A DNA stretch of 64,000 nucleotides from assembly GCF_000003815.2 (NCBI RefSeq), contig NC_049997.1, positions 16,169,189 to 16,233,188 of the forward strand. Reading direction: 5' to 3'. Every line of letters begins with the position of its first letter. Position 1 is the first letter of the stretch. Source of the stretch: Branchiostoma floridae. Taxonomy: Eukaryota; Chordata; Leptocardii; Amphioxiformes; Branchiostomatidae. Under the pieces are notes generated by a model that made no database searches, was not told where the DNA came from, and saw nothing but the letters and a program-made list of their open reading frames with translations. The translations under genes and the position numbers were made by a program. This document shows positions 1 to 64,000 of this stretch, one piece after another.

Positions 1-3
1 TCT

Positions 4-945
4 TTAATTTGATGCTGCATTTGGTGACATTACTAATTGATTCAAGAGGCCTTCATTCCTGTTCTCTGGCATAGCACTTGGATGTTTGCTTGTGGTGCAT
101 GGCACAATGTTTTTCCCAGTACTTTGGTTACAATGTGGTGCAAATGGAAATGCTGTGTTTGGTTGTTGTAGGTTCTCTTTCGTAGATACAAACTCTGGTT
201 TAACCAAGGTGTATGTGTGTTGTTGTTGAACTTGAAAGCAGTTTTCTGACTCAATCATAGAAGAAACATTGCTAGTCAGATTGATAATGTGTATACCAGT
301 AGGTTCAACTGATAAGAAAACATTTTCTGCTTGTACTGGGACAACCTCAAAATTGCATGTTGTGTTCCAGTTAAGTTGTTGCAAGAATGAAACTAGATTG
401 CTGTTTGAACTGTGCATGCTTAAAGTAGAAGTGCCATGGCTATCTGGCAATGCTGTTATGGGACTTCTGGCATGTGAGTCATAAACAAAATACTTGTTAT
501 CAGCGTGCAACAATGCTACTGTTGAACCAGTTATTCCATGTGCTGTTATGAAAAGACAAGTGTTGGATTCAGCAAATGCTGCTTCTAGGGCTTTCTTTAA
601 GGTGTAATAAGGATAGACTGCTTCTGTGGCAAATATGTCTCCAGTGTAAGACTCTTTTATTGATACACGTACAGTATTGTTGTAAAGTTGCAAATAGTCT
701 GGAATATCATCAACGGAGAGGAACTCCACACCAGATCTTAGTGATGGTTTTATGTAGGTGTATAGTGCATCTCCTTGAAAAAGTACACCATCAAGGTCTG
801 TACTTGTCCAGGTAATTGCTTGTCTGCAAGTACTGTGGTTAACAACTGCCATTAAAGCATTTGCAGTGCATTGTTTGCCTCTATTATCTCCACTGAAAAT
901 GATGTCACCTTGGTGGTATTTTCCCGATAAAATAGATTCACACAT
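4..945 (-). CDS. Papain-like cysteine protease (DUB-like) ORF, transposon-associated type
   Basis: A 313-aa ORF starting at a real ATG (943-945) and ending at TAA (4-6). Residues 10-35 hold a GKQCTANAL motif with Cys26 as probable nucleophile and Gln12 upstream. Residues 152-160 hold YFVYDSHAR, giving an Asp156-x-His158 pair. The Cys ... Asp-x-His layout is that of papain-fold deubiquitinases like peptidase family C76. Similar domains occur, as far as I recall, in invertebrate transposon proteins next to helicases, so this is more likely mobile-element cargo than a host gene. After about residue 235 the sequence is low-complexity (Ser/Asn/Gln-rich), with no second domain. The gene may continue left of the window through a splice. 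The family assignment rests on the motif only. Confidence 0.5.
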   Translation of the reverse strand: MCESILSGKYHQGDIIFSGDNRGKQCTANALMAVVNHSTCRQAITWTSTDLDGVLFQGDALYTYIKPSLRSGVEFLSVDDIPDYLQLYNNTVRVSIKESYTGDIFATEAVYPYYTLKKALEAAFAESNTCLFITAHGITGSTVALLHADNKYFVYDSHARSPITALPDSHGTSTLSMHSSNSNLVSFLQQLNWNTTCNFEVVPVQAENVFLSVEPTGIHIINLTSNVSSMIESENCFQVQQQHTYTLVKPEFVSTKENLQQPNTAFPFAPHCNQSTGKNIVPCTTSKHPSAMPENRNEGLLNQLVMSPNAASN

Positions 946-980
946 TGTTCACAATATATGTGTTCTTTGCTTGACTTTAT

Positions 981-1293
981 TTGCACAATGCACAGTGCTC
1001 AGTGGCACGATTGAGTCTGGTGTGTGCAAAATGCACAGTGCTCAATGGCACGATTGGTCTGGTGTGTGCAAAATGCACAGTGCTCAATGGCACGATTGGT
1101 CTGGTGTGTGCAAAATGCACAGTGCTCAATGGCACGATAGGTCTGGTGTGTGCAAAATGCACAGTGCTCAATGGCACGATAGGTCTGGTGTGTGCAAAAT
1201 GCACAGTGCTCAGTGGCACAATTGGTCTGGTGTGTGCAAAATGCAGTGCTCAGTGGCACGATTGAGTCTGGTATGTGCAAAATGCACAGTGAT
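981..1293. repeat. 42-bp tandem repeat, about 7 copies
   Basis: The unit begins GCACAGTGCTCAATGGCACG and ends TGTGTGCAAAAT, repeating every 42 bp with few substitutions; the penultimate copy is shortened. Because 42 is a multiple of three, several frames stay open on both strands (14-residue peptide repeats). I regard these as shadows of the repeat, not genes. Confidence 0.95.
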
Positions 1294-1667
1294 CAATGAT
1301 CTGTTAATAGGTCTCAAGGTCTAATTTGGTTGGATCAAGGACTCTCTTTCAAACCTCTTTGGTTGGATGCAAAATGTAATGCGTAGATTTCAGCAGAAGA
1401 AGTATAAATGTGTACTGTGTAAAATCTTATTGAGTACAGACTTTTGCTAGCTGTAAGTTTCTGTATATTACTGTGTCACTTGTATATATAGCAGAGAACA
1501 GTCTAAGGCGTCACTGAAACAGAAAGAAAATATTGTCTTGATCACATAACATCTTACTAGTACCAACAAAAAGCAAAAATCTACAAAAGTTCAGGTGTGA
1601 CATCTTGCCAACTGCTTTGCTGATTGTTTAACAGTTAGCTACAATCCGTTGTTTTCTACTATTCTTT

Positions 1668-2170
1668 GGAAATGTATGTTTTAATGTATTAGAATCCGAT
1701 CCATCTTTTCAACTTGTACGATATTTTTACAATCAAAAATGCCCTGCATAATGCCTCGCATCGGCTCAAGCACAGTGCACCATTAAACTATCTAAATTCT
1801 CGTCAATCCCCACACACTGGTTTTACTAAAAAAACTATATACCGTTCCTTGGAAATATGTTTCAATGTGTCCGAATTCATGATCACTATCTTTTCAAATT
1901 GTACGTTACTCTTACGATCGAAAATGTCCTGCAGGACCTCCTGCAGCTGCATATATAGACGCACGCCCCCCTCCCACCCGCACGTAAACTGTTCCAATCG
2001 TTGCACAATAAACTTGACTGTATACCCTCCACAAAATCTTTCGTCAAATGTCGTGCTCATTTTACTCACATGACACTACGCCTTAGAATGTAATGTTATA
2101 TTTTAATACATCCGAATTCCAGAAAGATAACTTTACAAACTGTACCAATTTCTGTACGATAAAAATCTCA
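1668..2170. repeat. Three degenerate copies of a roughly 200-bp unit
   Basis: Blocks starting near 1668, 1850 and 2085 share the pattern TGGAAATRTRTTTYAATGT, then CCGAATTC-like, then TTTTCAAMTTGTACG, then ACRATCRAAAATG. Spacing is about 182 and 235 bp. Divergence is high, so this is an old tandem duplication. No coding signal seen. 1294-1667 holds nothing recognisable. Confidence 0.6.
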
Positions 2171-2191
2171 CCTCCTCCGCACCGTCAACGC

Positions 2192-2416
2192 CCGTGAGGG
2201 TATTTACCGGAATAACCCGAAATGACCCGGAATAACCCGGAATAACCGTAATATTTCTTGTTCCCATGGCCATATATACATTATTTTATGCCAAAATATT
2301 GCATTCTGCGATCTTAACTTATCAAAGCACACTGTATTTCGGTAGCTTTCATCCTTTATTAAGGTTATTCCGGGTTATTCCGGGTTATTCCGGGTTATTC
2401 CGCTAAATACCCGGAC
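2192..2416. mobile_element. Mutator-like MITE with 10-bp target duplication
   Basis: A 225-bp element flanked by a direct repeat CCGTCAACGC (2182-2191 and 2417-2426). The ends are inverted repeats carrying GGGTATTTACCGGAATAACC on the left and its near complement on the right. They continue inward as short tandem copies of GGAATAACCC on one side and GGGTTATTCC on the other. A 9-10-bp target duplication points to the Mutator superfamily; this is inference from target-site length. No ORF. Confidence 0.8.
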
Positions 2417-2587
2417 CCGTCAACGCTATCGCAAAATGAACCGTGCGATTTAACGACAACTCCTCAAATGTTACATGACCAGTGTTTTACTGCAAATCAA
2501 GAAACATTTTCCTTTCCTAGACTTTGCTAATGAGCGCTGCAATGTTTTCTGTACGAGTAGAGGTCATGGATAAACAGTATTCTTACA

Positions 2588-2705
2588 ACGTTTATTTGAA
2601 GGGCTAAGAAGGGCTGAGAATTGTCGTAAAAACGCACGGTACATTGCGTTTATTTGAAGGGCTGAGAAGGGCTGAGAATTGTCGTAAAAACGCACGGTAC
2701 ATTTT
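2588..2705. repeat. Two-copy 59-bp tandem duplication
   Basis: The segment from CGTTTATTTGAAGGGCT to AACGCACGGTACATT occurs twice head-to-tail (about 2588-2645 and 2647-2705) with almost no differences, so it is recent. Confidence 0.85.
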
Positions 2706-2790
2706 GCGACCATAGCAGACCCATCCAAGGACGAACCATTAAACCGGGCACAAAGCCGGGCGCCTTCGGCGCCCCGGCAAAAATTTGTAT

Positions 2791-3005
2791 TACTGTAAAT
2801 GCAGAAATGTTCGCTGCAGTGGATTAATGGTCGCGGTTTTCGCGGCGACCACTTTACCACGAAATTAAATCCACCTCAAACATTTTTCTATTAAGGTATT
2901 AGACTGCAGTAGATGGTGTTACCGCGAAATTAAATCCACCGCGAAAAGTCATTTTTCCCGCTAACGCGAAATTAAATCCCCGCGAACTTAAATGCACTTA
3001 CAGTA
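2791..3005. mobile_element. MITE with TACTGTAARTGCA terminal inverted repeats
   Basis: Left end TACTGTAAATGCAGAAATG (2791) and right end CATTTAAGTGC... read on the other strand, closing with TACAGTA at 2999-3005. Inside are four copies of CGCGAAATTAAATCC-like sequence. 215 bp, no ORF; target duplication probably TA. Confidence 0.7.
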
Positions 3006-4371
3006 TTTGCAACATAATTTTTCATTTAGTATAGAGTTCATGGCAAAAGTGCGTACATTAAACCACTACTACAAATGTTTCAATACCTTCAGTTATGAAA
3101 AGGAAAGTGCCAATATGAACATTTTTGAAGAAAGAACTATCAATCTTTAAAAATCTCTTTGACTTGAAAATAATGATGTTGTATTGACCCTATTATGGAA
3201 AGAACGTATCAATAATTTCAGAACATATGTATACAATTGTGATACACAATATGCTTGTACTAAACATATTAGAGTTGAGACTTTTGTCCTGATGTACCTG
3301 CGCTGTAATCTTTCTATGTGCAAACTGCCTACTCTATTTTGTACTTTCAATGGCTACTGTTTCCATACTGGCTAAAAAATATACATTAAAGTATAGGTAT
3401 TAAGTATTCGAGTTGGTTTCTAGCTGATTCATTTTTTAACATCAATGTCCAAAACATAATTAATTGTATGATACATAAAACATTGTAGCCCTCAATTAGC
3501 AGTGCTGGTATGAAAACATTGAAAAAAAAAAAAGCAAAGCCTGCTTGTATAAAAAATCAAATGTCAGCCAGAATTTCCGCTGTAGCACCATAACAAATAG
3601 CTAGGGGTCTCACAATCTAATCATTTCAAGGTCTCATCAAGACCTGCCCACATACGAAATTCAAACCATTGCCTTCTTGGCGAAAGTTAAAGGTTTAAAG
3701 AAAAAAGAAATTGAAAGTACTAGTGCATTTTAACACTTTGTGACACGTTCATACTGTTCACGCCTTTTAAGCATATCTACTTGACGCCTGTGTATAGTTG
3801 CCATTTTCTATGCATGTGAAATTGTGGGTACACAGAAAAATTAAGATGTGTGTTTCTGCATATATTAACACTTATGTGGAAAGTAATGAGCTCACAGACC
3901 CATACGTATTTCCTCTTCGTAAAGCCACCGTAACGTTTAGTTGTGTTTATGTGTGCCTTATTGCACTATCTTAAACTTAAAAATACTATATAGAGACTTT
4001 TGTTCTCTTATAAGGACAACCTTACGGTACTTTACTTGAAATCACCCTTATGAAATTAAGCAAACGAGCAAAAGAACAAATTGAATGCCGCCAATAGCGA
4101 GACGCCCTCTGTAGAACACCTGTTTGTTTACCTTCTTAAGGTTGTGAACTTTGAACTTCCGCATTCTGCGTGTCCGCCATCTTGAAAAGTGCAGCGAAAG
4201 TAAAGGTAACATCGCGCAAATTGCTTAGATTAAGGTCATACTATTCTAATCAAAACAAGCATTTTTACCGAGTGTAGACAATTATTATTGAATATTTCGT
4301 CAACCAAATTTCATAATGTCTCTTTAAACTGGCGTTTTAGAGGGCGGTATAGTTTCTATATCTATAACGCA
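3006..4371. other. Intergenic region and probable promoter of the CARD/death-domain kinase gene
   Basis: No coding sequence or clear element down to about 4140. At 4151-4184 an ETS-like CTTCCG and a GCCATCTTG (YY1-type core) lie about 190 bp before the start codon, which is a usual place for a TATA-less promoter. The transcription start cannot be fixed from sequence. Confidence 0.4.
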
Positions 4372-4654
4372 ATGGATCCGCAGTATAGAAATTTGCTCAC
4401 GCAGTTTCGGGTCGAACTGGTCAACACTATAGTCAATGTGGCCGGAGTCCTTGACCAACTGGTCACGGAGAGAGTCCTTTTAGCAGAAGAAGAGGATGAT
4501 GTTCGGACCAGGAGGATGCAAACTGACCAGATACGGACACTACTGACCATACTACCCACGAAGGGGAACCGGGCCTTCTTGGCTTTCTGTAAAGCGTTGG
4601 ACAACACAGGAAATACTCATCTTAGTAACTTGCTAATGAACCAAAGGCCCACAG
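4372..4654 (+). CDS. Exon 1: CARD domain
   Basis: Ninety-four codons from MDPQYRNLL to a donor at 4655 (ACAG|GTCAGT, phase 1). The pattern is an amphipathic six-helix CARD: helix 1 LVNTIVNVAGVLDQL, RVLLAEEEDDVRT in the H2-H3 zone, then QTDQIRTLLTILPTKGNRAF and LAFCKALDNTGNTHLSNLL, which match the usual CARD end (the ...FLxALxxtgqxhLaxlL consensus). CARDs bind other CARDs in caspase or adaptor assemblies. An open frame runs upstream (from about 4288) but without an ATG before 4372. Confidence 0.85.
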
Positions 4655-7600
4655 GTCAGTACTACTGCTTTTAAATTAACGATATGTTTACAAGATCAAC
4701 GTTTTCATGTAGTCTGTTTAAAACGTAACGTTTTGAATTATATTCTTAAGTTTATCATTTCCAATTTTCCCATATGAGAGCAAAGTGCACAGGGCTTATT
4801 TGCCAGGCTGTGTTGTATATAGTGACTGTGTTGACTTGAATTGTAATTATACTACGAGACACCAGAACTTCAAGGAGCTCCTTACATTGTAAATGGTGTA
4901 ACGCTAGTTCACCTTTATCCGATGGGGTAAACTATATCCGTTATATTCAAAACAGGCCTAGGGTATTTAGGGTTGGAGATCAAGTTGACGGACGGTGGTT
5001 TCAAATTTCAATATTTTTAAAATGGTGCATTTGAAAACCACAGTATCCCTAACTACTCTGTTTTTCAATACAGTAGATATAGGTTATCCCGCGGATAAAA
5101 GTGAAGTAGCGTTAACGTTGATGCTGTGCCACCTTATCACTGATTATAATGATGATTTTGAAAATGAAAGTCCTTTATTATGCATATCATTAGTGCGAGT
5201 TTGATAAATAAGTGACATTTTTAACAAAGGTTATTAATTTGATCCAAATAATTGAAATGCCGAGTTTCAGATGTTGACATTAAATAATGTTTTTGTCTAT
5301 ATTCTCCCCGATCCTGGTAGATATATCAATTATCGATAGTGGTAATGGCCATTTATGCATAGCCGGGGCTATAATTGCAGTTATTTTCCTTTTCTAGTTT
5401 TCTGTATTTATGGCATGTTGTAATTACCCCCCTATCAAAGCTATAGACATATTTTTAAAGTGAGAAAATTCACATGAAGTGCTTTTCCAATTGCAAATGC
5501 CACCGATATAACTTCCGGGTACTTTAGTCGTCAAGAAACGCCACCTGTTAAATTAAATGTGTATTACAACACTAAAAAATCACGTTGCAGGCCTTCATTG
5601 AACTTTTTGAAAGGCAAAATCGTACACTGTGCGTTTCCAATGTAAAACGATGCAACATCTACTAGTAAATTAGTCATGAGACGTCTCCTATTGACACCTA
5701 TGCGTATAACAGCACTGAAAACGTTTTATTACTTCATTCAAAGGCATTGCAAGATACTTTGACATCGTAGTGGAAAACGCTTGCAATGAGTAGAAAGGGG
5801 TCGCCCGTACACATTTGCGTTTACAATGCTAGCGAATGCAATTTCACTAGTCCTTTAGGCCTGAGACGCCCCCTGCTGACTTACATGTGTATTACACCAC
5901 TAAAACTTTTTACGTCTTCATTCAAATCATTGCAAGATACTTTGACATCGTGGTGGAAAGCGCATGCCACGCACGAGTGGAACTGATAAATCGCCCATAA
6001 ACACACGCGTTTTCAATGTAAACTGATGCAGTGTCACTAGTACTTTGGTCACGAGACGCTCCTTATTGACCTACAGTGTATTACACCACTAAATACATAT
6101 ACGTTTCCATCCAAAGCCATTGAAAGATACTTTGACATCGTGGTAGAAACCGCTTGCCACCAGTGGAAAGAAATCGCCCAAAGACATGTGTACTTTCGAT
6201 CATAATGGGTGCAATCTAACTAACGTTAGTAATTTGGTCATTAGACGTCCCTTACGTGTATCACACGGTTTACACCACTTAAAATTTTTCATGTCTTCAT
6301 TCAAAGGCATTGAAAGATACTTTGACATCGTCGTGGAAAATGCCTGCCACGAATGGAAGGAGATCGCCCGTAGACTGGGTCTGACTGAGCCCGCCATCGC
6401 CTCCATAGACGACACCTATCGAGGAAGATCGCGGGAATGCTGCATCCGGGCACTCAACGTGTGGCTAGGGGATCATGGGAGAAACGCAACGGTCGACATG
6501 TTAAAGGAAGCGCTCATTTCGGCTCGTTTCAGAAGCGTGGCAGAACTTATAGGTAATTTCTCTCTGTCTCTCTTTCTTTGTTCTTCCGTCGATGATTGAT
6601 ATTTCAAAGTGCATCTATTCACAACTGCCCAAAAAGTCCAATCGGGACCGATGATAGGTCATGAAGTCTGGTCACAAAAACAGTGCTCACAATGTCCAGG
6701 TGGTTCTGTGTTGAGGCGGTCAGTTGTTTCCTTTGAATGAAATTCTACCAAAGTAAAAGTTATTTCTGAATTCTAATAAATTCAAAGATATCGTTTCTGT
6801 TCTGCGAACGCTGCAAAATCTTTCAATTTGTCTATCAAACGGATGGCGACAGAAAAGAAAATGAATTTCTATATTAAATTCAGGTCATATAAGGGAGGGC
6901 CTTCGGGTCAGAGAGTCATCAAGGAAAGTCGATAGAACAATAAACCAGGAACACTAAATATTTAACAAACTGTTTGGAAACTTATCACATACTATACATG
7001 TTCATACTAGCTCGCCAACATGGATGACACTAGCACGTCACCGGAACGTACTGCGCCTGCGCGAAAAGTATAGACATGCTAAACCTTGCTAAACCCCGGG
7101 TTTACTAAAGGGCCGCATTTAAGAAAGTACGCGCGCATATAAGGGTAAAATTCCGTATACGTTTTACATGAAACCATGTCTCTAACATATACTGTGCAAC
7201 AAGTTGACCAAACCAAGCCCCAAACCACCAGGGTTCGCGCAGGCGCAGTACGTTCCGGTGACGTGCTGATGACACTTAATTACCACAGAAACACGTGACT
7301 GCAATTACCCGATCATGTTTCTCTCAGAATCCGCCCAGGTAGCTGAAGGTGAGTTACAACCAGCAACCGCTCCTGCTCAGGCGCCAAGACCACCGCCGGC
7401 TGCCCCTGTCCAACATGCTCGGGCCCGTCCTACACCCTACCAACGTCCAGCCTCAGCAGGTAATTGATTGTTTACTTCTTTAATTTTTAGGCCACAGCAA
7501 GTAAATTTTATGGATGACATCAGCGCGCGCATTAATTTTGGCCTGATTTCAGAAAAAAAAACAAGAATTTTTTTCTTCTGCGGGGATGGTCAACATGACG

Positions 7601-10342
7601 ATAAAGTACCAAAATGAGCAAATTTATTGTGTTGTAGCCTACTAATTGTGAAGTGACACTTGCGAGATACCCAGGACTGTAGTTGTAGAAATGAAACTTA
7701 TTTGATAGTTGTAAAAGTGACACCAATATGGAAGCTATGGTTGTTGGTTATGCCAGTCTACCACACTTTTGTCACTTTTACCGCACCATTACATGTCTTG
7801 ACTACGGAAATGAATGCCTTGTTGGCTCTGATACCATGTTTTGTCCCTTTAATTCGTTTTACAACAGTCATCACAACTTTATGGTGCCTGTTTTTAAAAA
7901 TGTATCCATCTTGGTTTTTTTCACCCATCTTGTTTTTTTCGCCCCATCGCACTATGTTTGCAGTCCGCAGAGGATGTCATCCATAAAATTTACTTGCTGT
8001 GGCCTTACTACCATCTTAAGAGATTTACAATATATATACACATATACGAGTAACATACATGTATAGATATATAAAGCATTTTTTTTCTATCATCGTAGAA
8101 CAAGTTCGTGGTAGTACAAGACCTAGCGCTGGTAAGTTTCGTTTTAATTATTTTCTACATAACCAAAATACTACTAGAAACAACATGCGAGAAAGACCAA
8201 TGTTTACATGACAAGAAACTACTAGTAAGTACTTCCATCACCAAATCCCATGCTTAACAGTTTATGCAAATGTTTTTCTTGTTTAAAGCAAAAGCGATGG
8301 AAAGCAATTTTTGGCAATGTTTGGAATCTCGCATTGATGATTGGCAGATATCAAGAATGCTAGTTGCCATCTATATGTGTTAGAAATATGATTATTGATA
8401 TTGATCTGATTCAAGTTCATAATTTTTTATGTACCATACAGTCGTACACAAGGATCCATTGTACGTCATCAAAGAGAACGTTGGGCTGGCTTGGAAGGAT
8501 CTCGCCCGTAAGCTGGGGTTCAAAGAGGTGGACATCGAAGTCATCGAAGACAAGCATCGTGACAAGCGGGAGTGCTGCATGGAAGTCCTGACGACATGGC
8601 GGCAGAAGCACGGGTACGACGCGACGGTCGGCCGGCTGTGGACTGCGCTGCAAGCCGCGGAGCTGACCGGAGTGGACGGAGAGGATGGATCCGGGCAGTT
8701 CGAAGGTAAGGGCAAGTTCTAAATGGTTTTCCCAAGGAGGTCTTTTCCAATCTCTTTGGTTTTCCTAACACAAAACTATACAGGTAAGACGCGACAGTCG
8801 GCCGGCTGTGGACGGCGCTGCAAGCCGCGGAACTTACCGGGGTGGACGGAGAGGATGGACCGGGACAGTTCGAAGGTAAGGGCAAGTTCTGAATTGTTTT
8901 CCCAAGGGGATCTTTTTTATTGGTTTTTCTAACACAAAACTATACGGGTAAGACGCGACAGTCAGCCGGCTGTGGACGGCGCTGCAAGCCGCGGAACTGA
9001 CTAGGATGGACGGAGAGGATGGGTCAGGACAGTTTGAAGGTAAGGGCAAGTTTTAAATGGATTTTCTAACACAAAACAACGGGTACGATGCGACAGTCGG
9101 CCGGCTGTGGACAGCGCTGCAAGCCGCGGAGCTGACCGGGGTGGACGGAGAGGATGGATCAGGACAGTTCGAAGGTAAGGGCAAGTTCTTAATGGTTTTC
9201 CTAACACAACACTACGGGTACGACGCGACGGTCAACCGGCTGTGGACTGCACTGCAAGCCGGTGATCTGACCGGGGTGGACGGAGAGGATGGATCAGGAC
9301 AGTTCGAAGGTAAGGGCAAGTTCTGAATTGTTTTCCCAAGGGGATCTTTTTTATTGGTTTTTCTAACACAAAACTATACGGGTAAGACGCGACAGTCAGC
9401 CGGCTGTGGACGGCGCTGCAAGCCGCGGAACTGACTAGGATGGACGGAGAGGATGGGTCAGGACAGTTTGAAGGTAAGGGCAAGTTTTAAATGGATTTTC
9501 TAACACAAAACAACGGGTACGATGCGACAGTCGGCCGGCTGTGGACAGCGCTGCAAGCCGCGGAGCTGACCGGGGTGGACGGAGAGGATGGATCAGGACA
9601 GTTCGAAGGTAAGGGCAAGTTCTTAATGGTTTTCCTAACACAACACTACGGGTACGACGCGACGGTCAACCGGCTGTGGACTGCACTGCAAGCCGGTGAT
9701 CTGACCGGGGTGGACGGAGAGGATGGATCAGGACAGTTCGAAGGTAAGGGAAAGTTCTAAATGGTTTTCCCAATGAGGTCTTTTTTAACTTCCTTGGTTT
9801 TCCTAACACAAAACTATACGGGTAAGACGCGACAGTCAGATTGCGGTGGACCGCTCTGCATGCCGCTGAGGATGGAGAGGATGGGTCAGGACAGTTCGAA
9901 GGTAAGGACAAATCTAAACGCTTGTCCTTACACAGAAGTACGTACTGTGACTTGCTGAAACATACGGCCTTTTTCAAGATTGATGGCCCATCATTTTAAC
10001 CACGTGGCCTTACGAACAGATGACTTTGCTAATGGTTCCTTTATGGCGTGCAGGTTCAAAGACTTGCTGAAAAAAATATTACGATCTACTTCAGGATGAA
10101 TGGCCCATTATAGTCAGGTGACCTTACAGACACGTGACTTTGGATATGGGTCATTCATGACATGCTGATTCGGTCAGAGTACCAACACACAAGAAAATTC
10201 TACTTATTGTCAGTGAAAAATGATCTTCTTTAATACGAATGACCCAGTATATCCGTCATGTGACCCCGTGGACAGTTGATTCTAGCAGTAGTAGCAACAT
10301 TGGAACTATATAATGATCTTAGCAGTATTAGTAGCTGTACAT

Positions 10343-10406
<64 letters not shown>

Positions 10407-13400
10407 CGGTATCGGTAGCAGTAGAAATATTAGTAGTTGTACTACTAGTATAGTAGTAGCAGAAGTAGTAGTTAGTAATTAATAGATTGGAGGCCATTAG
10501 AGGTCTGCAAAAATGTTTCTGTGTTGTGTATGTTTCACATGTACAAATGAATAATAAAAAACAAAAATGATACAGTAGTATCTATATAAATCTAGCTAAA
10601 TATCCTTACTTCAAATTCATTTTTGTTCAAATCGTATCGCTTTATACATATTCAACTATATGTACTTCAAGTGTTTTGTTATTAAAGACTATTGACTCTG
10701 TACTTTGTTGCAGATATGGCGGAATTCTTCCTTATCATTACACAGAGAGCAGGACCGAAGTGGAAGCTCTTGGCCGAACTACTCGGCGTTCCGCCACAGA
10801 AGATCGCCTGGGTGCAGAGAAAACATGCAGACGACAGGGGGCGCTGTGAGCTGGCGCTGAACATGTGGTACTGGGACAGGAAAAGCGACTCTTCGATAGA
10901 AACACTGAAGGTGGCCGTTTTCAACGCTGGTTTGAAGAACGCTGTAGATGCTTTCTATGGTAAGTATTAATCAAGCATCTTGTGATTATAGTATATGTTT
11001 TAGATCTTACTGAAGTTGGGGCACGTTTGCGGCGTCTCCGCGACTGGGCAATTTGACAGAGCGCTAAACAAATTTCATCGAAAAAATCTTTTTACGCTTT
11101 ATGTGTATTATTGTCTCATAAGACATACTTGAATGTTCTGTATGATATTTCCATTAAAACGTCAAGGGCAACGTGCAACACAAACCAATGTAGAACGTAT
11201 ACGTAACGACTTCGCCAACGTATACGTATCACAGTCCATTGATATACATCCTTAATGTAGAATTTACGTCTAAAAATATAATGTAGTAAAATCTAAAACC
11301 AGGGACAAATCAAACAGTATTAGGATGAATTGAAGGCCTCTGCATACATGTGTTCGCTGTGTATAGTATATTGGCAGATGAGCACAACAGAGTGTTGACG
11401 ACATTTCTTGAACTGAATCAGATGTTTCGTTAATTTTCCTTATTAATTCTTCCCCTTTCTTTAATATTCAAGGAGGAGGCGCCGATACTGAAGAACCAAA
11501 CCAAAATGATGGTAAGAATAAGAAACAGTTCATTTTGTACTTGAAGACAAGGTTGCAACAGAATTGAGATCTTTCATCCAGACCTTTCATATAAACTATA
11601 ACAATTTATTCTGTTCTGCTGAAAGGTCTTTTGTGATATTTCTGGAAAAAATGTGAATGGTTAATATTCATAACAGTCTCCGAGTGGTTCTTGGAATTTT
11701 GAATCGCCAAGCTTTTTGAGAGAATAACAAACTTCTAACACAGCAAAATCCGACGTTTCGGTTACCGTCTATGATAGACTGTTTTATCCTACTAGACCAC
11801 GTAGACCTGAGCTCCTCGGCCCGGTTTCCAATACAAGAGGCACCCAAAGACCATACAGGAACAGGTAAATATAACAAATATATGTATGAAAGTATACGAC
11901 ATATGATGATTTTTGAAAGACACATATGTGCAAATAAACATTTCTGTAACGTACAATGAACAAGCCTAATGATATTTGCTTATTAATAAGAAAACTTCTT
12001 CCCATATCACTTTCAGAACCCATGGATTCCAGTACGTCTCGTTCGCCCCAAGAAGAGGTTGGAACAGAGCGTGGTATTTGTTGTTTTTGTTGTTCTTGTT
12101 TACGTCATGTACGTTTCAAAACACGAAAGTGGCAAGTTTGTTAGTCTACGATCTAGACCTACCGTGCATGGAATTCTTTTTAATGTATGATGGAAATGGA
12201 GAGCGATAATTATGTACATTTGTACAATCGGGTTCTTTTTGGTTTCCGATTTGAAGTTTACTCTTGATTTGTTATTGATATATTATAGACCACACAAATT
12301 CCAAGACTTCCCGAAATCCTGAACAAGAAGAAGGTATTCCATAATCATTTCAAAGACGTAATGTCACATTACAATTTTTTTATACGTGGACGTAGTTAAT
12401 TGTGATTTCACTTCAATTTATACTTACATCTGATTTCTATCTATCCGTACAGCTATGGACTGTTCCACAAACCGGGTATATTCACAGGTAAAAATCTCTA
12501 ATGAACATGTTCATTTTAGACGCAAAGTATCTTTCAGACTTCTTGTCAAAAGGCTTTTAATCGTCATATCGACTAAGTAACTTTATTAATTGGCTTCCTT
12601 GTTTTTATTCTATGATAATTAGTGTCTGGCGAAACAGGATGCAGTAAACTTTATTTCAAAGCCAGTTTTTCTATCTTCAACAGATAGACAGTTATTTTGG
12701 TGATGGGCAAAATCAGCCAGCCATCGGCGGGAATGGGTCGGAGTCACGGGAATCCGACGTACCCGGTAAGTACAACTAGCAAAGGTGCTGGTTTTGTAAG
12801 GTTTAAATGATAAGGGTTTCACCAAAAAGCAGTAACTCAAGCAACTGGATATAATTTTGGAAACGGTCAGACGTTTCTGACAGCCTCCGATGACTCTCGT
12901 CAGTGACACTGTCCCATCAGACAGTGTCACTGAAGAGAGACATTGGAGGGTGTTTGATGACACACGCTTCCAAAATTATATCCAGTTGCTTGAGTAAGTG
13001 CTCTTCGACGTATCTAATTACCTGGATGTCTTATCTTCATCGAAATAAGGGTTTCAATTGATGTACAATTTTGCAATCATGTATCATCACCACATTATAT
13101 TTGTATTTTCGCCCTACAGATGCCATGTCCGTTGATCAGTCGCAGAGAGAATGTCTCCATGGATCTCAAATCAACCCCGCTGCAGAGGTTTGTTTGATAA
13201 CTGTTCAGTACACATCATCATTTTCCAAAAGTATGAAGTGAACACAGGGTCAAAGGTAGTGAGGAGTCGGTGCCGGCCCCGTCTCTGGAAGATCAATACC
13301 ACCCTTAAGTACAGACAGTCAAACTCCTCAAGACGACCACCCAGAGCACTCCTAAAATCCAGTCAGTGTCGACAGATGGTCGCTAGCTAAAGACAGGATT

Positions 13401-16400
13401 CTGAATGTTTACGTCAATAGGAAGGTGGACCTTGTGTAGAGGTGGACACCTGTAAAGGTTAGACCGTAGCTTCCTATCATGGTTCTTCTTGATAGTGTAC
13501 AAACATAAATTAATATTCTGCACCTATTTTATTCGTATGTATTGTTGTAAAAGATGTGTTTTGTTACAAACAGGCACTCAGTAACTGTCTGTACGAAAGT
13601 GGAGCGGAACCAGGTGCATCTGCAGATAGAAGACAGCTTCTCTCCGGGACTGGCAGATCAAGTAAGGTCATAGATTGGTTATACAGTAGCACCAGGTTTT
13701 GTCTTAAGATCTTAATGATTTCTAAGGATTTCTAGTGCATATACATTATCAGCATTTCTAGATCTTCTATAGTTCATTACATCCCTAACGTAAACCAGGC
13801 AATCATGCTATATCTATTAACTAAGAATGTGATTCCAATTGCTTCAGGTTTCCAAATTTGATGTATGCAACTCCTTTACGTTCCCAGCAAAATAAAAAAA
13901 AGTATAGCAATTTCAATATTTTTGACTGATACAAAATAGTATATCTTTTGGTTTTGTCGCTATATATGCTTTTTTTAGATTCTGTTACCCTTATGACGTT
14001 GTCATTGATGATATATGTTATGTATTATAATTATTATTACAAAAGTAAAAAAAAAGTGCAAAAGGTATTACATTGTTTTTCCAGGCCTTTGTCTAATTTC
14101 ACGTCTTCAATGTGTTCACAGATAGAGGCATCGAAATCAGTAGGAAAGAATTCACAATTGAGAGAGATGAGAATGGAGATAACAAAAGGCTCGGAAAGGG
14201 GTCTTTCGGTACCGTTTACCTGGCGAAGTGGCAGGGAGCACTCGTGGCAGTCAAGGAGTTCGACGACGAAGACCAGACCTACGAGAGCTTCTTCAGAGAG
14301 ATGGAACACTTAAGGTAAATTAAGATTATGTAATAAAATACACGTATTATGAATATGTAAAATACTTTTACGGAAACGTTTAACTAATCAACAACTTCCA
14401 TCATAAAGAGTCGACTCAATCTTGTGACTGTGCGTTAGCATGACGTAAGCAGTGAGTAAAAGGTGGGTGTAAGACGACATCGGCCCCCTTCCTTTTTGGC
14501 AAACTTTCAAGCTCGCCTTATCATTACTAATCCCTGAGTAGATCCTCCTCACGGTGTCTGGCCCCATCAAAGATTTACTTGGAGAAAAGCAAGTAACACT
14601 CGCTTGTGGCACTTCAAACAGCCCGAGTTACATGTTATTGATGTTTTTTTTTTTTTTTTTTTTTTTGGTTTTTTTACAAAGGGAGTTGCGACACCCCCAC
14701 ATTGTCCAGCTACTTGGTATCTGCTGGCAGCCCAACTCCATGAGCTACCTGCTGATGACGTATGTGGATGGGGTTGACCTGGGTACCATCCTCTTCAAAC
14801 CATCACGATCACCAGTTAAGGTATAAATAGAATATGGATCATATCTAATGATATGGAATGTATCTAGGACTTTATATTGTTAAATTTTGTAGTATGGCCT
14901 CAACATACAACATGTTCTCTGTAAGAAAGCATATGTAGAACGACTGCCATTTTCCAACGTAATACATTGTGTTAGTTTCTTTTGAATGTAAATGTATAGT
15001 GTGAACATCCACCAATGCAGCCATTACCACTCCCAGTTGCCTTAGACCTTTAGTTGTCATTTTTGAGCATTATCATTTCCTCATAACATAAAAGATGATA
15101 GATAATTTGTAACTTGCGTAGCCACAGTTGACAATATGTTTCCTAAAACAAGTAAGATAGATACATAGCAATTTCTACGACCATATGCACCCCACTAGCC
15201 ATGTTTTCAGTGCCATTGTAACTTGACCGTAGTGCTACCATTTACTTACTAATGCTATAATTTATGTGCAAATATATTGATATAGTCCTTTTAGAGTGAG
15301 GATCCTACTTTAGGCTAGATGATAGCAGAACCTACATGTAGTAAAAACGTTTTCTGTAGACAAATCTGTTTTGATGATTCTAACATAGATCTGAATGTAC
15401 ATAGGTACCGAACACGATGTCTGTAAAGGGGAAGATTGCACGAGACCTGTGCAGTGCCGTGTCCTACCTGCACGACAAACACGATCTGGTGCATCAGGAC
15501 ATCAAACCCGGAAATGTCCTGGTGAGTACTAGTCAAGACGTGTAGCAAATAACCAAGACGTTAGGCGTCTATAGTGTCACTATTTGCAGGTTATGAAAGG
15601 CATGACTCAGTACATCAAAGGTAGCAAATAATTTTAAGTGTTTTCCGTCTATACGTCTCTTTCAATCACGGTTGTAGGGCTAACAAAATATTTGGAGGTT
15701 CCTTTAATGGACTTTCCTCTCATTTTGTGTAAAGTCGATTAAAACAGCTTAATCAGTATTTTTATAGAATAGTGTATTTCTGTGTCTCAGTCGTAATGAT
15801 ATGACTGTGCAAATTAGTTTATAATGTTTCATCTTCCTTGTTCATCCTTTATTGGGGTGAAACATGATACGTTTTAGTCTGTGTAGTGCAAATCACTCTC
15901 TCCAGGGCTGTCACTGGTCACCCTGTCGACGCTGGGCGGGTCGCTATAAGCGCGATCTAATCAGACTACATGTGTATTGCCTCCTTTGGTCAATATTGGT
16001 CATCGTAAAATCATAAATGATTTGACTGTATGTAGATGCTTTTCAAGGAGCAAGAAGTGCAATGCTGCTTCGCTAATGCTAACGACCTTAAAGGCAACCT
16101 AAGCAATATTACAGCGTCAAACGGAAATATTCTGAATAAGGCAATCTGCATGATATTGACATCTACTGCACTGTATTCTCACATTTACATCATCATTTCA
16201 TACTTTGAGCGGTTAAAAACGGCCCAGAGACAAGTTGCACGAGGATATTCCTTATTATTGTACCCCCGTAAAATAAGGACTTAATCTGGAATCCTTGTGC
16301 AACTCATTCCCGCCCCGTTTTTAACGGTTCAATTTATGAAATATCTTTCCTGCGCTGTGATTGGCGATGCCTATATTAGGCGAAGACCCAATCCTTTATA

Positions 16401-19400
16401 AGGGTAGGATAGACTATTCACATGCAGTTTGACCGACTCCTCCCCACAGCCGGTTCGTCGACGCCATGGCTACGGAAACACAGAAGATCCACAGAAAGAC
16501 CGCCAGCAGGTTTTCGGGGTGTAGAAGAGAGACCGAGTATTTACCTCGTTTGCGTTTACAGGGAGTATAGAATTCGAAGATTGCCCTTTTAGTGTCATGA
16601 AGATTTCGTATTTTATTTTGCTTTGTGAAACTGCGAGAAGTTGTTGCTGCGTAGGGACGAATGTGAGTTGTCTGCGTTTTTGCACGTGTATCGCTCTTTG
16701 TCATGCTGAGGTCCGTTCTTCTCGCAGACACTGGCGTGCCGGGCATTGTGTATGGGTTATGGAAGAAAGCACGCCTCACTGCGAGAATAGACGCTTATTT
16801 TGGGCGTTTGTTAGACATCACAGGTATATGCAGTACTGTCTGAAAGGACGTCGACGGAGAAGGCAAGTCACACCGCCGGCACGGCCGACCCCAGCATGAC
16901 TGACGCAGCAGCCTTGTGAATGAGCCGGACGTTCCATAGCAGAGCACCAGTAACACTGTTTTTGACAGTGAGACTCACCAGGACAAGTCTGCGATATCTA
17001 CAACCTTCTGAGAACGGGTAGGGAAACTTGCCGACAACAGAGAAGATAGAGTAGTTTCCTACGGGCGTAGGATTTACAAGCCAAGCAGGTACGCAAGGTT
17101 TTGAGCTCGCCGCCATTTTTGGCGTCTTGTGGAATTTTCCATTTTTGATTTGTCTTCCTACGTTGGCTGTTTTTCTAGTGGATCCCTCGGCTGTTTTCTT
17201 TCTTGTTCCTTCATGATTTTATTTTCCTGTTTTCCCCTTTTGTATGATTTTGGTGTGCTTTGTTGGTCAGCAACTATTCTGTCGTTCATTTCGTTTAGCG
17301 ACTCAATTTGCATATGTTTGCGCATCGCACATGTTTCGCGTGCGCAGGTGTGAGTGATTATATTTGGTAAAATAGGCTTGGTATAATTAATTTTGTGTTG
17401 TCTCATTTGAGTTAGGTATGTTGATACAGCTGAGCTACCGCTAGGGCTGCCGTTTACCCCGTCTTTTCGCCATAGGAGCCTTTGTGAAGCGGTACAACGT
17501 TGTTCCATTTTCCGCACGCTCGGAGCAGAGCCCGACCTTTTTTATCAAGAAAGAGTCGGAGGCTTCAACTTATCACTGGTAGCTCTATGGGTGAGTTACG
17601 TTCTTTGAAAGGCTTTAGACAGTATTTGGTATAGTTTTTTGTCTGACTATCACGTTTGTTGTTGTTGTTGTGGAAGGAGTCGAACGTATTGCCTTATTTT
17701 ACGTATTTTCCTTTTGTTTTTTTTTCTGTATATGTGCTTTGTTTAATTTTGAAGTTAGGTTCGGCGATTCTGGGCATTGCATTTCGTGGACCAGCCAGCA
17801 TTCAGCAACCCGAAAAGCTGAGGAACCAGGCCTCAAGACGCTCGGACAGCTATCAACCACTGCAGCAGTTTTCTTAAGGTGTGTCCTATATCTCAGCTAG
17901 AGGTTGTTATCTTGTTGCTCGTCAGGTCGGCAGACAGCCTCGAGTTTGTAGCGAGATTTCAGGTGATTTGATTTTTTTTTTTTTTATGAGCCGATTTGCT
18001 TTTTGTTGGGTTTCTTGCTTGACAGGTTCTTGGACAACCCTAGGTAGAAAAAAAAAAGTGTTTGCAGTTTTTTGTCTGGTTGGTGTCATGCAATAGTTTG
18101 TTGGACAATTGAACTGTTGGACAGTTTTTGTGTGCTGTTGTCGTACGGCTTGCTGTAAACAACCCCAGAGAGATAACAAGACTGCTGGAAAGTTTTGTTG
18201 TTGTTGTCATGCGACAGGTTGTTGGACAACCCCAGGTAAGTAACAAGACTGTTGGACAGTTTTGTTTGTAGTTGTCATGCGACAGGTTGTTGGACAACCC
18301 CAGGTAAGTAACAAGACTGTTGGACAGTTTTGTTTGTAGTTGTCATGCGACAGGTTGTTGGACAACCCCAGGTAAGTAACAAGACTATTGGATAGTTTTG
18401 TTTGTGGATGGACGACGGGTTGTGGGATAGCACCAGGCAGGTAACAGGACTGTTGGACAGTTTTGTTTGTTGAGGTACGACAGGTTGTGGGACAACACCA
18501 GGCAAGTAACAAGACTGTTGGACAGTTTGATTTGTTGATGTACGACAGGCTGTGGGACGGCACCAGGCAAGTAACAGGACTGTTGGACAGTTTGGTTTGT
18601 TGATGTATACGATAGGCTGTGGGACAGCACCAGGCAGGTAACAAGACTGTTGGACAGTTTTGTTTGTTGACGTACGACAGGCTGTGGGACAGCACCAGGC
18701 AGGTAACAAGACTGTTGGACAGTTTTGTTTGTTGATGTACGACAGGCTGTGGGACGGCACCAGGCAGGTAACAAGACTGTTGGACAGTTTTGTTTGTTGA
18801 CGTACGACAGGCTGTGGGACAGCACCAGGCAGGTAACAAGACTGTTGGACAGTTTTGTTTGTTGATGTACGACAGGCTGTGGGACGGCACCAGGCAAGTA
18901 ACAGGACTGTCGGACAGTTTGTTGATGTACGACAGGTTGTGGGACAACACCAGGCAAGTAACAGGACTGTTGGGCAGTTTGGTTCGTTGATGTACGACAA
19001 GCTGTGGGACAGCACCAGGCAAGTAACAGGACTGTTGGACAGTTTGGTTCGTTGATGTACGACAGGCTGTGGGACAGCACCAGCCAGGTAACAAGACTGT
19101 TGGACAGTTTGGTTTGTTGATGTACGGCGGGTTGTGGGACAGCACCAGCCAGGTAACAAGACTGTTGGACAGTTTGGTTGGTTGATGTACGACAGGCTGT
19201 GGGACAGCACCAGGCAAGTAACAAGACTGTTGGACAGTTTGGTTTGTTGTCGTGCGACAGGCTGTGGGACAGCACCAGGCAGGTAACAGGACTGTTGGAC
19301 AGTTTGGTTTGTTGTCGTGCGACAGGCAGTGAGACAACGCCAGGTAGAGTAACAACAGTGTACGACAGTTTTTTGTTTGCTGTTGTCGTATGACAGGTTG

Positions 19401-22400
19401 TTGGACAACCCCGGGTAGGTAACAAGACTGTTGGACAGTTTTGTTTGTTGTTGTCGTGCGACAGGTTGGTTAGACAACCCCAGAGAAGTAAAAAGGCTGC
19501 TCGACAGTTTTGTGGGTTGTCGTACGATAGATTGTTTAGCAACCCCAGGTAAGCAGCAAAACTGTTGGACATTTTTGTTTGTTGTTGTCGTGTGACAGGT
19601 TGTTAGACAACCTCAGAGAATTAAAAAGGCTGTTAGATAGTTTTGTGTGTTGTTGTACGACAGATTGTTGAGTAACCCCAGGTAAGCAGCAAGACTGTTG
19701 GAAAGTTTTTGGACTAGAGAAGTAAAGAGACTGTTAGACAGTTTTCTGTTATCGCACGATACGTTGTTACAAATTTGTTACCCAGGTGTTAGTGGTTGGT
19801 CGCACGACAGGTTGTTTAGACAAGCCTAGGTAGGTAACATGGCTGGCGGACAGTTTTTTATTTTTTTTTGTTTGTTATGCGACAAGTTGTGAGACAACCA
19901 CAGGTGGAGTTTAAGACTGAAGGACAATTTTTGTGTGATATGGAGCCGTACTATTAGTTATTGGACAGCTTCAGGCTGATAACAGGACTTGGTTTTCGTT
20001 CGGTTTGTTACTTGACAAGTCGAGGGACAACTCTAGGCTGATATAGTTGGTCGTGCGACAGGGCAGCCACATGTAGGAAATGAGAATAGTACAGTTTGGC
20101 TGGCTGACTACGACAGGTTTTGGTTAACTTCGTGATGGTACATACCGAGACTGTCCGATACTTTGGTGAGATTTGTGGCATTACAGATTGTTGATGGACC
20201 CCGTGTAGATAACGAGAACGGCAAGCAGTTTTTAACGCGATTGAGAAAATATCTACAGAAGCACTGAAGTCGAGGCCGACAATTGTGAAGATTACGGTGT
20301 GCAATGTAGAGAATAGTACGTCGTGGATAGTTTTAGGACGGACAGCACAAGATTAAAAGTTGGCACTTATATACGTATAACTGCAAGGAGTTTGAACTAA
20401 TTACGAGTATCATTCGTTCGTTTTTCAACACGCTATTGTATCGCTATGATTCTTGGTACACGTACGTTTTCTTTGAAGTACAAGACACAGAGCAACATTG
20501 TCGCAGAACATTCGTAACCAACGACGTATTCGTTAGGTGGTACAGGTTTTCAAGAGAAAGGATAGCTTCATCCCGAAGGACATGCAATATGATAAATATG
20601 TTACAGGAAGCATTCAGTACAACGCGCGTGGGTGTGATGCGAGGACGTCTGAAAATACCACCTCAAGTTCAGCAACTTAGACCCACCAGCCAGCTGAGAA
20701 GTACACGCAGCAAACCATATGGGAGGACGGCGTACAGGCAGGGATGGTGGCCAAGCAAAGGGATCAAGAAGTTTAAAACTAGACTTAAAATTCAGAAACA
20801 GAGAGACAACAGCCCCAGAATTTTTTACTCTCTCGTACGTTCGAATTGTGACCTGAAGTTCCATTTTGCCTTAAAGTAACAGAAGATGTTAGAGGGCGTC
20901 TGTTAAACGCTTTCTTCGTAAAAAAAAAAAAAGAACATCTATACTGTCTTAAAGTTCACTGTAGGGATGACCACTGTATTTGCTTGTTTTTAATTAGAAC
21001 ACATCAACGTCAGAAGTTGTCCAGGAAGTGACATGTTTTTCGTTGTAATGTTGAGAAACAACTAGTTATTAAATCGGTTTGCTGTTTTCGTCTGTCTCCA
21101 TTTTCTTTACTTGGTAGTACGTTCCAGCGCTTATGGTTTATAAGTAATTTGAAAAGGAGTATGTTTAATATAAAGTGCCATGGATAAATAAAGGTTAGTG
21201 TATCTTGGGTAGTAATTTGTTGATAACTTGACGAGGCACGAAAGTTAAAAGGCAGCAGTTATTTTGTCGTTTTATCGAAACATTTAGGCCAAAGTCTAAT
21301 TTTGCTTCGTAGGTAGATCTGACATGTTTAGCTGTAATGAGTCCAAAGATGACGCTATAAAAGTTTCAGGTTAATATAGCCAGTATTAAAAGGTCACTGC
21401 TTACTTTCTAACTGTCAGCCTTTTTTGGCACACACAGGGTTAAGGCTTATTTATAGAAGACATTAAGGTTTTGCTGCACATAAAATAAAATGTCTTCAAT
21501 TTATCACATATGCTTTCCAAGCTAGACCTAGTAATATAGGGTTGGCTACCCAGCGCAAAACGGCATTGGCCAAAACTGGTTTCGTCAAGTATGTATCAAT
21601 TCAAGGGTTAGTGGATTTTCCAGAGAGGTTGTTATCAGTGAAAAGATAGAACAGTAGTGAGGAGGACTCTAACACTTCAATACAGATTTCTTGTTTAGAT
21701 ACAATTATCCCAATGTATGTGACGTAGCTTGGTTTGCTAAACGGCAGTTGAAACAAATATTTGAAACCGAATGTCGACATTTTTTTTGTTTATACCCGAG
21801 TTCTGATAGGGACAAATGGGATTATATCATTATATTGGGTATTTATTCTTGCAATATGTCTGGGCCATTTGTGTACGTCGAATTTGGAGAGATCCGTTAT
21901 ACGAAAGTTACATCTGCTGCGATAATAGACCATGGTTACATACCGTGTCTATTCTTTTTATGGGGTTGGAAGTATGTTTGGAGTTTGCAACATCTGACAG
22001 AGGACATTTCTAGTAGTTTTTAGAAGAGGACCGCCGGCGATGCAAGAAATAAAAAGTATTAGACTGCACATTAGTTTTATTGTAGTTGATTCACTTCTGA
22101 TAAGCAGGACACGAATAAAAGAATAATGAATGGAGGTTGGGGTAGAAAGGAATAGAGAATGATGGTGTGAAGAACTTGGCGGATGAGAGTGGGAGAAGAA
22201 AGGATGAGAGTGGGAGAGAACGATAGAGTCAAGGAAGGTTAAGATGAGATTGGGGATAGTAGGAGGTATGGATATTTAAGAACGATGGAGTGAAGGAAAG
22301 TTAGGATGAGATTAGGAATAGTAGGAGGTATGCATATGTAAGAAGGAAGAATAGTAGCGCCAATATTGTATAGTGATTGTTATGGTAGGTCTGGACCACC

Positions 22401-23641
22401 ACCCATATAAGTGGTAGAGTCCGCTAGTGGTTACGTCACGCACTGTGTGGTGCTGGTTGTTTACCATCATGGAACGGTTCCATAAGAAGTTGTCAATAGA
22501 CTATGTTGAGTATGTTGACTATGCGTCCACTGTAGTCCTTGAGTATACACCGCACGCGTTCCCTATTAGCGTGGAGTCAGCGGTTGGTCTCCTAGAACCC
22601 ACACACGCACCAAGAAGCTTGGATGCCACGCAACTCAGGTAATGATACTAAAAAGAAGAGGCGCGACGGAAGGCACCACCCCATAGCTTCATATGGATGA
22701 GTCAATCACTGCGCAGAAAGAATAGGTAACTATCTTTCCTGCGCTGTGATTGGCGATGCCTATATTAGGCGAAGACCCAATCCTTTATAAGGGTAGGATA
22801 GACTATTCACATGCAGTTTGACCGACTCATCCGCACAGCCTGGAATCCGTCGAAGACGTGAACATGGGATAGAAGGAGTGGGACAAGGGAAAAGAGGTAG
22901 GCACGATGGAGCGCAGTTTTCTTTTTCGCCCGCCCACCCACCCACTCACTTAGTCTGGGGAATGTTATATGTATCACATCTTCGCGCGACTCCAGGCACC
23001 ACCCCATAGCTTCATATGGATGAGTCAATCACTGCGCAGAAAGAATAGGTAACTAATGATGTAAATGTGCTAAAATAGTGCATTAGATGTCAATATTATA
23101 CAGACTGCCTTATTCAGAATATTTCCACTTTTAACAATGTAATATTGCTTAGGTTGCCTTTGAATTTAGAAGCTCTCTAATTCACGCCCAATCTTTTCTC
23201 AAATTGCAGATAGCAAAAGCCACCCTACATACGTACCTGTGTGATCTGGGAGTCGCCAAACTGAAGACAGCCGCCATCAGCTCGACTCTCAGTAGGACCA
23301 CTCGCAGCGTGCCCACCCCCATCAAGTACCTACCGCCCGAATGTGACGACGGTCTAACCGTAGGGAAGTCTTCTGACATCTGGTGTCTGGGCTGCACCCT
23401 AGCGGAGCTCTTCAGTGGTGTAGAGCTGTGGGATCTGCATGGGGTTTCTCAAGTTCATTTTGAGAGGGTTCTTAGAAAGAAAAGGGAGGAGAATCTTCCC
23501 CCTGATGCCCTCTTAGCTATCAGTGATGAGGCTTTCCCGGGGGTTAAAGAGCTTCTGGAAAAGGCGCTTTGTTATGATTATAAGAAACGTGTCAGTGCGG
23601 CTAAAATGTCGGAGGAGTTTGCGACCATGTGTGCGAATTAG
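4372..23641 (+). CDS. CARD - three death domains - RIPK1-like kinase, 18 exons
   Basis: I joined exons by GT-AG sites and phase: 4372-4654, 6307-6552, 7328-7459, 8099-8131, 8442-8705, 10714-10959, 11473-11511, 11796-11864, 12017-12073, 12289-12333, 12453-12487, 12684-12765, 13120-13187, 13574-13661, 14122-14314, 14682-14820, 15405-15521, 23210-23641. The sum is 2568 nt, divisible by three, with no internal stop: 855 aa. Exons 2 to 10 all have phase-1 borders. Domains: CARD 1-94, DD1 about 95-177, linker to 231, DD2 to 319, DD3 to 401, acidic/Ser linker to 562, kinase 563-855. Death-fold domains plus a RIPK-like kinase indicate a cytosolic cell-death or NF-kB signalling scaffold. Vertebrate RIPK1 and RIPK2 have the kinase first and the death-fold domain last; here the order is reversed. 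The ATG at 4372 has G at -3 and +4. Two neighbouring genes instead of one remain possible, but continuous phase across every junction argues for one. Confidence 0.75.
4899..5114. mobile_element. MITE, TAACGCTA inverted ends, in intron 1
   Basis: TAACGCTAGTTCACCTTTAT at 4899 and its inverted counterpart ending TAGCGTTA at 5114, with further inward symmetry (TATATCC..., CAAAACAG / CTGTTTTT). 216 bp. A half copy of the same family begins at 33717. Confidence 0.75.
5610..6306 (+). repeat. Tandem array of decayed DD1 half-exons, unit about 185-190 bp
   Basis: Before the true DD1 exon, three more copies of its 5' end plus upstream intron lie head-to-tail. The shared segment CATTGMAAGATACTTTGACATCG appears near 5744, 5927, 6117 and (true exon) 6308. 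Each copy keeps the start of the exon (GIxRYFDIVVE...AC) and then fails: the first has an in-frame TAG, others frameshift. Between them lie repeated blocks TTTACAATG...CACTAGT...GGTCATGAGACG. This is exon-plus-intron duplication followed by decay; three pseudoexons. Confidence 0.8.
6307..6552 (+). CDS. Exon 2: death domain 1
   Basis: 82 codons, phase 1 to phase 1; acceptor TTCAAAG|G, donor TATAG|GTAATTT. Residues include CHEWKEIARRLGLTEPAIASI, then RECCIRALNVWLGDHGRNATVDMLKEALISA, the classic death-domain helix 2-6 pattern (W..IA..LGL...I..I ... W...G..AT...L..AL). It homo- or hetero-oligomerises with other death domains. CARD followed directly by a death domain is the layout of the adaptor CRADD/RAIDD. 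Confidence 0.85.
7032..7267. mobile_element. Mutator-like MITE, perfect 34-bp TIR, 9-bp TSD
   Basis: Left arm 7032-7065 begins AGCACGTCACCGGAACGTAC; right arm 7234-7267 is its exact reverse complement over 34 bp. Flanking 9-bp direct repeats GATGACACT sit at 7023-7031 and 7268-7276. Perfect arms and an intact target duplication indicate a recent insertion into intron 2 of the kinase gene. Superfamily inferred from the 9-bp TSD. Confidence 0.92.
7328..7459 (+). CDS. Exon 3: Pro/Ala-rich linker
   Basis: 44 codons, phase 1 to 1 (CTCTCAG|AATCC, CAGCAG|GTAATT). Translation is rich in Pro and Ala (APAQAPRPPPAAPVQ ... RPTPYQRPASA), an expected flexible spacer between DD1 and DD2. Confidence 0.75.
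7490..8004. mobile_element. PIF/Harbinger-like MITE, 32-bp TIR, TTA duplication
   Basis: Perfect inverted arms 7490-7521 and 7973-8004 (GGCCACAGCAAGTAAATTTT...). Direct TTA at 7487-7489 and 8005-8007. TIRs starting GG and a 3-bp TTA target fit PIF/Harbinger. 515 bp, no transposase. Confidence 0.85.
8099..8131 (+). CDS. Exon 4: 33-nt linker exon
   Basis: Acceptor CATCGTAG|AAC after a T-rich tract, donor GCTG|GTAAGT, exactly 11 codons in phase 1 (EQVRGSTRPSA). Continues the flexible linker. Very short but both splice sites are strong and the frame fits. Confidence 0.65.
8442..8705 (+). CDS. Exon 5: death domain 2
   Basis: 88 codons, phase 1 to 1 (CATACAG|TCGTAC, CGAAG|GTAAGG). Pattern: VGLAWKDLARKLGFKEVDIE, RECCMEVLTTW, HGYDATVGRLWTALQAAEL. 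It closely follows DD1 in spacing, including the RECC motif before helix 5, so DD1 and DD2 probably come from one duplication. The C-terminal part, GVDGEDGSGQFEG, is acidic and glycine-rich. Confidence 0.88.
8706..9903 (+). repeat. Eight extra copies of the DD2 3' half-exon with donor, 434-bp higher-order repeat
   Basis: After the DD2 exon its 3' half plus splice donor is repeated eight times (donors near 8874, 9039, 9173, 9309, 9473, 9607, 9743, 9900). Subunits are about 162 and 136 bp; three make a 434-bp block, and two such blocks (about 8880-9313 and 9314-9747) are essentially identical, so this expansion is recent. Most copies change the CGGGTACGACGCG start to CGGGTAAGACGCG. None has a good acceptor; each keeps GAAG|GTAAGG. 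Use of a later donor would read into a TAA soon after the first. Confidence 0.9.
10343..10406. repeat. (TAG)n microsatellite in intron 5
   Basis: About 21 uninterrupted AGT/TAG triplets, with looser AGT-rich sequence for 100 bp either side. Matching Ser/Thr homopolymer ORFs are artefacts. 9904-10342 otherwise shows only degenerate repeats of GGCCCAT...TGACTTTG type. Confidence 0.95.
10714..10959 (+). CDS. Exon 6: death domain 3
   Basis: 82 codons, phase 1 to 1 (TTGTTGCAG|ATATGG, TATG|GTAAGT). Contains GPKWKLLAELLGVPPQKIAW, RCELALNMWYWDRKSDSSIE and LKVAVFNAGLKNAVDAF. More diverged than DD1 and DD2 but keeps the core Trp, the LLG turn and the W...L..A spacing. Confidence 0.82.
11473..12333 (+). 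CDS. Exons 7-10: short acidic/Ser linker exons
   Basis: Four mini-exons: 11473-11511 (39 nt), 11796-11864 (69), 12017-12073 (57), 12289-12333 (45). Every one has an AG acceptor, a GT donor, phase 1 borders and a length divisible by three, so any could be skipped without breaking the frame. Translation is hydrophilic (GGGADTEEPNQND; DHVDLSSSARF; DSSTSRSPQEEVGTE; DHTNSKTSRNPEQEE). No domain; probably disordered linker. The acceptor of exon 8 (CTACTAG) and donor of exon 9 (GTATTT) are the weakest. Confidence 0.6.
12453..13661 (+). CDS. Exons 11-14: remainder of the linker
   Basis: 12453-12487 (35 nt, phase 1 to 0), 12684-12765 (82, 0 to 1), 13120-13187 (68, 1 to 0), 13574-13661 (88, 0 to 1). 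Phases alternate yet fit exactly, which supports the model. Product is Ser/Gly/Glu-rich (SYFGDGQNQPAIGG; SESRESDVP; SVDQSQRE; YESGAEPGASAD). No RHIM motif (I/V-Q-I/V-G) that I can see in this linker, unlike vertebrate RIPK1. Confidence 0.6.
12835..12995. mobile_element. Foldback MITE, 28-bp TIR, in intron 12
   Basis: Arms 12835-12862 (ACTCAAGCAACTGGATATAA...) and 12968-12995 are exact inverted copies. A second inner perfect hairpin, CAGTGACACTGT / ACAGTGTCACTG, sits at the centre, so the whole 161 bp can fold as one stem-loop. Confidence 0.88.
14122..14314 (+). CDS. Exon 15: kinase N-lobe
   Basis: Acceptor GTTCACAG|ATAG, phase 1 in, phase 2 out. Encodes RLGKGSFGTVYLAKW (glycine loop), ALVAVKEF (ATP-binding Lys) and SFFREMEHLR (helix C Glu). 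All N-lobe hallmarks of an active kinase are present. Confidence 0.92.
14682..14820 (+). CDS. Exon 16: kinase hinge region
   Basis: Follows a 23-nt T tract; acceptor ACAAAG|GG, phase 2 to 0. Encodes RELRHPHIVQLLGICW (the 'HPNIV' strand), then SMSYLLMTYVDGVDLGTIL (gatekeeper and hinge). Confidence 0.9.
15405..15521 (+). CDS. Exon 17: kinase catalytic loop (HQD)
   Basis: Phase 0 to 0. Encodes ARDLCSAVSYLHDKH (helix E) and LVHQDIKPGNVL. The catalytic Asp, Lys and Asn are present, but HRD is HQD, making this a non-RD kinase, a class rich in innate-immune kinases such as the RIPKs. Donor CTG|GTGAGT. Confidence 0.92.
16196..16341. mobile_element. Foldback MITE
   Basis: TTTCATACTTTGAGCGGTTA at 16196 pairs with the inverted ...GTTCAATTTATGAAA ending 16341, and inward AAGTTGCACGAGGATATTCC pairs with GGAATCCTTGTGCAACTC-like sequence. 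About 55-bp imperfect arms. Confidence 0.7.
16342..16450 (+). repeat. 5' terminal direct repeat with CCAAT and TATA
   Basis: About 109 bp starting TATCTTTCCTGCGCTGTGAT, nearly identical to 22731-22839, in the same orientation 6.4 kb away. It holds GACCCAATCC and TTTATAAGGG 9 bp later, a core promoter layout. Direct terminal repeats carrying a promoter resemble an LTR or Penelope-type repeat. Confidence 0.7.
17930..20100. repeat. 65-bp satellite, more than 20 copies
   Basis: Best conserved between 18200 and 19480, where GTACGACAGGCTGTGGGACA, GCACCAGGCAGGTAACAAGA and CTGTTGGACAGTTTTGTTTG recur each 65 bp; edges decay to about 17930 and 20100. As 65 is not a multiple of three and the minus unit lacks stops, all three minus frames stay open for about 1.2 kb (382-400 codons); I do not call these genes. 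Many units contain CAGGTAAGT or CAGGTAACA on the host gene's sense strand. Confidence 0.93.
22200..22345. repeat. Two-copy 62-bp purine-rich duplication
   Basis: GAACGATAGAGTCAAGGAAG... near 22217 and GAACGATGGAGTGAAGGAAA... near 22281 align along about 62 bp, ending GTAGGAGGTATG. Nothing else seen in 20880-22200. Confidence 0.7.
22671..23055 (+). repeat. 3' terminal repeat block of the intron-17 element
   Basis: A 62-bp sequence AGGCACCACCCCATAGCTTC...GGTAACTA occurs identically at 22671-22732 and 22994-23055. Between them lies the second copy of the 109-bp promoter repeat (22731-22839) and a unique 150 bp. So the right end reads 62-bp, promoter repeat, unique, 62-bp; the left end keeps only the promoter repeat. 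Confidence 0.75.
23210..23641 (+). CDS. Exon 18: kinase C-lobe and stop
   Basis: Acceptor AAATTGCAG|ATAG, phase 0; stop TAG 23639-23641. Encodes TYLCDLGVAKL (DFG is DLG, as in RIPK1), IKYLPPECDDG (APE region), SSDIWCLGCTLAELFSG (helix F) and CYDYKKRVSA (the Arg pairing with APE). The protein stops just after helix I, so nothing follows the kinase. Confidence 0.93.
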   Translation: MAKATLHTYLCDLGVAKLKTAAISSTLSRTTRSVPTPIKYLPPECDDGLTVGKSSDIWCLGCTLAELFSGVELWDLHGVSQVHFERVLRKKREENLPPDALLAISDEAFPGVKELLEKALCYDYKKRVSAAKMSEEFATMCAN

Positions 23642-23704
23642 TAACTGAATGATTTGCTTTCCTCTCCCCGGCTTGGATACTTTTATTAGATTGGTAACTC
23701 TCCG

Positions 23705-23710
23705 AATAAA
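23705..23710 (+). other. Polyadenylation signal AATAAA of the kinase gene
   Basis: 64 bp after the stop codon, followed by GTGACA and T/G-rich sequence. Gives a very short 3' UTR. 23711-24147 contains nothing else recognisable. Confidence 0.7.
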
Positions 23711-24151
23711 GAGACTATTTTGCACAACCATTGCTTTATTTCCACCGACATGTCGGTGACAAAAAAGCAGGAGTACCGTTGAATCACAGGAAGTTAAGAA
23801 GACAAACTTAGTTCTGTTGTACATACAATAACCAAGTAATGTAGACACATAATAAGTGGAGGGAGTAGTGTTGCGGCAGAAAAAAGAGGGTCCAAAACCT
23901 GACCTCTCAAAATGATACAAAAGAATAATAGAGTGATTACTTAGTGATATAAATACACTATTTGATTTGCATAATGTATATACAGTATAAAATCTTAATG
24001 CTGTGTACATACTGTAAATGCTACATTCATATTGTTTAATATCTGCAAATTACTACATTCAGCTATAAGGTTTATAAGATATAATGATGTAACATAGGAT
24101 AAATAGTATTTGCTGCGAAGTGACCAACAGCTAGTATAATGCAGCAGTTAA

Positions 24152-25112
24152 CCCTATTCAGACCGGGCTTTTTTGGTCATCCCTGGACCGGGGGGGGGGG
24201 GGGGCTTTTGAGGCCCTCCACTTCTAAGTCCTCTAACTCTTGAACAACGTGCCGTAGGGCCACCAAATTTTCAGGACATGATATCGACATAATATCTGAC
24301 AAGTATGTGACGTTTGACGTTACTTTGACGTAAGATGACGTAATTATGACGTCATCAATTTGATTATATTGGCCGGACCCATGAAAAAAGGGTATTCTCA
24401 GACAACTTCAAGTTATAGTAACTTATACTACAAAAATGTAACAACAAGTGCAGATAACAGAATAATAATGTTTATTACGACTTGTATTGCCAATAGCAAC
24501 ATCGATGACGTCATAATGACGTCATAAAATGACGTCATGCACATCTAAGATACGAGTTAGGCTCCGCCATATTATATCCACTACCTTGAATTTTTAAAAC
24601 TACTTTTTTTGCAACAAATAATAACAAAGGGCAATGGAAATAGACTAAATTCATTCATTTAGATGGTTTTTGATGAAAAAATACCAGGTAGTTACAAATT
24701 TTACGGTATAATTAGCTTGTTATTCTTGATCTGGCCATACGGTCCGCCATCTTGGATTTTGGGCTGATGACGTCATCAAATTAGCATAATTTATGCATAT
24801 ATAATTATGAAAGATATGCTAAATAATATAAGATTTTATTTATGTAACAAAATAGCAGTAATATAGCAAATAAATGTGAAAAATACATTGTTAGAACCAA
24901 AAATAGTGATTTTTGGCAAAACTGCCTGTCAGCAAACGGTTGCCATGGCAACACGAAAAAATGGAAAATTTGTCAAACTTCGTAAAATTGTTGCCAACAA
25001 TATTTTAGGAAAACTCACCAAATTTGGTGGCTTTAGCGTAAGGCGTTCTGGCGTTATAGGACATCGAAGTTGGCGCGGGCCTCAAAAGCCCCCCCCCCCG
25101 GTCTGAATAGGG
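24152..25112. mobile_element. piggyBac-like non-autonomous element, TTAA target
   Basis: TTAA at 24148-24151 and 25113-25116 flank inverted ends CCCTATTCAGACCGG. CCC...GGG ends and TTAA duplication are the piggyBac signature. 961 bp, no transposase. Interior has many TGACGTCAT palindromes, poly-G/poly-C tracts by the ends and GCCATCTTGGATT. Two related-looking elements occur at 53030 and near 63650. Confidence 0.85.
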
Positions 25113-25116
25113 TTAA

Positions 25117-26015
25117 CGAGTTTTGTGATTATATAGTTTTTCATTTGTAACTATAATTTCGCCATTCGGAAGGAACTGCGACTGTTTAAAAATTTGATTG
25201 ATGTAAGCCAATTCTTCTATCAACAACTCTTTAAAAACATCTTAGATATTTGCTTGTAGTTTCTTTGTGTCACACAGCACTTAGTGTATATGACTTACAA
25301 CATAAAGCAATTGTTCTACAACAATCAACATAAAAACATACCTGGACCATTTGTGTGACGCAAGTGCCGTTTTTGATATTTCATAAAATTAAAATATTCG
25401 TTGCAATCAGTGTTTGAATTAGCATAGACTTCGAAAGTATGCTGTGCCCTGAAGAACGGAATAACGAGGACAGGGCCGAGCACTGCGTCATTCGCTCTAA
25501 TGCTGCGTAGTCGGTAAACAGTGGAATCTGACGCGACAGGGTTCTCCCGTGTAACCACGCCTACTCAGATGATTGACAGCTAACTTCTTGCTCAGGTTAC
25601 ATTTGGCTCACGTCCAACAGGTCCAATCTGGAGCATTTTTCGGCGCTGACTATCGCACCCTACAGTCGTGTTTACAGGGGTAATTGTTTTCCATGATATC
25701 GAATATCCATGTGAGAAATGAAACGTATACAGACAGACACAAGCATAGTTAAGTAAAATACGTCACTGTCCTGTTGTGTTTGAACGTGGTGTGCTTTACA
25801 AACTTTGTAAACAACCAATTTGTGAGAAACATTCTTTTCTAATAATGGTATCGGCTACCTCTCTCTGTTTTCAAATGGTACCTCCCAATTGCAATTTGTG
25901 GATTGTGTTGCACCTTTGGTGTACAAACTCAGGCACAGGTTATCTGCACAGCTATCACACATAACGATCGGAGACTACAGAACGTTACTATTTAAAGCTG
26001 TTTTTCGCCAGAAAT
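25117..26015 (+). promoter_or_regulatory. Region upstream of candidate first exon a
   Basis: About 25680-25810 (TTTACAGGGGTAATTG...GATATCGAATATCCATGTGAGA...GTGTTTGAACGTGGTGTGCTTTACA) aligns with 37897-38035 upstream of first exon e, showing that the whole promoter block was duplicated. No TATA box seen. Confidence 0.45.
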
Positions 26016-26043
26016 ATGGAGATGAATCAACGTTCCGTGCAAG
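26016..26043 (+). CDS. Candidate alternative first exon a (DD adaptor gene 1)
   Basis: ATG at 26016, 28 nt, donor CAAG|GTAAGA, phase 1, peptide MEMNQRSVQ-G. The phase fits the acceptor of the death-domain exon at 31026 (G|GC). The ending ...VQ-G and the upstream homology to exon e make it a member of the first-exon family. Confidence 0.5.
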
Positions 26044-26656
26044 GTAAGACAATAATTCATCATCCGAATCTTGATTAATGTTTTTTCAGGAATGTGACTG
26101 TCTTGAGCAACAGAGATTCTCTCAAATTTTGGCTGTAGCATGTAGCTTCATTGGCTGTTCGTGTCAGGCCATGAAAATTTCAGGTTTTGAAATATCGCAT
26201 GGTACTAACGTTCAACCTTATATAACAACTTAAGTTTGATGATTTTTTTTGTTTGTTTTCTTGTTCATCACTGTAAATGATTTCTCTTGTAGTGATAATA
26301 CGTATAATTTAACATACATGTCTGTGTGCATGGGTTTCAATTCTATTTGGCAAGGAAACAAAGAGAGGCTTAATTGGGTAAATAGTATTTTTGTCCCTTA
26401 CTATATGTCATGCATGGTTAGAGCTATTTAAAATGCTTTCATTTATAATAGCCTCAGTGTCATGTAAAAAGCTCCGTGACGTGAGTCGGTTTCTTTCGTC
26501 CTGTGCAGTTCTGACGGCATAGATCTAATTGCGCTGCGTTCGCCTTTAAGTTGTGTGCAGCAAGTTGTGCGTGCGTGACATGCAAATTTTTGGTGACGTC
26601 ATCAAAGTGGTCCTCATGCTACCAAAGTGTGCGTTACCAAACGTGATTGACATGAA

Positions 26657-26667
26657 GGGGAATCCCC
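26657..26667. promoter_or_regulatory. Perfect NF-kB palindrome
   Basis: GGGGAATCCCC, the same palindrome (other strand) as those at 36666 and 49710. It lies 3' of exon a and 2.7 kb 5' of exon b. Confidence 0.55.
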
Positions 26668-26736
26668 AGGTTATTCCCCTCAGTCGGGTCATAGGTCGCA
26701 TGGTCGGATGCTCTTTCCGGTGTCCGTCTTAAACTA

Positions 26737-27199
26737 CAGTCAAACCTGCCCAAGCGACTACCTCTTCTTAGCGACCACCTGGCCATTATGACCGTTTTTT
26801 CTCGGTCCCGAAAATTTCCCCATTGACGTAAGCATTAAGCGACCTCTTCACAACAGCCACCTAGCCAACGCGACCACGACCGCCAAAATAGGGACCACAT
26901 CCCTGCCCATAATGACCGCGTCATTTTCAAATCTTGAGGTGTCATTTATTTCTAATGATAACTAGCGCGATTTTGTGCCGAATTCGGCCAGTTCGACTAC
27001 CATTACGAAAATTGTTATGTTCGAACAAAGATGGCGGCGGATGCGCGTGCGTGTGCTTGATTTGATATTAAACACAACGGAAACCATTTATACTATGCAT
27101 CGGGCATGTTGTGAGTCGGTACTCTTCTATCCGACCACCTGACCGAATCAACCACTTTTGCCCGGTCCGCCGGCTGGTCGTCTTGGGCAGGTTTGACTG
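26737..27199. mobile_element. pogo/Tigger-like MITE, TA target
   Basis: TA flanks (26735-26736, 27200-27201) and perfect 18-bp inverted ends CAGTCAAACCTGCCCAAG. CAGT start and TA target fit the Tc1/mariner-pogo group. Interior repeats GCGACCACCT-type motifs. 463 bp, no ORF. Confidence 0.82.
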
Positions 27200-27323
27200 T
27201 ACTTTGAGGCGACGTGCAGTCATAGATCGATCCCGAATATAGTAGTATTTATCATTATTAACCATTAAGAGAGTGTCTTCATTTCCGCCTAATATTTGAA
27301 AACTGTAAAAAATAACCCATCGC

Positions 27324-27595
27324 TAACCTGGAATCCAGTCTCCTTGTGGCACGGCCTATCGTAGTTAGTGTAGGCTGTCTACGGGGCCAGTGTAGCTCTC
27401 AGCCGCCGGGTCAATCGTTCACACCCGGTAGGATTTTCACGCGGTTAGACTTTGCCCAGTTGGAGTTATTACCCTACCACGTGAAAATCCTACCGGGTGT
27501 GGCCGATTACCCCGGCGGCTGAGAGCTACACTGGCCCCGTACAAAGCCTGCACTAACTACGGTAGGTCGAACCACAGGAGACTGGATTCCAGGTT
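27324..27595. mobile_element. Mutator-like foldback MITE, long TIR, 10-bp TSD
   Basis: Arms of about 120 bp (TAACCTGGAATCCAGTCTCC... and inverse) make most of the 272 bp self-complementary. Direct repeats AACCCATCGC at 27314-27323 and 27596-27605. A second copy starts at 30364 and diverged relatives start near 29718, 37224 and 46662. 27606-28700 shows nothing else recognisable. Confidence 0.88.
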
Positions 27596-28708
27596 AACCC
27601 ATCGCATGCAGCGCTGAAAAAAAAGCCAGAGAAGCGCGGACAAAAGCACAACAAGCTTCGCAGCCCATGCCTTCTCACATTCTCACAGAACGACCACTTT
27701 TAAAAACCCGGTCACTAGGGTAGGAACAGTGGCGCGGACCAGTAGTAATCATTTATTGGTCAACATACGGAGGAAATCCTTATCAAACATTTTGACAATG
27801 TTTTTGTAGATTTCATGGTATGAAGAACACAACCCACACATGTCTGACCACACTTCACCTTGTTTTTCTCGCCACAAACCTACTGATTTTCAACAGAACG
27901 TCGACTGGGAAACAAGGACAATTATTTAAAATTTGGTCGAAATTGATGAAAGACTCGGCACTATATATCTAATCAGACATGTTTAAATCCTTTTTCAGGA
28001 CGTTGTATTTTCCATTAGAACAATGTAATTGCCTGTTGATTTTATATTATCTGGAATTGACGGCAGGTAAGCTCAACAAACCTCAACGTACGAAGACTAC
28101 GTTTGTAATTATAACCACGTGAATGATTAGACCTTTATTGTACATTTCTGCTATCACAAGGTAAGTACAAGTCATAATGATGTACGACCGCCGCCAAGTT
28201 AGCGATGACTTGATTATCCAAACGCAAATATAGGACATCCGCCCAGCGATCCGGCATGTAGTTCCGGGTCTAAAACTTGAAGATTTATTTCTTGGAAAAA
28301 TGGGTAGAAATTTTGCCAGTTTTGAGGTCAACATGACTGGGGAAGGTTTCTACTTTCTGATTATGGCCAAAAAGCTGAGTTTTTGTGGTTATCAGGGGAT
28401 GTAAAGTGGGCCCCTTCCCTTGGCGGTTATGCGTTTGAGGGGGTGGGAGGGTTTTGTGGTACATGTATTTTTCTGCAAATTCTGCCGTAAGATTTCTAAT
28501 GACAGTTGAGATGATGGGCTTTCATATGAGAGTAAGATTGTACGCCAGTAACGTCAGAAAGGTGAGTTATTGGCCCTGTCTTTCTGTGCCTTTTTGTGTA
28601 CATTTCAATATACCAGGCATCGACTTGCGGATCCCCTATATTTGTGCCTGAGGTTATAGTGAACAATACAATCCATGACCTTCGCCAAGGTAGCGACAAA
28701 TATACTGT

Positions 28709-28855
28709 AAACAAACACTGTACGTCACGTATGATGAAGTAGAGCTGAAATAACACCTGGGAGAGTCGATCACTCGATCACAAACACTGTACGTCACCTA
28801 TGATGACGTAAGAGCTGAAATAACACTTGGGAGACTAGTCGATCACTCGATCAAA
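28709..28855. repeat. Two-copy 72-bp tandem duplication
   Basis: AAACACTGTACGTCACGTAT...GATCACTCGATCA at about 28711-28780 and 28782-28855, with a few changes (an extra GACGTA and CTAGTC in copy 2). Confidence 0.85.
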
Positions 28856-29071
28856 ATCGGTCTAAAAGTTATGACATGCACGGGGGTACATTGTTAGTCT
28901 GAATAGCATATTACTATCTTCCAATGGGATCTGACGGTCATCAAAACAACAAAACAAAAAACCAAAAGAGGAGACTCAAAAGGTTTGCCGCCGTAACTGA
29001 CCGAATATTTATCTTGCAGCATGATTTAGTTCAAGCAATATAGTACTGTGACCAATCACATGACCTCCACA

Positions 29072-29081
29072 CCTTATTTGG
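29072..29081 (+). promoter_or_regulatory. CArG box (SRF-type), CCTTATTTGG
   Basis: Perfect CC(A/T)6GG, 281 bp before first exon b. The same box with similar flanks (ACACCTTATTTGGGC) is at 38171 before exon e, and a one-base variant at 49682 before exon h. Confidence 0.5.
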
Positions 29082-29361
29082 GCTTGGCTATTTTTAAATA
29101 TGACGTCACTGACGTTATAGAGTACTCGCTGTATATCTTACATGTGCAAGGCTTCCCCATTCGTCAATTCAACCAATTGGCTTGCAGAGAACACATCGTT
29201 GACATGTACAACACATTCTTCTACTTGTGCAAAACACCTACTGGAGTGTCGGAGTACTTGAGGGGTCATTTAGCGGCAAGTGTGTTGGTCTGGAACTTTG
29301 GAAGCAAAAAGTGTGCCCCAGACAGGTCGGCTGAGCTGACCTGTGATTCTCTAACCTACAT

Positions 29362-29401
29362 ATGTCTGACCAAGAACTGAACCCCCGACGTGCTGTACAA
29401 G
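29362..29401 (+). CDS. Candidate alternative first exon b (DD adaptor gene 1)
   Basis: ATG 29362, 40 nt, donor CAAG|GTAATA, phase 1, peptide MSDQELNPRRAVQ-G. It joins in frame to 31026. Upstream 29060-29170 is homologous to 38155-38230 upstream of exon e (CArG box and GGCTTCCCCA segment). Confidence 0.55.
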
Positions 29402-30189
29402 GTAATACGATATAAATGTGTTTTTTTTAAATTTGTTTTTCAGAATGTCAGCGTCAGTAGAGAAATTCAGTTCGTACGGTTGGACAATGATAATGTGTGT
29501 GCAAACTGTAAAGATCGAATTAACATTGCATTTCTATACATTTCTGTGGAGTTCTATTGTCAAACACTGAGGGACTAGGGCACGCAGGTTATGGTGGGCA
29601 TTCTGTCATGTCCTCGGGCCGACTAATTTACCACCTACCCACCCACCAAATATCATCAGCATCATGGACCATGGCCGGACCATGTGTCTGGTATATAAAT
29701 TTACAGTTGTGTAACTTGGCTAACCTGGTATCTAGCCAATCGTGGACTGGGTGGGCTCTCTTCGGGACTGTAGAAGATTTCCGCCGCGGAGGTCACCTGT
29801 GGCACTAGGTAGTAGTTTTACGTGGTTGGAGGTAATCATATGCCTGAAACTAAAGTTCTAAAGCCAAAATCCTGTGACTAGTGACATCTTACCATTACAT
29901 GTATGGGGAGTTCACCGTTATCTTTAAGGTACTGAGAGTGAGAGAGCATTAGTGACAGTTCATTAGCATTTTTATTGGGTTAGAAGCGCTCTTAGAATGC
30001 CAGTTAAAAAGCCGGACAGGCTACGATGCTTCGCAGACTGGGCCCTGTGAAACAACACTAAACCGACCAGCGGCGAATGGTGACTAGGATACACCGTCTG
30101 TATATTCCTGTGAAATTCTATCGACAAGCACTGAATCACCAGCCCAGTACAGCCTATCGTAAGCCTCTTCGGACTTCTTCGGTGCGCGG

Positions 30190-30355
30190 GCGGCGTGTTG
30201 CCCGCCCGTCCAGGTCACTTAGTGCGCTGTGGGATATTTTACTCTCCAAACAGAGCTTGGTGGGGAAAATCGTGACCTTTTCCTTTCGTATTTTTTTTTT
30301 CGACCGGCCTTCCCGCCCGTCCAGGTCACTAGGTGCGCTGTGGGATATTTTCCAG
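30190..30355. repeat. Two direct copies of a CCCGCCCGTCCAGGTCACT unit
   Basis: CCCGCCCGTCCAGGTCACT followed by the TGCGCTGTGGGATATTTT segment at about 30199 and 30313; a third diverged copy lies near 50431 and a fourth near 46726. Probable fragments of one repeat family. Confidence 0.6.
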
Positions 30356-30363
30356 TGCTTAGG

Positions 30364-30529
30364 TAACCTGGAATCCTGTCTACTTGTGGCACGGCCTACC
30401 GTAGTAAGTGCAGGCTCTCTACGGGGCCAAAGTAGGTCTCCGCCGCCGGGATAATCATTCACACCCGGTAGGATTTTCACGCGGTTAGACTTTAGCCCAG
30501 TGAGGGTTAATTGCCGGCCACCATGTACT
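30364..30529. mobile_element. Partial copy of the 27324 foldback MITE, cut by the gap
   Basis: TAACCTGGAATCCTGTCTAC... through CACACCCGGTAGGATTTTCA matches 27324-27450. The right arm must lie in the N run, which may be why assembly failed here. Confidence 0.8.
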
Positions 30530-30856
30530 NNNNNNNNNNNNNNNNNNNNNNNNNNNNNNNNNNNNNNNNNNNNNNNNNNNNNNNNNNNNNNNNNNNNNNN
30601 NNNNNNNNNNNNNNNNNNNNNNNNNNNNNNNNNNNNNNNNNNNNNNNNNNNNNNNNNNNNNNNNNNNNNNNNNNNNNNNNNNNNNNNNNNNNNNNNNNNN
30701 NNNNNNNNNNNNNNNNNNNNNNNNNNNNNNNNNNNNNNNNNNNNNNNNNNNNNNNNNNNNNNNNNNNNNNNNNNNNNNNNNNNNNNNNNNNNNNNNNNNN
30801 NNNNNNNNNNNNNNNNNNNNNNNNNNNNNNNNNNNNNNNNNNNNNNNNNNNNNNNN
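30530..30856. other. Assembly gap (327 N)
   Basis: Run of N. ORFs reported across it are meaningless. Confidence 1.
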
Positions 30857-30911
30857 AAACGTCCCAGTGACGCAAGTTTAGTACTAGTGAGATACCATTC
30901 TAAGCCATTTC

Positions 30912-30930
30912 ATGTCTGCCAACTATACAG
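30912..30930 (+). CDS. Possible proximal first exon of DD adaptor gene 1
   Basis: ATG then 19 nt to a GTAAAA donor in phase 1 (MSANYT-G), only 95 bp before the death-domain acceptor. It lacks the ...Q-G ending and gene 2 has no equivalent, so it is weaker than the others. Confidence 0.25.
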
Positions 30931-31025
30931 GTAAAACAAACTTCACATATAACTACACTTATGTACATTGATGTTAATTGAGCATATACAGTATGATATT
31001 GACAAAACCCCACATGTCATTCCAG

Positions 31026-31138
31026 GCTTCAGTATAACCCAGGTCCTAAACAGACTGGCCGGGGAGGTCGGGTCTCGGCAGTGGAAGAAAATCGCCAGAG
31101 AGATCGGACTGACGGATCCGGAGATTGACGCTATTGAG
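31026..31138 (+). CDS. DD adaptor gene 1, exon 2: death domain N-half
   Basis: Acceptor TCATTCCAG|GCTTC, phase 1; donor ATTGAG|GTATCG, phase 0. Encodes QVLNRLAGEVGSRQWKKIAR, EIGLTDPEIDAIE: helices 1-3 of a death domain with the core Trp and the GLTxPEIDxIE signature. Immediately followed by a (TC)n tract. No upstream coding besides the short first exons. Confidence 0.9.
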
Positions 31139-31146
31139 GTATCGTT

Positions 31147-31164
31147 TTCTCTCTCTCTCTAAAC

Positions 31165-31210
<46 letters not shown>

Positions 31211-31330
31211 CCTCATTTTGTCTCATTCTTTCTCTCTTCTGTTTCTCTCTCTCTTTCTCTCTTTCTCCCTCATTCTCTCCCTCTCATATTTCTCTACCCT
31301 ACCCCTATTTCTCTCTCCCACAATTTCATT
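31147..31330. repeat. (TC)n-rich microsatellite
   Basis: Pure TC at 31169-31206 and imperfect CT-rich sequence to 31400. A shorter CT tract is at the same intron position in gene 2 (about 51275). (TG)n follows at 31540-31590. Confidence 0.9.
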
Positions 31331-31408
31331 CCTTTTTTAATCTTTTCCTTTTTAAAAAAAAATTCACACTCTTCTCTATCACACCCCTTCTCTCTCTCTT
31401 CCTTAAAC

Positions 31409-31444
31409 CAAGGAGGTTATATCACATGTGATATAACCTCCTTG
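31409..31444. repeat. 36-bp perfect palindrome with no loop
   Basis: CAAGGAGGTTATATCACA and its exact complement joined centre to centre. A single arm (ATATAACCTCCTTGG) also occurs at 39674, suggesting this is the end of a transposon family joined to itself. Confidence 0.9.
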
Positions 31445-31815
31445 CTTAATCGTCGTTGCATGCGTTTGTTTCTGTGTCGTTTACTCGCTTTTAGTATGTG
31501 TGTATGCTTGTATGTATGCGTGAGTCTATTAGATTAATGTGTTTGTGTGTGTGTGTGTTTGTGTGTGTGTGTTTGTGTGTGTGTTTGTACGTATGTGCGT
31601 TTGTTTTTATTGAGATTGCGCTATGTACACAAGATACTGTTGTTATAAATCGTCGATGCTATTTTTGAGGCACCTCAGTACTAGTATTAACGTAGAAAAG
31701 CAACATCGGTAAGGGATGATGTTCGAAGTCCGTCATTTTTGATTGTGATGTTTACATATAACTGTCATTCTCCTTTGCTTACAAAACATTCTATATTTTA
31801 ATGCTTTCAGACTTA

Positions 31816-31998
31816 GGTCACATTTCCAACCCGGGCCCGACCGGGAAGTTTTAAGAAACGAAAAATTAAAATGTATACCTAGAAATATATACAAATCATG
31901 CTCATGATTCTAATTTTTACATTTTGTGTATTTTGATTTCTATCATTCTTTATGTTCCCAAAAGCTGCCCGGCCGGGCCCCGGTTTGGAAATGTGACC
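31816..31998. mobile_element. PIF/Harbinger-like MITE with TTA duplication
   Basis: Inverted ends GGTCACATTTCCAAMCSGGG, interior GGGCCCGRCCGGG on both arms; TTA at 31813-31815 and 31999-32001. 183 bp in the death-domain intron; gene 2 lacks it. Confidence 0.85.
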
Positions 31999-32117
31999 TT
32001 AGCCTTACTCAGGATTGTAAGCATATGAATCTCCATGAAAAAGTGCGTCTTCAGTGTTTTTGGCGACGCCTCATGAACGGGTGCTTTGTCTTACAGTTTT
32101 AAATTTTTGGTTCCCAG

Positions 32118-32281
32118 GACTGCGAACGCACGAACCTACACGAGAAGGTGTACCAGACATTCCGCCGGTGGAGGATGAAGAACGGCCGGCGGGCCACTCT
32201 GGACGTCCTGGCTGGACATCTGCGGGCCATAAAAATGACAGCCCTGGCCGAAAAGCTGGAGGACATTCAGAACCAAAATGG
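32118..32281 (+). CDS. DD adaptor gene 1, exon 3: death domain C-half
   Basis: Acceptor TTCCCAG|GACTG phase 0, donor ATGG|GTAATC phase 2. Encodes TNLHEKVYQTFRRWRMKNGR, RATLDVLAGHLRAIKMTALA, EKLEDIQNQN: helices 4-6, with W....GRRAT..VL...L and a FADD-like HEKVYQTFRRW...AEKLEDI ending. Splicing to the exon at 32633 adds three residues then TGA (32640-32642). Total with a 9-residue leader is about 103 aa. Vertebrate FADD has a DED before its death domain; none is visible here, so this is a death-domain-only adaptor. Confidence 0.9.
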
Positions 32282-32632
32282 GTAATCATTTTCGTAAGAA
32301 AAAAACTCGTTTGCGTTATTGCGGAGCTGGGAAATACTGCAAGAAACCTTAGACTGCATAGTAACAATTGGATGCAGCAAAATCAACAGTTAATCATTTT
32401 ATTTCATGGTTTGGCTAAGACACGAACATTATTCGTCCCCATTTTGCTGCTGCATTGGTAATTCTTCTATAGTCTGATGTATTTATACATGATTACGGGG
32501 GGGAAATGAGATTTTCAGAATGAAATAATTTTGTGAATCCGTATCATCCTTTTTCAATATCACTTGATGTTATTCTTTTCACACACTCGTTTTTATTCCT
32601 TAAGTGATATTTTCTATTCTTTTTCATTTCAG

Positions 32633-32886
32633 ATTTTCGTGAGCTTGCTGAAATCAACCGGGACAGGCGTATAGACCGTGTATCGTACCTGATACTGTAA
32701 CATTTTGCTGGTTTAGGTTTGAGTTTGATGAACTGTAGATATTACTATGGACAACACATAGAAAAATTATTCTGTCGGACCTAATTGAATGCTCTACTTT
32801 GCTTGTTGTTAAGTGGCGATTACTGACGGAGTATTACGGTTCTGTGTGTGCTGCTGTAAATGACTCGCGGTTTTGACTTAAATAAA
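32633..32886 (+). other. DD adaptor gene 1, last exon (stop and 3' UTR) with AATAAA
   Basis: Acceptor TTTCATTTCAG|ATTTTCG; stop TGA at 32640-32642; AATAAA at 32881-32886, a second at 33353-33358. The corresponding UTR exon of gene 2 starts at 52250. Homology between the gene copies extends to about 33385 / 53003, so 3' flanks were duplicated with the genes. Confidence 0.7.
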
Positions 32887-33716
32887 TCTATGCAATTAGC
32901 GTTAATGATGCCATAGAACAAGTTTAATGGTGTGCCTTCCAGGCAGTATGTACCCATATAGGGAGGGCAAAGGTTACCATGTGGCCATTAGGAGAAAATG
33001 ATAGTGTGTAATGTTCTCTGTTCTTGCATGTATATCTCGCATTTCAGGGAAGGGGTTGGTGGATAGTTATGGTTACAAGTTGTATATATTTTTCTACCTA
33101 ACTGTGAAACAGTTAATCGTAATCCATAGGTTATCTATTAACGACTTAATGACAATCTTTTAAAGAAATTTTTCTAATGCCTTTCTCAGGTAGTGTGTAC
33201 GGATTACAACATTGTGTTGTTCTGTGCTGAATATATGCTTATCAACATCTTGTGACGTCATTGTCATTTGGTTTTATTTCAAATAGAATATTTCGTCGTA
33301 CTTAACTCTAAAACTAGCATAGAGAATATTTATACATATTGACGATAAGGTAAATAAAAACAGAAAAACCAAAGATGATAGACTTAATCTCACTCCGAAT
33401 CTATGCGGGGGCAGATATACGAGTATGTGACATTGCGGAATTATGTCAGTACGTGTTATCTATGAAGAAAGGCAGACCCATCGTTTTGTCTCCTGAGTAG
33501 CTGTATTGCGTGATCTGATCCCCGGTCCTCAAACCTAACATGTAACACCAACGTGCACGCTTATACATGTATTTTTCTGTCAAGGTCTACCATTGGTTGG
33601 CACATAGAAGCGAGAAAACCTTTGTGTACATAAATTATGCACATGTGCTTCGGAAAAAAAAAACACTTGCATCGCTACATGTACACACTACCTCTCGATC
33701 TCACAGCAGTCTTCCC

Positions 33717-33870
33717 AACGCTAGTTCATCTTTATCCTCGGGATAACAGATATCCGCTATATTCAAAAACAGTTTAAGGTTATACACAGTGGTCTTACAT
33801 TGCAATAAATTCAAAATACTACAGTTTGAAACCACCCTTTTTCAAATTAATATGTACTAAATACTTTCTT
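33717..33870. mobile_element. Half copy of the 4899 MITE family
   Basis: AACGCTAGTTCATCTTTATC...GATATCCGCTATATTCAAAAACAG and GTTTGAAACCACC match the left half and interior of 4899-5114; no right end found. Confidence 0.6.
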
Positions 33871-35930
33871 TCTAAAATAACGAATCATTTGTTACAGTCA
33901 AATAAAGCTTGGGAATGGGAGCGTTCTCTAGTCTGTCACCTTCACGGCCACACTCCCTTGGGAGTACAATGGTGGCAATGTTTATGTCGCTTCCTTTTGG
34001 TTGCTTTTCTACTCAACAAACATTTGAAGACCCATATTCATAGTGTTTTATGGAGCTTTATTTATGTGTATCATGGCAGTTGTGTGACTGCTTGAAAGAG
34101 TTCGTATAGTTAGCGACACGAGCCGCCAATACGCAGAGGCCGGTGACCGCAGTGATTCAGCACTGTCAACATTACTGTTAGAATTCTGTTTTTAAAAAAA
34201 ACATGAAGTAAATATATGTTAAAGTATATTTGGAATTCAAATTAAAACTGTGTGGATGGACTTGGTTTATTTACCTTTGTAATCAGCATAGTCAGTGGTA
34301 ACAAATACGGTGTACTTATGGATAATAAGATCAGTAAAAAATCCGTGCCATCTTACGACGGGAACCGTCTTAGGGCGGCCCCCGTTAGTTACTTAGTAAC
34401 AAGCATAAAGTCTTTCAAGGCTCGAATCTGAAGAATTCTGGTTGGAGCTGTAATGTATTTCGGAAGGGATGTAAAATGGGGGCCCAGTGTTCGAGGATTT
34501 GCCTCGAGCACGTTACAGCAGCCTATAATTGCTCGAATTGCACCTGTGCATTTTACTGTAATAGTATAGCAAGGTCAATGATATCCACTCGCTCAACTGC
34601 CCTTACTGCGTCACCCTTCATTGTTTTTGACGACGCCTCAGGGGAGTCGTCAAGTGATATATATTAGGTACAGTCTGCAAAAATTCTAGGAATTGCATAG
34701 GCATTTTTCCACAGGAATGCTAGTAGTCCGCAGTATGCTGGGTATGCAATCCCCCCTCCCCACCCAAATCTATACCAGATGTAGGCATGTTAAATGGAAT
34801 TTGGGTCATGTCCTGGCATGTGTCCACAGGCATGTTTGGAATACGGCCGTGGGTCAGAGACCATGGTTGGTAATCTTGGTCCGAATCACGGCAGGCTTAT
34901 TTTGTACTGCCAGCTGTAAGCGCCTTCGATGTCCACTGGATCCCTTCAATTTCCAGAGTATATTTAGGATTTAGAGTCACAGAAAAAATATTCTGTGTTC
35001 AATGCAAAATAAATTCAACAGATGCAAGGTCATGTGTGGTGCGTCGTGAAGCCTGAGCCATTGCTATTATCTTAGCCTATTGATATAGGATATAATCCAG
35101 TATAGTACTGAGAAATCTTTCAAATTCTGCTGTGTTTTACTTGTCAGGACACAGCCTTACAATCTTGCATTCCAGGGACATCGGCTTTGTGTAGAGTGTT
35201 CAGTGTAGAGCCAAATGGCAGTTCAATTTGCAAAAATTGTAGGAATTGTACAGGCATGTTTCCACAGGCATGCTAGTTCACAGACATGTTTGGAATGGAA
35301 GCCTCGAGGTATGTTAAATGGAATGTGGGTTATGTCCTAGAATGCCTAGAATCAGGGGACGGCTGGTTCAGAGAGCATGGTATGTAATTTTCTTGGTCCC
35401 AATCACATTTGTTAGTGTGGAGCTCAGGTCAACAGGCGTTGTTTTGTGTTGTGTATCAAGGTCAGTGATTTGCTGATGGGGTCTACTCTGACTTACGAAT
35501 CAGAGGTTTACTAGCCTGGAGCACACCTGTTTTTTTCTCTTGCAGAACATAGGTCTTGCAGTTTGTCAGGGTAAATTCACTATACTGGGCAATAGGAAAG
35601 GAGATGGGAGGTACATTGTACAATCATGAAACTCTTCTTGTGGGAGGTGTTGCATGCTTGTTTAGATTACAACTGTATTACATCCCTGTTATGTCAATAA
35701 TGCATAGTTATTTGTATGTGCAAGAGCTTCATACTCATGTCATAGGAAGCTTAGGTGAAGGTAAAAATAATAATGCGCTAATCCTATTCATTACAACAGA
35801 ATTGTGTCAGGGTCAGGGATAGTGCGACAGGGAAGTTCCAGTCTATTTCTGAGTTGAGCTGTATTGTTGTACCCTCAATCGTCGTCATGGCAATAATACA
35901 TTTTTATTGCCAGTCTTGTTTTTTTTTTTC
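33871..35930. other. Gene-free stretch with degenerate CAGGCATG repeats
   Basis: 34680-34850 and 35215-35400 share GCAAAAATTSTAGGAATTG, TTTCCACAGGMATGCTAGT and CATGTTTGGAAT; a diverged duplication about 540 bp apart. No coding or RNA gene recognised. Confidence 0.5.
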
Positions 35931-35939
35931 TATTTGCTT

Positions 35940-36139
35940 TTTGGACAGACGAGGACGATGTGGCACTGCACTCAAGTTTTTTGTAACTTATATTAACAAT
36001 GCCACATACACGGTACAGACAGAAGGAAAGTCGCGTAAAGTGCCTTTCCCAAGGGCACAACGTCGGGGGCACGGTGGGAATCGAACTCAGGACCCATAGC
36101 CGAGCCGAACGCTCTACCAGTTACGCCACGCCCGACGCC
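35940..36139 (-). mobile_element. tRNA-derived SINE
   Basis: On the minus strand the 5' end has an A box (TGGCGTAACTGG, 36117-36128) and B box (GAGTTCGATTCCC, 36076-36088) at tRNA spacing, then a SINE body with CCTTGGGAAAGGCACTTTAC, a common invertebrate SINE segment. A headless, older copy of the body (GACAAGGACAATATGGCACT...) lies at about 36418-36505. Confidence 0.82.
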
Positions 36140-36350
36140 ACGCCTTCATTGTTTGTCTTGGTCAGGCGACGTTTGGTACTTTTCGTTGTGTTCACCTTAG
36201 TTTCAAACTTTACCAGTCCAGCATATTCACCCCAGCCCTATTTGCAGCTTTGCAACTTAGCTAAAACTGTGCCCTCGTAGTTAATCGTATCGTACTAAAC
36301 GCAAAACTCCCATGTTGTACGTAGTCGATCTTTCTCTGCGAGATATAGAA

Positions 36351-36375
36351 ATGCACGTTCGAAGTGCTGCGCAAG
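36351..36375 (+). CDS. Candidate alternative first exon c (25 nt)
   Basis: ATG 36351, donor CAAG|GTAAGG, phase 1, peptide MHVRSAAQ-G. Preceded by GCGAGATATAGAA, shared with exons d, e and g (AAGATATAGAA). The frame is also open upstream to an ATG at 36312. Confidence 0.55.
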
Positions 36376-36665
36376 GTAAGGCTATTAAAGGTAAAGTGTT
36401 TTGTTTATTTCGTTATCTATTCAGACAAGGACAATATGGCACTACAGTCAAGTTAATAACGTATTTTAACTGTGCGATATACAAAGAACAGACAAAAAGT
36501 AAAGGATCCATTATATTTTTAGACCGTTGCTTTAATTGGGGCAGTGATTTGCTATTCATTGTGTCAAGGTCGCCGTGCCCGACAAACATGACTGACCTTA
36601 CTATTTAAGCGACAGGCTACGTGGGCTCGGGCTACAACTTACAAGTCAGCAATATAGACGTCACA

Positions 36666-36676
36666 GGGGATTCCCC
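36666..36676. promoter_or_regulatory. Perfect NF-kB palindrome upstream of exon d
   Basis: GGGGATTCCCC, 390 bp before first exon d, just after a GACGTCA half-CRE. Confidence 0.6.
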
Positions 36677-37065
36677 TACGGCATCACGGAGGTGGTAAGA
36701 ATGGGTCATGCAATTGCATTTTAGGGGTGATACTGATAGTCAATTTTAACTTCTCGTATCTAGCCATGCTTTGATACCTACCTTTGTCATTTTAGCAGGG
36801 TGGTGTTTTATAGCATTATGGCCTTCCCCATACACCAGTCATGGTTCACAGGTCAAGCACTTTCTTCCTGCTTCTTCTCTCTATGCGCCCCCCCCCCCCC
36901 GCCCACTGTTTATGTTTGGATGGTACTGTCTGAAATAGGGCAATGTGTATTGTATCCAATTCCAAACAAAAACTGTGGAGCCTCGAACAAGTCGGTCGCG
37001 CTTGACAGCGCAAATTTAAACTTTCCGGATATATTCTACTCCGTATTTCTGTGCAAGATATAGAA

Positions 37066-37090
37066 ATGGACCTCCCAAGTGCTGCACAAG
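37066..37090 (+). CDS. Candidate alternative first exon d (25 nt)
   Basis: ATG 37066, donor CAAG|GTATGA, phase 1, peptide MDLPSAAQ-G. Upstream GAACAAGTCGGTCGCGCTTGACAGCGCAAA resembles the block before exon g (CGAACAAATCACTCGCGCTCAACGCAAA). Confidence 0.6.
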
Positions 37091-37860
37091 GTATGACGAT
37101 ATAAAGATTATTGTTAATAACTTTGCTTATATATACATTTAGAGAACTTTTTAACCTTCGTAGTTGACTTCATATGGGGACGGTCAGTGTGTTATATCCG
37201 TGATTCCGTCGCTATAAAACTTAGCTAACCTGGTACCCAGCCTATTGCGGATTGGGCGGGCTCCCTTCGGGGCCATATGAGCTCTCCGTCGCCAAAGTCA
37301 AAGATAACACTCGTTAAAAATTACGCGGTTGAAGTTAATTCGCTCTGCACGTGGATCGTAATAGTATTCAGTTCGACCCCATAGCACACTGGTATGGCTA
37401 TACATGTATGTGTACATAAAGGTGGATCTTTAATTTAAAAGAAATTTTTGCAAGTGAAGCATGTAATCATATGGGGAAAGTCGGGCAAAAGAAGGTGTCT
37501 TTATTAAAACTTCCCCTGAGATGCTTACCCTTTTTTTAAACTGTCAAATACAATTCTGAAGAACTCTATACAGCTAGTCCACAAATGCCCTACAATCAGA
37601 GTCCTTGGATTGGTCTTGTACGTTCAAAACAGCTAATCACGATTAATACACTATATGTAATAGTGGCCGGTGCGAAAAAACTCCAAGATGGAGAAAAGTC
37701 ATTTTTCTATCTATGTACTAGCTAACAGGTCACCAGAAACACACCTACACTGCGCCACCAGATACCCCCCATTGTTTGCCTTGCTCGGGTTACTAGCTTA
37801 GCACTATTCCATCATGGTATCAATCATTGGATTGGTTCCATGACTCCAGGAGGCGGGACA

Positions 37861-38180
37861 TGAGTCATTCGGGTTGTCACACACACGGTCATGTTTACAG
37901 GGTTGTTTGTTTTTTATGAACACGGATATCGATGTGAGAAATTAAACATCTATAAAGAAATGCAATCGTTTTGTTACCATCTAATAAAATATTTGACTTT
38001 CCTGTTGTTGTTAACAAACGTGTTGTGGTTTACAGACTGATTTGTATGTTACTTGTTTGCTGCCCTTCCCTGTTCGATCGAATGGTGACTTCCATTTTTC
38101 TTGGCGGCGGGTTGGAGCTACGACCGCCAATGACCGCCAAAGTTACGTCATCACACGTGACCACACCACACCTTATTTGG
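37861..38180 (+). promoter_or_regulatory. Promoter block of exon e: AP-1, CRE-like, E-box, CArG
   Basis: TGAGTCA at 37861-37867, TTACGTCA at 38143-38150, CACGTG at 38154-38159 and CCTTATTTGG at 38171-38180, ending 244 bp before exon e. The last three are packed in 38 bp. Site names are by consensus only. Confidence 0.5.
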
Positions 38181-38423
38181 GCAAGGGTACTTATAACTTA
38201 CTAGTATATACATGGCTTCCCCACTGCCTACGAACCGTCGGCTCTACTACAGTATCATCTGTACTACTGGTATGATCGTGCCCAATCATCTACCGTCGCG
38301 GGGGAGTACTGCATGTGTTATATAGTGGATTGGGTGTCTGGAAACTAAACGGCACATTTGACGATGGCTCAACGCAAACTTTCTTGTGACACTCTAAACT
38401 TTATTTCTGTTCAAGATATAGAA

Positions 38424-38448
38424 ATGGATCTCCAACGTACTGCACAAG
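38424..38448 (+). CDS. Candidate alternative first exon e (25 nt)
   Basis: ATG 38424, donor CAAG|GTAATA, phase 1, peptide MDLQRTAQ-G; preceded by TTCAAGATATAGAA. Promoter block homologous to those of exons a and b. Confidence 0.6.
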
Positions 38449-38904
38449 GTAATACGACATGATTTTATTTTATTAAACGATGTCAGCGCCATATAGAAAT
38501 GCGTAGTTGGCTGTGCTTGTGTAACAGGCGAATGTGTCAGGTGAGTTTTCTAATAATTCATGCATTCTAAATCTACGTTGATTTGATTTACTCGGCTGTA
38601 AGAAATACAACTAGGGCTACCCAACATTAGCACCCTCTGTCAACTTGGCACTGTGGTATTAAGTACGATTTGGGGGCTTTGGGCCTTTTTGTAACCATGT
38701 TTTATAACAATTCATACGTTGAGTTTAGTGTTGCTATATATGATGCTAGGTGAATTGTAACAGAGTAATTCAGTTCTACCCTACAACATTGTTTATACAA
38801 TGATATAATGTGCGTGAAGGTGAATTGATATTCTTTTGCAAAATCTGAGAGACTAGCCCCTTACGATTCTCGGCAGGTTCTCGTGAGCATTCCAGGATGT
38901 CCTT

Positions 38905-39600
38905 TGGGGCGCGCTCCGAATGTACCCCGCCCGCCCAGCTCAATCACTGCGATACCGGCCCTGTTGGTCAGGGAAGTCCTCGGGGCGCGCTCCGAATGTA
39001 CCCCGCCCGCCCAGCTCAATCACTGCGATACCGGCCCTTGGTCAGGGAAGTCCTCGGAGCGCACTCCGAATGTCCCCCGCCCGCCCAGCTCAATCACTGC
39101 GATACCGGCCCTTGGTCAGGGAAGTCCTCGGAGCGCACTCCGAATGTCCCCCGCCCGCCCAGCTCAATCACTGCGATACCGGCCCTTGGTCAGGGAAGTC
39201 CTCGGAGCGCGCTCCGAATGTCACCCGCCCGCCCAGCTCAATCACTGCGATACCGGCCCTTGGTCAGGGAAGACCTCGGGGCGCGCTCCGAATGTCACCC
39301 GCCCGCCCAGCTCAATCACCGCGATACCGGCCCTTGGTCAGGGAAGTCCTCGGAGCGCACTCCGAATGTCACCCGCCCGCCCGTTCAATCACTGCGATAC
39401 CGGCCCTTGGGCAGGGATGTCCCCGGGGCGCAATCCTAATGTCACCCACCCGCCCGGTATGCACAATCACTGCGATACCGCCCTTGGTCAGGGATCATGT
39501 CGGTCCTCGGGGCGCGCTCCGAATGTCAACCACCCACCCGCCCGCCCTGTGGAATCACTGCGATACCGGCCCTCGGTCAGGTATGTCATCAGCACGCGCG
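38905..39600. repeat. 74-bp GC-rich satellite, about 9 copies
   Basis: Unit CTCCGAATGTCACCCGCCCG, CCCAGCTCAATCACTGCGAT, ACCGGCCCTTGGTCAGGGAA... repeats each 74 bp; the last two copies carry insertions. It ends in a GC hairpin (GGGGAGGCGCGC / GCGCGCCTCCCC, about 39610-39640). Long plus-strand ORFs here are repeat artefacts. A stray unit is at 46518-46560. Confidence 0.93.
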
Positions 39601-40180
39601 GATCCAGGGGGAGGCGCGCAGGGCGCGCGCCTCCCCCTTCAGCTGGCAAAAAAAAAAAAATGGCAAGATAAATATAACCTCCTTGGATAAACCAAGGCTA
39701 CTAGAGGTCTTCGGAAGTTACGTCAAGAATATTGACAACGTTATAAAACTAATTCGCTTATTTGAAAGGAGATTTTCTGGTACTTATTTAGAGAAACTTG
39801 CAGTTTGCAATTACTTAAGTGGGTCTTTCGAGTCACGTAAACTTACGGTAAAGGCCCGGGGACGGAGCGCGGCCGCATCAATTTCTCCCCAAGAAACTGG
39901 TGGGTCGCTGTAAGCCAAAATCGGCGCTCAAAAATATAGAAAGAGCGTGGAAATTTTGTAAGATCTCCAGAAAATCAGCGGAAGTTAATTATTTTTGATG
40001 AACTGATGATTTCTATCGTCCGTCATCGGCTTAGAGAGACGCAACCCGCCTTGGGAAAATCGGCGTCGTGCGCCGACACCCCCCTCCCAATCCAGTTCTG
40101 ACATAGTGAGAAGTACACTGGTGGGGAAGCGCAATGCTTTATGGTTAACTAGGCTTGTTACAAGATGGCCGCCATCCAAG

Positions 40181-40265
40181 ATGGCGGCTCTTGGTGGAAA
40201 CCCGAAGTGGGTGCAAGAAAACAGACCACTGCTCACCGGGATGGTCATGGATGACTACGCACAAG
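40181..40265 (+). CDS. Candidate alternative first exon f
   Basis: Donor CAAG|GTACGT, phase 1. The nearest ATG (40241) gives exactly 25 nt (MVMDDYAQ-G). An in-frame ATG at 40181 sits in CAAGATGGCGGC, a perfect TISU element (start codon for very short 5' UTRs), and would give 28 residues before the splice. Exon span is given from that ATG; 40241 is the alternative. Confidence 0.45.
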
Positions 40266-40559
40266 GTACGTATAGGCGGGAGATACGTGTGTCCTTTATC
40301 TTTCATGACATTGATACTTCTATGAGGAGCCGATTGCCCAATTTCTACCGAATATACCCTATGAGACATAAGGTTGGAGCCTCTGGCGACATCAATCTCG
40401 ACTTGAGAAAGTACGTTACCTCCAAATCGCATTTAAACTCGTTTTGTCAATACTACTACATGGACCCCTAGCACACGAAAAATTTGAGAGTAATCGATGC
40501 AGCAGATCTCGAAAAATTCAATGCACAATGTATTTGCCCCCCTCCCACCCTCTGCAGCC

Positions 40560-42090
40560 AAGGAGACAAAGTGTGTCAACTTCAAGGACTGGGAGAAATT
40601 CAAAAAAATCAATCAATTTTCTGGAACGTAATTTAGATCATGACTACATAAATCACACCAACATACTTCAATATATCAGAGAGATCCATTCATTTGATCC
40701 TGAAATACAGACTGCCAAAGTTGCTTGGATTTTGCCCAGCAATATTGTTTACACTGTGTCATCTTCATGGACTGGGAGAAATTCAAAAAAATCCATTTAT
40801 CTTTTTCAAAGTAATTTACATCATGAGTACTTAAATCACTCTAACATATTCTAGAATATTGAAGAGATCCATTCATTTGATCCTGAAATACAGACTGCCA
40901 AAGTTGCATGAATTTTGCTTAGCAATATTGTTTACATTGTGTGAACTTCAAGGACTGGGATAAATTCAAAGAAATCAATTAATCCTCTTCAAAATATTTG
41001 AGATCATGCCTATATAAACTACTCTAACATATTCTGGAACATTGGAGAGATTTGATTATTTGATCATGAAATACAGACTGCCAAAGTTGCATGAATTTTG
41101 CTTAGCAATATTGTTTACACTGTGTGACCTTCAAGGACTGGGAGAAATTAAAAAAATGCATTGATTTTTAAAAAAAAGTATATTGAAACATGACTACATA
41201 TATCATTCTACCAGACTCCAGGATATTGGAGAGATCCACTCATTTGATCTGTAAATATTGACAGTCAAAGTTTGTAGACTTTTGGTCAGCCATATTGTTA
41301 ATACTAAGTGAAGTTTAATGACTGAGATAACTTCAAAGAAATCAATTAACTATTTTCAAAGTAATTAAAAACATGACTGTATATATCACTTTAATATGCC
41401 CCTGGATATTGGAGACATCCACTCATTTGATTTAGTATTATAGACAGTCAGAGTTTCTTGAATTTTGGTCAGCCATATTGTTTACACTGTATACAGTTTA
41501 AGGACTGGGATAAATTCAATGAAATCAATTGATTCTTTTCAAAGTAATTGAAAACATAACTGCATATGTCACTCTAAAATATGCCTACATATTGGAGAGA
41601 TCCACTCATTTGATTTGATATCATAGACAGTCAAAGTTTCCTGAATTGTGGTCAGCCATATTGTTTACACTATATGCAGTCTAACTGTAATGACTGGGAT
41701 AGATTCAAAGAAATCAATTGATTTGTTTCGAAGTTATTTAAAACATAACTTCACATATTACTCTAACATATGCCTGTATATTGGAGAGATCCACTCATTT
41801 GTTTTAGTATTTTATAGACAGTCAAACCTTCCTGAATTTGGGCCAGCAGCCATATTGTTTGCACTTTGTGAAGTACACTGTGTGTAGGATGAATTAAAAA
41901 AAAAGTAAGCTGTGTAATTTAAGTGAATGAAAACAAGAATGCATACTAGTATATGTTACATCAACATATCCTGAAAAGTACAGAGATGCTGAATTTTGAT
42001 CCAGAAATGAAATATTGACTTGCTTGTCTTTAGTTTTGTTTTCTTCAGTTGTATTGTTCAAAGTGTCTTAACTTCAAGCACTGGGATAAG
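40560..42090. repeat. About 183-bp AT-rich satellite, 7-8 diverged copies
   Basis: The GGACTGGGAGAAATTCAAA segment recurs near 40584, 40770, 40953, 41133, 41311, 41499, 41692 and weakly 42079. Units also share GAGAGATCCAYTCATTTGAT and CAATATTGTTTACACTGTGT. Copies become more diverged to the right, a gradient expected if the array grows at its left end. Confidence 0.85.
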
Positions 42091-43783
42091 CTTAACATGT
42101 TCATAATGTTACCTATATCTGCATCAAACTTTGATAAGTGTAAGATACTTAGATTACAGTTCTTACAGCAGTATATATATATATATGTGTACAATGCTTT
42201 ATCATGCCAAACCCCCCTCCCCCATTTTCCAAGAATGGTAAAGAAATGTTTCTAATCCATGGCTGTTTGGATCTTGTAAACATGTTTCACCTCATAATAG
42301 AGCTTCATTGCTCCTAATAACTATGACTCAGGATTCAAATTTTTGAATATGAACATAACAAAAACAACAAATGTATACAAATCATTCAAGGGTATGCACA
42401 GAAATGTTATTGTCCATGTTAGTTTGATGTTATGCAATCAGATTTTTTTTTTACATTATTTGAGTAGTATAGATAACTTTGTTGAAAGACAATGAACAGA
42501 AAGAAAAGAAGCACTTACAATCACAATCCTCTCTCTCTTTATTTTCCAGTTGAAGGACAGAAAATTATTGGTTTGCTCTGAACCAGGACTGTGGAGTTCA
42601 ATACAGCCTTACATCAGATTTTCTCACCAACCCTGTTATGATTCACAGACCTGGAATACTCACTGAATGAAAACATCAATACATACATATTTTATAGCTA
42701 CTGTGTATTTAAGTTGTGTGTTTACTATTTGCATTGGTGATGATTTGTAATTTATTTCTATGATTTGTTATACCTCTTTTCCAACTTTACCCTACTGTCT
42801 TTGATTGAAAGGAGGCTGGATAAAGACAGTGTATTGTTGTGCATTGTAATGCTCAATGTTATGAACCAATGATGTCTTACCTGAAAGTGTAACTTGAAAA
42901 ATATATATAGTATATCTGTATTAGCTTGAAATAGTAGAATTGACATTAGTATAGGACTGAAACAAATGTACTTTATCTATTGTGTGTCCATTGTTTTCTT
43001 TTCCATTGGCATGGAGGAATATCCTAGCCTGTGTGCTATCCTAGTTAGATTACCAAGGCTCCTATACCTCTCCCCCATACATAGGGAATTGTAGGGGCCT
43101 TAGCAAACAAGGATTGTGCAGCATATTACCCTGTGGTATCTTTATATCTTAGACAACTTTGTGTAATATCTGATGCATTGTGATCAGTATCACTATAATA
43201 GGAACTACTGGTTTGATATTACATTTCATCACCTTATGTTAGGTCTATTGTATGTTACCACTTTTTGTATATTTCTTTTGACACACATTAAAACATATTT
43301 TCTGATGCACACTAAATGATATTGTTTAAGGCACAAATGGTAAGATGAACCTGGCAAGTCTGTTACCAACTACATGTGTTACATCAAATTCAATATCAGT
43401 AGTACAAATGAATGAATCTACAGTATTCTATAAAGAGATATCTATGAAATATAATATTGGGAAAATAATATGAATAAAAGTTTTAAACATAGAATTTATA
43501 CTTTAAACAAGAAGATACTCTATGCCATGTCACCTTTTTATCATAATAAACTGTATGCAGGCCACACCTGTTTTTCCCTCTTCACTATTTTTCTGATAAA
43601 CCTCTGGCCTTAATGTTACATCAAAATTATTATCATGTGCTTAAAATTTATTGTCTTCATTTGCATTCCATTTTTTTTCATGTACAGTCTTAGAAAAGTT
43701 TGTGCTGAAAATTTTGATGTTTTCGTATGAACGTTATTCATAATACTAGAAAGGCCGACATTTGCTTGGGTGCAAATACAGCA
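42091..43783. other. AT-rich stretch without recognised feature
   Basis: A short (AT)n at 42173-42187 and T/A tracts only. 42540-42560 has a pyrimidine tract with CCAG but no coding exon I can support. Confidence 0.5.
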
Positions 43784-45576
43784 TATTTCAGCCATACCCA
43801 TTCCCACGCAACATTGGACTGTTCCAAGTCACCCCTGCGCAAAAATGCAATATTTAATGTAAGTTATCCCCAAAAGAGAACTAATATTGTGAATTGATTC
43901 CATGTCAAAACAGAGCTTGCCCAATATGCCCCGGGCCCATATGGAAGAATATAATCTTCCACAGGAGCGCCTATGCATAACTGATTGGTTTTTAGAATCG
44001 CGGCAGCTCCTATTTTTCCGAGAGTGAAAAAAAAAACGCATCTTCCATTCAGAAGATTTTCGTCATGAAATTACATGACGCCATTCAACAATTTCCACTT
44101 CGATAACTAGGTCTAAGTACCGTCATAATCTCCTTGTGATGTGGGTGCATTTATTATTGCAGTGAACTTTTTTTTAAGCAAGTAGGGCATACGTTTTAAT
44201 AATTGTCAGGTGCAGGTACTGTGTAGTAGGAGTGTTGTTGTTTTTTTCAAGCTAAAAACTTCAATCTTCTTCTTGTTTTGTATGAGCCATTACATAAACG
44301 GAGACGTCTCGAAATTTTACAAGAATTTTACCACCCTGTCGCTTCATTTCTTTTCTGAAAAATCCCAGGACGAACAAGTTAACTTGATTTGGCTTTATCT
44401 ATATATTTCATTTTCCTTCGAATTCTTTGTTAAGTATATGCCCCTGCATACCACTGTTAAATTGTTTTACTTTGTATGCAATCAGCCATCGGACGTAATC
44501 TTGTCTGAGTGTTATAATTTCCTGCTCGTAGCGTGCGAGACCTGGAGGATAGGTGTTTCTACTTTGTTCGGGGGGTTCTTTTCGGAGGTCAGTGGTGATA
44601 CTCTGGTATTGAGAGTGTTTTATTGGGCTCAAACTCTGGCAGTTTAAAGTTACTTACAATTTGAATGTACAAAGTTTACGTCAAAAAAGAACAACAACAA
44701 CACTAGAAGTACCTACATTTGTTCGGGGAAAAATACATGCATTCTCGCCACTGTCAAACTTACGTATCAAAACTAAACGCAAGCCGTCCAATTTTCCCTG
44801 TCCAAATCTGCCGAAAATGATTGATAGTGCCATGCGGAATGTTGGTATATTCATCGACACTAACGTTCAATGCACGCGTACCGTCCGCTACCGCTCAAAT
44901 GACCCTGTCTGAACTCCAAATCCTCGCAAACTACAATTTCAAACCCGGCAAAGGGGACCATATGGCCACAGTAAGGCTGTAATATGCATCTGTTTGTGTA
45001 TATACGGGATTGCAAGGCCCCGCTTATGAATATTAACTAGCATTCGCCTTTCTCGTCGCTGATTGGCTGGCGTCCATAAAGTAATTATCTCTCGCTCTCC
45101 CCAGACCGCTGGCACCTGGCACGTGTGGGCTCTGGGGTCACTGGAGTTCACGGCAGGAAGCCGAAAGAAAACCAATTTCCCCTCAGAAAAGCGCTGAAAT
45201 TAAGCATTTTAAAGTAGTTTATGCCCAAAATTTTACTCGGATCATTTTACCAACTATCTAATGCCTATCTACACCAAATTTAAGGTCATTCCATTGTAAT
45301 TCAAGGGAACAGGGGGCCACAATATACCGTTTTGGTCAAAACATGACCTTTAAACTTCAATAAAATCATTTTAGAGGCAGATATGAAAAAAATGAGAAAA
45401 CAGCACCTCGGTATTGACCCACTCTACCCTTGTGCCAAATTTCAGGTCATTCGGTCACGGAACGACGGAGATGAATCGCTTTGAAGATTTGACAGGAGAA
45501 AGAAAGAAAGAAAGAAAGAAAGAAACATTACGAATACAATATATTTCACCATACCATATATGGTATGGCTGAAATA
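43784..45576. mobile_element. 1.8-kb element with TATTTCAGCCATACC inverted ends
   Basis: TATTTCAGCCATACC at 43784-43798 and its inverse at 45562-45576. The right end is preceded by a (GAAA)n microsatellite (45490-45523) and includes a 35-bp near-palindrome (45542-45576). A 145-codon ORF inside (44210-44647) matches nothing I know and is probably chance. Confidence 0.55.
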
Positions 45577-47350
45577 TAATTAACGTTAGATGATTTTCAC
45601 AGTGGAATTATTTCACAGGAAATCTGTTTTTTTCCCATTTACTCCATTGTTTTTCTGGGACGAATTTGGAAAGTGACCTTATCATATTTCGACATTGTTT
45701 GGCTCAATACTGATCAGGAAAGCACCCAACACAATGCCCCTACATTACGATGCGTCAGTATAGAACAAACTGCAGGAAGTAGAAATTTCAATTTTGCCGC
45801 CACAAGTTTGTACCCATCATCCCTTGCGCCTGAAACAAGCCTCGATTTCGTGGATGCCGGCGTTTCCATGGCCTGGTTCTGATCAGTCGCCGCGGTGACC
45901 GTGCTGACGTTTTTGTTGTCATTCCCCCCCCCCCCCGATTTACATAATAATCGTCATCAATTGCCACCGCAGAAGCAAAAAGAGTCCGAAATATATGCAT
46001 TTTCAAATGCGTAAGACACTTTCAAAATCGTCTCCGGCAAGCCACTCAGATCCCACGAGATTTCTATGCGATTTTATAGGAGCGCGAGCCGCTTCACGGA
46101 GAAAGGCAAATCGGCAGCCAGGTACAAATAATTTTGCGATATTGTTTGTGTAGCGTGGCTTCGTTTATGAATATTAAGAAGGAGGAACTAGCCTTCGTTA
46201 GGTTTGTCCTCAGTGGTAGTTACTAAAAATAGTAAAAGATGTCCCTGAAGTGAACTAGACAGCCACAGACATGACAAAAAGTTAGTGTTTATATATATAG
46301 TTTGCTTCTCAAATTTGCTCAGATATGGCTCTAAAATGCACCAAAGAACCTCTAATTCTTATAAATTTTCTGGGGGAGGCCCCCCATACCCCCCCAACGA
46401 GAGGGGGGAACCCCCCTCTCGTGCTCTCCCCCCGCGCAGCTTGCGCTGCGCGGCCGCGGCCTTCGGCCGCGTCATGGTGCGCGCCCCCCCTTAGCAAATT
46501 TCTGGATCCGCCAGTGATCAGGGCGCGCTCCGAATGTCACCCGCTCGCCAGTGGAAATGAGATTCTTTGGAATACATAAATATCCTGTCGTTTATTTCGA
46601 ATTCACACCATTGCCTTTCTATACACTCCTGTGGAGGTCCACTGGCAAACACTAAAGCACTAGCCTGGAACCGGCCTATCGTGGTTGTCCCGACATCTCC
46701 TCGGTGCTGGGAAGTTGCCCGCCCGCCGAGGTCATATAGCACGCCCCGGCACGACATCGATATCGGGTTTGTGAAAGGCTTGCAGTGTCCTGATTATGAC
46801 TTACACTATTCACGCGCGCGCGAACAAACCCGGCTGTAAAGATATCCCATCGCATGCGAGCGCTGGAAAAGGCCAGAGAAACGCGGACCAAAGCACAAGT
46901 TCCGCAGTGCTTGGCCTCTCACGTTCTTACAGATCAATCACTTATTAAACCCAGTGCCGGCCTACGGTATCGGGAGGGGGGAGGAGCAGTAACACGGGTC
47001 GCATTACAGTAGTAATCACAAACCCATTGTATTTATTGGTCAACAAACGACTACCTGTTCCTGGTGGGAATCATAACTTTTTTGGCACTTGCGTGCGATT
47101 GGTCGGCGGTCGGGCCAGCGCATTTGCTAAAGGGGGTGAAATTTATGGAGGGACTGTAAGTCACTTGCATTACTTCAGAACTTCTCTGCTTTTATTTCAT
47201 TAAAGGCATTTTGGTCCTAAAGATATTATCACGCTTAGTTAGGCAGTCCCAACTGTTATTGCAACTGGTGGTAGAAATGCTTTTGCTTGTGTCTTTCACG
47301 TTACCTCACCTATCTTGTACAAGTTCGTTCCAAAACGTGTTGGTGACTGC
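45577..47350. other. Repeat-rich stretch, GC hairpins and a stray 74-bp satellite unit
   Basis: 46370-46500 is a GC-rich set of hairpins (GGGGGAGGCCCCCC; GCGCAGCTTGCGCTGCGC; CGGCCGCGGCCTTCGGCCGCG), followed by TTTCTGGATCCGCCAGTG and the stray 74-bp satellite fragment. 46662-46760 carries a diverged copy of the AACCTGG element family. Poly-C at 45926-45938. Confidence 0.5.
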
Positions 47351-47357
47351 AACGTAG

Positions 47358-47367
47358 TATATAAATA
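47358..47367 (+). promoter_or_regulatory. TATA box upstream of exon g
   Basis: TATATAAATA, 153 bp before the exon g start codon, which would give a 5' UTR of about 125 nt. The only strong TATA box in the first-exon bank. Confidence 0.55.
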
Positions 47368-47519
47368 GGAACGGTAGGAACCAGAGTAGGAACAGTGCAG
47401 GTGTCAGGTAGTTGGCAGTGCGTTTTGTCCGAAAACGAAAAGTGTGATCTCGAACAAATCACTCGCGCTCAACGCAAACTATTCTACTCTTAGACTATAT
47501 TTCCCTACAAGATATAGAA

Positions 47520-47544
47520 ATGGACCTCCGAAGTGCTGAGCAAG
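47520..47544 (+). CDS. Candidate alternative first exon g (25 nt)
   Basis: ATG 47520, donor CAAG|GTAAGA, phase 1, peptide MDLRSAEQ-G; preceded by CTACAAGATATAGAA. With TATA box, strong donor and family resemblance it is the best single candidate. Confidence 0.65.
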
Positions 47545-49155
47545 GTAAGACGATAAAAGCTAAAGTGTTTTTATCTGTTTCACTACAAGAAGGACTTGGT
47601 ACTTTTTTAAATCATGTTGTTTGTGAGTATTATGATTTCCAGCAGAGCCCATTTTGTTCGGTTGCTGACTAGAAACCGAATAGAATACGCATTGGGTACT
47701 TTATCGATCATATCAAAGAGCTTTCCTCAATGGAAGCTCCTTACTCATACAAGTTACAGTAACAAACCTGGTGTGTTGTGCCACGGAGTGATTGACCGGG
47801 TATACCATGCAATATACTAGTATAGGTATATTAAAAGATGATCCTACAGTAGCTCTTCGCTAATGAAAATTTACTCTGGCACACAAGAAACGAAGATTGC
47901 CCATGTTTCTGCATGAATTTGTGCAAACGAACTGTATTACGGTAAGCGACCGGTGATACTATATGGGTATTTTGACAACTGTTGTAATATTACGTATCGA
48001 TGCCAAAAGACGCTATATTACAGTTTTTTTCTATATCGTAAGGAGGTTTGCTTGTGATTAATCGTCGAATATAGCATGTCAGTATTACGCAATGTTAAGT
48101 TCAAATCTCAAAATGTAAGTCCTAAATAAGGTAGGTCATTTCAGCGTGTATTTGCAAGGATATTCCCCCAGCTGTCAATCAACCAGTGGGACAAAGCCAC
48201 TTTCAGGTTGCTGTTTCCCTATTGGTGGAGTGGAAGTTGACCTTTGTCCTTGTGGTATCATTTACCTGGATTATTTACTTTATTTGTCTTCGTTTCCATT
48301 GTAAGAGTATGATTTGAATAGGCTATGTAAAAAGGTCATATACTTGAAGTTAAACCCCGAATTTTTCATACTTTTGCATCTACAACCATATGAATGACAA
48401 CCCCGCACTGTTTTTACCCTACATTATTATCCTAAGAATGTCATGCTTAGCATTGGGGGAAGTTAAGAAGTCAGTTTGGATGGCTGGCTGGTAAGTCGCC
48501 AAATTCAACCACCGGTGGCCTTGCTCGTCGTGAAGCTTCGCGGAACCTTTCGTGAAACCTCGAGTCACGCGGAAACTTCGTGCAACAATTGTGAAATAAC
48601 TCTTATTGACGGGGGAATCCTTGCTGCATGTCGGCACCAGTCACTCAGTGTTCGTACGTGCGTTGGTGTTTTATGTAGACTTGCATCTTAGCCGTCTGTA
48701 AACAAGCCATGGTAGATTAGGTTTGGTGTTTCCTTTGTGTCCCCAGCCCCGTATGTCTGGGAAAGGAAGTTTTGCCACACTTAGAATCGTGCCCTTAAGT
48801 TCATCCACTAGATATATAATTTTCGAAAGGAATTTTGGCAAGTAATATTATTAAAAATTCTTGTTGAGAAACAGAAGCAAAAGTGGATCAATGAAAATAT
48901 CGTAACATATATTGTAACTTCTTTTATAACCATTCAGCATCAGGCGCTGATTTAACAATATGGCGCAGTGTTTGTCCCCCACAATGTAGTTATTCCATTG
49001 CTTTGTCGGAATCCTTGCATGTGTTTACTGTGTCTATTTCCTATGTTAACCGCATGCGCATTCGCCCCGCCTTGTATATGTTTGATCAATGTATTATGTT
49101 GAAGCTGACGGGATCATGAACACAACTATCGCATGATATAGGATAGATCATAGTG
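47545..49155. other. Stretch without recognised gene
   Basis: Unique-looking AT-rich DNA. 48528-48595 and 50335-50425 share GTGAAACCTCG / ACTTCGTG-type short motifs. 48175 has an AT-CCCCC run only partly like NF-kB sites. Confidence 0.4.
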
Positions 49156-49156
49156 T

Positions 49157-49440
49157 GGAGTCTGGTGGTGTAGTGGTTAACAGCTCCACCTGATTGACAA
49201 CAATGTCAAATTATACAAATAGATTTGGGTTCGAATCACCTGAATTTAGATGGACGGTGTGGGCAACCCTTTCTGATAGCGCCCATTGATCGTACAATAG
49301 TTCACTGAAAGTAAGAGCCCCCTATCTTGTAATGCTGTGAAGACGTGTAAACATAACATGCTTTGTAATGTAACGCGTGCAGATGGCGGTAAAATGGACC
49401 GCCCGAGTGTTTGGGCGGACCAAACAAACAAAAAACACAG
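49157..49440 (+). mobile_element. tRNA-derived SINE, plus strand
   Basis: A box TGGTGTAGTGGTTAAC near 49166 and B box GGGTTCGAATCACC at 49227-49240, spaced slightly wider than a tRNA, followed by an unrelated body ending in an A-rich run (CAAACAAACAAAAAAC, 49422-49437). Lack of tRNA folding across the centre favours a SINE over a tRNA gene. Confidence 0.65.
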
Positions 49441-49681
49441 CGTCAGATCACCTGATCGACTATAGAAGGCAGCATCTACCATTCAATATCAAGGGGTGGG
49501 AATAATACTACGTAAAATGGTGAGATTAGATGAGATCAAGTTAAACCACGAGAGTAATAAAACATCTAAAAACGCATATAGTAATCATACTCTGATGTTT
49601 GCAATCCACTCGCCACTTTACTGTGTACTTTACAAAATATATGTGGATTCTTGCTGTTCCTCCCTTATGTGTTCGCATGCA

Positions 49682-49720
49682 CCTTATTTGTTCGGCGTTA
49701 TTTGCATAAGGGGATTCCCC
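49682..49720 (+). promoter_or_regulatory. Exon h promoter: CArG-like, octamer and NF-kB palindrome
   Basis: CCTTATTTGT (49682-49691), octamer ATTTGCAT (49700-49707) and GGGGATTCCCC (49710-49720) in 39 bp, 105 bp before the start codon of exon h. The octamer and NF-kB sites are 2 bp apart. Confidence 0.6.
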
Positions 49721-49824
49721 TCAAGTTTCAATATTCGGTTACACGTTATTGTAGTTGGTAGCAGCAGTGGCACGAAGCAGCACAAGGTACAGTTTAATGC
49801 TGCATTTCGACACAAATTATGAAA

Positions 49825-49849
49825 ATGGATCACCAAAATCCAATGCAAG
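49825..49849 (+). CDS. Candidate alternative first exon h (25 nt)
   Basis: ATG 49825 (AAAATGG), donor CAAG|GTGAGG, phase 1, peptide MDHQNPMQ-G. Nearest first exon to gene 2's death domain (1 kb). Confidence 0.6.
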
Positions 49850-50874
49850 GTGAGGCATTAAAATGATTGTATGTAAATTATTTTTATATGATCTTTTGAG
49901 GTACTTGTTTGTCTTTGTGCAGCAAGTTGCACCACAGATTTAATTCGTTCGTCGCTAGTAATTTTGGCTCTGCCACACATACCATAATTATTCAAGCAGG
50001 CCTTGCGATTATCAAATTTCAAAATGTCACAGTGGCTCAAAGTTTTAATCCTATATAGTCAACGCTAATGTGTGATAATTTTTGTCGTTCTATACATTAT
50101 GGCGTTTTGCTTGTAAGCGAGAATGTATAGAACATGCATGGCCGTTAATTGTAATTTATTAAGTGAAAACATAGAGTCTTTTATGCCAAAAAGACAATTG
50201 CAGTTGGTAGCCGATAAAAAGGTTGTCTTTGTCAGGCAATGAACTTATTTACCTGGATGGCCACCGCTACCCTAGCGTTAGGTACTAGGTTAGGTTGTGA
50301 AGTTGATTTCTCGCTGGCAACCTGACACCATGACGTGCCTCGTGCACGTGAATCTTCGTGAAACCGAAGCACAGTGACCGTGCTTCGTAAAACCTTGTGA
50401 AACTTCGTGAGAATTCGTGCCTCGTGATGCGACGTGTTGCCCGCCCTTCCAGCTCACTCAGCGCGCTGTGGGCTATTTCGTTCCGAGTGCACGGGATTCA
50501 CTTCCACGTTGTAGACGACGGAATTTTTGGCGTGTCGACCTTTACCTTGTCGGCATTATTTATCTTGCACACCGCCCAATCAGCGCTCGGTATTCTCCGT
50601 CACTGGCCTGTTATTGGCTGACGTCGACGGTACAAGGTTTACTCAGTCATTCAGGGTCACAGTACAAGATGCTACATGTGAGCTCTAGTAACAAGCAGAA
50701 CATTTTGAAAAGTTGTACGGTATTTCAAGAACATTTCTTCGCACATATTGATTCCTTTCGCAATGACAGCTGTGGTCACTGAGGTGTTCTATGGGTGCAA
50801 AATACACACGTTAAATATTGACGTTAATTCAGCAACCTTTAATTTTATTGACGAAACCCCACATGCCGTTCCAG

Positions 50875-50993
50875 GCTCGAACCTGACCATTGACCGTCTG
50901 TTCAACAGACTTGCCGGGGAAGTCAGGTCTCGTCAGTGGAAGAAAATAGCCAGGGAGATCGGGCTGACAGAGCCGGAAATAGACGCCATTGAG
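50875..50993 (+). CDS. DD adaptor gene 2, exon 2: death domain N-half
   Basis: Acceptor GTTCCAG|GCTCG phase 1, donor ATTGAG|GTAGAG phase 0. Encodes IDRLFNRLAGEVRSRQWKKI, AREIGLTEPEIDAIE, nearly identical to gene 1 in helices 2-3. About 50 bp of intron before the acceptor (TTGACGTTAATT...CCCCACATG) is also conserved. Confidence 0.9.
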
Positions 50994-51748
50994 GTAGAGT
51001 CTCCCCCTCCATCTCCATCTCTTTCTCTTTTCTCTTTTACTACATCTTAGCAACCTATTTTCGTGCCCCCGTCGGTTTGTCTGTCCGTTTTTCTGTCGGT
51101 CGGTCGGCCTTTTAGTTGTGTTTGTTTATGTGATGTGTGTGTGTGCGCGTATTTGTGTATGTGTGTGTCTGTGTCTCTGTGTGTATGTGTGTGCGTTTGT
51201 ATGTGTGTCTGTGTGTGCAAGTGTAACCCTTTTCCTTCGTCTGCCTATCTTCCTTTAGTCCATCTCTCTCACTCTCTCTCTCTCTCTCTCCCTCACTTGA
51301 GTAGTATCACAACCGCAAAGCGGGCGTAAGGCGTTATCACCTTGTTATCTACATAAAAATAGAGATATTTGTTGGGGTCTGTCTGTGTTCATGTGTGTGT
51401 GCGTCTGTGTGTAGGGCAAAAGTGGGGTGTGTGCCTGAGGGGGTCTGTGTGTTTGTGTTTCCGGATTTTTAAAGTCACCATAACATAAAGTCACCGAGTT
51501 TCGTAGTCCTAGCTCGCGTCGTTCGGCAGTTATATAACGTTAATTTTGGCCCAGACACTTTCAGCCCCACCTCCCCCGTCTATATAGGGTCAAAGGTGTC
51601 ATAGCCACTTACATATTATACAGATGTTAAAGCCATATAAATAATCAGAATATTTCCTGGAGACATGAGGTCTCCGAAGTCTTGTTTAGATATCGATAGT
51701 TATATTTTTAATGACAAGCCATTTGTTACATTTCCTTTACATATCCAG

Positions 51749-51907
51749 GATCGTGACCGTACAAACCTGCATGAGAAGGTGTTCCAGATGTTTTACAAGT
51801 GGAGGATGAAGAACGGCCGGCGGGCCACTCTGGGCGTCCTGGCCGGACATCTGCGGGATATCAACATGGCGGCTCTGGCCGAGAAACTGGAGGACATCCG
51901 GAACTAA
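51749..51907 (+). CDS. DD adaptor gene 2, exon 3: death domain C-half, stop
   Basis: Acceptor ATATCCAG|GATCG phase 0. Encodes TNLHEKVFQMFYKWRMKNGR, RATLGVLAGHLRDINMAALA, EKLEDIRN then TAA at 51905-51907. The donor at 51913 and acceptor at 52249 of gene 1's last intron are retained but now lie in the 3' UTR because CAA became TAA. Product about 101 aa with a first-exon leader. Same family and probable role as gene 1: a death-domain-only adaptor. Confidence 0.92.
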   Translation, partial: DRDRTNLHEKVFQMFYKWRMKNGRRATLGVLAGHLRDINMAALAEKLEDIRN

Positions 51908-52249
51908 AATGGGTAAAATTTAATATACAAAATTTTCTTGCTGTAGATTGCTATAAAAAGATTGCAAAGTTATTATTTGCCAAAGAAACTTGACAACCCC
52001 ACTTACAACCAGATTTGTCCTGCAGCATATTGCTTTTTTTTACTCTTTATATTCAGAAAATCTTTTTTTTTCATGATTTTGAAAATGTCTCTATGTGTTT
52101 CTTGACAATCACATCTTGTTTATTACTAAGGTTAAATGTGCGATTTTAAAGAAAATATTTGCAAAATCCATAATCTTTAATTTTAAATGGTGTTTTACAA
52201 TAAAATCTAAGTTTATTCATGAAGTGACATCTTCTTTCATTCATTTCAG

Positions 52250-53003
52250 ACTTCCCTGAGCTTGCTGGAAATCCATCCGAATAGAGACATGAACGATTAT
52301 CATATACTTTGTATTTCTCTGGCTAAAGTTTGAGTTGTTAGGTACAAAGTAATCAATTGCAAGTACACAACCTTCCTATGTTTAGTCACTCCATTCTTAG
52401 TTTAGTAGTTGCGCGTTCAAGTCTTTTTTAGCTTAAGTCTATCCGGAAAAAATATATATTCTTTATTTGCTGATATTTAGTGGCGTTTATCAATGAAATA
52501 TTTTAAAGACAAGATATGCTGTAAATATATTGTGGTTGTGACTTCAATGAATCTATGCAAGGAGAGTCACTGTCGCCATAGAACAAGTCTACTGGTATGC
52601 CTTTTAGGTAGTATGTATGGAGGTCGACGGAGCTAGAGGTTACGAAGTGAATACGACGGTGAGAAATGTTATCTGGCATTTCGAATGGGTTAAGGTGACA
52701 AATTGTATATGATACATTGTTCTATCAAACTGTGTAACAGTTATTTGTTGTCCATCGATGAAATTGTGGGAAATTTCTATCTTTTTAAGAAATATTTTTA
52801 ATGCCTTTCTTGGTGTCAAATTGTACGTACGGCTTACAAGTTGTGTTTTTCTGTCCTTAATATATTCTTCTCAACATCTTGCGACGCCTGTGTCTTTTTA
52901 TTCCAACTAGAATTATTTGTAATAGATGATGCTTCAATAAGTATAAAAATATTCAATACGTATTGATATCTAACATAAGTAAAACAAGAAAATCAAAGAT
53001 GAC
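52250..53003 (+). other. DD adaptor gene 2, 3' UTR exon and duplicated 3' flank
   Basis: Aligns with 32633-33385 (CTTGCTG, TGAATCTATGCAA, CCTTTTAGGTAGTATGTA, AATATATTCTTCTCAACATC). The AATAAA of gene 1 is AATGAA here, so polyadenylation may use another site. Confidence 0.6.
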
Positions 53004-53029
53004 AGTAACTATCGTTATATTAATTAAAA

Positions 53030-54021
53030 CCCTCAAGCACCCGACCTTTTTTTGCGACTAAAATGACCGAGTGGGGTCGGACCCCAAAATGTTTTGTTCA
53101 TAAAATCTTAATTCCAATTCCTATCGGTGATCATTGTACATACATTGCTTCGTCAATGTAAGAGGAATATATTGAGATGTTAAGGTATGGCTAATTCCAG
53201 CTTATCATCATAATTTATGCAAAAGATCAGAAGGATCAGTTTTGCACTAAACCTAATCTGACCAAAGGGGGGTAATTTAGAGGCCCTCAGCAACTTTTGC
53301 GGAGTATAACTCATGAACGGCTAGAGCTAAAGCTACGAAACTTGGTAATCTATCACAAAATATTGTTAGCAAAAATTTATAGTCAAAAATTTATAGTCAA
53401 TAAAGTAAGTTTAGCATGTTTTGGGGTTGCCATGGCAACGGAATTGTGACAGGCATATTTTTGCCAAAATTTGCTAATTTCGATTTAAACAAGGTTTTCT
53501 TGGTAATTTACACTTGTTTTCTAACAACAATTAAATTCTATGAAATTTAATGTAATTTTCATGATTCAAAATTTATAACCTATGCTAATTTCATGACGTC
53601 ATTGGTCAAAATCCAAGATGGCCGCCCTTATAAGCTAAATGACGTCATAATGTCGTCATATTATATGGTGATGACACAAATGTTTTTGTGTAGATTTACT
53701 TTTACGTGTTCATAAATCTCTGAAAGTTTGGTGATCATACGATAAGTAGTTCAGGAGTTAGTCTCAAAAGTTTGTTTTAAAAACTGCACATTCTGCTGGG
53801 GTCCGTTTGGACCCCAGATGGACTGAACAAAGACTTTCTTTATAGTGTCCACAGTATTGTACCAATCTTCGTAAAAACTTGGGAGAAGGTACAGCAGATA
53901 TTGACTGACAAATTCACGGAAGTAAATTACTTAGTAATTTTTCTTCAGATCAAAAATGTTCAAATGGCACTTCAAAGTTTTCGCCTGGGGTCCAAATGGA
54001 CCCCACTCAGGTGTTTGAGGG
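53030..54021. mobile_element. piggyBac-like non-autonomous element
   Basis: Inverted ends CCCTCAARCACC with GAGGG then TTAA on the right (54022-54025); left TTAA is degraded (AAAA). Interior has GACGTCAT motifs and CCAAGATGGCCGCC, as in 24152-25112. 992 bp, inserted at the edge of the duplicated gene block. Confidence 0.7.
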
Positions 54022-54139
54022 TTAATCTTTGAATGAGATTCTAGGGACGAAACTTTGACATTTGCAAAATATACAATATCGAAAGAGGAGATGGTAAAAT
54101 GATAGCTTACAAATATATCATACTAATGAGATTTTGTAT

Positions 54140-55410
54140 TTATCCGCTGATGAACTACCTCATATTTGTACAGTTTCTCTCTGGCATCAGTCCATTACCT
54201 AACGTCCTGAACTGTCTGCTACACTCCTCACGTCTATACGGAAACACTCATCACATCTGTACGGCTACACTCATCACATCTGTACGGTTACACTCCTCAC
54301 ATCTGTACGGCTACACTCCTTACATCTGTACGGCTACACTCCTTACATCTGCACGGCTACACTCCTCACATCTGTACGGCTACACTCCTTACATCTGTAC
54401 GGCTACACTCCTCACATCTGTACGGCTACACTCCTTACATCTGTACGGCTACACTCCTCACATCTGTGCGGCTACACTCCTCACATCTGTACGGCTACAC
54501 TCATCACATCTGTACGGCTACACTCCTCACATCTGCACGGCTACGCTCCTCACATCTGTACGGAAACACTCATCACATCAAAAAGTACACATCAAACCTT
54601 CTTTGGGGGCAAGTTGCCTTTATTGTTGGAGATAGTACTAATATTTGACTATACAATAAAAAATCAAGTAAAATACCGTAAGTGTTGCTAATTCCTAAAA
54701 GTGTCAAAATGCAATGGTGAATACCAGAGATTAGTCAAAAGTGTACAAAATATTTACAAAGAAAATCTCAAAGAATTCAAGTATTACGCTTAGATGAACT
54801 ATAACGTCATGGAATATATATACAGCGAGAGAATTGTTCATTGTACTGTACTGTATCATAATATTTCAGTGTAAAGTTAGAACGGCAGGTAAGTTTTCTA
54901 CAAACTCTCACAAGGAAGAACTTCCCTGACGGAAGCTCCTGATTTTTTACAAGTCAAGACTTATCACCACACAATTCTTCAAAGAAGTCAGCTCACTGAA
55001 CTGTCTGCTACACTCCTCACACCTGTACGGTTTGTACACAAGTGTGGGTATCTTCATATCAAGTAGAATACTAATTCAAAACTACCTCACATTTGGTTTG
55101 TCTCTGGTATAAGTCTTTGCGTGGAGCTTCAGATGACCTGGCGCCCTGAGCTGTTTGCTACACTCCTCACATCTGTACAGCATCTACACACGTCTGAATA
55201 TACATATACGTCTTCATATTACCTAGTCTACTGAACTACCTCACATTTGTACAGTTTGTCTCTGGCATGAGTCTTTAAATGGCCTAATGTCCTTAACTGT
55301 CGGCTACACTCCTCACATCTGTACGGCTACACTCCTCACATCAGTACGGTTACACTCATTACATCTGTGGAGCTACACTCCTCACATTTGTACGGCTACA
55401 CTCGATCCTC
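54140..55410 (-). pseudogene. C2H2 zinc-finger pseudogene debris
   Basis: On the minus strand, scattered fragments still read YRCEECSKQ..., for example near 55130-55185 (YRCEECSKQLRAPGHLKLH), 54985-55030 and 54180-54245, separated by stops and non-coding DNA. They match the intact gene at 61584-63221, so this is a decayed relative or partial duplicate. Confidence 0.75.
54236..54585. repeat. 23-bp minisatellite derived from a zinc-finger codon string
   Basis: About 15 copies of CTACACTCCTCACATCTGTACGG-type units. On the minus strand the unit reads CCG TAC AGA TGT GAG GAG TGT AG, i.e. the PYRCEECS part of a finger, looped every 23 bp instead of every 84. Confidence 0.92.
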
Positions 55411-55469
55411 TCATTACCTGCATGTATGCAGGTATGGTTTTGATGCTGGTGGAAACTTTTCGGTAGCCG

Positions 55470-56075
55470 GGGATGTAGGGCGCTGTATCTCGTGAACGGA
55501 TGGTGCGAGCACGACGATTTTTGGTACGTGGGTTGGGGGTGGTAGCCTGACACTCAGGTGTGATTTTGGGCCTCCTGGCGCTTGACCTTGACATTGAAGG
55601 TGGCATTTTTTGTGTTTTTGGGGCACGTTTGGCGCTGTGTGTCCGGAACGATACGCGCCATTGCGACGATTTTTGGTGCATGGGTGGGGGGTTGTTGCCT
55701 GTTGCCTAGGATTGACTTTGGGCCTTGTCGCATTTGAACTTGACCCGGCAGGTCGAATTTTGTGTCCGGGAGGGGTGTTTCCGGAGTTATATCTTCTGAA
55801 CGGCTGGTGCTGGCGCGATGATATTTGGCACATGTGTCGGCGGTGGCTGAATAATGCTCAATTTTGATTTTGGCGCCCTTGGTGCTTGAACTTGACATTT
55901 TAGGTTACCCTTTGTGCGGGCACGGGGCGTGCGCTGTATCTCCGGAACGCAAGGTACCATTATGTTGCTATTTGGTACGTGAGTTGTTTGTGGTGTCCTG
56001 GTGGTTAGGTTTGATTTTGGGCCTCCTAGTGCTTGAACTTGATACTGTATAGGTTGACCCTGTTTTTGTGTGGTT
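55470..56075. repeat. About 150-bp degenerate tandem repeat, 4 copies
   Basis: Copies begin near 55481, 55632, 55786 and 55931 with GCTGTATCTCSNGAACG and share ATTTTTGGTACGTG, TTTTGGGCCTCCT and GCTTGAACTTGA. Several overlapping ORFs on both strands are by-products. Confidence 0.85.
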
Positions 56076-56334
56076 GGGGCATCCTCCCAATATCTGCTTG
56101 GTTTTAAAAACAGATTATGGTTGGGTGTAGAACCATCATCTGGCCTGGGCCACCTTCAATGTATCAGGTTACTTAGTGGCACTGACAGTTTGCCAGATGA
56201 CGGGAGTGTACAAGATTATATATCTGTTGGTCAGGTATAATTGGAGTTTGCTTATTACTCTTTGTGGTGTTTCTAGAGCTGTATAGTACTGAGTTTTAAG
56301 TTCCGGTACAAGTTCCTTTACCCTGTTGGCAATC

Positions 56335-56418
56335 ATGGTTGAACTTGAACTTAAACAGAAGAAGATGCAATTTTCTAATGTGGAGGAGAACTGTATAGAG
56401 TGTGGGCATAAGAGAAAG
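56335..56418 (+). CDS. Possible short first coding exon
   Basis: ATG and 28 open codons (MVELELKQKKMQFSNV, EENCIECGHKRK) to a good donor AAAG|GTATGT. Charged, with a CxxC pair. No downstream partner exon identified; 56420-57090 shows no convincing coding sequence. Confidence 0.25.
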
Positions 56419-58139
56419 GTATGTGTATGATTTGTCCTGTGTTTCTTTTTGTTTCTTTGGTAATGCCATTTCCATACTGTATACAGGTAATTTGTTGTTT
56501 TGGGCTAGTCATATTCGCTTGGTTTTTGGGCCTGCTTAATCTATGGTACAGGCAGGGTTAAGTGGTGGAGGCTTAGCTTTGTTCTGTTTTGAATTCAGTA
56601 TCGTTTGTTGCATTTTGTCGCGGCAAATATATGATGAAATTCCCCTTCTAAGCAACTGCTCATTGGTTTGCGGGGATGTTTGCTGGGTGTTTGCTCTGAC
56701 TACAACAGCTTCTGAACTTTTCAAAGCTTCCATTGCCAGCAGCTTGCCATCTATAAATGGGATTGACAAGGACATTTTTCATAGTAAATTGTGCTGTTAA
56801 ATTTGGCTTAGATACTACAGGAGATTTAGGTTTGGGTTGGATGGATTGAATGAAAATATCATACCACCCTGGGGACTAACTGTTGCTGCTGCATGGGGGC
56901 TACCACTATTCATATTGTCTAATGTCTATGGAACTACAGATAAAAGTATCATTGGTCAAATTATGCAAGTAACATTCCGATGTCAAGTGAATAACACCCC
57001 AGAAATAAATCTTTAATGAATATCATTGGAAGAACACAAACCAAGGAGACTTAGCAGCTGCATTAGGTCAGTACATTGAAATAGGAAGATATCACTGGAA
57101 AAAATGGGTTCAAATGCAGTCAAATCCGGGCCGTTATCTTTCCGTATCCTTGAAGGATACGATCGTTTACGGACAGATGCGAGCGGAATCTGTTACGGAT
57201 CCGAAATTTCGGATTTTCTCGAATCCGGACTAATTAAACACGGAAAAATACGAAATCCGTATTTTTGGCAAATACGGTAGTGGATCCCATTGGTATTTTT
57301 TCGTATCCTTACCGCGGAGAACACGTCGAAACGTCGGTATTTTTCCGTATACTAACCAAATCCCAAACGTATTTGCTACGTATACGTAGATACGAAATTC
57401 GGACTTTCTCGGATTCTAACCAAATCCGAAAGCTGTATCCGCCCGTATTTTGGATACGTTTATGCAGATACGAAATGCGGATTTTCCCGGATCCTAACCA
57501 AATCCGAAAGCTGTATCCCCCGTATTTTGTCTAAGTTTAGATAGTACATACCTACGGAACAATTCAGATTTCGGATTTTCTTGAATGGGATCCAAGAAAA
57601 GTATACGTAGCAAATAAGTGGGGATACAGGTTTCGCATTTGGTTGGATCGGAAATATCCATATACTCTTATATCCAGGTATATAATTTTGCGGCCTTTTA
57701 TTCAAAACTTGTAGTTAACGTCGATGGCATTGGGATCAATCGCAGTGACTGTGCAATTTCAAAATGATTCACGATTCTGTGCTGTGTCCAACCAATTGGT
57801 CCAACTCAGACTCCATTGTCCAGCGACACTCCGGGGCCGGGACCAGGGGTAGTTATTAAAAAGAGCACACGGTTCCAACAGGCTACGGAAGGAGGAATCA
57901 TCCGCTGAGATTTGCGCAGTCCGATCCATATGACTTGTGTTGGATAGGTCGCAAAGTTTGTTCACCTTGCAATCTCGGCTCAAAGTGAATTTACCATTCC
58001 GTGACCTTGCACAAATCTCCAACATAATCCGCCTCATCAACTTTGTACAGAATCCAGGCATCCTAGCGCATATAGCTTGGCGTTCTTTGGGTCGGAGGGG
58101 TCCCAGCTGGAAAGCAAAGTCCCGACCAGAACTTCAGAG

Positions 58140-58208
58140 GTAAAACAGGTCCAAACTTTCTCCATTTCTTCTCCTCTCGTCCAAACTTTCTCCATTTCTT
58201 CTCCTCTC
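58140..58208. repeat. Direct repeat of GTCCAAACTTTCTCCATTTC
   Basis: A 30-bp sequence ending TTCTCCTCTC occurs twice in succession (about 58149-58178 and 58179-58208). Confidence 0.85.
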
Positions 58209-58829
58209 GCAACAGAGGCCCGGAAAATGCTTGCTTCGTCTCGCATAACGGTACATTTGAAATCCCCAGACTTGCCTGTCATTGGGTACTCCCTGTCACA
58301 TGACTCTCATCTGGCCCGAACGGAGACCTGCCCCCGTTGGTGCTGATTGCTTGTTTACCAATTAACACCGAATAAATTTACATTTTAAAAGCACAGTGGC
58401 TGTGACACGCATTTGACCCGGACAAAACACATGAAACGACGCTGAATGGCCGGGAGAAGTGTATTAAACCGTTCGATAGGCGCAGGCAGAATTTCTGTTA
58501 GGACGCCTTTCTAAAGATTCTACTTGTCACTTGTAGCTTTAATACAATTAAACACTCGAATCCTGTGTATTTTGTTATATTTCATTTAGCCATTTATAGC
58601 CTTTCTACAGCGTACGGATGGGTACGGATCCCGGCAGATACCAAGGTATCCGTCAAATCTCTCAAATGTGGATGCGGAAGATTCCGAACAAATACGAACG
58701 AATCCCAGATTCTAAAGGATACGCCAAAGTACCGAACAGATGCGACACTGTATCTGCTGGAATTATAACACACAAGGAATACGCTGTCGCATATACATGG
58801 ATCCCTGGCTGTTAACGAACATGGAAATG

Positions 58830-60350
58830 CTCTTTTTGGGTCAGGAGAGCAAATTAATAGTTTTCAACAAACAAGGTGTATGTCTGATGTCGAGGAACCG
58901 TTCCGCATGCAATAGAGTTGGTTTCGAGGAAATCGGACATTGTTTCGCGAAACCTGAATTTTTTGTGAAAAATGCTCTTTTTGGCTCAGCAGAGGAAATT
59001 ACCATTTGTCGACAAAAAATGTGTATGTCTGATGTCGAGGAACCATTCCGCATGCAATAAAGTTGGTTTCGAGGAAATCGGACATTGTTTCGCGAAACCT
59101 GAATTTTTTGTGAAAAATGCTCTTTTTGGCTCAGCAGAGGAAATTACCATTTGTCGACAAAAAATGTGTATGTCTGATGTCGAGGAACCATTCCGCATGC
59201 AATAAAGTTGGTTTCGAGGAAATCGGACATTGTTTCGCGAAACCTGAATTTTTTGTGAAAAATGCTCTTTTTGGCTCAGCAGAGGAAATTACCATTTGTC
59301 GACAAAAAATGTGTATGTCTGATGTCGAGGAACCATTCCGCATGCAATAAAGTTGGTTTCGAGGAAATCGGACATTGTTTCGCGAAACCTGAATTTTTTG
59401 TGAAAAATGCTCTTTTCGGCTCAGCAGAGGAAATTACCATTTGTCGACAAAAAATGTGTATGTCTGATGTCGAGGAACCATTCCGCATGCAATAAAGTTG
59501 GTTTCGAGGAAATCGGACATTGTTTCGCGAAACCTGAATTTTTTGTGAAAAATGCTCTTTTCGGCTCAGCAGAGGAAATTACCATTTGTCGACAAAAAAT
59601 GTGTATGTCTGATGTCGAGGAACCATTCCGCATGCAATAAAGTTGGTTTCGAGGAAATCGGACATTGTTTCGCGAAACCTGAATTTTTTGTGAAAAATGC
59701 TCTTTTTGGCTCAGCAGAGGAAATTACCAATTGTCGACAAAAAATGTGTATGTCTGATGTCGAGGAACCATTCCGCATGCAATAAAGTTGGTTTCGAGGA
59801 AATCGGACATTGTTTCGCGAAACCTGAATTTTTTGAGAAAAATGCTCTTTTTGGCTCAGTAGAGCAAATTACCATTTTTCGACAAAAAATGTGTATGTCT
59901 GATGTTGAGGAATCGTTCCGCATGCAATGAAGTGGGTTCCGACAAAATCGGACATCGTTTCACAAAACCTGCATTTTTTGTGAAAAATGCTCTTTTTGGC
60001 TCAGGAGAGCAAATTACCATTTTTCGACAAACAAGGTATATGCCTGATGTAGAGGAACCATGCCGCATCCAATAAAGTTGGTTCCGAGGAAATCGGACAT
60101 TGTTTCGCGAAACCTGAATTTTTTGTGAAAAATGCTCTTTTTGGCTCTGGGGAGCAAATTACCATTTTTCGACAAACAAGGTGTATGTCTGATGTCGAGG
60201 AATTTTTCCGCATGCAATAAAGTTGGTTCCGAGGAAATCGGACATTGTTTCGCGAAACCTGTATTTTTTGTGAAAAATGCTCTTTTTGGCTCAAGAGAGC
60301 AAATTACTATTTTTCGACAAACAATGTGTATGTCTGATCGGAAATCGGAC
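58830..60350. repeat. 145-bp satellite, about 10 copies
   Basis: Exact 145-bp period between 58972 and 59842 (TTGGTTTCGAGGAAATCGGA, CATTGTTTCGCGAAACCTGA, GTGTATGTCTGATGTCGAGG...), nearly identical in the middle and diverged at both edges. The repeated 70-77-codon ORFs on both strands are artefacts. Confidence 0.95.
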
Positions 60351-60394
60351 TTCTTTTCGCGAAACCTGCACTTTTTGTGAAAAATGAGAGGTGG

Positions 60395-60800
60395 GGGTAA
60401 CAAATCCATAAAAAATACGAAATGGTATTTCCTAGGATCCGTCTGCCGTGAGGTGGGGCAACGAATCCATAGAAAATACGGAAAGGGTATTTCCTATGAT
60501 CCGTCTGCTGTGAGGTGGGCAACGAATCCATAGAAAATACGGAAAAGGATTTGCTAGGATCCATCTGCCGTGAGGTGGGGCAACGTATTCGTAGAAAATA
60601 CGGGAAAAGGATTTGCTAGGATCCATAGATTGACCCTGGACATTTCTGTCGCGAAGTGGGCCATCTGAACCATAGAAAATACAGAAAAGAGATTCGTTAG
60701 GATCTGCAGATTATCCTTGATGCCTTTTTGCCGTGAAATGGGCCAGCGGATCCATAGAAATACGGAATAGGGATCTTCTAGTATTTGTGTATTTTCAGAA
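60395..60800. repeat. About 63-bp tandem repeat, 6 diverged copies
   Basis: Unit GGATCCGTCTGCCGTGAGGT, GGGGCAACGAATCCATAGAA, AATACGGAAAGGGTATTTCC. Follows the 145-bp array within the same element. Confidence 0.88.
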
Positions 60801-61132
60801 CGTACTTTTATCGAAGAGTGGGCCCGCCGATGGATAAAATGTTTTTATGACGCAAAAGGAAACTCAAGACCAGATTGAACATTGCAGATTTCCAAATTGA
60901 AGGATTCGAGCAAATGACATTTTCGTATTTGTTAACAGTAAGGGATCCAACTGTATACGACATAGTATCTCTTCGTATTTTTCATCCTAGCGGATACAGT
61001 ATCGTATCTGTTCAGTGTTTTGTCGTATCCTATTAGAATCTGTGATTCGTTCGTATTTGTTCGTATTCTTCCGCATCCGCACCTAACGAATACCGCGGTA
61101 TATGCCCGCATCCGTATCCATTTTGTCCAGTG

Positions 61133-61519
61133 TATTAGTATATCATGTGACAGAGTAACTACATGTGCATGGGCCATCTGAGACAAAAAAAGGTAGCGTC
61201 TCAACAACTTCAAAGTACTGTGGTTGGTTACATACTTAAGAAATCCAAAATAAGTAATGTTCATCCATGCAGGTCCAAACTTACAAATTCAGAAAATGGA
61301 ATTTCAGAGTCAGACTTTTGCATGGTGCACAACCAACACGGTAAAAAGCTCATTTTTCCAACCACGTACCACAGACAAAAAGGCAAAAATACACAATAGG
61401 TCTACAGAAACCCAATACATTTCATGCAGGCCTGAGGTCTACGAACTCTTGTTTGTATTGTTTCTTCACACTAGTTTTCACACTACGTAGCTTACTGATC
61501 AACATCAATTTGTACTGTT
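61133..61519. other. Spacer between mobile element and zinc-finger gene
   Basis: No element or coding exon recognised. It would be the 3' UTR of the minus-strand zinc-finger gene; no clear AATAAA on that strand was noted. Confidence 0.4.
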
Positions 61520-61620
61520 TCTCTCCGGCTTGAGTTCTTGTATGGTTCTTCAAATGGCTTGGCGTCATCATTTGCTACACTCCTCACATCTGTACGGCTT
61601 CTCGCCGGTGTGTCTTCATA
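61520..61620 (-). pseudogene. Decayed 20th zinc finger of the C2H2 gene
   Basis: After finger 19 the minus strand reads ACACACCGGCGAGAAGCCGT, where the usual linker has one more AC. This 2-nt loss shifts the frame and the protein ends in REAVQM. The sequence beyond still resembles YRCEECSK but then has stops. Confidence 0.75.
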
Positions 61621-63221
61621 TGTACCTTTAAATTACCCAGCGTACTGAACTGTTTGTTGCACCCATCGTGATCACACGTATAGGGCTTCTCACCGGTATG
61701 AGTTCGCGTATGTACCTTTAGAGCGCCCGCCTGACTGAACTGTTTACTGCACTGCTCACATCTGTAAGGTTTCTCTCCAGTATGAGTCCTCATATGCTGC
61801 CTCAGAGAACTCATGTCACTGAACTGCCTGCTGCACTCCTCACACTTGTAAGGTTTTTCACCGGTATGAGTCCTTAGATGCTTCTTCAGTGTACTCGGGT
61901 CACCGAACTGTTTGCTGCACTCCTCACAACTGTAAGGTTTCTCTCCAGTATGCGTTCTTATATGGATCTTCATAGAACCCAGAGTGCTAAACTGTTTGCT
62001 GCAATGTTCACATTTGTACGGTTTCTCTCCAGTGTGCGTCCTCGTATGCTTCTTTAGAGAGCACAGTTCGCTGAATTCTTTGCTGCACTCCTCACATCTG
62101 TAAGGTTTTTCTCCAGTATGAGTCCTCATATGGCTCGTCAGAGCACCCAGCTCAACGAACTGTTTGCTGCACTGTTCGCATTCGTACTGCTTTTCACCGG
62201 TGTGATACCGCATATGCCTTTTCAGATAATTCAGCTGACAGAATCGTTTGCTGCACTCCTCACATTTGTAAGGTTTCTCACCGGTGTGAGTCCTCATATG
62301 GCTCTTCAGAGAACCCAGCTCACAGAACTGTTTGCTGCACTCCTCACATCTGTATGGTTTCTCACCGGTGTGAGTTCGCATGTGAATCCTCACAGAGTAA
62401 AGCTCGCTGAATTGCCGGCCGCACTCCTCACACCTGTAAGGTGTCTCACCGGTGTGAGTCTTCATATGGCTCTTCAGATGACCTGGCGTTCTAAACTGTT
62501 TGCTGCACTCCTCACACCTGTAGGGTTTCTCACCGGTGTGTGTCCTCATATGAATCTTCAGATAACCCAACCGACTGAAATGTTTGTTGCATTTGTCACA
62601 ACTGTAAGGTTTTTCTCCAGTATGAGTCCTCATATGCATTTTCAGAGAACCCATCTCACTAAACTGCCTACTGCACTCCTCACAGCGATAAGGTTTCTCT
62701 CCGGTATGGGTCCTGATATGCTTCGTCAGATCACTTGGGTCACTGAACTGCTTGCTACACTTTTCGCAATTGTACGGTTTCTCATCGGTATGAGTACGCA
62801 TGTGTCTGTTCAGATGATCAAGTTGACGGAACTGTTTGTTGCACGTGCCACACGTATAGGGCTTCTCACCGGTATGAGTACGCATGTGTGTCCGTAGAGC
62901 ACCCAACTGACTGAACTGTTTGCTGCACTGCTCGCATTTGTAAGGCTTCTCTCCGGTATGAGTCGTCATATGCCTCTTCAGAGAACCCGACTCACTAAAC
63001 TGCCTGCCGCACTCCTCACATCTGTAAGGTTTTTCTCCAGTATGAGTCCTCATATGCTTCTTCAAAGAACTCAGTTCACTGAACTGTTTGCTACATTCCT
63101 CACATTTGTAAGGTTTCTCACCCGTATGTGTCCTCATATGTCTCTTTAGATTATCCAGCTGACTGAACTGTTTGCTGCACTCCTCACACCTATAACTTTT
63201 CTCTCCAGTGTTGGTTGCCAT
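61584..63221 (-). CDS. C2H2 zinc-finger protein, 19 tandem fingers
   Basis: First ATG at 63219-63221 (MATNTGEKSYRCEEC...); the frame is open to 63238, where TTTCTGCAG|TG is a good acceptor, so an upstream exon in phase 1 may supply more N-terminus. The 545-aa product is 19 fingers of 28 residues with TGEKPY linkers; the typical unit is YRCEECSKQFSELGSLKRHM. Finger 19 has a longer C-x4-C (CDHDGC). Recognition positions differ between fingers, so a long specific DNA target is expected; nuclear DNA-binding regulator. No KRAB, SCAN, BTB or ZAD domain in the window. Confidence 0.93.
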   Translation of the reverse strand: MATNTGEKSYRCEECSKQFSQLDNLKRHMRTHTGEKPYKCEECSKQFSELSSLKKHMRTHTGEKPYRCEECGRQFSESGSLKRHMTTHTGEKPYKCEQCSKQFSQLGALRTHMRTHTGEKPYTCGTCNKQFRQLDHLNRHMRTHTDEKPYNCEKCSKQFSDPSDLTKHIRTHTGEKPYRCEECSRQFSEMGSLKMHMRTHTGEKPYSCDKCNKHFSRLGYLKIHMRTHTGEKPYRCEECSKQFRTPGHLKSHMKTHTGETPYRCEECGRQFSELYSVRIHMRTHTGEKPYRCEECSKQFCELGSLKSHMRTHTGEKPYKCEECSKRFCQLNYLKRHMRYHTGEKQYECEQCSKQFVELGALTSHMRTHTGEKPYRCEECSKEFSELCSLKKHTRTHTGEKPYKCEHCSKQFSTLGSMKIHIRTHTGEKPYSCEECSKQFGDPSTLKKHLRTHTGEKPYKCEECSRQFSDMSSLRQHMRTHTGEKPYRCEQCSKQFSQAGALKVHTRTHTGEKPYTCDHDGCNKQFSTLGNLKVHMKTHRREAVQM

Positions 63222-63639
63222 GTTGATCAAATCTGACACTGCAGAAATAACATTGGAAAAAATGTTTTAGAGATTTTATTAGAAATTAATAGTTGCCAGC
63301 ATGTACGGACATTTTGCATTAGTAAAAATGTGCACGTGGCGACAAAATCCAAGTAAACATTACATGTTATTCTTTAGTACTATCTATGTAGTATCAGCTG
63401 TCAGCTGAAAAGAAAAAGAATTTGGCCAAACAGGGACAAAGTAGTTACGGGTTTTGAGTAAGTCTTTTGCAGTCTAGCCAGTGGCAGAACAGTTAACTCC
63501 TAGGCCAATTAACTCCTACTAGACTACCACTTTTGCTAAATTCCCCTATTACTATTCGGCCAGGCGGGATAGAGACTAATGTTTACAATGGTTTATGACC
63601 GAGACAGCAAATCACGATCACCAAATTTGCAGGGAAGGT

Positions 63640-64000
63640 TGTGCTCATCGAGTTTTATAATTCCTGCAATTTTTATATGATTATGACGTAATATGACGTA
63701 ATTATGACGTCATTAATTGATATTTTTGGCTAAAACCGGGAATTCCCATAATACCTAAATATCTCACTCAAAAAGTTACCAATAAAGGTTTCTTATTGAT
63801 ATTTAAGTGTTATGAGACTTCTGTTGTCAAAAGTCGACGCAACGACGTCAAAATGACGTCATAGAATGACGTCATCTGTAGTTTAGCTATCCGCCATCTT
63901 GGATTATCAACCTTAAATTTTTCAAGATACATTTTTTTTCAACATGTAACGCTAAAACCCCTTGGAAATGGATTAAAAACGTTCACATGAATGTTTTCCG
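63640..64000. mobile_element. Probable third GACGTCA-rich element, cut by the window end
   Basis: Contains repeated TATGACGTCAT, AAAATGACGTCAT, CCGCCATCTTGGATT and CAACATGTAACGCTAAAACC words in the order seen in 24300-24740. The left end could not be fixed. 63239-63640 is otherwise featureless. Confidence 0.5.

Follow-up and report, generated by a model that had tools for sequence, protein, structure and literature searches.

Two arrays of homologous start-codon exons, candidate alternative first exons, precede paralogous death-domain genes in Branchiostoma floridae

Variable first exons are already known: clusters of them have been described for UGT1 and GCNT2, with the protocadherin clusters named alongside (PMC1885805), the sDscam genes of chelicerates carry 5' cassette clusters with alternative promoters (PMC5775551), and inflammation-driven use of an alternative first exon has been reported for Aim2 (PMC8260223). 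At a death-domain gene such an arrangement would be new; among the matches listed from open-licence PMC, no title or abstract opening deals with alternative first exons at a death-domain gene of lancelets, an absence that is weak because coverage is limited to open-licence PMC.

The window, i.e. the whole stretch of 64,000 nucleotides that was analysed, contains two intact paralogous genes, A and B, whose products of about 100 residues consist of the death domain alone, split between two exons:

31026..31138, plus strand: gene A exon 2, first half of the death domain, phase-1 acceptor
32118..32285, plus strand: gene A exon 3, second half of the death domain and stop
50875..50993, plus strand: gene B exon 2, first half of the death domain, phase-1 acceptor
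51749..51907, plus strand: gene B exon 3, second half of the death domain and stop

The pair shows a dS of 0.80 and a dN/dS of 0.16 (90 codons), with 78% identity over the first half of the death domain. The Pfam score comes from gene B, whose exon 2 by itself reaches 23.2 bits for PF00531 against a curated cut-off of 22.6, and whose joined exons match the RIPK1, FADD and TNFR1 death domains in the PDB. The lancelet genome is rich in death-domain exons, with 150 scored matches among 588 candidates.

Upstream of these genes, the first-pass annotation had proposed one bank of eight related first exons. All eight sites are indeed present, each with an ATG, a short open frame, a phase-1 CAAG/GT donor and a Q-G junction, but homology extends to seven of them, which form two arrays, one per gene, so that several homologous phase-1 exons lie upstream of each constant exon (two before A, five before B). 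The eighth site, 40241..40265 on the plus strand, was rejected as a chance match, since in Smith-Waterman alignments with the other seven it scores 17-23, below the 95% level of 25 given by 292 random pairs; the donor of this unrelated site lies at percentile 99.4. As it is not a copy, the related exons of exactly 25 nt number five instead of the six originally counted. The seven fall into two types, alpha and beta, gene A being preceded by one of each and gene B by four beta and one alpha:

26016..26043, plus strand: alpha exon, gene A side, MEMNQRSVQ-G, donor GTAAGA (percentile 99.7)
29362..29401, plus strand: beta exon, gene A side, MSDQELNPRRAVQ-G, donor GTAATA (percentile 97.6)
36351..36375, plus strand: beta exon, gene B side, MHVRSAAQ-G, donor GTAAGG (percentile 99.8)
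37066..37090, plus strand: beta exon, gene B side, MDLPSAAQ-G, donor GTATGA (percentile 98.8)
38424..38448, plus strand: beta exon, gene B side, MDLQRTAQ-G, donor GTAATA (percentile 97.6)
47520..47544, plus strand: beta exon, gene B side, MDLRSAEQ-G, donor GTAAGA (percentile 99.7)
49825..49849, plus strand: alpha exon, gene B side, MDHQNPMQ-G, donor GTGAGG (percentile 99.7)

By sequence comparison, these seven short start-codon exons are homologous above chance. Scanned by Smith-Waterman, each has another family member as its best match apart from itself: the alpha copies 26016 and 49825 score 58 against each other (26022 and 49825 being reciprocal best partners), and 29362 scores 46-74 against the four other beta copies, which are the four best partners of 29377, while the weaker alpha-beta pairs, at 29-36, stay within the range of background matches. 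With a beta matrix six of them, all but 26022, rank higher than any background site. The exact pattern ATG-N18-CAAG/GT occurs six times on the plus strand of the window and never on the minus strand, and a looser one (4-14 sense codons) is found outside the array in five places, at 58618, 58827, 59987 and 60132 on the plus strand and once on the minus. Concerning the start codons, each alpha copy has a pair of in-frame ATGs (26016/26022 and 49819/49825); in the 26016 exon the homologous one is the second, 26022, from which the exon is one codon shorter than beta. In the 29362 exon the homologous position, 29377, reads CTG, and an in-frame ATG lies 15 nt upstream. Both types occur at each gene, hence the alpha/beta split probably precedes the duplication that gave rise to A and B.

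Ranked with a donor matrix among every GT of the window, the donors of all seven lie at percentiles 97.6-99.8, values flattered by the choice of sites through CAAG/GT. Their phase 1 is compatible with the phase-1 death-domain acceptors of both genes, just as had been claimed.

Our preferred reading, to which we give about even credence, is that these start-codon exons are alternatives to one another, each with a promoter of its own, an arrangement that would vary the promoter more than the protein. Each gene body would be fed by its own set, and each exon would contribute the start codon and a handful of variable residues, followed by a good donor whose phase 1 suits the death-domain acceptor. 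Transcription would begin just upstream of one start exon, those further downstream, which lack strong acceptors, would be skipped, and splicing to the death-domain exon would yield near-identical proteins of about 100 residues under different promoters. The beta type would have multiplied in front of gene B. Promoter activity, splicing and differential use of the exons are what we infer here, and the fuller proposal, that A and B each run on a bank of duplicated promoter plus start-exon units of two ancient types, is put forward tentatively, with somewhat less than even confidence. Among the points against start exons of this kind are the first introns of up to 14.5 kb that they need and the loss of the homologous ATG at 29377.

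The earlier argument for selection, that the flanks have diverged far more than ATG, length and donor, turned out weaker than stated. Conservation reaches beyond these three elements, because among the four gene B beta copies the 20-nt bin just before the ATG is the best conserved (0.88, against 0.78 for the exon and 0.72 for the donor side); the bin at -60 stands at 0.58 (null 99% level 0.57, maximum 0.66) and that at -40 at 0.45, under the null 95% level of 0.51. The partly conserved stretch is:

47460..47519, plus strand: pre-ATG stretch with a CAACGCAAAC box 50 nt up and ...CAAGATATAGAA adjoining the ATG

Counterparts precede 36351, 37066 and 38424, and the stretch would be a candidate proximal promoter or 5'UTR. 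Core conservation is not exclusive either, because some flanks are related too: 7 of 42 flank comparisons reach the 95% level, six of them with p of 0.005 or less. One of these six cases involves 37880-38045, which is single-copy in the genome at the sensitivity of the search used, and another a dispersed repeat, 29700-29810, which is similar to 37218-37300 and has four matches on other contigs. In its real frame the beta exon shows pS 0.33 > pN 0.21, with the order reversed in the two shifted frames (small numbers). Taken together, support for selection on the start exons is moderate as judged from these comparisons.

The related flanks matter for a rather unlikely alternative, in which a single copy per gene is used (such as the closest one, which is 29362 at A and 49825 at B) and the remaining copies are duplicates without function that are yet to decay. 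It would account for the related DNA outside the exon, such as 25639-25810 / 37868-38047, for the lost ATG at 29377, and for core and flank identities that overlap for some pairs, the 29377 core being identical to the other beta copies at 31-33 of 51 positions, no better than some flank alignments. Against it, frame and donor are intact in all seven detectable copies, no half-decayed copy turned up in the matrix, pattern and Smith-Waterman scans (far-decayed ones would escape these), and a rough neutral simulation, which takes its divergence from the core itself and assumes a beta-like ancestor and copies that evolve independently, leaves all seven intact with a P of 1.2e-4 to 7.0e-4, depending on the indel rate. 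Nor are the copies accompanied by death-domain pieces: between them no death-domain remnant was found, the best blastn match of the A and B bodies there having an E of 0.04, and start exons as relics of whole tandem genes were rejected for this reason. Dispersal by a transposon family fits as poorly, because the exons are local, and we consider it very improbable. The first-pass annotation had named a transposon family scattered over the genome as one outcome that would speak against it, and in BLAST and pattern searches the exon blocks are not scattered: 47440-47575 matches itself and the three other gene B beta copies only, and 49755-49870 and 29290-29440 match only themselves, although distant copies could escape, because the search with 29290-29440 missed its related beta copies. 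A 35-place pattern gave 12 genome matches against four for a reversed control, and four of the 12 are the window copies; the four examined of the eight outside lack a death domain in the surrounding 1.5 kb or so. What speaks for a transposon is the dispersed flank segment 29700-29810 and one exact pattern match elsewhere, on contig C7. Against it, this C7 match is similar to the C10 and C16 ones and has the look of a different repeat. At the sensitivity of these searches the exon family appears confined to the locus, and a dispersed transposon was rejected for the exon blocks. Equally improbable are first exons of separate, unrecognised genes without a death domain between 33 and 50 kb; this region is long and carries no tool annotation, but six open frames within it and one beside 29362 have no Pfam family at E 0.1, and the longest frames (38.8-39.7 and 40.4-40.9 kb) lie within tandem repeats.

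An improbable further possibility is that the copies serve as alternative second exons behind an unseen 5' exon, or in the case of beta as symmetric 1-1 cassettes, so that the choice would be one of splicing and not of promoter. In the four beta copies AGs at -8 and -2 are kept and the frame is open for 60-75 nt upstream, where seven codons show pS 0.28 > pN 0.10 (one of two shifted frames does likewise, 0.21 > 0.12), and at 26016 the AG in position -4 reaches percentile 94.5 but yields no in-frame phase-1 acceptor. The eight beta AGs, however, lie at percentiles 63-94 by an acceptor matrix; three real death-domain acceptors (92.9, 99.3 and 99.5) outscore at least seven of the eight and the fourth (90.5) outscores six, so that the contrast is modest. 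Moreover, an in-frame acceptor, as a symmetric internal coding cassette would have, is not present in all copies: at 49825 and 29362 no AG in a usable frame lies between the in-frame stop and the ATG, hence these two must hold the start codon if they are coding. A noncoding exon upstream of the start exons may be compatible with such an absence.

A possible source for such exons is the linker exon beside the death domain in LRR-death-domain genes of the same genome (on contig C231, and a gene with an exon at C19:16243882, minus strand), from which, with an unseen 5' exon, they may descend. In the four relatives examined the death domain is likewise split by an intron and directly preceded by a short phase-1 exon ending in ...TAQ-G, ...TTQ-G or ...PTQ-G with CAAG/GTAAT. 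One relative has 16 of 22 nt in common with 38424 and the other pairs 9-14; on these 22-nt strings, chosen by eye, homology is suggestive only. In those genes there are LRR exons, and the linker is an ordinary internal exon, whereas A and B have several start exons and no LRR was found: with translated open frames of at least 35 residues from eight loci, the LRR frame of the C19 neighbour included, the window showed no LRR match at E 1e-4, and LRR exons as the missing 5' part of A and B were therefore rejected. The rows returned in this search were death domains, zinc fingers and unidentified repeat-like stretches.

If the start exons are used as we prefer to read them, an adaptor of death or immune signalling would gain several regulatory inputs with hardly any change to its protein, and new inputs would arise through copying of a promoter and a minimal coding exon instead of the whole gene. 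As in UGT1 and GCNT2, tandem homologous exons, here candidate first exons, lie upstream of constant exons, with birth and death of variable exons (PMC1885805); as in Aim2, first-exon choice would concern an innate-immunity gene, the Aim2 abstract describing no array of duplicated exons such as the one in the lancelet (PMC8260223); and with sDscam the locus shares an invertebrate 5' cassette array in front of constant exons (PMC5775551). It differs from UGT1 and GCNT2 in a variable part of about 8 residues and in two paralogous constant regions. The variable part of UGT is domain-sized and the sDscam cassettes encode variable receptor domains, whereas the lancelet exons would encode a short N-terminal tail only.

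The window (G000:C19:16169189-16233188) contains a real family of seven intact-looking putative start exons in two arrays, standing before two paralogous small death-domain genes, A and B. Each exon ends at CAAG|GT with a phase-1 donor and a Q-G junction.

Gene A: 31026-31138 and 32118-32285, + strand, death domain split by one intron, stop soon after, 93 residues including the junction glycine
Gene B: 50875-50993 and 51749-51907, + strand, death domain split by one intron, stop soon after, 92 residues including the junction glycine
Alpha-type candidate start exons: 26016 (before A) and 49825 (before B), + strand
Beta-type candidate start exons: 29362 (before A) and 36351, 37066, 38424 and 47520 (before B), + strand

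Over 90 codons A and B differ with dS 0.80, dN 0.13 and dN/dS 0.16, which fits purifying selection, and by sequence gene B is closest, among solved structures, to the RIPK1, FADD and TNFR1 death domains. At least one alpha and at least one beta exon lie upstream of each gene, on the same strand and in a phase compatible with its acceptor, a phase fit that the first-pass annotation had noted. Most simply, alpha and beta are both older than the A/B duplication, and beta multiplied before B.

The earlier proposal of one bank of eight first exons stands in part: all eight are present in the sequence and a related family exists, but it has seven members arranged as two arrays, 40241 being rejected as unrelated (pairwise alignment scores 17-23 against the family, with a 95% level of 25 among 292 random pairs). 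For a position matrix built from 36351, 37066, 38424 and 47520, the next-ranked sites were 29377 (30.1), which is the place homologous to the family ATG inside exon 29362, and 49825 (15.6), while background sequence scored at best -6.1 within the window, -0.2 across 150 kb of C231 and 0.5 in the near flanks. The window scan with this beta matrix did not recover 26022, the equivalent place in exon 26016, which joins the family through pairwise scores of 58 against 49825 and 46 against 47520 (random pairs: 99% level 30, maximum 78). In a scan that took in some 34 kb of flanks besides the window, each of the seven had another of the seven as its top non-self match, the weaker alpha-beta pairs scoring at background level.

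That the copies might belong to a transposon scattered over the genome, as the first-pass annotation had considered, is rejected, at the sensitivity used, on the locus-restricted matches of exon-block queries in 513,431,437 bases (431 contigs). A 136-nt query round 47520 matched itself and the three other gene-B beta copies only; the query round 49825 had no match beyond itself, nor had that round 29362, whose sensitivity is limited, since it also missed related beta copies. A 35-place pattern with one mismatch allowed gave 12 genome matches, its reversed control 4; the 12 comprise four window copies and eight sites outside. C7 holds an exact match too, which is similar to the C10 and C16 matches and looks like a different repeat. 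No death domain occurs within about 1.5 kb of four checked matches of the eight outside. Relics of whole tandem genes are likewise rejected, as no death-domain or 3' remnant was found between the copies.

The open frame is kept in all seven exons and the ATG lies at the homologous place in six, the seventh (29362) having an in-frame ATG 15 nt upstream. On a donor matrix their donors rank at percentiles 97.6-99.8 among window GTs and those of the two death-domain exons at 88.7 and 91.0; even the unrelated 40241 reaches 99.4, because these sites were chosen by CAAG|GT. Among the four gene-B beta copies, identity per 20-nt bin from -20 to +40 is 0.88, 0.78 and 0.72 (null 99% 0.57), with a lesser conserved bin at -60 (0.58) and the bin at -40 (0.45) inside the null. 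In frame, the exon has pS 0.33 above pN 0.21, an excess not seen in shifted frames; since pS also exceeds pN in the seven codons before the ATG (0.28 and 0.10), as it does there in one of the two shifted frames, some copies may have a coding part that starts further upstream, all these numbers being small.

Neutral simulation (per-lineage divergence 0.10 for beta, 0.20 for alpha and 29377) gave probabilities of 7.0e-4, 2.1e-4 and 1.2e-4 that all seven stay intact at indel rates of 0, 0.01 and 0.015 per nt, and, restricted to the four beta copies, 0.05, 0.025 and 0.018; the simulation treats copies as independent and does not see those decayed beyond recognition. The core of 29377 matches the other beta copies at 31-33 of 51 places, and these match one another at 38-44. 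Selection had been proposed earlier from flanks far more diverged than ATG, length and donor. Beta identity does peak from -20 to +40, but six flank segments align with 70-82% of aligned columns identical and 8-61 gap columns. Six of 42 flank comparisons have p <=0.005; of two checked among these, one involves a dispersed repeat and one falls in DNA that is single-copy as far as the search reached. Selection on the core is thus likely but not proven.

In exons 49825 and 29362 the stretch from the in-frame stop to the ATG lacks an AG, so that as coding exons they would have to contain the start codon. In the beta copies AGs are conserved at -8 and -2, and their use would give symmetric exons; these AGs rank at percentiles 63-94 on an acceptor matrix, against 90.5-99.5 for the four real death-domain acceptors, a modest contrast. 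It is also possible that a noncoding 5' exon precedes the start exons upstream. The best reading, to which we give an even chance, is that the seven would act as alternative start exons with separate promoters.

The genome has at least 150 Pfam Death matches (150 of 588 candidates scored). Among the matches listed, the closest split death domains elsewhere are those of a cluster on the 615-kb contig C231, which accounts for 20 of 150 entries in its listing, and of a C19 gene on the minus strand past the end of the window; this gene has an LRR frame. The genes of the C231 cluster combine LRRs with death domains that an intron splits, and some of them have a short linker exon of phase 1. In four relatives examined (three from C231, one from C19) the exon adjoining the death domain ends TAQ-G, TTQ-G or PTQ-G with CAAG|GTAAT; other C231 genes have an LRR exon directly 5' of the death domain. 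Given these similar linker ends, A and B may be death-domain-only descendants of linker-bearing genes in which the linker end turned start exon, a lead and not a result.

Death-domain sequence also occurs in repeats of the window. At 5631-6352 the initial part of a death-domain coding exon is repeated in tandem (190 bp, 3.8 copies), and only the last copy (frame 6147-6599) goes on to a full death domain. A further death-domain exon, 8465-8674, leads into tandem repeats at 8610-9942 (reported periods 135, 164 and 434 bp) in which the C-terminal coding part of this exon, GYDATVGRLWTALQAAELTGV, recurs. Other features are a 314-residue open frame at 4-948 (-) matching PF04843 Herpes_teg_N at 1.8e-7, a C2H2 zinc-finger array at 61584-63266 (-), in one open frame of 560 residues with 18 zf-C2H2 stretches, zinc-finger-like sequence broken by stops at about 54.2-55.4 kb, and a dispersed repeat at 29700-29810 with four matches (C2, C5, C4 and C13) that resembles 37218-37300.

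Among the literature matches listed, no such array is described for a lancelet death-domain gene; the available part of an account of the amphioxus innate network mentions death domains, first exons being absent from that text (PMC2575513). For immune genes of human and mouse, a choice among first exons following inflammation has been documented (PMC8260223). The layout is like that of the variable-first-exon clusters UGT1, a likeness drawn earlier for UGT1A, and GCNT2 (PMC1885805), and of the chelicerate sDscam 5' cassettes with alternative promoters (PMC5775551). It differs from those systems in its variable part, a tail of some 8 residues.
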